A program made the position numbers and the translations under genes. The notes under the pieces were generated by a model. It had not been told where the DNA came from. It worked only from the letters and a program-made list of their open reading frames with translations, and did no database searches. Of a stretch of 64,000 bases of DNA, positions 1 to 64,000 are shown piece after piece. The stretch is from Bimuria novae-zelandiae CBS 107.79 (Eukaryota; Ascomycota; Dothideomycetes; Pleosporales; Didymosphaeriaceae). How positions within the stretch are numbered: position 1 is the first letter of the stretch; each line of letters begins with the position of its first letter. The stretch is taken from positions 547,893 through 611,892 of the forward strand of contig ML976663.1 in NCBI GenBank assembly GCA_010015655.1, written 5' to 3'.

Positions 1-989
1 AATCCAGACGTTGTTTGGTGATTGTACGTAGGAGTTATTCGGTGTGTGTATGTATAAGGACTGTTCTGCGTCAAGTGTTCAACTGGGCACATGACCTGTG
101 CCATTTTGGAGAACCGCGCTGTGTGCATGGACTGGATACTGCAAAATGAGATGTTGTCATGATATGAACGACGAATGGGACTCTGCTCAAGAGTTTGGTA
201 TAGCTATGGCTTGCTCCAACATAATTGTGCGTGTCCTAAGGAAGGAAGGTGCGATGTGCGTTCGCGGTTATGTAGTACCAAGTGGTGGGCATCGTAGAAT
301 AAACTGTGAAAAGTTCATTGCGCAGTACTTGCAGTTGTAAATGAAACATGCTGCTTCTTAATCAAGAAACATCTTCTCAAGTTTGCGACCGGTCAGCACC
401 CAAACCCAGTTGGGCGATCAAGGCAGGACGCGCAACGCCTCAGCTTACTCATGAGCGAGGCCGCGCAAGGCTGTGGGTCGCACAAATCCAGCAGGTGATG
501 CGAGATTACGGTGTGGTCTTCATAGCGAATCCGCCTCGCGACAAAGCCAGAACAAGTGAATCTACAATCCTAGATTGGGAGAAGGAATGATGATTAGTAG
601 GGCAGGTGTCACTCGCGATGAGGCAGGGCTTGGGGGTATTTCTAAGGTGACTCCAAAGCATCGCTGATGCTGATAAGCTATCTTACACGCTCTAACAGTT
701 CTCGTTATCAAATTGTATGGTTTCGTGCTCCCGAACGCACGGTCTGTGCCCGATGCCCTTTTCACCGAACGCCGCAGAACCTGTCCTGCCATGCCATCGT
801 GAATTCATGAAAAGCTGTAACAAATTCAATGATGCAGAAACATAGAAAACCGGACAAACAAGTCTAGAACGAGAAAATATAAAGAAACATTTGCCTAATG
901 AATGTAGGCAGTCTGGCCGAGACAATCGAATGATTCCTCTGCATCCAGTGTAAAAGGAAGTCGTATAGACCCGACAGAAAAGCGGATTT
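1..989. other. Intergenic, no gene recognised
   Basis: I see no recognisable coding domain here. Two short plus-strand frames (98-340, 348-590) have no family features and look like chance frames. The base composition is ordinary, unlike the AT-rich island further right. The stretch 850-989 lies just downstream of the stop codon of the HET-like gene on the minus strand and would contain its 3' untranslated region. Confidence 0.5.
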
Positions 990-2351
990 CTAGCGGAGAA
1001 CAATCTTCGCCTCGCTGCGTCCATCCGCCTGGGTCCAAGCGTCTTCGTGGATGCGTCCGACGGCCACTCTCCGTGCAAAAGCTTCTTGAAAGGTACCATC
1101 TTCCAATGTTTTCGCTTCGAACTCTTGGATCAGCATGACGTTGTACATCTTCCACTCGCCCTTGCTGTAATCCTTGGGATCGCCAATTTCTTCGTCCTTA
1201 ACGAAGGCTCCGTCGCGCCAAATCGGAATACCAGAAGGATGAGAGATGTTGCTTCTATTGCTGCCGAGCTTGGTTGCAGGGACGCGGCGATTGATCGAGA
1301 GTAGGATATAGTGTAGTCCACCCTCGTTCTGGTATGCGGAGAGATTTTTCTCATAGTCCATCAGGACACCACAAGGGCGATCTTGAGAGTCGATGAGCCC
1401 AGTGCAGAGCAGCGGCTGTTTGTCATCATGGCATATTTGCTCCATTTTGAAGGCTGATGCCGCAATCTTCTGCGTAGAGAAGCGTAGAGTGTCGCATTCA
1501 ACTGTGGGAGGCTCTTTCCCTAGGAGGTGGAGACTGTCCGTAGGGTACTCAATCCGCGAGCGCAAGGTCGAACCAGGGATGGGCTTCAGCGACGTGGCGC
1601 GGTTCCTGATAGTGTATCGTTCGGGTCCTGATTCAGGGCCGAGAACGAACGATTTTACTTTTGACTTGAAGAAGACATCTGCTTCTCCTGGTCTCCGGAC
1701 GTCAGGGCAACTCGAAGGATCGAAGGGGAAGTTAACGGGACCACTCCAACCAGCCCAACTCCATGATGGTCCTCTTGCAGGTTCCCTGGTCATATTGTCT
1801 GCTGGGCACCACAGCAGTGCGATGTCGAACACAGCTTCGGGGAGATCATAGATAAAGCGCCCGTCTTCCACTTTTCGAATAGTCTCCTGGATCTTGGAGA
1901 GCTCACCCGCTGGGAAGTTGGGATTCACCGACACTTGATTAGTGATGAGAGTGTTGTATTTCTCGAACGCATCGAACCAGCCTTTCAACAATCTGAAATC
2001 GCTGTTTTTCAACGGTCTACTTTCTTCTGATATAACTGAGCTGGTGGAGGTCGCTCTCGATCTCGTCCTGAGATGTTTAATCCAGTTTCCAGTAGATTTC
2101 GATGCGATCGAGCGTATGGAGCGCGAAGTTGAGCTACTCCGCGACCTTGAGGGTCGCAAAGGCGAGAGCATTCCTGAAGAATCGCCGGTACATGGTCGCT
2201 GATCCGGTTGAGGAGATTTGCTGTTCCTTCGAGCGAATATGTTGTTCACGGTAGAGAGACTCAGGCGCGGCCTAAGATAAGGCGATGAACCACGGGAGGG
2301 TGGAGGATCGGTAGACATGACGATTAGCGACATAAGTGTGCAGAACCACAA
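990..2351 (-). CDS. HET-like protein, C-terminal part, HET domain missing
   Basis: This is a 453-residue open frame. The N-terminal 120 residues are low-complexity and rich in Ser, Arg and Pro. From about residue 120 on it resembles the region that follows the HET domain in fungal heterokaryon-incompatibility proteins: a WFDAFEKY stretch, then FDIALLWCPADN and PSWSWAGWSG near the middle, CGVLMDYEK, and near the end an NVMLIQEFE block and VGRIHEDAW. The family (PF06985) normally begins with a HET domain carrying a SYCWG-type motif and a WID.LCI block. Neither is visible here or in the 900 bases upstream. HET proteins trigger regulated cell death after non-self recognition, and a copy lacking the domain should not do that. 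It is therefore probably a truncated relic or a decoy-like derivative. The start is uncertain: Met at 2318 is as good as Met at 2351. Confidence 0.6.
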   Translation of the reverse strand: MWFCTLMSLIVMSTDPPPSRGSSPYLRPRLSLSTVNNIFARRNSKSPQPDQRPCTGDSSGMLSPLRPSRSRSSSTSRSIRSIASKSTGNWIKHLRTRSRATSTSSVISEESRPLKNSDFRLLKGWFDAFEKYNTLITNQVSVNPNFPAGELSKIQETIRKVEDGRFIYDLPEAVFDIALLWCPADNMTREPARGPSWSWAGWSGPVNFPFDPSSCPDVRRPGEADVFFKSKVKSFVLGPESGPERYTIRNRATSLKPIPGSTLRSRIEYPTDSLHLLGKEPPTVECDTLRFSTQKIAASAFKMEQICHDDKQPLLCTGLIDSQDRPCGVLMDYEKNLSAYQNEGGLHYILLSINRRVPATKLGSNRSNISHPSGIPIWRDGAFVKDEEIGDPKDYSKGEWKMYNVMLIQEFEAKTLEDGTFQEAFARRVAVGRIHEDAWTQADGRSEAKIVLR

Positions 2352-3295
2352 AGAAGGTCCGTTGAAGATTTGAAGTGGGTATCAGGCGTCCTGTGGTAGC
2401 TTGCTTGAACGCAACGTGACTGTAGCAGAGGGATCTTGATCTCCGGAGACTCAGACGTGAACTTTGACCGTCGTCCCCGAGGCGCGGCTGTGGTATTTCA
2501 CAGTTAAACGCCCCTCGACGCCTGACAAGACTGCGCCTCGCCGTTGTGTGTGCCTCGAACCACTGCCGAAATTTCTCAGACGCTGAATGGGGCAGCGCAG
2601 CGCAAGGAGTTTGACGCAGACGTTCGAAGGTGGCTGAGCACGGGACACAGTTTGTCAGGCAAGTCTGGCCGACTCGCGGGCCCCTGCAGTACTAGATCGA
2701 TCAAAGTCATGGTTAGCCTGTATCTTTGAGTTAGACACTCGTGCGCGCGTATAAGTCCGTTTGGCAATGCAGTCCGACGCTTGCAAGAGCCGTGACACTA
2801 CAGCGACGCGTACCACAGCAAAGAGCGATTAATGCTCTGCAAGAAACAATGTAGCCTGCGGTGATGCAAGTCTCAAAACCCGGCCCACTATTCTCCGGTA
2901 GTGATTATCCATTGAATGATACGACGTGGGGCAAAGTGTCATTGCACGCTTCATGCTAGAGAACGCGCGCGTGCAAGACCAAGTCAACGGCCACCAATGA
3001 TGGGAAACCTTGGCAAGGCAATACCCAATAAATGTTTCTCGGGACTTTTGGCGGCCAAAATCGGCTTCTACGGAGTGGTGTCGCTCGAAATGGGTCCACA
3101 GGTGATTCACACCTCCCGACGCCACAACTCAGCCACAGCTGTGGCGGGTACGCTGACTCCAGACCAATCATGACGATGCGGGGTCGCCGCGACTTTCGAC
3201 ACAGGCATCAATTTCGACGCGTCGCCCGTGTTGGGAGCTTCAAAACCCCGCTACGTCCAGACCGTGACCCTGAGCATACGTAACTTGCAACGACC
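2352..3295. other. Intergenic, no gene recognised
   Basis: No domain, RNA gene or repeat was recognised. Several overlapping short frames on both strands carry no family features. The stretch lies between the divergent HET-like gene (-) and RING gene (+), so it should contain both promoters. Confidence 0.45.
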
Positions 3296-4007
3296 ATGTC
3301 TGGCTACGAAGGCGAGTAACACTGCCCCCCGGCATCGTTCAATTCCGACCAAGGACTGACATGAACAGTGGAACACAACATCTCCGCCAAAGAGAACAAG
3401 CCTGAGCAGCCCGCGCGTCGACCAGATCTCTCTACATTCTTCTCTACGCTCGAACTAGTAGACACGTCAGATCCGCAAGCGCACACCAATACACATGCGC
3501 TACCGCAGCCCGAGAATGTAGCCGCTGCGTTCCGGCTGCTGGCGAACGCCTTCGACATGATGCGCGGACCTGCGGACGATCGGGGCGATAGTACTACCAG
3601 CGGCGGCGACCTACTAGCGAGCATGATCGAGCAGCTACGACAAAATGCAGATGACCCGCCGGTCGAACTGAAAGGCGTGCCAGATAGCTTTCTGGACGAA
3701 TTGGAGCGCGTGCCGAACAAGTCCTTGAAGCCAACCGATACGTGTCCGATTTGTGTCAACCCGTTTCTTGAGGGTATGTGAACATGCACCTGGACAGTCA
3801 CTAGGTGTCTAATGGTTACCAGATTCATACCCCCTTGTAGTCGAGCTTCCATGCCACCCAGACCACCGCTTCGATCTTGATTGCATCAAGCCCTGGTTAA
3901 AGCTGAACTCCACATGCCCTCTTGATAGAAAGGAGCTCATGAAGAAGAAACAGCCCCCACCTCCAACGGATGATGACGAGGAAGAGTACGATGACATGTA
4001 CGCTTGA
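3296..4007 (+). CDS. RING-H2 finger protein (probable E3 ubiquitin ligase)
   Basis: The model has three exons: 3296-3311, 3369-3773 and 3823-4007. The second intron (3774-3822, 49 bp) is GTATGT...CAG and joins the frame exactly across the RING. The first intron (3312-3368, 57 bp) only keeps the frame if it uses a GC donor (AAG followed by GCGAGT), with a CTGAC branch site just before ACAG; the protein then starts MSGYEVEHNISAKENKPE. The RING-H2 domain is near the C-terminus: CPIC, then ELPCHPDHRFDLDCIKPWL, then STCPLDRKEL. That gives the Cys2-Cys-His-His-Cys-Cys2 order of the H2 type. The tail is acidic (DDDEEEYDDMYA). RING-H2 proteins recruit E2 enzymes for ubiquitin transfer; the substrate is unknown. 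The roughly 135 residues before the RING have no recognised domain. It is about 201 residues long and looks intact. Confidence 0.82.
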
Positions 4008-5339
4008 AGGAATAAGGATAGTGAAGCAAAATATACGAGCAGTCTCCGAGAATTCCGGTGCGCGGCTGACGCATTCCCACGAAGGATGCATTAGCTGAGC
4101 GAGCACTATTTCGAGATATTATGTATGCGACACTGCCGCGTGTCTGCCAACGATGACGCTGAGGCCGATTGTTGAAATCAAATCAGCGGAACGAGATGCG
4201 CGTCATCGCAAAAGCTCCTCTAGATCGCACTCAGCGAGCGCTCACGCTTGATTCAGATCGAAACCAAGATAATTCTTGTTTTGGTTAGTGAACAATACAC
4301 ATAATAACCCTGTCTTTCCGCCGACCAGCTGATTCCAAATGCAGCAGGTCCTCGTGTTGTCAGACATCAGCAATTAATTCACGCAGTTTTGCTTGCACAT
4401 TTCAATCATTGTCCTCGAGGTTCAAGAGCATCGCTCTATTAGATTAGTACATATTAGCGGATGTCCGACAAAGCTAGCCTTCGTTGATGTCAGAAAGCAA
4501 AACCACGTGCATTTCAAACTGACAGTGCGACGCGATCGCGGAATTCAGGACTATGAGCTCTCGCAAATCTGCAATCGTAAGAATGGATAGGTAGTATGTT
4601 GATGACCGCTAAAGATTCTATCCGTTTGTCCGCCTCCACTCGATCGCAGAGTAGTTGAAAATTCTTGGCCTCTGTATCATCGCCAAACAGATGGAGGCGG
4701 AGGCGATTTGCGTTACGTGAGTGATGGAAAAAGTGGGTTGTGGAACGCCCGATGGCTCATGCTTGGGTTCGCTCCATTTTACAGTACAATGGTGATTACA
4801 TTCGGACACTGCTATTGTCACGCAGCACTAAAGCATCGGACCGGATGTAAGGTCACCCTCCATTCAAAGTAGGTTAAGTAAGCCATTGGCAATCGTGGCC
4901 AAGCATCTCAATCTCCAGTCCTCGAAAAGCTGCTGGCTCGGGTTGTCGAACAATGAACATCCGAACAGAGCGAGTGATTACATATCAACCCTCCGCGGCG
5001 TAGAGGCGCTCGATCGCCTCGTTACCATCACTCTGAGAAGTGAATACGCAGCCTCGCGTTTCGCAGCTTCTTTAAAATGCGAACCGGGTCAATGAACGTA
5101 TTTCACTCAGCCTGCTAAGCTTGCATCGTGGTGCGGCCTTTCTCAGCCAGAAAACCCGTCTGCGGTCCAAAAATCTCGGCCGAAACTTTCCGGGCTGCGC
5201 TTACATCCTGCCCGTTGCCGCCAGTGGCCAACCACATCCCCACACTATGAAAGTAGACCTTGTCCCCTAATGCTGCGGTCAACTCTTCGACGCTGGAAAC
5301 AGACAGATGAACGTGCTGGTTGTCTCTGGTCCACTCGAC
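4008..5339. other. Intergenic, no gene recognised
   Basis: No coding domain, RNA gene or repeat was recognised on either strand. Short frames at 4393-4590, 4618-4821 and 4886-5095 lack family features. The last few hundred bases should hold the promoter of the transcription factor that starts at 5340. Confidence 0.45.
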
Positions 5340-7455
5340 ATGGACTATAGCAGCATAACCAGTCACGAGACCACCCGAAAGAGGCCTTCCAGTCGAATTC
5401 GTGCTTGTTGGGAATGTAATACAAACTCTCCGGTCCCAGTTACTCGCGTTGGTCATTGTTTAAGGCTAACTTGTTTCATAGGCAAAAAGAGGAGACGGCA
5501 AAGCTCATGCGAGAAGAGCGCGTCTTCTAGCGTTGTAGAAGTTGGCGTTGTGGACGGCATCGCTCCCAATGGCGAAGACAATGCTTGCCAACTCCACATT
5601 GGCGAACGACTTGGAAAGCTAGAACAACTTTTCGACAAATTTATGTGTCGCAAGCCTCCTAACGTCACAACGACTGTCGATTCTTCGTCTGATTCTCAAC
5701 GAACTGCTGTATCCGTGCAAGCAACTGAGAAGCCTTTCAAGTTTGTAGGGCTTCCACCTCTTTCGAGCAGCGATGGACAAAGTCTCGCGGATGGCATAGT
5801 CAGTGTCCATTGTCAGCAATGATATTATCAAAATACTGATTCTTGCACAGCTGGGAACACGGACATGGACTTCAGCGCCTTCTATTAGGACACTAGAAGA
5901 GAAACAAGAGGGCGAGCAGTTTTCCGATCCTGTCCAGCGCGCATTAGTAGCGCATCTTCCGTCGCAACATGATGCCGACATCATTTTCGAATCTTCGAAT
6001 GGGTGGATGATATTGAACGGCACGTACCGACCCTCAAAAGAGCTTTTTGTTGGTCAAGATCCTCAGTCGTACGCGTTGGACATGGCCACAGTAGCAAAAG
6101 ACCGTGCTATCGTCGTAGCACGAACACTGCTACACCTAGCAACTTGCATCTGCGCATTACCACCTGACTTTAACACTGCACGGTTACGGGACATCTGGAA
6201 TCTCGAAGCGACGATGGAGAACTATGTCACTACCGTGACCTCTCTTGTCATGTCTTCGGATGAGATGTTGCTCACCTTACCTGGACTGGAGACACTGCTC
6301 CTCCTGTCTATCTACAATATCAACATTGCCAATCTCAGGCACGCCTGGCTTCTTGTCCGACGCGCTATGAACCTAGCGCATCTCATGGGCTTCCACCGCA
6401 TCGTGGAAGTCAAACGAATTCCACCGGTCGACGCCATAGAGTCGGCATCGTCAATATGGCGCATTCTAGTTGATATGGACAGAATCCTTGGTTTACATCT
6501 CCACCTCCCATTCGCGGCAGACGACTACCCCATCGAAGAAGACAATGCTGCACCGCAACGCATCCACCGTTCGCGGCTCGCTACCATAAGTGAACAGGTT
6601 TCGGAGCTCGACCACCACGAAGTCACTTCGCAGTCCTACGTACAGGCACTGGCACTAGACGAGAAATTGGAATCCATGATGAAAGAGCAGCCCAAAGATT
6701 TCTGGGACGTGCCCAACGTGCCACCAACAGCACGCACCGCCGAATCCTTCGAAGTCCTCGAGCGTCTGATGGTCCAAATGTGGCACTTCGAGCTCAAAGT
6801 CTTCATCCACCTCCCGTTCCTGCTCCGCGCCCCGCAAGAGAGCCGCTTCGAGTACTCCAAAGTCGCCGCGCTACAAGCAAGCCGCAACATCGTCATGCGC
6901 TGGTTCGCGCTGCGCAACGCAGGCATCACACAAGCGTGCTGCCGCTTCGCCGAGCTCGGCGTCTTCATCGCCGCCATGACGCTCACGCTCGACATCCTTA
7001 TCGACATGGCGACCAAAGACAAGCCTGCAGTGCAAAAGGCCAAGGGCAGCGACTTCGCCATGATCTGCCGCGTCATCTCCGAGATGGAGAAGCTCGGTAA
7101 GGCGTCGTCGCGCGAGCGCATCGCCGCCCGCAGCGCCGTCGTGCTCAAGAAGATCCTGTCCAGCCTCGACCCGAGCAAGCAGACGCTGGGCAAAGCGCGC
7201 CTGATCGTCCCGTACTTTGGTGCCATCGAGCTGGACTACAAAAAGGTGCCTGTGCGCCCCGCGTTCGATCTGGACTCGGATACGGCGAAGAAGCTGGGGT
7301 GTCGCGAGTCGAAGGGGCATGTGCCAGTGTTCTCATTCGTGCAGAACGCGCTGTGGCCGACTACGAATGTATCTGGGAATTCGGAGTTGGACTTTGATAT
7401 TATACTATTCGATGGGCTGCAGGATTTGGATGTCGATGGGAACTGGGTGTTTTGA
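5340..7455 (+). CDS. Fungal-specific transcription factor with degenerate Zn2Cys6 cluster
   Basis: The model has three exons: 5340-5415, 5482-5798 and 5851-7455, about 665 residues. Intron 1 (5416-5481) has GTAATA...ATAG with a CTAAC branch. Intron 2 (5799-5850) has GTCAGT...CAG with CTGAT. Intron 1 falls inside the zinc cluster and restores RIRACWECKKRRRQSSC. This matches the first half of a fungal binuclear cluster (Cys-x2-Cys, basic run, Cys), but with eight rather than six residues before the third Cys, and the second half of the cluster is not recognisable. A leucine-bearing helix (ERLGKLEQLFDKFM) follows, as in dimerising C6 factors. The large third exon holds the middle homology region (PF04082-like): AWLLVRRAMNLAHLMGFHR, then IWRILVDMDRILGLHLHLPF. 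Such proteins are nuclear regulators, often of secondary metabolism. DNA binding may be impaired here. The start at 5340 was chosen over 5307 for its better context (CGACATGG). Confidence 0.78.
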
Positions 7456-8349
7456 GCTGCGCGACGCAGTTTTTCTTTTGTTCTGTGATGCATGGCGTTT
7501 AAGGGATAGGGTCTAGGGTATGACTTTTAGTGTTTTTCGTCAAGATTAGCAGCATAGCGTTATTTTGGTCTGGGGGGCGGGGTCGTGTTGATACCTGGGA
7601 CTGGGATGGGTTTGTTGGGCGGCGGCTCGGCGCACCGTTTTGATTGTCATTTGACGGGTACTCCTAGTGTTCTGTTATACCAAATATTGAAGTTGTCGAT
7701 GCCGATTAAATTGGTCTTTGGCTGGCTGATCGCTCCTTTCAACTCGGAGTCCTTTGCCTGGAAGGGGAGGTGAGGCGTGTTTTAGATTGCAGCGCCTCAT
7801 TGTACTACTCAATGCAACCCGACAGACAGGATGCAATATAAACAACTACGCATCTGTAGATAAACGTTGAGATATGTTCACCTGTGCAGCTTCTACATTG
7901 GGGTGACATGAACAATGCGATGAGCTGCGTTGAAGCGCTACCTGGCCACTAGACCTTGGCCATTACTGGTCTTTCAGCGCTCTTTTGACCGTCAATCTGT
8001 CCAGAAAGCCTGTGAGAATCGTTTGGAGGGCGTCGGCCCTCCTTTCTTTTGGCATGGGCTGGTGGCGCGCCTGTCGCCAAAAGCGGCAGCGCGGCTGTTG
8101 CAGAGGATCGGCGGCGACGCCGCTTGCAACCCCCCGTTCGACCAGCGTGACGAAGAGGCCTAGCCTCCCAGGCACACGACACGACTTCCTCGCACCCTGC
8201 GCGGCCTTTCGATACTTCTCTCCGCGCTGCAGTTGCTCATTTCCTCGCACCGGCGCGCCTCCCCTTTTATGCGTTTGACGTTGCGACGTCAAGACTGCCT
8301 CGTAGGTAGCGAGCTGGCCGATTACCTCGACCTGGAGCCCGAGGAGAAC
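7456..8349. other. Intergenic, no gene recognised
   Basis: This stretch contains the 3' flank of the transcription factor and the 5' flank of the F-box-like gene. Overlapping frames around 7930-8280 have no recognisable family. An open frame continuous with the F-box-like gene extends upstream to 8233, so its coding start could lie as far up as that. Confidence 0.4.
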
Positions 8350-11300
8350 ATGACCGGACAATCCAACGCGTGTACCACCTCCTTGGAATCTAAGCAGCCG
8401 TGGACATCCATTCTGGGGCAGTACGACGATGCGACGGTGACGGACGCGGTGAAAGGGGCGAACAAGACGGAGCAGGGCCCGTCACTGAGTCTGTTCGAGG
8501 CCATCATCACCAACTACCCGCCCGTGCTGGAGTCGCTGCTCGCCCAAATCACGACTTCTACCCTGCTCGACCTCTACCACACTTCAAAATATCTGCGCGA
8601 CTTCCTGAAGGAGTACCCTCTAGCATGGAAGACATTGTCCTTTCGGTTGCCACAGCCCGCGATGGCCTTGGGCTCTCCTGGGAACGAGACCCCCGACGGC
8701 AGGGAGCGCCAATCGAAGGCATATTCGTTCGATGCGTTGTTGAAGCGGATTATCGGGCCCAACGGATCTGTGTTAACAAGCCTGGATCTCTGCAATACCG
8801 CCGTTTCCGGGACGGCGCTCACCATGCAAGTTCTGGGACCTCACAGTAACACCCTTCGGTAAGAGAGACGCCATCTCGAAGGCGAATTCCAGATTCCGTA
8901 TGCATAAAATACCGACTGACCTGATTCAGACACCTCTCGGTACGCGGGTGCAAGAACGTGTCGATTAAGTACCACATCGTTCCGTTCCTCGAGCCATTTA
9001 CCATGGACCACATGCCCGATTCAGCAAACGACCTAGCGTTGAAGAGCCTGTATACCTACCGCTGCCGACATCATCGGAGACGGCCGTACCTCCCCTCCTC
9101 CCTAACGCGACGAGACTCCGACTCCGACCCCACACATCAGCTCATAGAGATATGCCACCGATTAGGCATTTGGACCGACACGGCATGGTGCCCGACACCA
9201 GGGGGGCGCTGCTATCGGCGAAAAGACTACCATGCAGGGAGAGCCGGACCGCAGAATATGGAGGTGTGGGTGCCGTACGACCGATTGTGGCGATCGAGTA
9301 ATCGAATAGGGCCCGTCGATCGAATGGGAAAAAAACTCGGAGATTCAGACGGGAGGCTGTGGGAAATATCTGAGACTGGTGAAGATGGCGAACCATTGGG
9401 AACCGAGAGTGGCATATCCAAAGGGGAAGGCAAGCACGTACCAGCACATCTTCGACAGAGCCACAAGACTTTCGTCGAAAACGTTCAGTGCGCCCAATGC
9501 AACGAAGAAATTCTGGAGCGATGCGAGTCCTGCAGCGTTCGGATGCACTGTATGGGTTGTCGCAAGACACTCTGCGCCAGCTGTGCGTTCAACAGGCCAA
9601 TACCTAAGAAGAAGGCAAAGACGCGACATTTTGCAAGTCTGGCCTTTGGTCCCGGTTCCACAGTCGGCAGTACCCTCAGTCAAGCGTCGGGTTCGAATGC
9701 TTCGCTGCAAGATCAGAATAGTAACGCACTACAGACACAGCAAACCGACAGATTTTGGTGGGCGCCGGGGGCCACACGATCGCCGAACTTGATGAACGAG
9801 AACACCCAAGACGACGATTCGGACTCTGAGGACGGAGGCAATATAAATCATGGTCTACCTATCCCACCTGCAAACCGTGACCCGCCAAAACTCAATATGC
9901 ATTGGTGTTGTTTGGAGCCTATCTTTTCCGGTGGCGGTGGCATTGCGGTACTAGGCACTGGACTGGGCGGTAGAGGAGCAGACAAGATACGGGCAGCACC
10001 GCTTCCCCGCACAAAGGAGTTCGAGGACCCAGACTTCTCTAACCAATTACGTCCGATCGACTACATCCGAGAGCTCAAAAACAACGGACTTTATGAATAC
10101 GTTTTGGGTGAAGACGTTGATCTTCTATCATATTTAAAGCAAGACAGCCTGGATTTGCAGGCTCAGACTTGCCCACGTGGCTTATGTCAAGACTGTTACC
10201 GAAGTTTTCGTTGGAAAGTCACCTGCCGAACGTGCAAGAATCCGATTTGCAAAGAACACGACTTTAGGGCTCTGAAGTTCCGTAAATGCGGCTACCGAGA
10301 CATGCACACTGAACGCGAACATGTTAGAGCGCATACCGATCCTCCTCGACTTGTCATACCCGAGTTCAATCCAAACAGGAACGCTCAACGTGCACCTACT
10401 GGAAACCCCTCCTTCAGCCAATCTTCTTCATCATTAAGCGCAGATTTCAGCTTAGACGGCCAAACACCCTTGTCACAATCTCAGATTCTGGTCCCGGCCG
10501 TCGCACCAACCTCTGTGGAAATGTCTGCCACAAACTCCGTCGCCTCGCATAGTTCCAATTTCGATCCATTCGCGAGCAACACCCCTATCCCGTTTGTTCC
10601 TGTCAGCTCCTCGAGGCCACGGTCTCTAAGCACGTCAGGCGTCCGCAGTCGGAACGTGCCTTCCTGGTCAAACTCACCGCGGGTTGGAGTACCGAATCCG
10701 ATCGCGAACCCTCTTCCACTGCCATGCCATCCACGTCACCCTGTGCAATGGGAAGGTTGTGGTGCATACTTCTGCCAATATCCGAGGCCGGTTGGTGACA
10801 ACAGGCCTCAGTGTCCGACGATCATGAAAGAGTGCACTGAGTGTGCCGTACTTGTGTGTGACGTAAGTCCTGTCTCATATTTACCTTGAACAAGAAGTCG
10901 CGAAAAACGCGCGCGAACATCGTTCGTTCCTATCTCAGAATACACTGCACAGCAGCAGGCTTAACAGAAGGCACGCAAGCTTCAGCGGCAAACGGCTCCT
11001 GAAACTAGCCTACAGAATATGTAGCCTGGAATGACTTACGGGAGGATACCACCTCCGATTTACTGACCGTACATTGGCATTGATCAGCACTAATTCGATG
11101 CAGCAATGTACCGTTGCGAACCCAGCCTGTACGTGCACGTACTGCACTGTCAATTTCCACTGTCCACGATGCTTCCAAAAGCCCGACGTGAAGAAGAACT
11201 GCCGGTTTGACGCCGAGAATAGAGCCAGGCTTGAAGAGGAAATGCGCGCACGAGAAAGATTGGAGAAGGAGAAGGAAGGACGATCTCAAGCGGACGAATT

Positions 11301-11829
11301 GGCCGGTGCTGTTTTCGAATTCTTCAAGTCGCTCTACACTGACGATTCAATCGATGACGATGGGCCTAGTATCACTCATCAAGAGATTGTTGACCTCGTC
11401 CACCAAAACACCCTCACAGCTGCGACCAATCCATTACCCAGCCCGGACTCAATCACAGTTACAACTGTGTTCGGGGTGCACGAGGAACCGAGCCACGTTA
11501 CAGTCATCTCGGGGCCATCTACAGCCATGCATCAATCCTACACGGCCGAGGAGGACGAGATTTCTGAGCTTGATCATGTTGAACAACTACTGCACGGCGA
11601 CGATTATGAGTTCAGCGAATCTGACCTTGATGCTCTATTAGCTGGCGGCATCGACACAACCGACATCGGCGCCCATTTGGGCATCGATACGGATTCCGGC
11701 ATGAACGATGACGGCGACGACGCTGACATCGACACGGACGGTTTTGATGCCGAGAGTGCCGTTATCGATGAGTTTGTTAATGACGGCGGTCTGACACCCA
11801 TCGCATCTACCAGCGCGGCAAACATATAA
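8350..11829 (+). CDS. Large F-box-like, cysteine-rich protein
   Basis: Three exons are inferred: 8350-8858, 8930-10862 and 11104-11829, about 1055 residues. Intron 1 (8859-8929, GTAAGA...TTCAG) restores the frame through NTLRHLSVRGCKNVSIKY. Intron 2 (10863-11103, GTAAGT...GCAG, 241 bp) joins two halves of a Cys block (CTECAVLVCD to QCTVANPACTC). A model with an extra 60 bp exon inside that intron would also stay open. Residues about 47-100 resemble an F-box (IITNYPPVLESLL, then STLLDLYHTSKYLRDFL), and a leucine-rich-repeat-like segment follows. The centre has several CxxC pairs (CAQCNEEILERCESC, CMGCRKTLCASC, GLCQDCYRSF, CRTCKNPIC), suggesting zinc binding. The C-terminus has a helical charged stretch (about residues 850-885) and a very acidic tail. 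By analogy with F-box proteins it may be an SCF-type ubiquitin ligase adaptor; the substrate is unknown. Met 8350 was chosen for the AAC-ATG context; 8269 and 8233 are alternatives. Confidence 0.72.
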
Positions 11830-12713
11830 ATCTTCATGGTCGATCGCAACGCAACGCAGCGCAACGGCTCCATCTTTATCTCATGGGCCCACTTTTTTGA
11901 ACTTCATCGGATTGTAGCCTACCGCTCGGCACCTCCTCGACACTAGTAGTCAGATCCCCAGATCACATTCGAGACGAATTCCTGAAGGACGTCACCATTT
12001 ACATGACGACAGAGCTATACAACCTTTACCAGAAGAAGCGAAGAAGATTTTCAGATTGTACTTTTCCATTCTCGAAGATACCCCGGCACTTTTTGGGACA
12101 ACAGGAGAAGTTACGAGAGAGAGAGACGACTAAGTGTAAATATAGACCTACCTACCTGCCCTTCAGATCTGAAATTTCCACTGTCGCGCATGGAGCACTT
12201 GCATTGTTCTCTTTGATTTTGGGCCTTTCAGCATAGCATAGTAAGGTGGATTTTAAGTAAGGTCTTGGAAGACTGATGGGAGGGTTGGGTTGCTTGGCTG
12301 AGCGATGATAGTGATGTAGAGAAATGATATGGCTTTTTTGGCGGTGTGTGGAGTACGCCGATGAAACGTATTCTTGCCTAAGGAGTTTGCACTGTGACAC
12401 GACGACGTAGTGAGAGAATTTAGCGCAGCGAACACAAAGGCCCCCGTGCCACTTTGCAGCAAATGTTGTCAGCCTTTCTCCGCACCTAAACAATTGTTGC
12501 TTCGATACGAGCCAGTAAGAAGCCTGAAAACCCTCCCTCGCTATGAAACCTACAGAGTCGTGCCGCTTCTCTGCAGGAAACCGAACCCTAAATTGATCCA
12601 GGTGTCGTTGAAGGAAGCCAGCGGTTGCATTGATCACGCCGACTTCGCCATTTAAAAACAGACCCGATGGAAGCTACTTGTACAGCCTGATGCAAGCTGG
12701 CAAATCTTTCAAT
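11830..12713. other. Intergenic, no gene recognised
   Basis: No coding domain, RNA gene or transposon was recognised. Short frames (12003-12236, 12410-12655 and minus-strand frames 12152-12637) show no family features. The composition is ordinary. Confidence 0.45.
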
Positions 12714-14113
12714 ATGTCCAAAAACCCAGAGTAGGATCGAGGCTCTGGCATCGACAATCAGTCAAGCCACTGCAGATATAAGCGAATACCTAACAAAAGT
12801 GGGCCTTCCTGACTTGTCGTTTGCCGCTGAGACTCCTCCCTCAGAGCTCCCACCACAGCTTCAAACTTCTCAAATGGAGCTGCTGAATGCAACTTCAGAG
12901 CTTCATGACCTGGTCTTGGGACCTTTACGCTACCTTATCGGCCTGACTAGTCCTACTGTAAATATTGCAGCTGCAACACTACTGCTCTGTCGTCTTGCTT
13001 ACAATCCATTTAGTACAACATCCTTGCGAGCCTTCAATTCATCAACCGACATCAGATTGCATCCAAAGTCAAGCTAGGTCAAGCACTCAGCTACGAAGAA
13101 CTCGCAAGAACATGCAATGTTCCTATAGATGACATTCGACGATTCATGCGCTTGGCGATCACCTTCCATATATTTGAAGAGAAAGCAGATGGTTTTGTCA
13201 GTCACTCCGCAGTGTCGAGGTGCATGCTCGACTTCCCTTTAGCAAATGACTGGATTGATCATTTTTGTGACGACGTATGGCCAGCTGCTCCAAGAACCAA
13301 CGAAGCCCTCTTGAAATGGCCAGCTTCGGAGGAACCCAACGAAACAGCGTTTGCGCTGACCAACAGTGCCAATCTTTCGCAGTTCGAGTTGCTGTGAGAG
13401 AACACTGCAAAGCATGAGCGCCATACGAATGGGCTGAGTTTCTTACAGAGTGCACCAGAGTTTGGGGTATTTCATCTGCTGAGAGACTTGCAGTGAAACA
13501 TAGGGGCCTCTCCGAAGCTCTTAGTTGATGTCGGTGGCTCGGACGGCTCCTTTGCTTCCGCTATTCTGCGCCAATTTCCCTCCGTGAGAGCAATTGTTCA
13601 GGATCTTTCAAGTGCCGTTGAAGTGGTCACGGTTCCTCCGGATCTGGAAGGCCGTTTGGAGTTTAGGAGCCACGATATGTTCTCCCCGCAACCGGTGAAG
13701 GACGCGGATGTTTATTTCCTTTGATCGACCCTGCACGACTGGTCGAATAAGTACTGTGTCAAGATCTTACGCAACCTCATTCCCGCTCTGAAGAATGGCG
13801 CGAAAATCATTGTCAACGACGTTTGCATACCTGGACCAGGCGTGTTGCCGGCTACTCAAGAACAACTTATTCGGTCAGCTCTTTCTCAATCTGTTGTATC
13901 GTATGGGCTAATCAATTCTACGGAGCTTATGATATCACAATGAAACAACTGTACAACTCGAAGGAACGGGACGCTGAGGACTGGAAAGGTTTGTTTGCGG
14001 CTGCTGACCATCATTTTAAGGTGCAGAGGATCACTTCTTCCCCTGGTTCTATACTTTCAGTAATTGAAGCGGTTTGGGCCATAGACGAGGAAGGCGTGAA
14101 TGCCGGCAAGTAG
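12714..14113 (+). pseudogene. OMT-1: decayed class II O-methyltransferase
   Basis: The translated pieces cover a whole SAM-dependent O-methyltransferase of the fungal secondary-metabolism type (PF00891 with an N-terminal dimerisation region). Recognisable blocks are ASTISQATADISEYL, LGQALSYEELARTC, WPAAPRTNEALLKWP, the SAM-binding LLVDVGGSDGSFASAIL, IVQDLSSAVE, STLHDWSNKYCVKILRNLIP and a C-terminal SKERDAEDWKGLF. The frame changes near 13030 may be an intron. True lesions are in-frame TGA codons near 13395, 13494 and 13723, each explained by one C-to-T or G-to-A change (Arg CGA or Trp TGG to TGA), plus a frame change near 13880-13930. The enzyme would have transferred a methyl group from SAM to a hydroxyl of a small aromatic metabolite; the substrate is unknown. 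It converges on OMT-2, a related gene, with about 90 bp between them. It is not functional as read. Confidence 0.82.
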
Positions 14114-14201
14114 CTTGGCATCCATACTCTCATACCTTTCAGCAGGCTCAAATGAGACAGTGTTCCACCGAAGGAGATAATCTTTCGCTCTTCGCATCAA
14201 C

Positions 14202-14861
14202 TCAGCCATCCCAGTTAACAACAATGATTCCTAGGCTAGACATGGGAGGTATTTCGATGCTCAGTACCCGAAACCTAGTGTCTGCCCCAGCGAAGAGCGC
14301 TTTCCAGTCGTTCGCTTCCCTTTCCTTGCCGTTTGTTAAAGCATGCATTGCAATGTCATACACCATAAACCGATTCCGACAATTTTCCAGCACTTCTGCA
14401 AAGCAATAGGTTCTCTTACCTCAAACGTCGGTCCCATAGAGTCAATGTTTCGCCAGGTTCAGATACGATACACTCATGCAGCCCGATCCTAGCCCCCTTC
14501 TTCAAAGCGGGTATCAAAGCGCGCAGGATGCGTATCGCATGCGTGTCAGACCAATCGTGCAGAACCCACCGCTTGAGGTACACGCCGGCATCTCTAATGG
14601 GCTGATCTGTAAAGAAGTCATGGGCCATAAAGGATACTATGTCCGTTAGCTCTGTAGGCGTGCTTGATCGAGGTTTCTCGACTACATCTGGCAGGTCTTG
14701 GACGATGACTCTGAGATTTGGGTATTGTTGAAGTATCGCGATTGCGTATTCGCCCTTCGAGCCGCCAACGTCGACGACAGTGCCTGTGCCAAGATCTCCG
14801 CAAGGGTAATGTTTGACAAGCCATCTCGGGGAATAGCTGGGCCCCATGCTAAAGAGCGACA
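14202..14861 (-). pseudogene. OMT-2, C-terminal half (SAM-binding domain), split by element X
   Basis: Read on the minus strand from 14861 down, the frame begins VMSLFSMGPSYSPRW at the edge of the repeat island. It continues through the SAM-binding motif TVVDVGGSKGEYAIAIL, VIVQDLPDVV, YLKRWVLHDWSDTHAIRIL and LHECIVSEPGETL. A one-base frame change near 14410-14420 follows, and then the family's C-terminal block RFMVYDIAMHAL, NGKEREANDWKALF, GADTRFRVLSIEIP, ending at 14202. The spacing at 14410 is too short for an intron, so it is probably an indel. The N-terminal half of the same gene is at 54125-54846 (-). Together they make one class II O-methyltransferase (PF00891). The gene faces OMT-1 tail to tail and resembles it, suggesting an old duplication. 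Confidence 0.85.
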
Positions 14862-16488
14862 TAACGTCCCTCACTATAGGTAGAAAAACCGGCAAAAGAC
14901 CGCCTTACCACTTCTTGGCGTAAAAATTCCCCATCTAGCACTCTTTCCAATACACTACCACCTTTGTGGCTGTGCGCCCAAAATGGACCGAAATACCACC
15001 ATTTATGCCCGAATACCATGATTTGAGTCATCACGTGATAGGTTCCCAGCTAGCGGCCCGTAGATAATTAGCGATATTATATAGGAGTTATTTAAGTGCA
15101 TAGTTTATTAAGTCTATATCTATATTAATAGTTTTATAATTAATCTATTTAAGCTTTCTTTCTTAATTTTATTAATAGCGCAGGAGGCGGCTCCCTCTTT
15201 ATAATACTATTCTATTAACTTTAACTTTTTATACGTCTCTTGCTTTGCTCCAGTAAGCTAGTCGTAACATAGAAAGTAATTTTAGAGATAGGGTTAAATA
15301 CGTTAAATATAAAATTATTAGTTATAATAGTAAAAGTTATTACTTAATTTTAAAAAGTAGCGCTTCCTTATAGTAGCTTAATAGTATCTTGCGATAGACG
15401 ACCGTCGTTCGATCGTGCGGCCACTAACGTGTTTCACCACTCAGTGAGCCACACCACTTAGTGAGCCACCCCACCAAAATCGCGACGCGTCTTCTTATAA
15501 CTCTCGCAATGCCGCCCGCCTAACAAGCCTAGTAGGCTTAAAAAGAAGGTAGACTTGCTCTATTAAAGCACGCGATTTAAAATAAACAGATTTTAAGCTA
15601 CTAATATACTAGTAAACTCTATTAAGTTAACTAATTAACCCTCTACTAACGCGTTCTAGGTACTCTACCTTAGGCTACTACTAACGCTTAGAAATAAAAG
15701 CTACACCCTATAGAGGAGCGCGCTTTAGTAGATTAGATCCTAGACCTTAACTAACGCGGATTTCTACCCTATATTATTAATATATAATAAATAGCAAACT
15801 ATCTACTCGCCGCGCGCGGCTAAGAGCCCACTCCCTAGCTAGTTAGCAAGAACTAGATATCGCGCTTTATTAAAGCTTAGCTAGAGCTCTAGATAAAATA
15901 GAATAAGAAATTCTACACTTAGCGCGCGAAACCTAAGGACCTAGTTATAATTTACGCGTAGTTTAAGCTCGTAAATAAGACACGTTAGTTGTATAGTATT
16001 TCTAACTTAGATATCTATAACTTTAATAAGATTAGCTTTATAATAGGGATCGCTGCGACCTTAAAAGTTATTATAAGCTCTAAGATAGTTAGCCACGCGG
16101 TTACTATATAGCTAGGTAATTATAAGTAGGTAATAGCGATTAAGTGTATTAACCTGTCTAGCTAGTTAATCCCACCGTTTATAATCCTGTAAGGAAAGCT
16201 CTACTAAGCGAGCTAGTATTAAGGCCTCCTACCTAGCTAGGTTATCGCTGTTAGCGACAACGGCTAGACGACTAATAAGCTTGGCCTTAAGTAGGTAAAG
16301 CACTTCTACCGACATACAAAGGCTCGTACAGTAGGGGCATACTGGCTACTCATCCTCGACGGCCATGGCAGCCACGCAACGCCTAAGTTTGACCAGTTCT
16401 ATAGAGAGAGTAAAATTATCACGCTTTATATGCCGCCATATACGTTACACCTCTTATAGCCACTTAATATAGGCTGCTTCTCGCCTCT

Positions 16489-16745
16489 TGTCCGATTACA
16501 TGGCCCTTTGCACAAGCAAAGGTAGCTGGCGCAACCCTACACAAAGAGACCTTGCCAGCAGTCTGGTTCATCCGCACAATTCCGGGCGGAACAAAGGGCA
16601 ACTCTCCTTAATCAACGGAAATAGATTAGCGTATTAGTGGAAGACATAAGGATATAAGAGCCTTATATTCTTACAGGAATACAGATAATAGACATAACAA
16701 TTTATACCTTAATTTATCTTATTAGATTACCTCTCCAATTTAACA
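16489..16745 (+). repeat. Copia 5' LTR
   Basis: This LTR of 257 bp begins TGTCCGATTACATGG and ends TTTAACA. It differs from the partner at 21611-21869 by a 2 bp gap and a handful of C/T and G/A changes. The duplication CCTCT lies immediately outside. Confidence 0.92.
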
Positions 16746-19700
16746 ATTAAGAGTCTCACTACCTTAACTAATACTACCTTATCAAGCTAATCGCAATGGC
16801 CCTATCAACCCTTAGAGATCCTATAGTAATCCTAACTAACTATACAAATTACACACTATAGCTAAGACAGCTTAAAACAAGATGCTAATTCCTTAAGGTC
16901 TGGAACATTATTGACCCAGCGCTGATAGATGAACCAAAGCAGAAACCCGCCATGCCGATACCGCCATTAATAGGTAACTACTAGCTAAACGCTGTCTACA
17001 CGAATGCGAACCTAAATAACGCACTAATATTATCATCTTATCTATCGCTGGCAGGCGCGAAAGTATATAAAGACGATAGCGACTACTATAAAGGACAGCT
17101 CGAGATCTATAAGGTCATGGATCGAGCCTATTAAGAAGAAAAGGTAGACCTTAATAAGGTGGTTATCTTTCTCTAGTCAACAATCTCTGTGCATCTCCAG
17201 AACAACTACTGCATTCCTAGAGAAACAATTAAGTAATAGATAAATAACCTTATAATTATAATTAGGGTTGACTATTAAGATAAATATAGATAATTAAGAA
17301 CAAGGTATTAAGAAGCGCTTAAGCTAATAAGAATAGCTAGATTATAGGCTATATAGCTCTCTAAGTACAATTACGCAGCTATAGAAGCAGAGACTAATTA
17401 GGTTCTAGAACTTTAAAAGCTAGACTTAGTAAAAGAAGACTTTATAAAGGCAGTTGTCTATGTCGCACCTATGTAGGTAACGACCTTCCAGCAATATAGA
17501 AGCAAGGATATAGCTGTCTTATAAAAGCACACAATAAAACTCTTCTAAGACTATATAATCCTACAGCACCCGACTAAGGGCAAATAAAAGGGCGCTTTTA
17601 CTACTACAGGGTTATCTCTCGCTAAAGGTGGTGAACCCACCTAGGCCACAGACAGGGACGCCTCTCTTGTGGATAAAGCAGCATTATCTAAAAGTTAGGG
17701 AAGACCTTAGAATTATAAATAATAAAATAATAATTAATATACTAGAACTAAGTGGTCGCCTTAGAGCCTTAAGCTAACAATAGTTAGTAGTAATTACTAC
17801 CCTGCTTATAAACTACGCTATAGTCTTTAAGACTGTTTCTATGCCTTTCTAGACAAGCAGCCAGACTAGTTCACACTAAACCCTCTTATAGTAAAGCTAG
17901 TTAAGCTTAGGCTAGAACATGATACCGACTTCTAAGAGAAGTTAAAAAGAACAAAAAAGACTAAATTACAGGCACTTAAAATTAAATAATTATACACTCC
18001 TACTCTACTTTAAATTACTAAGGCTAATAATAAATGACTAGATAGACGCAAGATTACTAAAATCCTAGCGAGCTTTAACGCCGCATCCTTCTACACCGAC
18101 CTAAACACGTACCCATTGCAACGCTCAGCCATACTTAATTTAGGCACAACCTGCCATATCTTTAACGACATTAATTGCTTTATCTTATACCGTCCACCGG
18201 CGCCAGGAGACTTTATATGGGCAGGGAATACACAAATATGGATTAAAGGATACGGAAGCGTCTATCTTAATATATAGAGTATAAACGGCAATTAATTAAT
18301 ATAGCTAGATAATATAGCCTATTGCCCTGATCTGCTCTACAACCTTATATTGTTCTAATTACTCTAGAGGCAAGGCCTTTAGTAGGATACAAGAGCAGAC
18401 CTAATAACTCTAAAGAGAAGAGATAATACTATGCTAGCAGAACTCTAAGAGCTACATAGATAGTAGGTCTTAGAACATAAGACAAGGTTAGTAGGTAGTA
18501 TTCTTACTAATACTGCGCACGCTACTTACAAGACTAATACACGCACTAAACGAAGACTGCAGAAGGCAGATACGTGGACCTGGCACTAATAATTAGGCTA
18601 TCTAGGCCCTTAGGCCCTCGAACACCTTGTGCAGTAATCTAAGGGGGTGAGGATTAAAGGTCTCCTTATAGTTAAGTGTAATACCTGCGGCAAAGTAAAA
18701 CTGAAACGGCAAATACGCTAGCAAGCTAGAGATCTAATAGAAGGTCCTGGCGAGCGAGTCGCAATCGATTTTCACGACTATAAAATAGATAGCTTAACAA
18801 GAGAGAAGAGCTAAATACTAATTACTAACTAATTCTCTAGCTTTACATAAGACTTCTACTTTAAGGATAACTGCCTAGCACGGTTAATTATTAAATTACT
18901 TAGCACCTTTATGCAGTTTATAGAAGTATAATATAATATTATAGTAAAAGTAATTAAATCTAATAACAAGATCTTCTCTATTAAGGTAAACGTTAAGAAG
19001 TGGTGCTTAGCGCAAGGTATTAAGATTAAGCCTTTAGCACCTAATACTTAAGCATAAAATAGAGGAGCTAAACGCTTAAGGGGTGTAATTAAGGAGAAAG
19101 CGCGCGCGATATAACTTAACTCTAACCTACCTTAGTAGATGTGGCCTGAGATCACCTAAGCTATAGTCTACTTATATAATTAAACGCCAAACTACGCTAA
19201 TTAATAGCGATCTCCATATAAAGTGTTCTTTACGATAGTAGCTTTTCAGAACGGCATTATTACCTAACTAAAGAAGCCTAATCAAGCTTACCTAAAAGCA
19301 TATAGCTATAAAGCTTTTGCGATGACCAACGATACAAAACGCGGCAAGAGCAGGCTTTAGAGGCTTAACCCTAAGGCATAGATTAGCTACCTTGTTAGCT
19401 ACAAATTAACAAATATCTAGAGAATATAGATTCCCTCTCTAGCAAAGACAATTAGTACTCGCGACGTGATATTCGACGAGGATACTATATTCTTAGGCAA
19501 AACTAAAGACCTAATAGAAAACCTTATATATAGTATATTAGAAGAAATAGCGGCCTAGGTGCGATTAGTAGAGTTACCTCCCTTACCTTAATAAGAGCAT
19601 GCTACTGAGTCCTTCTTTAAGGATAAGATAATTAGTAAAGCGCTAGAGGAAGAGGTTAAAGGAGCTCCTAAGTATAGGTAAGGCAGGAAAGTTAGATACG

Positions 19701-21610
19701 AATATTTAATACCTCCCTTAACGCCGCTACTAGTAACACTCCTTGCACAATTAATAGCAAGAGGCGATTAAGCTATACTATCCTAAAAAGTGCAAATAGG
19801 GTAGTTGCAAACAAGCCTATGGGCCGTAGCCTTTATAGCAGGCACTAAAGCTAGTAGCAGCGGTAAATACAAAGGCAAGGCTCTTAATAAGGTGTAGCTT
19901 TAATAAATAATCACATTAGGTATAAAGCCACATCGAAGCGTGCTTCTAGAGCCACCTATATGCTAAAGCAAGCTCGAAGATCACCCTCTCTATAATATGT
20001 AGAAGGAAGCAGAACGTTCCTATCTATAGAGCCACAAGGAAATAAAGTCCTAGAGTAAGGTTGCAACCGCTCTAGTGAAAGTGGCAGGCTATTAAATCCT
20101 TAACTATATGTAGGTATATACCTACAAGTTTAATAAGTATTATTAATTACAGAAGTGTAAAGTAAGGCTAGTAGTGCGAGGTAATTAATAGTGGCACCTT
20201 ACCTTGCAAGAAACCTACGCCGTAACACTTACAGGATAATTATTCTATATGCTTATAGTAATTATAGCTCGTTTTAACCTAGAACTTATTTAACACGACG
20301 TTACTAACGCGTTTGTCCACGCGAAGCTGGATAGAGAAATCTACATAAGAATGCCTTGCGGCTACTCGCGAGCAGGCATAGTCCTTAAACTATATAAAGC
20401 ACTATACGGACTGCGTATATCTCTACTACTCTAGTAAAGAGAGTTTACGTTAACACTCCGTGATATTAGCTTTAAAGCAGTACCCTACAAGCCATACTAC
20501 CTTATTAAGAACGGCATCATTATCTTCTTTTATGTAGATAATATTATTATTACGTATAATAAGTTATAAAAGCAAGCTGCTAAAGCTGCTCTCGTAATAA
20601 TAAGTACTAAATTCACACTTACGGGTAGTAAAGACCTGCAGTAGTTTCTAGGAATTAAAATTATTAGGGACCGCTCGAGCAGAAAGATCTGGCTTTTATA
20701 AGCTTTATATATTAATAAAATATCGCGCCTTATTAATCACCATAAGATTCGTTATAATACCCTAATAGGTCTAATTAAATTGCTCCTAAGGACAGGACTA
20801 GCCAGCAAGAGTGAGATTAATAGATACTAGCGTAAAGTTGGATTAATTCTTTATGCTATAGTTATATCTTAACTAGATATCGCCTTTGCAAGCTCCCGAT
20901 TATTACAATTCCTATCTAACTTAAGCAAAGAGCACTAAGCGGCTGCTAACTAAGTTTTCCTCTACCTTACTAACACTAAATTACTAGGTCTTCAGCTTAG
21001 GGGTGCAGATACTTTGGAAGTGGCAAGTAACGTATCCTTTACTAATAACACACTCGACCGCAAGAGCTCGCAAGGATACATTATTAAGCTATTTAGTAGC
21101 CTAATCGCCTAGAAAGCAAACAAGCAAGATACAGTCACTATATTAATAACTAAAGCCGAATTACTAGCACTATCGCAAGTGGCTAAAGAGGCTTTATTCA
21201 CATCGCGATTACTAAAGGAACTAAAGATCAACCTTAGCGATTCCCTTATCACAATTAATTATAATAATTAGCAAATAATCTAACTTATTACTAAAGAAAT
21301 TGCTAAGTTGCAGACCAAGCTCCGTTATATAAATATCTATAATTATTAGCTAAGACAAGAGGTCGCACTAGGGATAATTAAGGTAGACTATTAACGCTTA
21401 GAGGACATGGTCGCCGATAGACTTATAAAGGCCTTGCTAGTGAACAAATGGAGCAAGTTTCTGCATAAACTGGGACTTAAAGATATATTAGATAAGATTA
21501 CTAATTAAGAGGTTGCCCTGCAGGATCTCCAGCAGAGGATAGAGGCCTTTAAGTTAGAATAATAGATAACTACGAAGGTCCAGCTTGAGGATAAGCCCAA
21601 GCTAAGGGGG

Positions 21611-21869
21611 TGTATCCAATTACATAGCCCTTTACACAAGCAAAGGTAGCTAGCGCAACCCTACACAAAGAGACCTTACCAGCAGTCTAGTTCATCCGCA
21701 CAATTCCGGGCGGAATAAAGGGCAACTCTCCTTAATCAACGGAAATAGATTAGCGTATTAGTGGAAGACATAAGGATATAAGAGCCTTATATTCTTACAG
21801 GAATACAGACAACAGACATAACAATTTATACCTTAATTTATCTTATCAGATTACCTCTCTAATCTAACA
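21611..21869 (+). repeat. Copia 3' LTR
   Basis: This LTR of 259 bp begins TGTATCCAATTACATAG directly after a GGGGG purine run and ends CTAACA. It is followed by CCTCT, matching the duplication on the left of the element. Confidence 0.92.
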
Positions 21870-22019
21870 CCTCTTAAGATCGCGTATAGCTATTAGGTGT
21901 CCGAGCTTGCGCGATAACGCGTCTTTTATATTAATAAGCAGGACTTCTTACAGATCTACCTAAGTATTAGAGGGACAGTCCTCTTAGAGCAGAATATCTA
22001 GGCTAGCTTCTAGGCGTTA

Positions 22020-24118
22020 CCGTGTCCGTGCGCGTAATGCCCGGATTCGCGTAATGCCCGCGCAGCACCAAACACCCTAACTTCAGCACGCGATAACTCC
22101 ACCAATATGGATCCGTATCAGGATGCGATTGATGAAATCGAATCGCGAGAGCCAGGAGAAGATTTTTCATATACAGAAGTGGCTACTAGGCGTGGACTTG
22201 AGCGATCTACGTTGGGCCGAAGGCATCGGGGAGTAACGCGCCCTCGACAGGTCAAGAACATCAACCAGCAGAAACTCACCCCACAGCAAGAGGAGGAGCT
22301 TGTTTAATATATCAAAAGACTCACAGAGAGACATATGCCTCCTACTAGAGAGATAATACAGAACTTCGCCTCTACGATAGCAAAGGAGCCAGTCAGCGAA
22401 AGCTAGGTTACGCGCTTCATCAACCGACACAGCATTCATCTTATCTCACAATAGGTAGTCAGCATGGACAGCAATCGCCACAAAGCTAATTTAGTAGATA
22501 AATATCGCCTCTTTTTCAACCTTCTGCACAGCAAGATAGATTAATATCATATAGATCCTCGTTATATCTACAATATGGATGAGAAAGGCTGCCTAATCGG
22601 TATCGTTGGTAGATTAAAGAGGATATTCAGCAGACGAATGTGGGAGAAGAAGGAAGTTAGGGCATCACTCTAAGATGGCAATCGCGCATGGATCACGCTC
22701 CTGGCATGTATCTGCGCTGATGGATCAGCTCTACCGCCAAGCCTCATCTATAAGGCTGTCAACAAGGGCATCCAATCAAGCTGGGTAGAGGATATTAAGG
22801 CAGGATATCATAAAGTCTTTATCACCTCATCACCCTCTAGCTAGACGAACAATGATATCGGGCTTACTTAGCTTAAGCAAGTGTTTAATCGCTGTATAAA
22901 AGAGAAGACTCGACGATTATATTAACTTTTAATTATAGACAGCTACGGATCTTATGTTACTATAGACTTTATTAACTACTGTAATTAGAATAAGATCCTA
23001 CTTGCTATTCTGCCTCCTTATTTAACTTATACGCTTTAGCCACTTAACGTTGCGATGTTTAAGCCTCTATTAACAGCCTACTTAGCAGAGCTATCAAGAT
23101 ACCTTTATAGAAGCCAGGGCCTAGCTTCTATTACTAAAGACGACTTCTTCCCCCTATTCTAGAATGCGTGAAAGGCCTCCTTTAAGGAATTAACTATCCT
23201 CAGCTCTTTTAGAGCCACAGGCATATCGCCACCTAATCCTAATCTTATCCTTAATAGGTTCACCTAGGATTAAGAATTAGGCGATAACTCCTTATTAGGG
23301 CTTAGCGATCATGATTAGAGAAAGATAGATAGGCTTATACGATTAGCAGTGAAGGATTAGGGTAGTTAAGATATAAAGAAGATTTGTTAATCGCTCCACC
23401 ACCTATCTGTCTAAAATAAGCTACTTAAACATGAGATGGATGGGATTAAGCAGGCACTATCTACTAAGGAGAAGCGCAGAAAGAAGGGCAAGACTCTAGA
23501 TCTTTAACAGCGCTAGGAGTATTATAGTGGGGCTATCTTATAGTTACTAAGGAAGGTGAGGGAGGCACGTGTTTATTAATCTATTAAGGAGCAAGAGGAT
23601 AAGTAGTAGTAGCTTTAAAAAGTAGAAATAGCAGAGCTAAAGAAGGCAGCTAAGCTATATAAGGAGAAAATGCAGCAGGAAAAGCGTGATACGCGAGAGG
23701 CAGCTAAGAAGGCGAAGGAGAAGGAGAGAGCCGAAAAGGCAGCTCAGTGCGCTGCCCAAAAGTCTGCCCGCGATGCAGAAAAAGCTCTATAACTATCCCA
23801 AAAGGGTAAGAGAAAGGCCTCTCAGCCATCTCTATAGAGCAGAAAGCGTCAAAAACGTGTTGTTGGTGCTGTAGATATTAGGGAGGCCTCAGAGGGCGCA
23901 TCTGCTGCCCCAACCAAATCTACACGCAGCGGTCGCGACATTAAGCTTCTAGATAGATTTAAATAGTGCAAATGAATCGCAGCTATCAACTTACTACTCT
24001 ACAAGAAAATCTCGTGATAATATTAATCGTGGGTGGCTCTATAGCCTTATTTTTAATAGAGCGTTTATGGTGTTGCGCGGGCATTACGCGAATCCGGGCA
24101 TTACGCGCACGGACACGG
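22020..24118 (+). mobile_element. Pogo-type DNA transposon B
   Basis: TIRs of about 50 bp start CCGTGTCCGTGCGCGTAATG at 22020 and in reverse at 24118, with TA on both sides (22018-22019 and 24119-24120). It sits inside Fot1-like element A. The transposase starts at 22107 with MDPYQDAIDEIESREPGEDF and a psq/CENP-B-like helix-turn-helix, and stops at a TAA that replaces a sense codon. It then continues with EELV, the second DNA-binding region, and a DDE_1 core (YNMDEKGCLIGIVGR, then RRMWEKKEVRASL, then ACICADGSALPPSLIYK). A Lys/Ala-rich C-terminal tail lies around 23640-23800. Only a modest number of codons are lost, so it is younger than its host element. It is not functional as read. Confidence 0.9.
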
Positions 24119-24805
24119 TAGGGCTAGTCCTAGCTTATTAAGAACGCGTCCTATTATCGCTAACGGTAGTTAAGACGCCTTCTCCGCTAGGGACGGCGGC
24201 TAACGCTGAGGTTACATAGATAATAGAGACACCGTATACTATTACTTAGCTAGAGTAGCAGGCTTAACTTATTTAGAGTTGTCTTAATTACCTATCCTAA
24301 AGCCCTACTAGCCAGGCTATCCGCTAGCTTGTCAAAGGTTGTTAGCTTGCGATGAATTCAGCAACAATTCTTATAGAGGAGAATAAGAAGCTTTAATAGG
24401 CAAGTCAGCGCTAACAGCGCAAGGGGCAACAGCGCCAATAGTATATAGCCTATAGAGGAGCTCTGCGGGTAGAGGAAGGTCAATTACTTGCTGCAGAGGC
24501 CGAAAGGGTGCTCCAGCAGGTAGAGCAGGCGGGGCAGCCAAGTAGGCCTTAAGCACCACCAACCTGTAACAGGTGCCACGAACAAGGTTACAAAAGAACT
24601 TAGTGTACTATTAGATAACGCGCATTAAATAGATCTATTTTCTATATATTTTATCGCGTGGTTGTAGAGCTATTGCAAGAAGACGCGTTGCGATTTTGGT
24701 GGGGTGGCTCACTAAGTGGTGTGGCTCACTGAGTGGTGAAACACGTTAGGCCTAGAGCTGACTAAGATTGTAAGGTGGGCTGTTCGGCAACCCTCGTCTA
24801 CACTA

Positions 24806-26585
24806 CAATGGGTGGAAAAAAGTGGACTATCGCTCACGTGAAATTCCTTGGCTGAACACCGAAAATTTCAGCTACATCGTAAATTTACCATTAAAGTAGC
24901 TTTTAAGCAGCAATATACTAGATGTAAAGGTATTTAAATTATGCTATAAAGTTATTATTATAATTAGCTTTTTTACAAGCTTTAGCCACATCACGAAAGT
25001 AATTAGGATAGAGTTAATAAGCTATATATTACCTTATCGTCTTATCTTCCTGCTAAATAGATTATACGAATGCTACTATATTATTTTTAGCTTATTTTAA
25101 CGCGCTCTTTACTTCGTAGTCCTCTAAGAAACCCTTAAGCCTGCTAAAATAGCGCTTAATTAGGTGTAAATTAGGTAAGTTAGGGGAGTATAAAGCAAAG
25201 CGTATATCCTTCTCTTTAATTTCAGGTGCGTAATATCGGAGCCTTAAGCTATAGAGGTAGACGTTATCTTGCACTAAGAATATCTAAGTATAAGGGTTAT
25301 TAGCGCGTATAGCTTTATAGTAGGGAAAAACAACGTCCTTAAGCACCCGTTTAGCGTACTAGATCCTATTTATGCCCTTCCTACTTTTGTATATAAAGTC
25401 CTCGTATTTAAAGAACTTATTAGGAGTAATAGGGTTTTTATAACTAGCCCGAAGGGCTCCTCCCTTTTTACTAGTAGCTTAATTAGCAGCCTTAGTAGCC
25501 TTATTATAGTAAAGAATATTATAATTAATTTTACTAAGAGCGCGCTCCTTCTAGGTGCTAGTAATATTTACACGGACCCTTTTATTATTAATTAATTTAC
25601 GAGCCCTTTTATTAGCTTTATATACGCGCTTAAGTGTCTCCTCGCGATCCTCCTTCTCCTCTACTACCTATACTAAATATAGGCGTTTTAAACTATAAAT
25701 AGTAGTATTAGTAGACGTAGCAGCGCAGATTATAAGGTTAAAAGAGGGTAGGCAATACAGGAGGGCGTATTTATTAGCTAGAGCGCTACGTGCCCTCTAA
25801 ACGTACTACTTACCTCCGCGAAGATTCCTGCCTCTAATTAATTTGCTAGTTTTGTCATAGCAAATAAATATAAGCTTAGGAGCAAAGCGCTTATATGTGG
25901 TAAGGATCTAGGTAACGTAGCGCTCTTAGTTGCGTATATTATCGTCGTTAAGCTCAGGCTTCTTTAGGCGTACACCTCGTATAATAGCGTAGGTGTGGTC
26001 GTGATCGCGGTGCTCGTGAGCAATTTTGACTAGTGTAGGACGGCTTACTGTAATCCCGACCTCTTAGAGGACGTGGCGGGTTAATTCTTTAATATTATAA
26101 GTGCTAAATTATATAATAGCGTTACGTATTTAAGTACTAAGCTTGCTACCGTTACGTACCTTAGGTTTAGCTCTAAAGGGACCAATACGGGTAGCATAGA
26201 CTTTAGCTAGCAAATTATTAAGTAATAGGTCAAGCGAGGCCTTCGCACAAGCCTTTTCAACCTTCTTAAAGACTTTCTATGGTGTTAAGATGCTTAAACC
26301 CATCGCGCCAGCGATATAGGCGTATTTAGTGTTCGAGAGCTTGCGTAGGGCTACGATAGCACCTTTCTAAGCCTTTGTAAGGTTGCGAGAGTCGTTCGGG
26401 CGGCCGCTAGTGCGTTGAGGTGGCATAATGGGTGTTGTTGGCGAAAAAAATCGCTATATACGAGGTGGTGATAGAGTCCTGGTGTTCAGTTTAGAGCTGA
26501 GGCACGGACCAAGTGCCCTTATTAATAAGATAACTAGCGCCTTGGCAGTTCACGTGAGCGATAGTCCACTTTTTTCCACCCATTG
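24806..26585 (-). mobile_element. Tc1/mariner-like DNA transposon F
   Basis: TIRs of about 40 bp start CAATGGGTGGAAAAAAGTGG at 24806 and in reverse at 26585, with TA outside (24804-24805 and 26586-26587). The 1780 bp element carries a minus-strand transposase riddled with stops. It starts near 26425 (MPPQRTSGRPNDSRNLTKA), has a paired helix-turn-helix region, and ends near 25092 with the Tc1 C-terminal block LVQDNVYLYSLRLRY, then ALYSPNLPNLHLIKR. That block corresponds to the QDN...YSPDLNPIE motif; the catalytic Asp and Glu positions of its second part are altered. Confidence 0.85.
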
Positions 26586-26604
26586 TAGTAGCGCGTGGGA
26601 GACG

Positions 26605-28877
26605 CTATCCCCCGCACTGTTAAAATCTGCCATAAACGACGCGCCAATCAGCGTCTAGTCGATCTCAACACCAAATTTAAATTGTGATGACGGCAATTTT
26701 TGTTTTACAGTTAAAATCGACCTTTTTCGAAATTACTACCATATGCAAACATGCTAAATCCTGCGTCTATTATTAGCAACGATCCTAACTTCGTAAAATA
26801 CATAAAATACTCACAAAAACGAGGTGTTTTACCTGACTTACTGTCCACGCCGCTACCGCAATGGAGACCTCTTAAAATTAACAACCCACATACTTTTAGA
26901 GTTGCTAATTTACCTAAGGGTACTGACAGAGGCTCTCTAATTGCCCTCTTTAACTTGTTTTTTAACGCTAAGGTTATAGAGTAGATAGCACACTTTACTA
27001 ACGATCGCGCTGCTTATGCGCACCCTCAGCTACCCTCCGCGAGAGGCTAGAAACCTATGTCGCTAGGAGAGCTATATACGTACTTTGCAATTGTCGTATA
27101 TATGGCCGTCTATAGAGAGCCATCGCTGGCAGAATATTGGAGTCGCGGTCACAAAAACGCGCCTACTCACAAGCTTAACGACTTCATGGGCTGTACGCGC
27201 TGGCACTAGCTAGATCGCTACCTGTACACTGCGGAAGTTAGTCAGACTTTTCAGTCACCTTTTAGCAGGGTGTGGGATTTCTTAGAGCTCCTCCGCGCGC
27301 GCTCTCTGCAGTACTAGCGCCCTGGCAAGCACCTCTGCGTTAACAAGGCTATTACTAGATTTACTAGACGTGCTAGCGAGGTGGTAATTATTAAGACAAA
27401 GCCTACACCTAAGGGCTTTAAAATCTAGTGTCTAGCAAACGATAGAGTCGTCCTAAACTAGTTATTTTATGCTAGAGGCAAAGGCCGCGGCCTTATTAAT
27501 TTACTAACCTTTACTAACGCTAACGCGCAGGCTTTTACACCTATAGAGTTAGTACCCGTCGCTCTTATTCTCGCCGTTGACGCTAATAGTTAGCGCCTTT
27601 TTCCGTCGGGTCTCTACATTATGTGGGACGGTAATCTATTTAATACTATACTTATGCTTAAATACCTGCGGCGGCAAGGCGTAGGTTACGCAGGGACGGT
27701 CTAGATGACTAAGATAACAACTAAAGAGACTTTTAAAGACGCTGCGCGCGTAGAGTTGTAAGCTAAGGACGTTAGCGTTAAAGGGCGCGCCTGCCAGAAG
27801 GTAGTAAAGGAGCGCTTTTCGAGCAGCCTTATGCGTCTGAAAACGCAGTTTATAAAGCACATGGAGTGGGGAGAGATTAGATGGGACTTGTCAAAGAGCG
27901 GAGAAGTCCTATAGGCAGCGTGGAGAGATAATCAGGTCGTTCTTTTTACCTCTACCATCGCAGAGCGTAAGTTTGTCGTCTTAACACTATGGCCTTGGCA
28001 CGCTGACGATAGTCACCACCAGCGATCCAGGTCATCATGAAGCTCCGCCGACGCTCCAAAATAAGCCAAAACAACAAGGGGATCTTTGAAAAAGCCTTTA
28101 GCAACGAGCCTGTGAGGCTGCTAGGCATACCGCAGATAATTAATAACTATAATTATTATAAAACTAAGGTTAATCGCTTTAATCAGACGAAGGCGTATTA
28201 CTCGACCTAGTAAGTTAAGCGTCGTACTTAGCAACCTTTGCTCTACTTTCTGCTTAACCTAACGCTTAATAACGCGTACAAGCTGTCCTTATACTCTAAC
28301 GCTGCCGCCGCTAAAAGGAGCGGCTATAAAAGGTTCCTATACGACCTTATTAAGTAGCTTTTCGACCGCGGGACGCGTCTCTGCAACGCAGGAGCAAAGC
28401 GCAAGAGATTAGACAACGTCGTTGTCGCTAAGGAGAGCTCCCATCGCTCCGCAAACCTGTATAAACAGGCAAAGACTTGTGTACTTTGTGCGGAGCGTGG
28501 GCGACGCCAGCACAAGTCTCAGCCTCCCAAGGTAGCTCTAGGTCACGTTCAAGGCAATTTACAGTCTCCTCGACCTCCTCAGCGTACTCCGCGTACGCGC
28601 TTTGGGTGTAGTCTCTGCCAACTGCCTATGTGTAGGCCTAAAGTACGCCCTAAGTGCTGGCAGGAGCACCTCCGCCGACTGCAAACAATTAAGTCAATTA
28701 ACACTACTAAGAGCTCAATTATTAAGTAATTTAAGTTAAGTACGAGTAAAAATGCAGATTGTATAAGAATCTACAGCCAAACTTCATAAATCTCGGTGTT
28801 CATGCAGAATCGGAGCTATCGTCCGATTGGCCACTAGCAAGAAGTCCGCCTGTGGCAGATTTTGACAGTGCGGGGGA
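26605..28877 (+). mobile_element. PiggyBac-like DNA transposon relic
   Basis: Matching inverted ends lie at 26605-26632 (CTATCCCCCGCACTGTTAAA) and 28853-28879 in reverse, with one C/T difference. I could not find a TTAA duplication, and pogo D sits at the right edge, so the exact borders are uncertain. The plus-strand coding region starts at 26751 (MLNPASIISNDPNFVKYIKY) and shows the order of the DDE_Tnp_1_7 family: LGELYTYFAIVVYMAVYREP, then HKLNDFMGCTRWH, then PGKHLCVNKAITRFTRRASE, then TKPTPKGFKI, then LYIMWDGNLFNTILMLKYL. The C-terminal Cys block (TCVLCAERGRRQHKS, then CSLCQLPMC) is like the piggyBac cysteine-rich end. Several Gln/Trp codons are now TAG. Confidence 0.72.
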
Positions 28878-28879
28878 TA

Positions 28880-31036
28880 CTCGCCCCACACGCCAACCGG
28901 AGGTTGGCCCTGCGCAGCCCAACGTAACTTCGCAGCCCAACGTAACTTTTCGTTACGGATTTTTCTATTTTCTTAATAAACAACCTATAACCATGCCTAA
29001 ATATTATAGCAAGAGCTATAAAATTAAGTAGCGTATCTCTAATTGTCTCTCTAGTTTTTCTAGCTTAGAAATACCTAATTTTGCAGCTGCAGCACGCGAA
29101 TAGAGCGTGCCTGTTTCGCGACTTTAAGCGCGCGCTGGAGGCCGGATCAGCCGCCATAACCACAGCGGCACAAATCTATAACTCTCAGAGACCCAGGATA
29201 AAGCGCTAAAGTTATATATACGTCGCTATAACACTATTAGCATGCTATGCCTTATACTATAGTTAAAAGGTGCTACTTAATATATCCTTAATTGCGCGCA
29301 CCCTAATAGCAGAGCTCCCTTACTTAGTAAGGACTAGCTATCGCGATAGCTATTAAGAAATCCAGACTATCGCCGCATAAAGCAGAAGTCGCAGCATATT
29401 AATTATATAGTAATAGCAACGTTTAAAGCTTATAGCCATTATTTTATTAAGCTTAAAAAGGTAATATTGTAAAAAGCGCCCTGACTACGGGCGACTCAGT
29501 CTATCCACAGTACTAAGGCGATCCCTTAGAGAGGGAAGAGAAGGGCTGCGGCGAGGGAAGTAGATAGGCGAAAGGCCCGGATAGCGCTGGTCTAGAGCGG
29601 ACTAGGGCCGTCGAGGGCCCTCGACCTACGACTCGTGACAAATATACACCTACGGCGTTACCCTATTAGATACCTACAATATGGACGTAACTGGCTTCCG
29701 CATAGGCGTTAGTGGCAATTAATAGATTATTACTATAGAGTTTAATTATTTCTATGTCTCTACGTTAAAGACGTCGCGCGATTATATCACGAGTATTAAA
29801 TTAATCTCTAGTAATAAAGAGGTGCTTAAACCTATGCTCGTCGTACAGGCCGTTAATTACCTTTATTACTAGTATACAAATACGGCGCTGCCTAATAGCT
29901 ATATAATCGCTATATTAATATTAGGATACGTTAATAACTCTATCTTAATAAAGTAGCTAAAGTTTTTTAAAATATAAACGCGCGTGCGCTAGAAAGGCGT
30001 ATAGTAATTACTTATATTTAATAGATTTAGTAGCTACCTTACTATCGAGTTTATATAGTTCTGCGATAATTATAAGATACTCCCCTTCTTACTATTACTA
30101 TATTTATTACATTATCTGTAGCCTCTAGACGTCGTCTATTTTTAGCTATTAAAGCAGAATTACAAAAAGGCTATAGAGATGGCCACCTAAACTAGCTGCA
30201 CAGACTTTAATAAAGTCGAATTTCTACATGCGATCTATAGGATTAGGATAGATACATTTAAGCGCAGCACAATCCTAAGCGCCTAGGAGAAAGCTAGGAT
30301 CTTTCTATTTAATTTAGAGCTTGTTTATATAAAGCTGCTAGCACCTATCTAGACGCCATCCCTATTAGTTCTATCTGCTGTTGATTTAAGCCCTATCGCT
30401 AATACACCTATAGTATATTAGTGGCAGCATCAAAAAATGTCGCGCGCCCTAGAGAGAAGCAATATATTAAGCAGGAGGCTTACAAAATTCTTAGAAAGCT
30501 CGCAATTGCTAATTAATAGTCTCGCGCTGGCCTAGCGCGACCTTATAGATATTACTATAGTAGCTTAATAACGCTAAAAAAGGTAGATTAAAGATAAAAG
30601 GCTAGTATAAAAAGGTAGCGTAGTGACCGTCAAAGCAGCGCGATAAGTAATTAATTAACGTATAAAGCTTAAGGCTTAAAAGGTTGCTTAAAAGGCTATA
30701 AAAACGTACAAGGACGCCTACTTATAGAGCCTATAAAATTAGCCCTAATAGGTCCTATCTCTTAGAGAGATGACTGTAGATCCTGCCCTACTTGCTACAC
30801 CAACTCCACTGTATATTAGCCCATATAATTGAAGTCTACGCTGTCAAAAGACTGGATCAATTTCGTTTCTCTATACAAAGTTACGTTGGGCTGCGAAGTT
30901 ACGTTGGGCTGCGAAGTTACGTTGGGCTACGAAGTTACGTTGGGCTGCGAAGTTACGTTAGGCTGCGAAGTTACGTTGGGCTGCGAAATTACGTTGGGCT
31001 GCGCAGGGCCAACCTCCGGTTGGCGTGTGGGGCGAG
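28880..31036 (+). mobile_element. Pogo-like DNA transposon D
   Basis: TIRs start CTCGCCCCACACGCCAACCG at 28880 and in reverse at 31036, with TA outside (28878-28879 and 31037-31038). It landed at the right edge of the piggyBac-like element. The plus-strand transposase starts at 28993 (MPKYYSKSYKIK) and soon meets a stop. The helix-turn-helix piece FAAAAREWSVPVSRL (reading a TAG as Trp) and SETQDKALKLYIRRYN are recognisable; the rest is heavily mutated. The right end carries a tandem array described separately. Confidence 0.75.
30884..31014 (+). repeat. Tandem repeat beside the right TIR of pogo D
   Basis: An 18 bp unit, GAAGTTACGTTGGGCTGC with small changes, is repeated about seven times in direct succession. 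At the left end of the same element only about two copies are present in the inverse orientation (28915-28950). The array is therefore part of the TIR and has expanded on one side. Confidence 0.9.
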
Positions 31037-31324
31037 TAGTTGCTAATTCTATTCTTATTTACTACTTATTGTACAGCTCCTATCCAAGCTACAACCTGCG
31101 ACTAATAGCGTCTATTAGTAGCTTTAGTTTTGCTAAGGTGCGTATTTATTATCTAAATTTAGTACTAGTAAAAATCCTAATTTCTTAACTCTAGTAATTA
31201 CGTAGCTAAGTCCTATTAAGGAACAGCATAATTCTAGTTTTAGAAATTATAAAATATCTAAGATAAGGCGCTTTAATTAGCTAAAATAGGCTATAAAGTA
31301 AATATAGCCTAATAAGGACCTCTA

Positions 31325-32144
31325 TGTTATGAGGCTCTCACACCTTGTTCCGATTCAGGTTAGTGTAACAGGAACAATCGCTCGTCGACACGAGAACCCT
31401 TGGCCAGTCAAGACAGGATTCGAGATCATCCGAAAACCGACACTCATCCGTATCGGACCAATTTCGGATCTATCAGACCGATGGGGAACTACGGATCCGA
31501 TTCGGACCTATTTCGGATCCATCAGACCGACGGTCAACCTATGGCAGTTATGTGCTAGCTAGCCATCTGGGAAGAGGTGTATTTAGAGGAGCTTGGGGCC
31601 TTTGTAGTTCAGTACCTTTTCCGTATCCTTTCGTACCAGGCCTATAGGCACTTAATTCATTCGAGGCTACATTCTTATACACGCACTCCCATATGCCTCT
31701 GCTAGGAGATACGCCAACATCGATCCTTTAAGTAACCTGCGCCGATACAGTTAGGGTAGTAAGGTATTATAGTACTTTATAAATTATTTAGTAGTATAAG
31801 TTAATGCGACACTTAGCGCGAGGCTAAATAATTTAATTTTATAATAAAGTAAAATAACTATTAGTCTATATAAGAAAACGTACTCGCATAAAAGATATAT
31901 AAGTTAACTATAAGGAGCGTAAGATAGGAAACTATTCTATATATATATATACTTGCTTACTTAGTTACTTAGTACTACTAATTAACTAAGTAGTTACGTG
32001 CTTTACTCTACTACTTAGTACTAATAATTAACTAAGTAGTTACGTAACCCTAAGGCTAGCTCCTTAGCGTACTTATTAACCTATTTTTTAGCTACTTATC
32101 CTTATAAGCGCCTATTCCTTATTATTTTATTTTAGTTTATAATA
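31325..32144 (-). repeat. Gypsy B LTR (left), interrupted by a solo LTR
   Basis: It starts TGTTATGAGGCTCTCACACC, is interrupted at 31364-31754 by a 386 bp solo LTR plus its duplication, and ends at 32144. Removing the insertion leaves 429 bp, the same length as the partner LTR at 47575-48003. The preceding five bases are CTCTA. Confidence 0.88.
31364..31749. repeat. Solo LTR, family S, copy 1
   Basis: It is 386 bp, starting TGTAACAGGAACAATCGCTC and ending CGCCGATACA, with the duplication GTTAG on both sides (31359-31363 and 31750-31754). It lies inside the left LTR of gypsy B. It matches copy 2 at 51965-52350, also 386 bp, along its full length. No internal retrotransposon sequence is present, so it is a solo LTR left by recombination. 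Confidence 0.9.
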
Positions 32145-33883
32145 TTATTCCTTCCTTCCTAGTCTTTGTCCGCGAAGAACTATGCCTGTTAACTATATAA
32201 TTAGTATTTATTATTATTATAAACTTGTCTTTGCTATTAAGGCGTATAGAAGTATTATAGTATTAAAATACTTTAATTATAAGACCTACTCGCGGGTTTA
32301 TAAGGTATTAATCTATTTAGAAAAGTATAGTAAGTGCCTAAAGAGTGGTGCGAAGTATAACATAGTTATTACTTATAATAAATTTTTTTATTTAATTACT
32401 AAAAAGTAAAAGTTAGATGCGTAAATTTTAAAGGCGTAAAAAAAAGTAAAATACTATATTTAAAGTAATACGCGTAGCGCGTATAAAAAAAGAATATTTA
32501 GCTAAATAACTAGCTTTAAACGTAAAACGTACTAAAGAGGTAATTATTATTAAAAGTGCCACTTTAGAAGAACTAGAGAAAGATCCTCCTTAGCCTATCT
32601 AGCTAAATAGCCTAGCTAAGTTTACTTTAAATATTTAAATAGCTATAGAGGAACTTCCTCTTAACTTCTAAAATAACTTACTATTTTTATTATCCTAGGC
32701 CTGTCTAGGGCGCGGGGCCTTAGGGTGTTTTCTATAAAACTTTTTTAAAGTAGCCTTATAATTAGTAAGGTTTCTTACTAGTTTTTATATATTATAACTC
32801 TCCGGCCATCTTTCCTATTTTACTAAGTATTTATACTAACGTTTAATTTTTTATAGATCCCTAATTACTTTAACCTTATACTTTTTATCTTTAAGTTTAA
32901 GTTATATTTTTAGCTCGGCGTCTAGCGGTGCGGGTTCTAATAATAATTTATAAAAGACTAGGTATATACGTGTATTTAGAAATAATTATAGTTTAAAATT
33001 TACTAGTCTTTTAACATTTTAGACCTTAAATAGTCCTTTACGGAGGTTATCTAATTTTTTACTTAGCCTTATTATCTTAAAAAATTTTCGCGAAAGGAGG
33101 ACTTTATTCTTTTTTTTTAAAGTTAGTCCTTTAATCCTTTTCTTATTTGCCTATTACGCTATTTGCTTATTACGTTACGTAATATTCTTACATAGTATTT
33201 TATATAAATCTTGCATAAGTTTAGCTTTATTAGCTACGTTCTTTACGACGCTTTTAATATTTAATAAATCTTAATAAGTTATTAGCTTATATCCGTAGTT
33301 AGCGTAGTAAGTACCTTATAGTCGCTAATCTTACACTATTATATGCTAGCTAGGCTATTAGTAATAGCTTAACCTAATTATCTTAAAACTTATTTACGTA
33401 TATCTAAAGGTACTATTTTAACGTCTAATTTATTTATTTAGTTTAGCTATTTATTTTAGGATAGAAGTTTATCATAAGCTTATACTTAATTCCTAATTTA
33501 GCTATAAACGTGGTTTAATATAATAATGTAAACATCTTAGCCCTATCTGTAATAAACTTATTTAGTTATCTAATCTATAATATTAGTTCTTATTCTACTA
33601 TATAGACTAGTTCTTTTACTAATATAGCTTCCCTAATTAGTATAAACCTTAATTCCTTAGTAAGTTAATAAATTATAAATAAAATTAAGTTATAGGGATC
33701 CTTGTTCCTTAGCGCTAGTAATACTAGTAGTTTTATAATAAAGTCTATAGTTACGCTTAATTATAGTCTTAGGGGCGGCTTTAGTAGCTATAAAAGGCTA
33801 TAGGGCTTATATCTCTTAGGCTTATTCTTATAACAGGCTAAATAGTTACTTAAGACCTTTTATACTACCTAGCGTAGCCTAGG

Positions 33884-34356
33884 TGTTATGAGGCTCTCAC
33901 ACCTTGTTCCGATCCGGGTTAGGGCGGTAAGGTATCGTGGTGCTTCACGGATTATTTAGTAGTATAAGTTAATGCGACACTTAGCGCGGCTAGATAATCT
34001 AATCTTATAATAAATAAGATAACTATTAGTCTATATAGGAGAACGTACTCGCACAGAAGATATATAAGTTAACTATAAAGAGAGAAACAATATAGGAGAA
34101 CTATCACACTATATACTAGTCTACTTCTTCCTTGTAGTCCCGCCAAGACGTCTTTCTCTAAGGTAGTCCGTAGGACTTCCTATAGTCCCGTACTTTATGC
34201 GGGACTTCTCGCTTATGCGGGACTTTATCACGTGACTACTAACCTAAGCTGCCCCGCGCCCCGTTAGGTCCCGTTAACTCTACTACTTTATTAATAATTA
34301 CTCTTTTAGCGTAATTATCTAGCTTCTTTATCCTTATAGGGTTCGTAGTCGTAACA
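33884..34356 (-). repeat. Gypsy A LTR (left)
   Basis: This 473 bp LTR begins TGTTATGAGGCTCTCACACC and ends AGTCGTAACA. Compared with the right LTR, the differences I checked are all transitions (C/T or G/A). It contains short repeats of GCGGGACTT-type sequence around 34170-34225. Confidence 0.92.
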
Positions 34357-37300
34357 CTATCCCCCTCCTTAAGGTTATTATCTTAATATCTTGCTTTGCT
34401 GTGCTATACTATTAGCGCGTTAGTACTAGTTACTATAAAGGTGCGCATCCCCGCGTCCTAAGGCAAATTATAGCCTTCTCTTAATTTCCCTCGCCTTACT
34501 AACTATGCTAAAAGCCCCTTATTTGTCCTTTACGACTCGTCGCGCTTGTGCGCAAAAGGTAGAAGCTTAAGGCCTAAAAATAGCGTCTAGTTATAAGCGT
34601 TGTTAGAAGAAGAAGTTATAGTATTTTATTAACGCTACCTCTAGATAGTGTGCGGGCTGTCTCGCAGCCCATGCTAAGTGTAGTCTATAGATTCCTAAGA
34701 AGGATTAGGAGCGTGTTTAGAAAGAAAAGCGCGAAAAGCGTTTAGAATTACTTATAGCTAAAGAGCGCCAGGCCCTTGCTATAGAGGAGTCTGCTCGCTT
34801 AGCTTTGGCGACCGCTCGTCTTCGGCGTGAGCTGGCGGAGGTGGAAGAGAAGGAGCACGCCTTTACTTAGCACGATCTCTATATCGCTAATACAATCGAG
34901 GCTTTAGAAAAACAGGGGGATCTAAAGGGTACGACTGCTACTAATAGTCGCGAACTATTGCCACATGCACCTCTACGGGCTAACTTAAGCTAGTTATAGG
35001 CTAATTTATTTATTCCTTTTAATCCTTTCGTGTCTTTTAACTTTTCTAAGTTCTTTGCTAATCTAGTCGCGGCGCCTCTAGATGTTCCTCGTAGAACCTC
35101 TCTAGCGCTATTTTATAGTTTGTAAGGTTTTATACTAGTTCCCACGTATTATAGTTCTCTAGCCATCCTTCCCACTTTACTAGATACTTATACTAACGCC
35201 TAATTTCTTATAAGTCCCTAATAGCTTCGACCTCGTACTCCTTATCTTTAAGTTTAAGCTAGGTTTCTAGTTCGGCGTCTAGTGGTGCTAGTTCTAATAA
35301 TAACTTATAGAAGACCGGGTGGATCCGTGTATCTATAGGTAGCTATAGTTTAAAATTAACTAGTCCCTTAACCTCTTAGATTTCGAATAGTCCCTTTTAA
35401 AGATTATCTAGTTTTTTACTTAGCTTTATTATCTTAAGATTTTTTCGCGAGAGGAGGACTCTATCCCCCTCTTTAAAGGTTAGTCCTATAATCTTTTTCT
35501 TATTTACTTATCGCGCTATTTATTTATTACGTCGCGCGATGTTCTCGTGTAGTGTTTTATATAGGTTCTATATAAGTTTAGCCTTATTAGCTGCGTTCTT
35601 CGCAATGCTCTAGATGTCTAATAAATCCTGGTGAGTCGTTGGCTCACATCCATGGTTGGCGTAATATGGCGAGTACCCCGTAGTCGCCGATCTTGCGCTA
35701 TTGTATGCTAGCTAGGCCGTTGGCAATAGCTTAACCTAGTTGTCTTAAAGCTTATTTATATACATCTAGAGATACTATTCTAACGTTTAGTTTATTTGCT
35801 TAGTTTAGCTATCTATTTTAGGGTAGAAGCTCGTCGTGAGCTTATGCTTAATCCCTAATTTAGCTATAAACGTGGTCTAGTATAACGATATGAATATCTT
35901 GGCCCTGTCTATAATAAACTCGTTAAGTCGTCTAACCTGTAATATTAGTTCTCGTTCCACTATATAGGCTAGTTCTTCTACTGACATAGCTTCCCTAATT
36001 AGCACAAACCTCGACTCCTTAGTAAGTCAATAGATTATAACTAAGATTAAGTTATAGGGATCCTTATTCCCTAGTGCTAGTGATGCTGGTAGCTTCACGA
36101 TAAAGTCCATGGTCACGCTTAACTATGGTCTTAGGGGCGGCTATAGTAGTTATAAGAGGCTATAGGGCTTATGTCTCTTAGGCTTATTCTTGTAACAGGC
36201 TAAATAGTTGCCTAAAACCTTCTATACCGCCTGGCGTAGCCTAGGGATAGCATATTCGTTCGCGATTTAACGCGTCGTTTTGGCGATCCTTAGGTGTCCC
36301 TAATCCTTATCTTTATGTAGTTTTTTAATTAGCAGCGGAGCCATCTACTTACTAATCTAGATATAGTTTTAATAGTCCCGTGCCGTTAATTTTATGGCTT
36401 AGTAAAAATTATACGCTTAGCAATTCTTGCCCTTAAGCCTACTATAATCCTGTATCTCTTCTATAGCTAGCCTATAATAGGTAAGATCTGCGCGCCGTGC
36501 TTCCAGTACTAGCGTAAGTTATATTTTATTATAGCGAAGGGTTCTATCCTTCGCGTAGGCTAGGATTATAACATAGTTACTTCTATTATCTTCTTTTACA
36601 AGATCTAAACGCTTGCTAAGTGCGTCTATTGCGGCGTTTAAGTTGCTAGGTAAATAGGTAATGCGGAAGTTAAATTCTATTATCTATTCTAACTATCTAG
36701 CCTATTATTAATTAAGCTTCTTTGTGGTTATAAAGCGCGTAAGGTTAAAGTAATCTAAAAAGACCTCTATCTAGTGCTTTACTCCTTTAAGCTGCGCTTC
36801 CTATTGCTTAAAATAGTTAATAATTACGAGCAACTCCTTATCGTAAATCTTATAATTTAGTTCTACTCCTGAGAGCTTGCGTGCGTAATAGAAAACAGGT
36901 CTCTATTTACTATTATCGCACTCTTGTAATAATACGGCCCCCAGCGCATAGTCCGATGCATCCGTGTAGATGCGATGTCGCCGCTCTGGGTCGTACATCT
37001 ATAGTAGGGGTGCTATTAGGAATAGGCGTTTAAGCTGCTTAAAAGCTGCTATTTTTGCTTTTTACAGAGGTCGCCATTTCCCTATCTTTATAAGTTCTGT
37101 TAACGGAGCGGTCGTCTTTAAGTAGTTCCTAATAAATTTGCGATAGAAGTTAGTAAAGCCTAAGAAAGACTAGATATCTTTTACTAATTATAATAGTAGC
37201 TATTCTTCTATTGTCGCGATCTTCTTCGGGTCTATCTTGACACCTTCTTGGGATATCACAAATCCCAAATATTCTGTCTTAGTGACATAGAACTCGCACT

Positions 37301-40300
37301 TCTTAGGGTGTAGGAGCAATTAATACTCTTATAACTTCTATAGTACTTTGCGTACATGTTCTTTGTGCTCTTCTAAGGTTCCGTGTGAGTATATCAAGAT
37401 ATTGTCGAGGTACGCCGTGTAGAATACGTCTAAGTATTTATATAGTACTTAATTTATTAACTCCTGGAAGGTTGCTAGTGCGTTAGTTAGCCCTATAGGC
37501 ATAACCGTGTACTCGAAAAGGCCATATCGTGTGCGGAACGCCGTTTTCCACTCGTACCCTTTCGTAATTCGAATTCTGTAGAATCCATCCTGGACGTTGA
37601 ATTTCGTGAAGTATTTAGCTCCTTGGAGTCTATTTATAAGCTCTATTATTAGTAGTAACTGGTAGCAATTCTTAATCGTTACGGCGTTTAGCTATCTATA
37701 ATTTATATAGAGTCGTAGCCTGCCGTCTTTTTTGCGAATAAAGAGTATAGGGAAGGCTATAGGACTCTAACTAGGCCGCTATTTCTTTAAGCGTAGATTC
37801 TTCTATATTAGCTCTTTTAACTCTTTTTTTTATTTATAGGTAAGGGGCCTTAGGCGTTCTGGCCGTAGCTTGGCTCCCTCTACTAGTAGTATCTCGTAAT
37901 CCTACTCCTTATATTTAGGTAGGACAGTCTTATCGTGTTCCTCGAATAGGTCTGCGAATTCTTTATATTCTTCTAGTAGACTAGGGTTGTCTAGGACTAT
38001 CTTAGTCTTTTGGACTTATATGCAGTGCACCTGCCCTAGGTGTTACTTTAAGATCTTGTCTATCTTGTATACTAATATTTCTTGTATCCTAGATAGTCGA
38101 CTCCTTTTTCTTGCCTAAGGTTAGGGAGTTTCCCTCCTACTAGGGCTTGCCTAAGCCTTTGCTAGTAGGTTCCGGGGAAGGATTGTTTGTTTAATCTAGT
38201 CTATTTATAGATTGTGTTATTCTAGCTATTCGTATCTAATAATAGCTTCGATGTCTCCTATCTCTGCGATGGTAAAGACGTGTTGGCTCTTTAGGCCTTT
38301 TATATTAACTTGTACCGGCGCTATCTTAAGGCGTAGCTAACCATTACCGTATCCTTACGATCGGGTCCCGTTCGCGAGTCCTATTTATAGTAGTGTTTTC
38401 TTATTATAATATGGCATATTATACTTCTTAACTACTCGCGGGGCGATTAGACACGCGTCTGCCCCTGGGTTAATTAGTGCTATAACACGATATCTATACA
38501 CTATAATGTCTTTAATTAAGCGCTTCTCGACTTAGCGAGTGTCTACTTAATAAGCTATAATAATTACACTATTACTAGTGTGGCTCGTTGCTTAGTAATA
38601 ATCTAGTTTTTTAAATTATTAGACTCTTTATTTAAGGTTTTAGGCTAACTGGCGTCGGCTTCCTTAATCTAGTCCTAGACCTTAGATAGCTTGGAGACTT
38701 CCTTAATTTAGTGCTACTTATATTGCTATTAATACAAGGCGTAAGTCTCTCTAATCTTATTAAATTTATATACTCCTTGATTCCCATGTTGCAGGCAATT
38801 TAGAGTAAGGCATTCGTTCTAAGCTAATGCATTATGCCCTAGACAGCTATCTAAGGAGGCTGCCTCTTCCTGCAGGCTTAGGTATGCGAAGCACTATAGG
38901 TTATATTATTCTTACTCTATTAATAAGTAGTCCGCGTCTCTTCCTATCTACGTATTCCCTATTATCGTGCTAGTGTCGCGGGGGTCTAAGCCCTAAGGGA
39001 ACTAGCCTGTTTTAAACTTCTACTACCTATGTAGCTTACAGGTAATGTTAAAACATTAATGCTAACTATTCCATTTATAGTGCTTAGCCTAATAGGCTAG
39101 AAAGTGCTTATAGCAATTATTAGGCACGCTGCACTGGCTCTGCTTTAGCCTATAGTATTCTAAACCTCCTAGAAAATAGGAGGCCCTAACTCTAGCCTTA
39201 GAGTGTTGTCGGCATCCTTTACGCGTGCATTACCACCATTTAGCGTATTCATGTCGTTTCTGTATCGTGATCTAGCGTAGGTATTGTTTTGGGCGCCCTT
39301 ATAACTTCTCTACTAGCCAGTAGGCGTCCTATGCGTGTGCCCCCTGGACGATCACTTTTACCTCACACTAAGACGATTAATGTAGCGTACTGCTGCACAT
39401 CTAGCAGGTGTCGTTAGCCAGTCTTTAGAAGATCTGGTACTCAGGAAGGGTCTTTTGTTCCTCTTCCTCTTCTATTGGCTCTGGGATCTCCTGCGCAAGA
39501 TCCACTCCGTCGGCTTCTGCCGGCGTAAGGGTGGCTATAGCCACTTGTAGGAGGTTAGTTATATTAACCTTAGTCTCCTAATCGTTGCAGTCTTTAGCGA
39601 AGTAGCCTAGCTTGCTATATTAGAGGCAGGCTTTGTCTTTAAACCTCCGTTCTCGCTCTTTCTATAAGATGCTGTTCTTGCCCTAATAACTCTTCTTTAG
39701 TCTGTATAGCTGTTTTCCCTTGCCATTCTTTTTTTTATACTATTAGGCTTTATTAGTTATAATAACATCTCCGTCCTGGTCTCCCCCTGCGGGCCTAGAT
39801 TAATTCTCTTTTCTAATAAGTAGCCTAGTACCATACTGTTTTTCTAGCTTGCGTTCGTATAGGCAATTATCTACTTTAATTATATTATTAATAAGTTCTT
39901 CTAGGTTGTCTGCTTTTCCTTAGTGGACTAATTCGTCTTTAACCAATTCTTTTAGTCCGTTATAGTAGGCAATTATAAGTAGGGCTTCTCCCCATCCTTC
40001 GAGTTCTGCCATGATCTGTTTGAACTCTAGTGTATAGAGTACCGCCTATTTCTCCTGACGTAGGCGCTAGAGGCGTATTTTGGCTTAATGTCCTTTATTA
40101 ATGGTGCCGAATATTCCTTTCACGGCCTTACGAAAAGACTCCTAGTCCTCGAAGACGTCTTTAGTAGCGTCTAAACTATAATCCCCTAATTTGCTATTCT
40201 TAAGGAAATTATTAATTATTAGTCTAGCCCACGCGGCTGCCTTGTCTTGCATGTTTATACAGGTGACTAGGATCTTATCTTATTCCGTATTAAACTTTCC

Positions 40301-40567
40301 TAGGTTATAACGGATAAATAGTTCTATCTAGGTTAGGAACGTTCCTAGGTGACCCTTTCCTAAATAGGGTTCGGGCTTTAGGACCTTTGGTTAATGTTTC
40401 GCATTTTCCCATTAGCTCATCTTTTCGCTTATCTAGTTAATAATTTCCTGTAACTAGGCTATCTAAGCCGCTTGTTTAATAACTATCTCTCCTAGGGTCT
40501 TTTCCTTAGGTGCCGGAGCTACGGTGGTCGAACTAGGTCCTGCCATTATACTATAAGGTAGTTAAAG

Positions 40568-41040
40568 TATTATAAGGCTCTTACACCTTATTCTAATCTA
40601 AGTTAGGGCGATAAGGTATCGTAGTGCTTCACGGATTATTTAGTAGTATAAGTTAATACGACACTTAGCGCGGCTAGATAATCTAATCTTATAACAAATA
40701 AGATAACTATTAGTCTATATAGGAGAACGTACTCGCACAGAAGATATATAAGTTAACTATAAAGAGAGAAACAATATAGGAGAAATATCACACTATATAC
40801 CAGTCTACTTCTTCCTTGTAGTCCCGCCAAGACGTCTTTCTCTAAGGTAGTCCGTGGGACTTCCTATAGTCCCGTACTTTATGCGGGACTTCTCGCTTAT
40901 GCGGGACTTTATCACGTGACTACTAACCTAAGCTGCCCCGCGCCCCGTTAGGTCCCGTTAACTCTACTACTTCGTTAATAATTACTCTCTTGGCGTAATT
41001 GTCTAGCTTCTTTATCCTTATAGGGTTCGTGGTCGTAACA
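40568..41040 (-). repeat. Gypsy A LTR (right)
   Basis: This 473 bp LTR begins TATTATAAGGCTCTTACACC (the TG start changed to TA) and ends GGTCGTAACA, then CTAGG. On the minus strand it is the upstream LTR, directly before the Gag start near 40550. Confidence 0.92.
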
Positions 41041-43451
41041 CTAGGGATAGTATATTCGTTCGCGATTTAACGCGTTATTTTAGTAATTCTTAGATATTTC
41101 TAGTCTTTATTTTTATATAGCTTCTTAATTAGCAGCGGAGCCACTTACTTACTAATCTAGATATAGTTTTAATAGTCCTGTGCTATTAATTTTATAGCTC
41201 TATAAAGGTTATATACTTAGCGTTTCTTATTCGTGAGTCTCTTATAGTCCTGTATTCTATTTATAATTAGTTTATAATAGGTAAAGTCTACGCGTTGCAC
41301 CTCTAGTGCTAGCGCAATCTATATTTTATTATAGTGAAGGGTTTTATCCTTCGCGTAGGTTAAGATTATAATATAGTTGCCTTTATTATCTTTTTTTACA
41401 AGGTCTAATTATCTACTAAGTATCTCTACTATAGCATTTACGCTCCCTAGTAAATGTATAATATAAAAGTTAAACTCCGCTATCTATTTAGACTATTTAG
41501 CCTATTATTAATTAAGCTTCTTAGTTGTTATAAAGCGCGTAAAATTAAGGTAATTAGAAAATACCTCTATTTAGTATTTAGCTCCTTTAAGCTGCACTTT
41601 CTATTACTTAAAATAGTTAATAATTACTAATAGTTCTTTATTATAGATCTTATAGTAAAGCTCTGCTCCTAAAAGCTTTTTTACGTAATAGAAAACTAGT
41701 CTCTATTTCTTATTATTATATTCTTATAATAGTATAGCCCCTAGCGCATAATCTAATGCGTCTATATAAATATAATGTTACTATTCTAGGTTATACATCT
41801 ATAGTAGGGGTGCTATTAGGAATAGGCGCTTTAGCTATTTAAAAGCTCTTTCTTTTACTTCTTATAAAAGCTATTATTTTCCTATCTTTGTAAGTTCCGT
41901 TAGTAGAGCGGTGACCTTAGAGTAATTCCTAATAAATTTACGATAGAAGTTAGTAAAGCCAAAAAAAATTAAATATTTTTTACTAACTTTAGTAATAATT
42001 ATTCTTTTATTATTATAATTTTCTTTAAATCTACTTTAACACCTTCCTGGGATATTACAAATCCTAGATATTCTGTTTCTGTAACATGGAATTCATATTT
42101 CTTAGGGTGTAGGAGTAGTCTATGCTCTTATAGTTTCTGTAATATCTTGCGAACATGTTCCTTATATTCTTCTAGAGTTCCGCTGGAGTATATTAATATG
42201 TTATTAAAGTATGCCGTGCAGAATACGTCTAAGTATTTATATAATACTTAATTTATAAGTTCCTAAAAGGTTGCTGGCGCGTTAGTTAGCCCTATTAGTA
42301 TAATTATATACTTAAAGAAGCTATATCGTGTGCGGAAAGCTATTTTTTACTTATAACCCTTTATAATTTAAATTTTATAAAATCTATCTTAGACGTTAAA
42401 TTTTATAAACTACTTAGCTCCTTAGAGTTAATCTATAAGCTCTATTATTAAGGATAATAAATAGTAGTTCTTAATAATTACGGCGTTTAGCTATTTATAA
42501 TCTATATAGAGTCGCAGCCTGCCTTTTTTTTTTTTAAATAAAAAGTATAAAGAAGGCTATAAGGCTCTAACTAAGTCTTTACTTCCTTAAGTATAAATTT
42601 TTCTATATTAGCTCTTTTAGCTCCTTTTCTTATTTATAGGTAAGGGGCCTTAGGCGTTCTAGCTATAGTTTAGCTCTTTTTACTAGTAGTATTTCGTAAT
42701 TCTACTTCTTGTGTTTAGGTAGGATAGTCTTGTTGTATTTCTTAAATAAGTCTATAAATTCCTAGTATTCTTTTAGTAGACTTAGGTTATTTAAGACTAT
42801 TTTAGCCTTTTAGACTTATATATAGTGCACCTGTCCTAGGTGTTACTTTAAAATCTTATTTATCTTATAAACTAATATTTTTTATAACTTAGATAGTTAG
42901 TTCTTCTTTCTTTTTTAAAGTTTCCGTAGAGTTTCCCTTTCGCTAGGGCTTACTTAAGCTATTACTAGTAGATTTTAGGGAAGGATTATTCGTTTAATTT
43001 AATCTATTTATAGATTATATTATTTCAACTATTTATATCTAACGATCGCTTCTATGTCTCCTATCTCTATAATAGTAAAAACATGTTAGCTCTTTAAGCC
43101 TTTTATATTAACTTATACTAGCGCCGTCTCGAGGCGTAGCTAACTATTACTATACCTTTATAATTAGGTCCTATCTATAAGTTCTATTTATAGCAGTATT
43201 CTCTTATTATAATATAGTATATTATACTTTTTAACTACTTATAGGGCGATTAGACACGTGTTTGCCCCTAGGTTAATAAGTACTATAATATAATACTTAT
43301 GTACTATAATATCTTTAATTAAGCGTTTCTTAACTTAGTAAGTGTTTACTTAATAAGCTATAATAATCGCACTATTACTAGTATAGCTTATTACTTAGTA
43401 ATAATCTAGTTTTTTAAGTCCTTAGACTTATCTTAGACCTCCTATAAGCTA

Positions 43452-45231
43452 GCGCATATAGTTCCTGCGCACATAGGGTTCCTGCGCACCGCGCTAGAAC
43501 ACCCCACCTGCACAAAACACGCGATTTCTTAGTAACGCTGCTTACAATTGCCATTAACTATATATAGATTTAAGCGCTGTAGCTGCTATAGCTATAGTAG
43601 CTATTTCTAAGGTGCTTAGTATAGTAGATCTTTGTTACTTAGCTACTAAAGCTTTAGCTGCGCGCATAGCCTCCCTAATACTCTCTACCTTTGCAAAGTA
43701 TTAATTTAGGTCTACTTAAACGCGCTTACGCTGACGCTAAAAGGTAGATATCTCTAGCTGCTGCTCAAGTCGTCTTTTCTCTGCTTCTAGGCCTGCAGCT
43801 CTAGCATTTGCAGCTGCTAGAGCCTTACCTGCTTTCTGTAGGAGTAGCCGGGTGGTACGACCTAGATTCTCGACGCTCTGGACGCTGCGCTGCGCTATAT
43901 AGAGATCGTGAGGGCCCTGGGGAGTAGAGAGGAAGCTCTGGATCTGCTGCTGAGGCTGCTGCTCACGTGTAGGCGTAGTAGGCCTCTGAGAGACCTGCGA
44001 CGAGCTGAGCACGTAATTAATATTAAATAGGCAGATACTAGATGCCTGCCAGCCAGCTCGAATTACACGCTCTGTAAAGTCTTCCTCCCTAGCTTAATAA
44101 TAGCAGGTGATAAAGCGCTCCTTCTTAACAGGTACAGCGTCGTCAAGTGATACAAGCTCTTAGATCTAACGTCTGTAGCTAGACTTAATTACAGAGAAAG
44201 GAGCAAGATTAAGAGGCTATAGGACGTGTGAGGTGTGCGCAGGTAGATAGAGGAGCTGTATACGATGTAGCTTGCAGAGCCATAGGAAGTCTATATTAAT
44301 ATGGCTGCCGTGACCGTCGAGTATCAGGAGCCTGTGCTGGCCATCAGATATAGCCGTCTCAGGTATAAATATACGCTGTAGCCACTCAACATCTATTGCT
44401 TTTGACGTCTATCCGTTCTCTGAGGTTGTATAGATCCAGTCAGGTACGTAAGACAAGGAGAACCATGTTATCTATAGGCTCTAGCCCTTGAAGATGACTA
44501 CGCAGCGTAGTTTCCGCCCTGTCGCTAACACACACTTAATTATAGAGACCCACTCGCGATTCTCTGGAGACCGAATATAAGCCTTCTTTTTATAACTGCT
44601 AGAGAGTACTCTAGTGTTAGTACATACCCCTAGAGCAACGCCAGTCTCATCCATATTGTATGTATTCTCCGCCTGTATGTTAAGCCGCCGTCGAGTCTGC
44701 TCATAGAGCTCTAGGAACGCACGTATCTGCTCTGGTATCGCTGCATTAGCTCTCTGAGCCTCTAGCTTTCTGCCGACTACAGAGGCAACGCGTGGCTGGC
44801 GCCGGAGGAAGTGTAAGAGCCAAAGCTTACTAACAGGCTAGTTGTCGCTATTCATACGCAGAATCTAATTTACTATTTCTCGAGCGCGAGCATGCGAGGG
44901 AGGGCAGGCGCGTGCGTCTTCTTTAAGGATCTATTCTACTAGAAAATCCTCCTGTAGAGAAGTTAGCCACTATTAATGCTAATAGCTAAGCGCGCTACTA
45001 GTTATACTATTAAGATAATTATATAGCGTTAATTTAGGCAACCTATAGGTCTTCGTAGTAGCGCGCTAACTAGAATAGACGTCTATATTAAGATTGCTAA
45101 TAGCTAATTGTATAGCTGCTTTACGGGCGTCCATGTTAATAAGCGTTGTGGAGAGAAATCGCGTGTTTTCTATAGGTGGGGGGTTCTGGCGCGGTGCGCA
45201 GGAACCCTATATGCGCAGGAACTATATGCGC
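43452..45231 (-). mobile_element. Pogo-type DNA transposon E
   Basis: TIRs of about 80 bp start GCGCATATAGTTCCTGCGCA at 43452 and in reverse at 45231, with TA outside (43450-43451 and 45232-45233). It is inserted in gypsy B. The minus-strand transposase runs from about 45135 to 43737 with few stops: MDARKAAIQLAISNLN, then the DDE_1 core YNMDETGVALGVCTNTRVL, then DVEWLQRIF, then HRLLILDGHGSHINIDFLW, then LYLPAHTSHVL. A coiled-coil-like C-terminus ends EAEKRRLEQQLEISTF. TAG/TAA codons interrupt it at former Gln and Trp positions. It is one of the less degraded elements in the island. Confidence 0.9.
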
Positions 45232-45726
45232 TAGCTTAAGGCCTCTACCTCCTAGATCTAACTCTTAAGTTAGGCTAGCTTTAAGACTTCTTTAATCTTA
45301 TACTATTTATATTATTATTAATATAGTGTATAGGTCTCTCTAATTATATTAGATTTATATACTCCTTAATTCCTATATTATAGGCAATTTAAAGTAAAAT
45401 ATTTTTCTTAAGCTAATACGTCGTGCCTTAAGTAGTTATTAAAGGAAGCTACCTCTTCTTATAGGCTTAGGTGCGCTAAGTACTATAGGTTATATTAGTC
45501 TTATTCTATTAATAAGTAATTCTTGTCTTTTTTAGGCTGCTTGCTCTTTATTATTATATTAGTATCGCGGGGGTCTAGGCCCTAAAGGAACTAGCCTATT
45601 TTAAACTTTTATTATTTAGATATCTTATAAGTAATATTAAAATATTAGTACTAACTATTCTATTTATAGTGCTTAGCTTAATAAACTAAAAAGTATTTAT
45701 AATAATTATTAGATATGTTGCACTAG

Positions 45727-46161
45727 TGTTAGGATCCGTTGAGACCCAACATGACGCGAGGCGGGGCATGGCCACTTATCCGAGCGACCAGCCAAGGCTC
45801 CTGACTCAGCCACAGATCACGTGACCATGTCACGCGTCCCAGAAGTATCGGGCGTCCCAGAAGTATCTTGGCATATGGGACTTTGGGATTCTTGGGACAC
45901 CTGGGATTCGTGGGACGAGTCATGTATATAGGGACACGAGGATAGTCTTCTATCATCGTGTTCAACCTGTTTATCAATCTATCGTTTGGATCTGAATAAG
46001 CAACCTTGTTGATTTGATTGTGCTATACCCACCTTCGATACTAACGCCCTAGTGACAAGCGCAAGCTATCACTACGACCCTCTCCCGTCCTACTACAGTA
46101 TCCCTGCCCGAGAACCAACCTTAGCCCCTTAGGGACCAGCTACCCCTTTGGGATCTTAACA
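45727..46161. repeat. Solo LTR, family R, little mutated
   Basis: It is 435 bp, starting TGTTAGGATCCGTTGAGACC and ending GGGATCTTAACA, with ACTAG on both sides (45722-45726 and 46162-46166). A TATA-like TGTATATAGGG motif lies near 45924. It is GC-rich and keeps many CA and TG dinucleotides, unlike the surrounding gypsy B, so it arrived late or escaped RIP. No internal element sequence is present. Confidence 0.9.
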
Positions 46162-47574
46162 ACTAGCTCTTCTTTAGCCTATAGTACTTTAAGCCTCCTA
46201 GAAAATAAGAGGCCTTAACTCTAGCCTTAGAGTGCTATTAGCACTCTTTTCGCGTGCATTGCCACTACTTGGCGTATTTATGGCGTTCTAGTATCGTAAC
46301 CTAACGTAGGTATTGCCTTAGGGGCCCTTATAGCTTCTCGGCGAGCTAATAGACATCCTAAGCATGTAGTCCTTGGACGACTACCTTTGCCTTACACTAA
46401 GACAAGTGATACAGTGTACTGCTGCATATTTAGTAGGTGTTATCTACTAGTTACTAAAAGATTTAATATTCTTAGAGGGTCTTTCTTTTCTCCTTTTTTA
46501 CTAGTTTTGGGATCTCTTGCGTAAGATCCACCTCGTTAGCTTTTACTAGCGTAAGGGTGGCTATAGATACTTATAGGAGGTTAGTTATATTAATTTTAGT
46601 CTTCTAACCTTTATAGTTCTTAGCGAAGTAGTCTTGCTTATTATATTAAAAGTAGGCTTTATCCTTAAACCTTTATTCTTACTCTGTTTATAAGATACTA
46701 TTCCTGCCCTAGTAGCCTTTCTTTAGCTTATATAGCTACCTTCCTTTGCCGCTTCTTTTTTTGTACTAATAGGCTTTATTAGTTATAATAACGTCTCTGT
46801 CTCGATCCCTTCCTAAGGGTCGGGTACTAGTTTCTTTTTTAGAGAGTAGTTAGGTGCCGTGCTACCTTTCTAGTTTCTACTTATATAGGTAGTTATTTAC
46901 TTTAATAGTATCTTTTATAAGTTCTTCTAGGTTATTTGCTTTTCTTTAGTAGACTAGTTTATCCTTAACTATCTTTTTTAGTCTATTATAGTAAGTAATT
47001 ATAAGTAAGACTTCCCCCTATTCGTCGAGTTCTGCCACGATCTATTTAAACTCTAGGGTATAAAATACTACTAATTTTTCTTAACGTAGGCGTTAAAGGC
47101 GTATTTTAGCCTAATATTCTTTATTAATTATACTAAATATCCTTTTTATAGTCTTATAAAAGTACTCCTAGTCCTTAAAAGCGTCTTTAGTAGCGTTTAC
47201 TATTCTTAAGGAAGTTATTAATTATTAGTCTTACCTATAGAATTACCTTATCTTACATATTTATATAAGTAATTAGAATTTTATTTTATTTTATATTAAA
47301 TCTTCCTAGGTTATAGCGGATAAACAGTTCTATCTATATTAGAAATATTTCTAAATAACCCTTTTTAGTATAGGGTTTAGGTTTTAAAATTTTTAATTAA
47401 TATTTTACCTTTTTTTTAGGCGTTTATCTTCTCGTCTATATAATTAATAATTTTATATAGCTAAGCTATTTAAGCTACTTATTTAGTAACTATTTTTTAT
47501 AGTATCTTTTCTTTAGGTGCTAGGGTAGTAGTTGTTGCACAAGGTCCTGCTATTATACTATAAAGTAGTTAAAG

Positions 47575-48003
47575 TACTATAAGGCTCTTACACCTTATTT
47601 TAATTTAAGTTAAGATAATAAAGTATCGTAGTACTTTATAAATTATTTAGTAGTATAAGTTAATGCGACACTTAGCGCGAGACTAAATAATTTAATCTTA
47701 TAATAAAATAAGATAACTATTAGTCTATATAGGAGAACGTACTCGTATAGAAGATATATAAGTTAACTATAAGGAGCGTAAGATAGGAAATTATCCTATA
47801 TATATATATACTTGCTTACTTAGTTACTTAGCACTACTAATTAACTAAGTAGTTACGTGCTTTGCTCTACTACTTAGTACTAGTAATTAACTAAGTAGTT
47901 ACGTAACCCTAAGGCTAGCTTCTTAGCGTACTTATTAATCTATTCCTTAACCGCCTGTCCTTATAAGTGCCCATCCCTCGTTATCCTGTTTTGGTTCGTA
48001 ACA
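47575..48003 (-). repeat. Gypsy B LTR (right)
   Basis: This LTR of 429 bp begins TACTATAAGGCTCTTACACC and ends TTCGTAACA, followed by CTCTA. It aligns with the left LTR along its whole length. The first bases show G-to-A change from the TG start of the left copy. Confidence 0.88.
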
Positions 48004-48559
48004 CTCTAAGTTAATTAAAAAGATTATAAACCTAATATGCTCTTTACTCTTATAAGTTTATTATACCTAACTAGTATTAATTTTAAACCTTATTTTGCTA
48101 CTTTTTTAATAATAGTAAATTTTTTACCCTTTAAGCCTTTATCTCTTACGTAATTTATTTTAATCTTTTCTTAACTAGACAATCTTGCGAGGGACTATTA
48201 AGGGGTAGTTTTATAACGCTATTAGATTTAAGATTATTTAGTAAAACTAGTACTAAAGAGCACTTATACTACTTACGGTACTTAGATATCTTATAGAAAC
48301 TAGTAATATAATCTTTAGGTTTAACCTTAAAAAAGTAGCATACGGTAATTACGTATTTAAAAAAAATATAATAATTTTAAAATACGAGATATAAACCTTT
48401 TTTAAGCCTTAAGCTATATAAGGTAAGTATTTTAATTTTTTAAATTTGCCTAGTATATAATTATAACGAAGTTTTCGCGTTCTAAGGAGTTATAATATAT
48501 TAGCTACTCTCCTTAAGCTCTTTCTATAAATAGGCTGTAGCATAGTTAGTATACTTTTA

Positions 48560-49860
48560 ATTTTTTTTATAGCTTATAACGCCTTTCGTAGGACTTTGAC
48601 ATTAGGAAAGTCCATAGATAATAAAGTAAATAAAGAATTGGTAGGTTACGGGCTTCCATCCATGCGCTCTTAATCGACTCGGAGATGTTAGAGTAGGTTT
48701 GTCCAAACCGTGGAAAATTAACTAGTAGTGTGTACGATGTTGCGTAATGCTCCCTATCAATCTGATCTAGGTAGCGACGTGCAGGAGCGGAGCGAGACTC
48801 GGCCTAGTTAAGACAAGCTTTAAATTTAGCTTTAGTGTTAACTAAGCACGCAGCCTAGAATACTTTTTTAACTTTTCTTTAAAACTTATTTTTTTTATTT
48901 TTGTAAGATGTTGTGTGTAGTAATAGTAGAAAGCTTTAAAAAGAACTTATAAGATAGCTAAAACTAGCTCTTTTACTTATTTACTAATAATAATAAAATA
49001 TTTAAAATTACTATATTCTTTCTCTATCTTATTTAGGCTGTCTAAGAAATATTCCCTAAATCTTTAAAAAAAAAGTTAAGCTATAATGCTTTAGACTTAC
49101 TTCTAATAAATCCTTATATTAACGGTAGAATCTCTTTATTAAAGTTAAGGGTCGTTACAACGAAAAGAACTGAGTTATTATTAAATTTTATATATATACT
49201 ATTAACATAGATAAAACGCTAAGAATGCTAAAATGCATATACGTAAGCTCGTGGTGCTACATAGCACTATTTAAAAGATTTATTATTATTCTTAGAGATC
49301 GCAGCGTAAGCCCTTAAGGCAGTATAGTCTTGATTATCGTCAGAATCTGTTTCTTCGTCAAGCCTATTATCTGTTATAGTCTCTAGAAATGGGAGGATAA
49401 GTTGAAAAGACTTCTTTGCGTCTAGAAAAGTACTCTTCTAAACCTCCTTCTTTGCGCACCACGCTTGCTTATAAGAGATTTAATTTAAGTTTTAAAGTCT
49501 CTCAGCATTCTAAATCTAACGTAGTCTCGTTTAAAAGTCACTCTTAACTATATCTGCGTGCTATTAAGCGATAAGCTTCACAAAGTACGATGCTTTCTAA
49601 TCCTAATAGAAACTAAGGTCGCAGGTATAAGGTTCTAATCTACAAAGCTCGAAGTAGTTAGCTTGTTTTATATAACTAATTTAAATAAAAAATTTATAAC
49701 CCGTATTCTCGCTAGAATATTATTTCGCGTGGAATCGTGTCGGGTCGCTGTAAGTTACTCGATAAGAAAGCCTCTGGGTGACTATAACGTTGAGAACTAG
49801 CTGTTTCGCAGCATCAATCGATGCGAATGTCTGTCTAATATAGAGATTATTAAGCTAAGA
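48560..49860 (-). pseudogene. MULE transposase relic
   Basis: Read from about 49860 downward on the minus strand, the family blocks appear in order, broken by many TAA/TAG codons. There is an N-terminal RQTFASIDAAKQLVL, a CxxxPxTC-like piece (CRLEPYTCDLSFY), the helical ISYKQAWCAKKEV and FQLILPFLETITDN, and a core block resembling PF10551 (FIYVNSIYIKFNNNSVLF, then FNKEILPLIQGFI). Last comes a well-preserved piece at about 48590-48830 with TYSNISESIKSAWMEARNLP and a YERR block. In intact MULEs the core block carries a catalytic Asp where this copy reads Asn (YVNSI), which fits G-to-A decay. The protein would have cut and rejoined the MULE TIRs. It is not functional. Confidence 0.75.
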
Positions 49861-51964
49861 GGTTACTATTAAAGGTCCTTATAATTGCTGCTTACTACTT
49901 AGGGTTAGTACCGCGTGTTCCAACAACAGAACGCGTCTATGTTAAGATTGCGACGGACGCGTTTTGATCCATCCAGCGCTAATAGTAGATAAGTCAGGCA
50001 ATTTACGGAATAGTGTCATTTCGGGCAGAAATGGTGGTAGTTCGGTCCTTTTCCGCCGCACGGCCACATTGGTGGTAGTATATTGGAAACAGTGGTAGAT
50101 GGGGAATTATTACACCAAGTAGTGGTAAGGCGGTCTTTTCCCGGTAGAAAAACACTCTTCGTCGAAAATTAAGCGAGATACCCATCTCCAATCAAGTCAA
50201 TACCTGTTTATAAGTCTTAATAATGTTTGCGCGCCCATCGTATGCAGCTGTTCAGCCTTGCTGCAGCACCCCCACAAGCCAGGCGCTTGCGACTTAACTG
50301 CCTATACGATGCCGCTCTCTTCTCTAGTAGCTCTCTATAAGCACTTCCTTTATCTATTAATTTTATTTAATTATAAATCTACCTAGTATTATAGCTAGTA
50401 TTATTATAGTTTTTTAGCTCTTAGCTAAGACCCTTAAATATCTTAATAACATTAAAGATACTTTAGAAGATTATATAAAATACATAATTAAGGTCTTAAA
50501 TATATATAGTTTTTTTTTATTTTATTTTAAAGAAGGAAATACTAGCGTATTATAGTATACTATTATTTAAACTTTTAAAATTAAAAATAAACTATTTAAC
50601 TAGTTTAATTAAGCGCTAAAAGTACTATAGACCATAATAATAATAAAAATTATTTATAGTAAGTAGATAAAGCGCTAGTATAGAAGTTTAAATAAAATTA
50701 CTAGTATATTAGTCTAAATTAAAAGTTGAAGGCGCTTATAGAGATTATATTATACATAGACTATTTATAAGCCTTTATAGTAATAATATAAAGTTATATT
50801 ACTTATCTTTAAGGATAAATTATTTTAAGCTATTAAAGATAATACTAACGTCTTTTGAATATACGTGTCCGCAGTATATTCTTAAATAAATAAGATTTAG
50901 TAAAATTATATTAATATAAAGCATAGTAAGATAGTAAGATAGATCTTCTCTACTAACTACCCTGCTTAGTAATCGGACCTTATAGGTCGTAGACAGAAGG
51001 GAACGGGCTAGTGGTTTCTTAACGCACCCAAGTTTACAAAGTGGCTTAATAAAACGAAGGGAACTCTCTTCTGCCTAGGCATTTCTAGCGCTAGTAATAT
51101 AATGGTAGCAGCGATCGCGATTAACCACCTTCTAAATTCTATATAGAGTAGCTTGGTGGGAGTTGCGTATGTGTATTATAACTATAAAGTATAAGAAGAG
51201 CAGGATGCCTTTAGTATACTAGTAGCTATTATTAAGTAGCTAGTATAAGGTTAACTATTAATAGTAAAACTTATAGCACGACTATATAAGTAGTATGCTA
51301 ATTAAGGTATAAACCTATTTTTTAAAAAGATTTTTAGCTCTTTTAAGAAGTAGTTATAAAATTACTCTACTATTTATATTATAATTAATACTTTAAATAA
51401 GTATTAAGATAGTAATAGCACTTATAGTTAACTTTTAGTTAAATTTAAAAACTTATAAGTAAGATAATATATTTGTATTATAACAACTACGTAGTTTATA
51501 TTAAAGATTAAAGCCAAGTTTTAAATAATAATAAAGCTAGAAATACAAGCTAGTAATAAGGACGTAAGGTAATATATAGCTAGCTAGACACACTAACTGC
51601 CTAGGTATATTTAGCGTGACCCTATGCTATAGGCCATAGTATAAGATAAGCTTATAGAGGTAATAGATAGCATGTATATAATCTATTTACACTTAGGAAA
51701 TAGCGTTAGCTTACTAGTTTCTAGGTTTCTTCTTACTTGCCTACGCACGGACTCGTTTCTAAATAAGTAAATAATAAAAAAAGTTAAGTTAATATTAGAC
51801 TAACTCTTACAAGGCTTAACTACGCTTAATAATATATATAATAAGGCTATTTAATATATAAATAGCTAACTAGACAAAGATAAAGAGCGGGCTAAGAAAG
51901 TACTATCGTGGATTACGTACGTAAGGAGGCCGCTTACTATAGTAAAGTTATGCTATACTCTAGT

Positions 51965-52350
51965 TGTAACAGGAACAATCGCTCGTCGACACGAGAACCC
52001 TTGGCCAGTCAAGACAGGATTCGAGATCATCCGAAAACCGACACTCATCCGTATCGGACCTATTTCGGATCTATCAGACCGATAGGGAACTACGGATCCA
52101 ATTCGGACCTATTTTGGATCTATCAGACCAACGGTTAACCTATGGCAGATATATGCTAGCTAGCTATTTAGGAAAAAGTATATTCAAAAGAGCTTAGGGC
52201 CTTTATAGTTTAGTACCTTTTCTATATCCTTTTGTACCAGGCCTATAGACACTTAATTTATTTAAGGCTACTTTCTTATACACGCGCTCCTATATACCTC
52301 TGCTAAGAAATACGCTAATATTAACCCTTTAAGTGACCTGCGCCGATACA
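51965..52350. repeat. Solo LTR, family S, copy 2
   Basis: It is 386 bp, starting TGTAACAGGAACAATCGCTC and ending CGCCGATACA, with CTAGT on both sides (51960-51964 and 52351-52355). It interrupts the NLR-like gene of element X. Removing it and one CTAGT rejoins the coding sense across the site. Confidence 0.9.
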
Positions 52351-52979
52351 CTAGTAGTAGAGCTAAATAAAGCGGAGCTTAATTTAAAAAAATATATTTA
52401 ACGTTAAGGACTTGCTATCTGTATACGCTAGTCTTATTATTAATAATTAAAAAAGTGTTATTATTTATCTTATACACTATACTATATAAGAGTACTTGAA
52501 GTATATAAAAAAAAATTAGTATTTCAGTATTTTACTATATATTACCTTAGCATGCCTTACCTACCTATTATTTAACTTATTTAAAATAGGTAGCTACTCC
52601 TTTAATAAGAAGTTTAAAAAAAAGATTAAAAGAAAGTAAGTTCTTAAATTATGCTACTAAGTATTAGAGAGAGTATATTATAAAGATAGAAAGCGATACG
52701 TGCACGCTAGTCTATTTATTCCTTTTTAATAGTTACTTAGTTTTAAGCGCTACGTAGGTGCTCTTAGCTTAGACATATAGGTATAGTAGTTATAGCTAGA
52801 TATATTTTAAGAATAGCACAGGAGCACATCTTGTAGCGTAATTTAGATTTTTTCTTATTTTAAAGGCTATACTCTTATCTACAGGATAAGAAAGGAATTC
52901 TAAATTAATAAAAAAGGATAGCTAAGGTTAGACTTTACTTTACTTTATAGTAAAGAATAAATATTATCTAATAGCAGAA

Positions 52980-53595
52980 CTACTAATTAATAAGGGCGCC
53001 GAGGTTAACGGGCAAGGTGGATAGTACGGTAACGCACTCTAGGCGGCTTTATTTAGAGGCTACGAGGCAATTGTGAAGCTGCTACTCGAGAAAGGCGCCG
53101 AGGTCAACGGGCAGGGTGGATGATACAGCAACACACTCCAGGCGGCTTTATTTAGAGGCTACGAGGCGATTGTAAAGCTGCTACTTAAGAAAGGCGCCGA
53201 GGTCAACGCGCAGGGTGGAGACCACAGCAACGCACTCTAGGTGGCTTTATTAGGAGGTCACGAGGCGATTGTAAAGCTACTGCTTGAGAAAGGCGCCAAG
53301 GTCAACACGCAGGTCGACTATACGACAACGCACTCTATGCGGCTTTATCTAGAGGCCACGAGGCGATTGTAAAGCTGCTACTCGAGGAAGGCGCCGAGGT
53401 CAACGCGCAGGGTCGACTGTACGACAACGCACTCTATGCGGCTTCATCTAGAGGCCACGAGGCGATTGTGAAGCTGCTGCTCGACAAGGGCGCCAAGGCC
53501 AACGCGCAGGGTAGAAACTACGGTAACGCACGCTAGTTAGCTTTAGAAGGAGGCTATAAGCAAGTGTTTAAAATGTTATTTAATATAGGTACTTA
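52980..53595 (+). repeat. Six near-identical 99 bp ankyrin repeats
   Basis: A unit of 99 bp (33 residues, consensus about GAEVNAQGG, then NALxAAL, then HEAIVKLLLEK) occurs six times in tandem, preceded by one more diverged ankyrin unit from about 52915. The units are far more alike than ankyrin repeats usually are, and are rich in GC compared with the rest of the gene. One base is missing in the fourth unit near 53310, which shifts the frame. A few TAG/TGA codons replace Trp or Gln. The similarity suggests recent tandem duplication or gene conversion, as seen in the repeat domains of other fungal NLR proteins. Confidence 0.9.
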
Positions 53596-53601
53596 AGAAG
53601 G

Positions 53602-54070
53602 TTAAGAAGATAATTTTGTAATAAAATTTAATTAGCTACCTTCTTATTAATGCTATATAACTAGTCCTATATAAAGTAATAAGTTTAGTATACTTAAGTA
53701 ATTATAACTACTTTTTATATAAGAGTTTTGCTTAAGCACATGCTAAGAGACTTTATAAACTACTTTTAATAAATAAACTTAGAGTATATACTTATATATA
53801 CTAAATATTATTATAATTTTTATATATTTTCTTCTCTAGGACAAGTATTATTTAACCCCTTTAAAAAGTTAAAAGATATTAGTAGTAATAGTTAAATAAG
53901 AGTTAAAAGCTTAAGTAAGGTTAGATACTATAAATTCTATAATTAATAGAATACTTAAAGCTATTATAATTTTTATTTTATAGATTAGCTCTAGGAGAAA
54001 GAATAAACAAAGAAAGTATTAAAGTCTAAAAGAAGTCTATATAGGCTTGTTGTATGGAATAATTGTTTTT
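53602..54070. other. AT-rich 3' tail of element X
   Basis: This AT-rich sequence between the ankyrin repeats and the right TIR of X shows no coding sense on either strand. Confidence 0.6.
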
Positions 54071-54124
54071 AGAAGCTCGTTTCGTTTCGGCGAAGGGTGT
54101 TTTTCGACCAACAGTGATAGACGT

Positions 54125-54846
54125 TAACTCTGGCAAACCGCTCCGTGCGCCCTGGGTATTTGGCCATGTGCGTGAACGCCGAGTCCTCGGTGTTGTTCGC
54201 AAGACTGTACCCCTTCATAACAAGAGAGTCAGCGCGTAGCTCTAGGAGTGCGCCACTACAGTCTTGTTTGGCTCTCCGGAATTAGGCCATTTTTCAAGCG
54301 CATCCGCAAGCTTCAGAGCTGCGGGTATCATCTCTGTTGCATACATCTCCACTCCAATCCACCATAAGTGGGTTAGTAGCAAGACACTTTGAAGCGGCAA
54401 TATGAGTGACTACTTCCTTTTCCCGCTCGCTGAAAATGTACGAAGGCAAGGACGCTCGCACGAGACGTATTTCGGGTTCCACAAGACCGCTGCTGGCGGC
54501 CAACTCGGCGTAGGTTGCCGAGTCGCGGCCAGCGGGGAACCTTGCCGGGATTTTGAAGCGACAAAGCGCCTGCGTGGCTGCGAACTCGATTCCCTGTAGC
54601 ACTGAGTGAGCTTCCACGGCTTTACGAATAATCCAAGGTTACATTTTGATTGGCTATTGTCGGGAATGAGCCACGCAGCAACGCCGAGAGCTCGTTGCAA
54701 GCTAATAATGCGGCTTCTTTGGAGGAGGCGAAGGTGGAGTCTGCCTGGAGACTTAGGGGAACATCTTGCCCTATCGAAAGACTTGGAATGTCTTGTAACG
54801 TGAGGAACTCCCCGATTTCCAAGACCCTCTTCGAGAGGGTTTCCAT
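54125..54846 (-). pseudogene. OMT-2, N-terminal half (dimerisation region)
   Basis: On the minus strand it starts at Met 54846 (METLSKRVLEIGEFLTLQDI) and continues with LACNELSALLRGSFP. After a break near 54620-54640 comes LCRFKIPARFPAGRDSATY, then PSYIFSEREKEVVTHIAASK and CLATNPLMVDW. Near 54350 one copy of a tandem ATTGG is apparently missing, which shifts the frame; the next frame gives YATEMIPAALKLADALEKWP. A 47 bp intron (54213-54259, GTAGTG...AAG, CTGAC branch) then leads to GYSLANNTEDSAFTHMAKYP and RTERFAR at the border with element X. These are the N-terminal blocks of class II O-methyltransferases. The catalytic half is at 14202-14861. Besides the transposon split, it carries at least one frameshift, so it was or became a pseudogene. 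Confidence 0.87.
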
Positions 54847-55126
54847 CAGCTCTTGAGCACGATAAGTTATGGAAGGCTTGGAAGATAACCAAGGAAAAAG
54901 AATGTACTACGTTTAATACTGAGGTTGGCTGCGGAGCAACGTAATTCACGCATCTCGACAGTAAAGATGAGCACGAAGGCGAAGGGTGTTCCAGATGTGG
55001 TGTTAATGTAGACATATCCAGAACTGCCAGACATTTACCATGGAAAGTTCTTTTTCAAGCGTTCTCCCGCGGCTTCCCGAAGCTTGCGAAGCTCCAAAGT
55101 TGATGTACCATGTGTTTGGGCTTTCC
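54847..55126. other. Unique flank between OMT-2 and the hAT element
   Basis: The composition is ordinary and no domain was recognised. It is upstream of OMT-2 on the minus strand and probably held its promoter. Only short frames are present. Confidence 0.5.
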
Positions 55127-57830
55127 GATGCCGCCAGTGTATTAAACGGATGGCGCCGATTTGGATGATCCATCCAAATATGGCTTTGGATGGCTGAATC
55201 CAGATGCATAGTGGATTTAGCAATCTATCTATATGCGGTAGTGTGGCTTTAGCTATTACCTCCTATTTCCTTAGTTAGCGAGCCCCTAATAAAAATAAAG
55301 CTTTAAACTTACTACTTCTCCTACCTATATCTAAAGCTTTATAATATTTTCTTTTAAACCTAATTTTCAGCGTGCTTTTAACTTTAGTAAGATAAACTTT
55401 AAGCCTTAAGAATTTTATTAGTATCTAGATATAAAGGTAGCACGTGCCGGATATCGCGCTAAATATTTATTATTAATACTAATACTAGAACTATTATTAT
55501 TACAAAATATTAGCGGAGCCTTTATAATTATCTTAGATATAGCTTTAACGTTATTAGAGGTGTTAACTCTTACTATTATTCTAATTTTTAACTTAGATCT
55601 AAGTAAGAAAGGACAACCTAGTAAGCTAAATTAGTTTAAGCTAAATTAGTTTAAGTAATTAAAGTTTAACTATTATAAAGTTAAGTAGGATAGACTACCT
55701 AGCTATACTATACTACTTTAGTAATTAATAGGCAGCCTACATTTATAGATATAGTAATTTAGCATGCTAACTAAAGAGATAAAGACTAAATTACGCTAGT
55801 AGCTTTATATAAAATATTATAAGGCAGACCTAGTGTTTTAAGCCTAGCATAATTACTATTATATAGTTAATAAAAGAAGCAGTAATGCGTCTAATTATTT
55901 TTATTAAGTCTATAGGCTTAGGTAGAATAAGAAGATAAAGTTAGTTAAGTAATATATAGGTAAAGGCTTACTACTACTAGTAAGTCTTAATATATATAGA
56001 TTAGCGGAGCAGGCTACCCTAAATAAGTTAGTAATTACCTTTAACGAGGTGTATTTTTAGAAGCTACTTACACGTTAGATTATGTACAACAATATCTCCT
56101 TCTAACAGGCAAATAGTAAGGTCTTTTATAACTTTATTACCTATCTCTTATCGCGCGCGGGTGTTACCTTATCTTAAAATTAAACTATACGTAACTAAAT
56201 TATGCAGGGCTACTAAATTTATAAAACTATTATAAAAAATATCTTATATAATACTATTAGTAAGATTTATAACGTGTTTTATAAGCGAGCGGCCCATACA
56301 AGCGAGTGGCCCATACAAGCGAGCGGCCCACCCCACCAACTTTTTATACCTTTACAGCAACCTATCTTAACAACATAATAAGATAATAGTATATAATTGC
56401 TATACTAGATTAAATAGTATCTATAATATCGTTCTTACATGTTTGCATGTTATGGCTAGTCTTCTTGCAGCGGCTGTAGCGTGTTAAAGCCTGCTAATTA
56501 GCACCTGATCGCGCCTTATCTTAACGTATTTCTACCTCTATCTGCTGCTTAACATCCTTTTAAGCGATAATCTTCTCTGCTTCTGCCTTTGTTAAGGTAC
56601 CCTGCCTCTGGATCCGCTTCTTTTTACGCTGTTTACGCGTTGTAGTGGCCTTATTAGCTTTCTTAAGCCTCGTGATCCGATCGCGCATAAGCGTACTTTC
56701 GTAAGCTATTACCTTAGCGCCCTTTTTAAGCTAATTAAGCGCTATAATAATAGAAGTAAGTAATAAGCTTTTATACCTTTAAATCCTATCGCGAATTAAT
56801 ATTAATTAGGCCTCTAGCTCGCGCGCGTTGCTTGGTGTTTTAGCTTTTTAAAGGGTAACCTTTAGTAGAGGCAGCGTCGGCGTACAAAGCTTAATATTAA
56901 GCTTTAATATTACTACCTCTAGGTTATATAGGACTAGGCTAGCGCCTTAAAAGCTTGCGTAGATATTTTCCTTTATAATTAACTACTTGTAGGCTGCGCA
57001 GAAGGCTAGTAGGAACTCTAGCTTCGTGATATAGTTAATATAGTCGCGTATTAGGCTCTTAATCTAGTAGCTGCACGCGCGCTTTAACGGCGAAAAGTAA
57101 CTAATATTAAGTAGCTATAGGAGGTGTAACAAATGTGGTAGTATATAAAGAGTATAGGTATTATTCTCCTTGTAGAGCTCTTAAAATTCGAGCGAGTTAT
57201 AGCTCTTATAGCTATTAAGTATAAGTAGCTAGCGCGCGCCTACTCTACACTTTACTATATACTTAATAAAGTGCTTTAGTTACTCTACTCTAAGCTTATT
57301 AGTAGTCTAGCTATTATTACTAACAGCGAAAGCCTAGTCGCGCGGTATATTATTGTCCTGGTACTAGGTAGAAAGGCAATACTAACTAGCGAAGATAATA
57401 AAGGGCGGGATTGCCTAGCTAGCAGCGCTAATTCTATAAATTACTATAGTCTACCTATAATTGCCTAGCTAGATAGCCTTTGGCCTGTCGCATCTCTCTA
57501 AGCCTGTAATAATAAGCTAAGATAATATCTTGCCTATTATAAAACTAGTCTCGTCGAAGTTATAGGTATCCTTATTATAGATACTATAGGTAGCCTTTGT
57601 GCGCGCTATAAGCTCGAACTAAGCTCTAATAGTATCTAGATCCTTATATAGAGCTCTCTGCCAATTATACAGTTAATTAAATTGTGTAGTAAGATAATCT
57701 ATTTGCTTAATAAAGTTGCGCGGCTACTACTTGCTAACCTGTCTAGCGCCTCGCTTAGTAAGTAGCTTATCTGCTATATCTTGCACAGCACTTAGCGTGG
57801 GCGGAAATCCTCGCGAATCTAGGTCAAGTA

Positions 57831-59608
57831 CGGAGGTGCATATCAAAAGTCCGCGCTCACCGCCTCCAGTTTTTCTGCCAGCAGAATCCTGCCGGCAGGA
57901 TCTGCCACGTCACCACCATTTGACTACTTCCTACTGTACACACTGTATACTCTCTCTTTTCGACAAAATTTACCGATATAGCGCCTTATGATTCTGCTAC
58001 CCGAGCACAAGTTATTGCTCTTAAAGTTTTTGGTGTATCAAATGAGGATATTGAGCGACAGACCGGCATAAAAGCACGTACAGTCAACTCTATCTACGAT
58101 CGCGCAATCAAACGAGGTTTCGATCCACAGGCTGAGCATCCTGTTGTCCGTAATATCCATGTTGAAGATGCCCCCCGCTCCGGCCGCCCCCCCCAAACAG
58201 GATGACGCCAAAGATGATATCCTTGCGAAGGTCCGTTCTGACCGCTTCGGCCGGGAGAAAACATGCGCTTATATTGCCGCAGAAGTTGGAGGGATTTCAG
58301 CTATGACCGTTTGGCGCGTTCTTCGAAAGGCAGGTCTAAGAAAGACAAAGCCAACTCGAAAGCCAGGCCTTACAAAAAAAATAAGGGAGGAGAGGCTTCA
58401 GTTTTGCCGGAGCCATGCCCACTAGACATTAGACGATTGGAAGAATGTCATCTGGTCAGACGAGACATCCGTTATTCTATTGCACCGTCGTGGAGGGTAC
58501 CGAATCTGGCGATCCAAGGACGAGCGTTTTCTGAAGAGTTGTATACGAGAAAGGTGGAAAGGCTATTCGGAATTTATGTTTTAGGGCTGCTTTTCTTATG
58601 ATAAGAAAGGGCCTTTTCATATTTGGCGGCCTGAGACGGCGTCAGAAAGAGAGAAGGGAGCTGTTGAAATAGCTAAGCTTAATAAAGAGCTTGAGCCTAT
58701 TATAAAGGAGATGTGGGAACTTAATACTAAGATAGGAAGGCTAGGGCTACAGAACAAGAGCGGAAGGAAACCTCAATAAAAATAAACTACAGCAAATAGC
58801 AAGCTTACAAGAGGTAGAGGAAAAGGTATAGATTAGTACCGCTACCAATCCTGCATCCTTAAGCCAAAGTTGCTTCCATTTGCTAAAGAATGCATGAAGG
58901 ACCGGCCAAATACAATTGTGCAAGAGGATAAGGCCCCTTCCCATGCCCACCACGCCCAAAGCTTTGTGTATAGTACGCATGGCGTTGCAAAGCTTCTTTA
59001 GACCGGCAATTCTCCGGACTTGAATATGATTGAGCCTTGCTGGGCACATCTCAAACGTGTAGTTAGTAAGAAAGGTGCTCCAAAGTCAAGAGCTGAGGCC
59101 GAGCGAGCCTGGAAGGAGGCATGGGACCATCTAGAACAATGGCGAATTCAGGCCTGGATCGAGCGAATCATGAGGCACATTCAGGAGGTAATTCGGCTTG
59201 AAGGGGGTAATGAGTATCGCGAGGGAGCGGAGGATAAGCCTAGGAGGCATGAGAGTCGGCAATAAATTGTGTTATCCCAAGCTAGCACTAAATAAACGAT
59301 ATTGCCAAACCGCCTCGAAAAATCGATGTGCCCTGAAAAATCGATGTGCACTGAAAAATCGATGTGCACTGAAAAATCGATGTGCACTGAAAAATCGATG
59401 TGCACTAAAAAATCGATGTGCACTGAAAAATCGATGCGCTCTGAAAAATCGCTGTACGGGTACCCATGGGAGGGTGGTTTTTGAAATAGGAAGCTTTTCG
59501 GGGGTTTTGCAATAGGAAGCTTTTCGGGGGTTTTGCAATAGGAAGCTGAGATCCTGATTACTAATCGGTTCAAAGGCGGTGAGCGCGGACTTTTGATATG
59601 CACCTCCG
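57831..59608 (+). mobile_element. Tc1-like (DD34E) DNA transposon H, youngest DNA transposon
   Basis: TIRs of about 35 bp start CGGAGGTGCATATCAAAAGT at 57831 and in reverse at 59608, with TA outside (57829-57830 and 59609-59610). It is inserted in Fot1-like G. The plus-strand transposase is readable from about 57985: ATRAQVIALKVFGVSNEDIE (helix-turn-helix), SGRPPKQDDAKDDILAKV, then DDWKNVIWSDETSVILLHR (first catalytic Asp), NTIVQEDKAPSHAHHA (second Asp) and NSPDLNMIEPCWAHLKR. The last Glu comes 34 residues after the second Asp. Stops near 58423 and 58580 are TGG-to-TAG, and there are two or three more around 58777-58840. The sequence is otherwise barely RIPed. Confidence 0.93.
59322..59456 (+). 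repeat. 18 bp minisatellite inside Tc1 H
   Basis: The unit GAAAAATCGATGTGCACT occurs about seven to eight times in a row with single-base changes, just before the 3' end of the element. A second short tandem repeat of about 28 bp (AATAGGAAGCTTTTCGGGGG plus TTTTGC) follows at about 59485-59548 in two and a half copies. Confidence 0.92.
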
Positions 59609-61645
59609 TATATGCCTAATAATTACCTCCTCTTCTATCTTAGTAAGCTTCTTTAATTTAGGCTAGTAATTACGTCGCGTAGCAATTCTAGCGCGTTGGC
59701 GTTAGAGCGTTATTTAAGGGATAGTAAATGTATATACTGCACCTCTTATAGACTAAATTTAGTTTTAATTAATAGCTAAGATTGCAAGGTGTATATTAGC
59801 CTTAGCAGAGGCTAGTTGGGCCTGAATTAGGGGCGCCATAGTAGGTAGAAGCTTATGTGCTGCAAAAAGTTGGTGGGGTGGGCCGCTCGCTTGTATGGGC
59901 CGCTCGCTTATAAAACATGTTATCGCCTTTAACTTATAGATCTCTAGTAATTATCTTTTGCTAAACGGAGTCACGACTTACTTTTTAGATACTAATTTTA
60001 AGACGTAGTTAATTCTTTTATTATTACTAAAGTAAAGTAAGTCTTACTACGGTGTTAATATCGCAGACTAAGTTATTATAGTTATTAAGGACTTTAATAT
60101 TATAAGCAAGCTAGGATTCTTTATATTAAATAATATCTTAAATAATAACATGGCGATAGAAGTAATTAGAGTAAAATTTAGCTTTAAACCTAAGGATCGA
60201 TGTCTTTATTACGTTAATTATATTATTAACCTAATTATACGCTACCTTTTATTTAGATTTAATAAGAAACTTTTTAAATTTAAAGATATAATTTTAGTAA
60301 ACCTATAGGATAAATTAAAGCGCTAGAGGAGGATAAGACTAGTTAGTAAAGCTTATAACTTAATTATTTAGACTTATTTAAGTCTATCGCGAAGGAATCG
60401 CTAGCATAATAAATAATAATAATATTTAAAGTAGTAGTTAATAAAGATAAGTAGTATATAATAAAGATTCGCGAACTTTATAGGAGTAATAATACTTACT
60501 AAAATAGTATTTATAATAAAATTAAGACGCTACTTCCTCTGCGCGTGTCGTTTAATAACTTTATCTAAAGTAAGCGCAAAGCTACTTTAAAGAAGAAGAC
60601 TAAGAAATATAATAACAATTCTAATGCGGCTCGTAATGCAATTATACAGGATGCACTAGCTAAGGAAGACTAGGTTATTCTTGCCTAGTATGCAAAGCTC
60701 CTCGAGCCATGCTAGGAGGCTACTATGGACCTTTAAGGCCGCCTAGGCAATAAGAAGACTTGTAAACTCTTTAATATTATGCTAGACCTTAAGTGTATTA
60801 TTAAGCATTTTACTAAAGCGTATAATAGTTATAAGGACGCGCTAGTAGTAATTACTAAAGGTTAGTAGTATTTTAAAACCTAGATTAAACTTAGACTTAA
60901 TAAAGTAAAAGAATATTACGCTAAACTTAATAACTCTTTTATATACTTTATAGCCATAGTACTTTATCTAAGTTACACTTAGCGCTTTATTAAGCAGAGA
61001 TAGGCTTATAAGAAGTCTTAGGTTTTATTAGGTAAGAAGTCTATTAAGTTATTATATAAGCTTTAGTATAAGAAGCAAGTTATATTAAAAGCTATCTTAT
61101 TATAAAAGTAACGTAAACTAAATAAGATTATTACTTATTATTAGTAATATTTTAATAAAATCTACTTAGATGCCCGTAAGGCTACTCCTTAAAATAAGTT
61201 TAAGTAGTTCTATAATTAAGTAATTATTAATATTAATAAGTGTTTAATTTAATAGTAGCGTATAATTAGCTTAAAGAAATATCCTTATCTTGCGTAAATA
61301 GCGTTTAATATACTATCTATCTTAGTAATAAGCGATAAACCTAAACGAGTCTTTAGCTATATAGGACTTATAGTTATAAAGCGTCGTAATTATTTTAAGT
61401 AAAATATAATTTAAGCTACGTAATATTTATACTTCTAGGATTATGCTAGCATTATTAATATAATAGTAAGTAATTTAATAATATAACTAGTTAAATCACG
61501 CTCTTTAGAGATTAAATATAGTTCGGTGGCTTTAGCCTTAAAGACCAATTTGGCTTAGATCCAGCGATTATCCAAAAGCCATCCAAGCCACCTAATGGAT
61601 TTGGATCGGCTGGCCGATCCATCCATTTAACACACTGGATGCCGC

Positions 61646-62323
61646 TGTAGATTAATTAGGCATTTTGCTGCAATGGAGTTTACAGATACCTTGCCCGTCT
61701 TACCTAGGTATGCTCATGAGCCGCCCTAGCCGCACAGTTTTGCCTCATTACCTCACTATAGTGATCTCGCGGATTTTGACGACCAACTCAAGCTCACATG
61801 ACATTCACAATGTCCATGAAGTCGCAACGTAGGGTGTGAGATGTGGATCCAAAGAGCCTGTTTGAGTAGCTACCTGGAACGCGCTCGTGAGTGCCACCTG
61901 GGCAGGATGATAATTACGCGCAAGTCATTCGATGATCGATCATCCGTGGGACTTTGGTGATGAAGAGATCTTGGTTTAGAGCGCTGATATTGTGTTCTGA
62001 ATCTCAGCGCCCCTAAACATCAGTCAGTGTAATCCACGATGAACGCTGAACCCATACACGAGTGCAGCTTGAGCGGGAGGAGGAACAGTGAACGCCTGTC
62101 ACGTTTGCTCGGCGCCGCCTCACAGCAACAGCGAATGCACAAATCAATGAGCTAACCACAGTGCGGGCAGAGGTCACATACTGGATGATCATAGAACTTT
62201 GTTGTTGATTGCAATCGCTTCTGTATCGAAAATCCATTACTCATTTCCTCATGTCACATTGATACTGGGGCTTTCCAAACGCCGCTGACTCCTACCACCG
62301 TGGTCAATGGTCATCACCGCCGT
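61646..62323. other. Unique intergenic sequence
   Basis: This is ordinary sequence between the hAT insertion and the 3' end of the Aha1 gene. No domain or RNA gene was recognised. Confidence 0.5.
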
Positions 62324-63433
62324 CTATAGCACGGTACCGAACCCAAATGTAGTCTTGATGCTTCGAACGTAGTACTCGCCCCAATTACCCTTAGTCGGCT
62401 CTTCTTGGCCGATTGGTACGCCCTTCCACTCGACTCTCATCACGGTGACCGCGTCAACGTCATTTTGATCGAACCAAATGGACAACGTGGAGTAGTGACC
62501 GACAGGCCATTGCCCAAGACGCCACTTCTGGACAATGTGCGTGGGCTTCTCAAGCTCGGTGAACTCTCCCGACACGTTGCCCCCAAACAACTCGAAAGTG
62601 CCTCCAGGCTTGGCGCCACTCCAATTCTTGGGTGGTGATCGGGTGAAAGCGGCTAATCTGTCGGGCTCGGTGAAGGTTTTGAAGAGCTCCTCAGCCGTGG
62701 TGCGGAATTCTGTGCTATCATTGATTGTAGTGGTGTTAACGAGTGATCCACCACTCTTCTGAGTAGCCGACGCCGCAGGCTTCGACCCTGCCTTGTTGAT
62801 GCCAGAATTAGAGTATGTTTTTGCTGCTGGGAAGGCGGATGAAGGGTTGGTTCCGGGCGCATGCTGGATATCTTTGGCGTGCTCGGCCACCAGAGCAGGC
62901 CCAAGCTTGGCAAAGCTCTTGCGCAGTTGCGGCACGATCTTCGATCGAACTAAGTCTTTGACAGGCTGCTTGCTCTTATCTTCCGAGTAGATGTCTATCT
63001 CAAACTGGTGATTGTCAGCCTGCGAACTCGCACAAAACAAACACATCACGAGAGCTGGGAGCGAAGGGAACATACGACATACTCGTCTTCCTCCGTGTCA
63101 TGTGCCACTTCGGGAATAGTGATGGTGCCGCTCGCTTCCTCGCCGTCCTTGTTCTTGCCTACCGACCGCATCAGCCGCCGAACATGCCCGTCACTCTGGA
63201 CTGAACGTACCTTTGTACTCCAGCTTCAGCTTGACGTCAAATATGGTGATGACCTTCCCTTTGCGCTGACTCACATCCACATCTCCGTCCATGCTCATGA
63301 GGCTGTCGACCTTTGCGCTGACGCCATCCTCCTCAGCAGAAATCTGGGTCAGCTCCTTTTCGAGGTATTCCTTCGCCCAACCGCTGACATCTTTGTTCAC
63401 CCAGTGCCAGTTGTTTGGGTTGTGGAGCACCAT
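62324..63433 (-). CDS. aha1: Activator of Hsp90 ATPase (Aha1)
   Basis: There are three exons on the minus strand: 63433-63211, 63158-63076 and 63004-62324, giving 328 residues, the usual Aha1 length. Introns are 63159-63210 (GTACGT...TAG) and 63005-63075 (GTATGT...CAG with CTGAC branch); both keep the frame, the second giving DEYVFEIDIYSED. The N-terminal domain (residues about 1-150) starts MVLHNPNNWHWVNKDVSGWA and binds the Hsp90 middle domain. A Ser/Ala-rich linker is followed by the C-terminal AHSA1/SRPBCC domain (about 195-328) with FRTTAEELFKTFTEPDRLAA, FELFGGNVSGEF, IVQKWRLGQWP and WKGVPIGQEEPTKGNW, ending FGFGTVL. Aha1 is a cytosolic co-chaperone that stimulates Hsp90 ATP hydrolysis. 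It is intact and shows no RIP-type damage despite the transposons 700 bp away. Met 63433 is preferred over the in-frame 63457 because homologous proteins begin MVLHNPNNWHWV. Confidence 0.96.
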
Positions 63434-64000
63434 CGTGACGCGCGGGGTATCTCGCAAATTGGGAAGGGACCTGGGTTTCTCGAGTCAGCCTCGGCTCCTA
63501 GCAAAGAAAGATGATTTCGAGAATTTATAATTTGAATGTCAGAACTAGGAGCATTGCTCCCGCAAAGCTTTATCCGCAGCAAAAGAGTACAAGTCTTCTC
63601 GGACTGGTGCCAGCTGTGGTTTCATCATGTAAATCAATAGGGACATGCGTCGCTATACGTACCAAACACTCTATCGAGCAGTAAGGGGAAGAAATAAATG
63701 TACAGTGTCGGGCGCAGCTGAAATAGTGGGAGAGTGACAGAATATTCGAGAAGTCAGAGCTTCTTTGCCAAGACTTCGGACCGACTCCTCCGTCGCTGTT
63801 CGGACAAACCTCAGCCTCCGGCGGCGCCTGACGCTAACGAACCCTGGTCCACCTCGTGGACGCAGGTAACCCGACCACGCTAAAAGCTCGCTTAATTTTT
63901 TTTGCTAAGCCGACCACACCAAAGCTTTCCCCACCAACCTCTTCTTAACACCACCACACCCAGCACAAAACGGCTTTACAACATCTCCAAATGTCCAAAT
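63434..64000. other. Aha1 upstream region
   Basis: This should contain the Aha1 5' untranslated region and promoter. I recognise no further gene before the window ends. The sequence from about 63840 is rich in CCACACC-type repeats of no clear meaning. Confidence 0.45.

Follow-up and report, generated by a model that had tools for sequence, protein, structure and literature searches.

The sequence analysed here (the window) is a stretch of 64,000 nucleotides from contig ML976663.1 of the ascomycete soil fungus Bimuria novae-zelandiae CBS 107.79, in which an O-methyltransferase gene is interrupted by a mobile element. The C-terminal part of this split gene (position 14416 to 14861, minus strand) matches the Methyltransf_2 domain (PF00891) at profile positions 64-174 of 210 (E-value = 2 × 10-22). 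The adjoining part lies at 54127 to 54240 (minus strand), according to a three-frame minus-strand reading of each flank separately; its frame is open to the edge of the element and ends with ...YPGRTERFARV, and the opposite flank starts with MSLFSMGPSYSP. On the basis of family motifs, we take the two flanks to be neighbouring stretches of one methyltransferase.

The element exhibits a TA dinucleotide at each side (14862-14863 and 54125-54126), as a previous reading based on the letters alone (hereafter the sequence-only reading) had proposed. Its right terminal inverted repeat (TIR) of 41 bp occupies 54084 to 54124 (minus strand). The left TIR is broken by a later insertion: its outer 26 bases are at 14864 to 14889 (plus strand), and its remainder was located at 50154 to 50190 (plus strand) by alignment to the unbroken end of a related element, C44. 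With the insertion read across, the two ends starting at 14864 and 54124 are alike at 33 of 41 positions, the very level of similarity first claimed for them, against a top 41-mer match of 26 (mean 23) in 40 block-shuffled windows. Without skipping the insertion the ends are alike at only 23 of 41 positions, because the left end is broken after 26 bases; 21 of these outermost 26 positions agree. This end type recurs in the genome, and the outer 28-mer of the right end, together with its TA, has identical copies at C8:25959, C48:389747 and C140:101396.

The interrupting sequence is a nested element containing further repeats and foreign to the NLR element (14890 to 50143), bounded by inverted arms at 14888-15013 and 50020-50145 (126 nt, 87%) and accompanied by a 10-bp duplication, GTAGAAAAAC (14880 to 14889 and 50144 to 50153), of which C44 has a single copy. 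Those arms, considered as candidate ends of the NLR element itself, were rejected since they belong to this later insertion. Genome-wide, 21 sequences match the end of the nested element, both window ones counted. Another later insertion is a 386-bp LTR-like repeat (TG...CA, 51965 to 52350), missing from C44 and flanked by a 5-bp duplication (CTAGT); at least about 37 further matches to it, at 89-94%, occur among the matches listed. After removal of the nested element, one copy of the duplication and the LTR-like repeat, the net element is about 3.6 kb long, in accordance with the initial estimate.

The remaining sequence holds a relic of an NLR gene, all of it on the plus strand: an N-terminal domain at 50331 to 50633 (tblastn with the C44 N-terminal ORF, E-value = 2 × 10-12), a RIP-mutated NACHT region at 50787 to 51964, delimited by its profile match, its stops and comparison with C44, and a C-terminal region at 52388 to 53590 with ankyrin repeats at 53043-53509. 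The NACHT-type (NPHP3_N) match covers 51000-51449. The NACHT part contains 34 in-frame stops. Over its first 1.7 kb, the NLR part shows 469 differences from C44, of which C>T or G>A changes make up 430. The window NLR is a pseudogene killed by RIP. The NACHT-ankyrin gene previously placed between the ends is thus there as to its domains, but not as a working gene.

Besides the window element, three elements (C44, C15 and C11, two of them with N runs) were read letter by letter, the rest being followed by coordinates. C44 is a near-twin of the window copy, with the same ends, TA at both edges and a length of 6974 bp. It carries an open 516-aa transposase ORF (DDE_1, E-value = 5 × 10-29; HTH_Tnp_Tc5, 4 × 10-5) and an NLR gene represented by an NPHP3_N-GPIID_WHD ORF and an ankyrin ORF. 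The NACHT part of this gene is separated from its ankyrin part by a small repeat (about 287 bp), and the public protein P0121 has no ankyrin domain; for these two reasons the C44 NLR is probably truncated. C15 is a related element of 8570 bp, again with TA at both edges, whose end repeats align over about 560 bp at 61%. It also contains both genes: a 613-aa transposase ORF (DDE_1, E-value = 5 × 10-32, with the HTH below its curated cut-off) and an NLR of the C44 type (NPHP3_N, GPIID_WHD, Ank).

No transposase had been visible in the window copy, and the comparison with C44 upholds this: a 2.64-kb stretch holding the C44 transposase is missing at about 50234 (junction at 50232 to 50236), where window 50146-50234 corresponds to L070:711-799 and the window from 50232 onward to L070 from 3443. 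We read the absence as a probable deletion, because both fully read two-gene members have a transposase and because C140 and C168 retain left-arm sequence past the window's junction point. The converse, that the C44 transposase inserted secondarily and brought ends of its own, was rejected: its borders yielded no pair of inverted repeats, the C15 transposase is in the same divergent arrangement, and the left arms of C140 and C168 point the same way. Both RIP mutation and deletion have altered the window copy, which belongs to a transposon family.

The family is not uniform in its cargo. C11, an element of 4624 bp with TA at both edges and no transposase, contains a PigL_N/SesA-NPHP3_N-WD40 gene lacking GPIID_WHD; its N-terminal domain matches PigL_N (PF17111, E-value = 8 × 10-10) and SesA (9 × 10-6), and its reading frame is open, with an odd P-loop. 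The NLR of C18 is of the same PigL_N/SesA, WD40 type, with a transposase gene close by. The N-terminus of the C44 NLR gives no Pfam match itself; it exhibits 30% identity to the C11 domain, and PigL_N is found in 5 of 51 relatives. The cargo NLRs are therefore of at least two architectures. Other copies with such ends a few kb apart, TA-flanked and several with NACHT, which the sequence-only reading had envisaged, were thus sought and found. The place of the empty sites that it also envisaged is taken here by the TA flanks and the split O-methyltransferase gene. Its proposal of a cut-and-paste element with an NLR, mobile as a unit, is supported and can be extended to a recurrent cargo and to two full members with a transposase.

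A survey of this one genome links the ends to NACHT genes. The end pattern derived from the window, with up to 3 mismatches, gave 30 matches, and a wider pattern gave 72, with none for the reversed control of either; being modelled on NLR-carrying elements, these patterns are biased towards recovering their relatives. Of 78 end matches, 21 have a NACHT domain at most 10 kb inward, and none (0/78) has one outward over the same distance. When the four fully read elements, including the pattern models, are dropped, the counts are 14 of 70 (11 loci) and 0 of 70. For Ank_2, with all ends included, 16 of 78 have a match inward and 0 of 78 outward (all 139 listed matches used). Facing end pairs up to 20 kb apart enclose a NACHT domain in 7 of 10 cases, and in 6 of 7 cases when less than 10 kb apart; none was found inside the facing pair C125 (3.5 kb). 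The NACHT loci facing such an end number 16 of 88. For the transposases of this clade, 8 of 14 loci (C44 counted) have a NACHT domain no more than 10 kb away, against 3 of 65 for the other listed pogo-type transposases (Fisher p = 1.5 × 10-5). The cargo is not obligatory, since 57 of the 78 ends (on their inward side) and 6 of the 14 clade transposases are without a NACHT domain within 10 kb. These counts support a TIR family having NLR genes as a recurrent, non-obligatory cargo.

The same data bear on two other explanations. A single pogo-like element might have captured one NACHT-ankyrin gene, the other NLRs being near such ends by chance because the regions are NLR-rich. One NLR lineage is indeed common to the ANK-type elements C8, C44 and C15; however, C11 and C18 carry NLRs of a different type, and the restriction of NACHT domains to the inner side of the ends is not expected from a compartment effect, so that this one-off capture is already disfavoured and appears improbable. 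Alternatively, an ordinary pogo family might prefer NLR genes as insertion target, its elements lying beside or around NLRs rather than carrying them. The many copies without an NLR would fit such a preference, as would TAACGT starts on what appear to be other pogo-type ends (window 15424; L076, L081). Yet the facing pairs of C11, C15 and C44 enclose an NLR a few kb apart with TA at both outer edges, and a target preference predicts NLRs outside the ends too, whereas 0 of 78 ends have one there within 10 kb; we consider it very unlikely. The window feature is in all probability a defunct copy with an internal deletion, belonging to a Tc1/mariner-pogo (Fot1-like) family in which NLRs are a recurrent cargo.

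In 13 aligned transposases (4 genome loci and 9 homologues), D193, D304 and D340, which we take to be the catalytic aspartates, are invariant, with 35 residues between the last two (DD35D). Pairwise dN/dS values are well below 1, at 0.15-0.25 and 0.13-0.14 for the NLR pieces and 0.07 and 0.13 for the transposase. NPHP3_N and GPIID_WHD are present in all 51 aligned NLR relatives, and Ank_2 in 44. Relatives occur in several Pleosporales and other fungi, among the best 120 of 1238 matches for the transposase and the best 120 of 1739 for the NLR. No match was obtained with the transposase in one scan of IMG/VR or with the C44 NACHT part in a sequence search of PDB; with a profile of the 51 NLR relatives, it is the ankyrin part that is covered in the 60 listed of 533 PDB matches.

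In a more far-reaching version of the recurrent-cargo reading, recombination would swap NLR modules between element backbones. The transposases of C44 and C18 are 70% identical, yet their NLRs are of the ANK and WD40 types, respectively, and C44 and C15 are less similar in their transposases (58% identity, pS 0.75) than in their NLRs (68-80%, pS 0.36-0.61). On the other hand, C15 has a long branch, so that rate differences could account for part of this, and a single clade of C44, C15 and P0001, the nearest C44 homologue, is not rejected by the AU test (p = 0.18). Leaving P0001 out of the test gives p = 0.0002, but since P0001 is sister to C44 this result carries no information. The underlying transposase tree comprises 9 of 12 loci (the RIP-mutated C48, C45 and C18b omitted) and 13 hand-picked homologues of the 120 listed. 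The tree does not prove swapping, which we regard as a real possibility falling somewhat short of an even chance.

The mechanism that we propose for the recurrent-cargo family is as follows. The two full members (7.0 and 8.6 kb), with TIRs starting ACGTC or ACCTC and TA at each outer edge, encode an HTH and DD35D transposase, and an NLR consisting of an N-terminal domain putatively related to HeLo-like, NACHT, a winged helix and ankyrin repeats. The transposase would excise the element at its repeats and reinsert it at a TA, the NLR travelling along as a unit; C11, with ends and a WD40-type NLR, would move in trans. Fresh copies would be exposed to RIP, the process that inactivated the window copy. 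We infer transposition itself, as well as the expression, function and benefit of the NLR. Tentatively, and on balance rather unlikely, a pleosporalean pogo-type lineage may have NLRs as a standing payload, swap modules of differing architecture between backbones and supply a sizeable share of the host's NLRs (at least 16 of the 88 NACHT loci here facing such an end), the NLR serving the spread of the element, for example by protecting the nucleus or hypha that houses it from competing mobile elements or by influencing which partners can fuse. If true, fungal immunity and allorecognition would be partly transposon-run.

Ordinary members of Fot1/pogo contain a transposase gene alone and are about 2 kb long. 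Like these Tc1/mariner elements, with their TIRs, TA flanks and Tc5/CENP-B-type HTH and DDE_1 transposase with an aspartate triad, the present family exhibits TA at both edges (window, C11, C44, C15), TIRs (window, C15), and a DDE_1 triad with an HTH in C44 (in C15, DDE_1 with the weaker HTH), the transposase being absent from the window copy. It differs in that many copies enclose an NLR and in the larger size of the two full ones (7.0 and 8.6 kb). Fungal NLRs of the NACHT-ANK and NACHT-WD40 classes (NWD/HNWD type) consist of an N-terminal domain, NACHT, a winged helix (ANK type) and repeats. The same domain order is observed here, with a NACHT-type NTPase and C-terminal repeats in C44 (the gene being split), C15 and C11, and as a pseudogene in the window; a point of difference is that the genes here are enclosed by transposon termini, with a transposase gene nearby in C44, C15 and C18.

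Starships are giant elements, reportedly treated by Gluck-Thaler in 2022. Their captain is a tyrosine recombinase of the DUF3435 type. In the accessible parts of the literature they are described as large elements with many genes that a tyrosine recombinase mobilises, and a sesA-NACHT-WD gene is among their reported cargo (PMC12134995). They thus resemble the present family as fungal mobile elements with NLR genes, and the window element might lie within a Starship or a different giant element carrying NLRs. Such an origin is barely credible given the inverted repeats, the TA flanks, the DDE_1 transposase and the small size (4.6, 7.0 and 8.6 kb, and about 3.6 kb net in the window, against tens to hundreds of kb); here the carrier is a small DDE element and the NLR its main cargo. 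hAT elements have a hAT transposase and 8-bp duplications, whereas only TA and a DDE_1 transposase are found here. ToxhAT (PMC6737239), a fungal hAT-type TIR transposon of 14 kb known for ToxA, similarly has an NLR-family (patatin-TPR) passenger, with no series of NACHT-ANK or NACHT-WD40 copies in the available portion of its description. Among the sources searched, some in excerpt (including PMC9594970, PMC3599309, PMC12258605, PMC12134995, PMC9815663 and PMC6737239; preprints and most subscription papers fell outside this scope), none reported NLR genes in a pogo/Fot1-type element. Within these sources, NLR cargo has its precedents in Starships and ToxhAT, and a pogo-type carrier is not among them. 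Fungal NLR repertoires differ greatly between strains and species. A small NLR-carrying DNA transposon, by which receptors could move and multiply in the genome, offers a concrete and testable mechanism for their turnover, through TA insertion polymorphism, duplication with later decay by RIP, and perhaps module exchange, and would add the Tc1/mariner superfamily to Starships and ToxhAT as carriers of host immune genes.

The terminal repeats of the window element, at 14864 and 54124, agree in an ungapped comparison at 21 of the 26 outermost bases and lose agreement beyond, because a younger element has inserted in the left repeat. Once this nested insertion is bridged, 33 of 41 positions agree, the same figure as in the sequence-only reading, against a best chance match of 26 for the 41-mer in 40 shuffled windows. 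The nested element (14890-50143) has inverted arms of 126 nt (87%) and a 10-bp duplication, the 10-base sequence GTAGAAAAAC being present at 14880-14889 and 50144-50153, and resembles a Mutator-type element. Its end has 21 matches in the genome, including the window's own two; some of these face each other in pairs 0.5-0.65 kb apart (contigs C111 and C5) and have the look of short, non-autonomous copies. Inside it, an inverted repeat of 73 nt (99%; 15424-15496 and 24677-24749), near a TAACGTG start and adjoined by a transposase-like stretch, is a candidate for a further pogo-type element. A 386-bp TG...CA repeat at 51965-52350, with CTAGT on both sides (5-bp duplication), is a probable solo LTR; it is missing in the related copy on contig C44 and occurs at about 37 other places among the matches listed (89-94%). 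TA stands outside each end of the window element and about 3.6 kb remains after subtraction of later insertions, both as previously read, and the NACHT-ankyrin gene proposed between the ends is located there by profile matches to NPHP3_N (NACHT-type, 51000-51449) and ankyrin repeats (53043-53509).

The left flank carries a Methyltransf_2 domain on the minus strand (14416-14862, profile positions 64-174). With the flanks read separately, the minus-strand frame of the right flank reaches the element with ...YPGRTERFARV, and the left piece starts with MSLFSMGPSYSPRWLV. Family motifs suggest that the two pieces are neighbouring stretches of one O-methyltransferase, whose gene the element would interrupt; the single right-hand ORF submitted to a Pfam search (54410-55054) had no match.

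Other copies with these ends exist, as the earlier reading had proposed to check. A pattern built from the two window ends was found at 30 places in the genome with at most 3 mismatches (16 forward, 14 reverse), and a wider pattern admitting the ends of the elements on contigs C11 and C15 at 72 places; the reversed control of each pattern gave 0 places. By eye, the sequences outside the matches to the window-end pattern are dissimilar to one another. The C44 element (C44:544590-551563, 6974 bp with both TA), having the same ends as the window element, contains an open 516-aa DDE_1/HTH_Tnp_Tc5 ORF and, on the opposite strand, an NPHP3_N-GPIID_WHD-ankyrin gene matching BU23DRAFT_537789 of Bimuria novae-zelandiae CBS 107.79 at 97%. 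This NLR gene is split: between its NACHT-WHD part and its ankyrin part lies a repeat of about 287 bp (5574-5860 of the C44 locus L070), which has inverted ends of 21 bp and is missing in the window and C15 copies. No ankyrin domain was found in the public protein (P0121). A stretch coded at the start of this repeat is matched at dozens of genome places. The C15 element (C15:215222-223791; 8570 bp, the two TA included) combines a transposase ORF of 613 aa with an NLR of the C44 type, the two genes being divergent as in C44; its end repeats can be aligned for about 560 bp, with 61% identity. Runs of N within the ankyrin repeats of both loci (L070 and L083) make repeat number and frame there unreadable. 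The C11 element (C11:283280-287903, 4624 bp with both TA) carries a PigL_N/SesA, NPHP3_N, WD40 gene, and comparison of its two end loci gave no transposase match. The open C11 NLR frame (2798-4486 of locus L069) reads GAAGTEKS at the P-loop position, where we would expect GxxGxGKS; this uninterrupted gene may be inactive despite its open frame. A transposase at C18:419343, preceded at 0.6 kb by an end-like match, adjoins an NLR gene related to that of C11; the pieces read are 64% and 63% identical, and the WD40 part is matched as well.

The window NLR is a dead gene, with 34 stops in its NACHT part. In the initial 1.7 kb of the NLR part, C>T and G>A changes account for 430 of the 469 differences from the C44 copy, and GC content is 28% against 52% in C44. 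Such an excess is characteristic of RIP, a process directed at duplicated DNA; differences of other kinds amount to about 2%. The left end is 92% identical to that of C44, whereas the right end (53606-54124 against L070:7143-7664) is only 60% identical, with 71 transversions in 508 aligned positions, a divergence much above what RIP explains. The window element may therefore be a mosaic. It also skips from position 799 to 3443 of the C44 locus, the junction having a few bases in common. Since no inverted repeats border the C44 transposase part, and left-arm sequence past the junction point is retained on contigs C140 and C168, we read the window copy as a deletion derivative.

NLR genes could be mere neighbours of these ends rather than cargo, and the side on which they lie bears on this. 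Among 78 ends (the 72 wider-pattern matches and 6 more from the window-end pattern), mapped against 88 loci merged from the 98 of 105 NPHP3_N rows above cut-off, 21 have a NACHT within 10 kb inward, and none has one within 10 kb outward. Without the four fully read elements, which include the pattern models, the counts are 14 of 70 inward (11 loci) and 0 of 70 outward. The corresponding count for ankyrin, on all 139 listed rows, is 16 of 78 against 0 of 78; elsewhere ankyrin matches were scored from 150 of 355 candidates. Facing ends at most 20 kb apart enclose NACHT in seven of ten cases (C11, C12, C15, C23, C32, C44, C48) and lack it in three (C34, C125 and a second C48 pair). This second C48 pair encloses an ankyrin match. 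Conversely, 16 of the 88 NACHT loci have a family end facing them within 10 kb. Transposase loci were scored from 83 of 2480 candidates. Of the 14 merged loci whose transposase has at least 52% identity to that of C44 (C44 included), 8 have a NACHT no more than 10 kb away, versus 3 of 65 for the other pogo-type transposases listed (30-35% identity; Fisher p 1.5e-5). As NACHT is absent within 10 kb inward of 57 of 78 ends, near 6 of 14 clade transposases and in the C125 pair, NLR cargo is frequent in this family and not obligatory, though some of it may have become unrecognizable through decay or nested insertions. The ends at C87:27475, C124:139222 and C48:428956 face ankyrin matches without an NPHP3_N match; their cargo may be NLR-like, with a nucleotide-binding domain of a different kind. 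A second clade of transposases may also carry NLRs: at C102:166865-177531, a family end is followed by a more distant pogo-type transposase (31%) and, 10.7 kb from that end, by a NACHT gene.

Pairwise dN/dS (custom Nei-Gojobori script) is 0.15, 0.24 and 0.25 for the NLR parts of C44 and C15 (219, 151 and 299 codons), 0.13-0.14 for the NLR pieces of C11 and C18, 0.13 for the transposases of C44 and C18, and 0.07 for those of C44 and C15, where synonymous sites are close to saturation. These values of 0.07-0.25 argue that both genes are kept, on average, by purifying selection. The C44 and C18 transposases are 70% identical, yet accompany different NLR types; those of C44 and C15 are 58% identical, with an NLR common to both at 68-80%. 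If the elements share an ancestor, NLR exchange or gain is needed at least once, and these identities suggest that the lineages of C15 and C44 exchanged NLRs directly. A single clade of C44, C15 and P0001, the nearest homologue of the C44 transposase, is not rejected by the tree (AU p 0.18); the same test without P0001 (p 0.0002) is uninformative because P0001 is the sister of C44.

Most likely, the transposase moves the NLR by way of the terminal repeats and TA insertion. Its HTH domain would bind the repeats, the D193/D304/D340 triad predicted from the alignment would cut, and insertion at TA would carry the NLR along; short copies without transposase would be moved in trans, and RIP would afterwards restrict the number of intact copies. 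The cargo NLR probably works as a cell-death receptor of the ordinary kind. In C11 its N-terminus is PigL_N (PF17111), to which that of the C44 NLR is related with weaker Pfam support; PMC9815663 terms PigL_N HeLo-like and groups it with pore-forming effector domains.

Our literature search gave no report of pogo/Fot1-type elements with NLR genes as cargo; where a survey of NLRs in Sordariales touches on transposons, in the two places found, it stays general. NLR genes appear as Starship cargo in PMC12134995, and PMC6737239 describes the passenger of the hAT element ToxhAT as an NLR-family protein. The present family thus belongs to a known transposon group and its cargo is known from other groups; NLR cargo is common to Starships, ToxhAT and these elements, and in this family it recurs, and on a small element.
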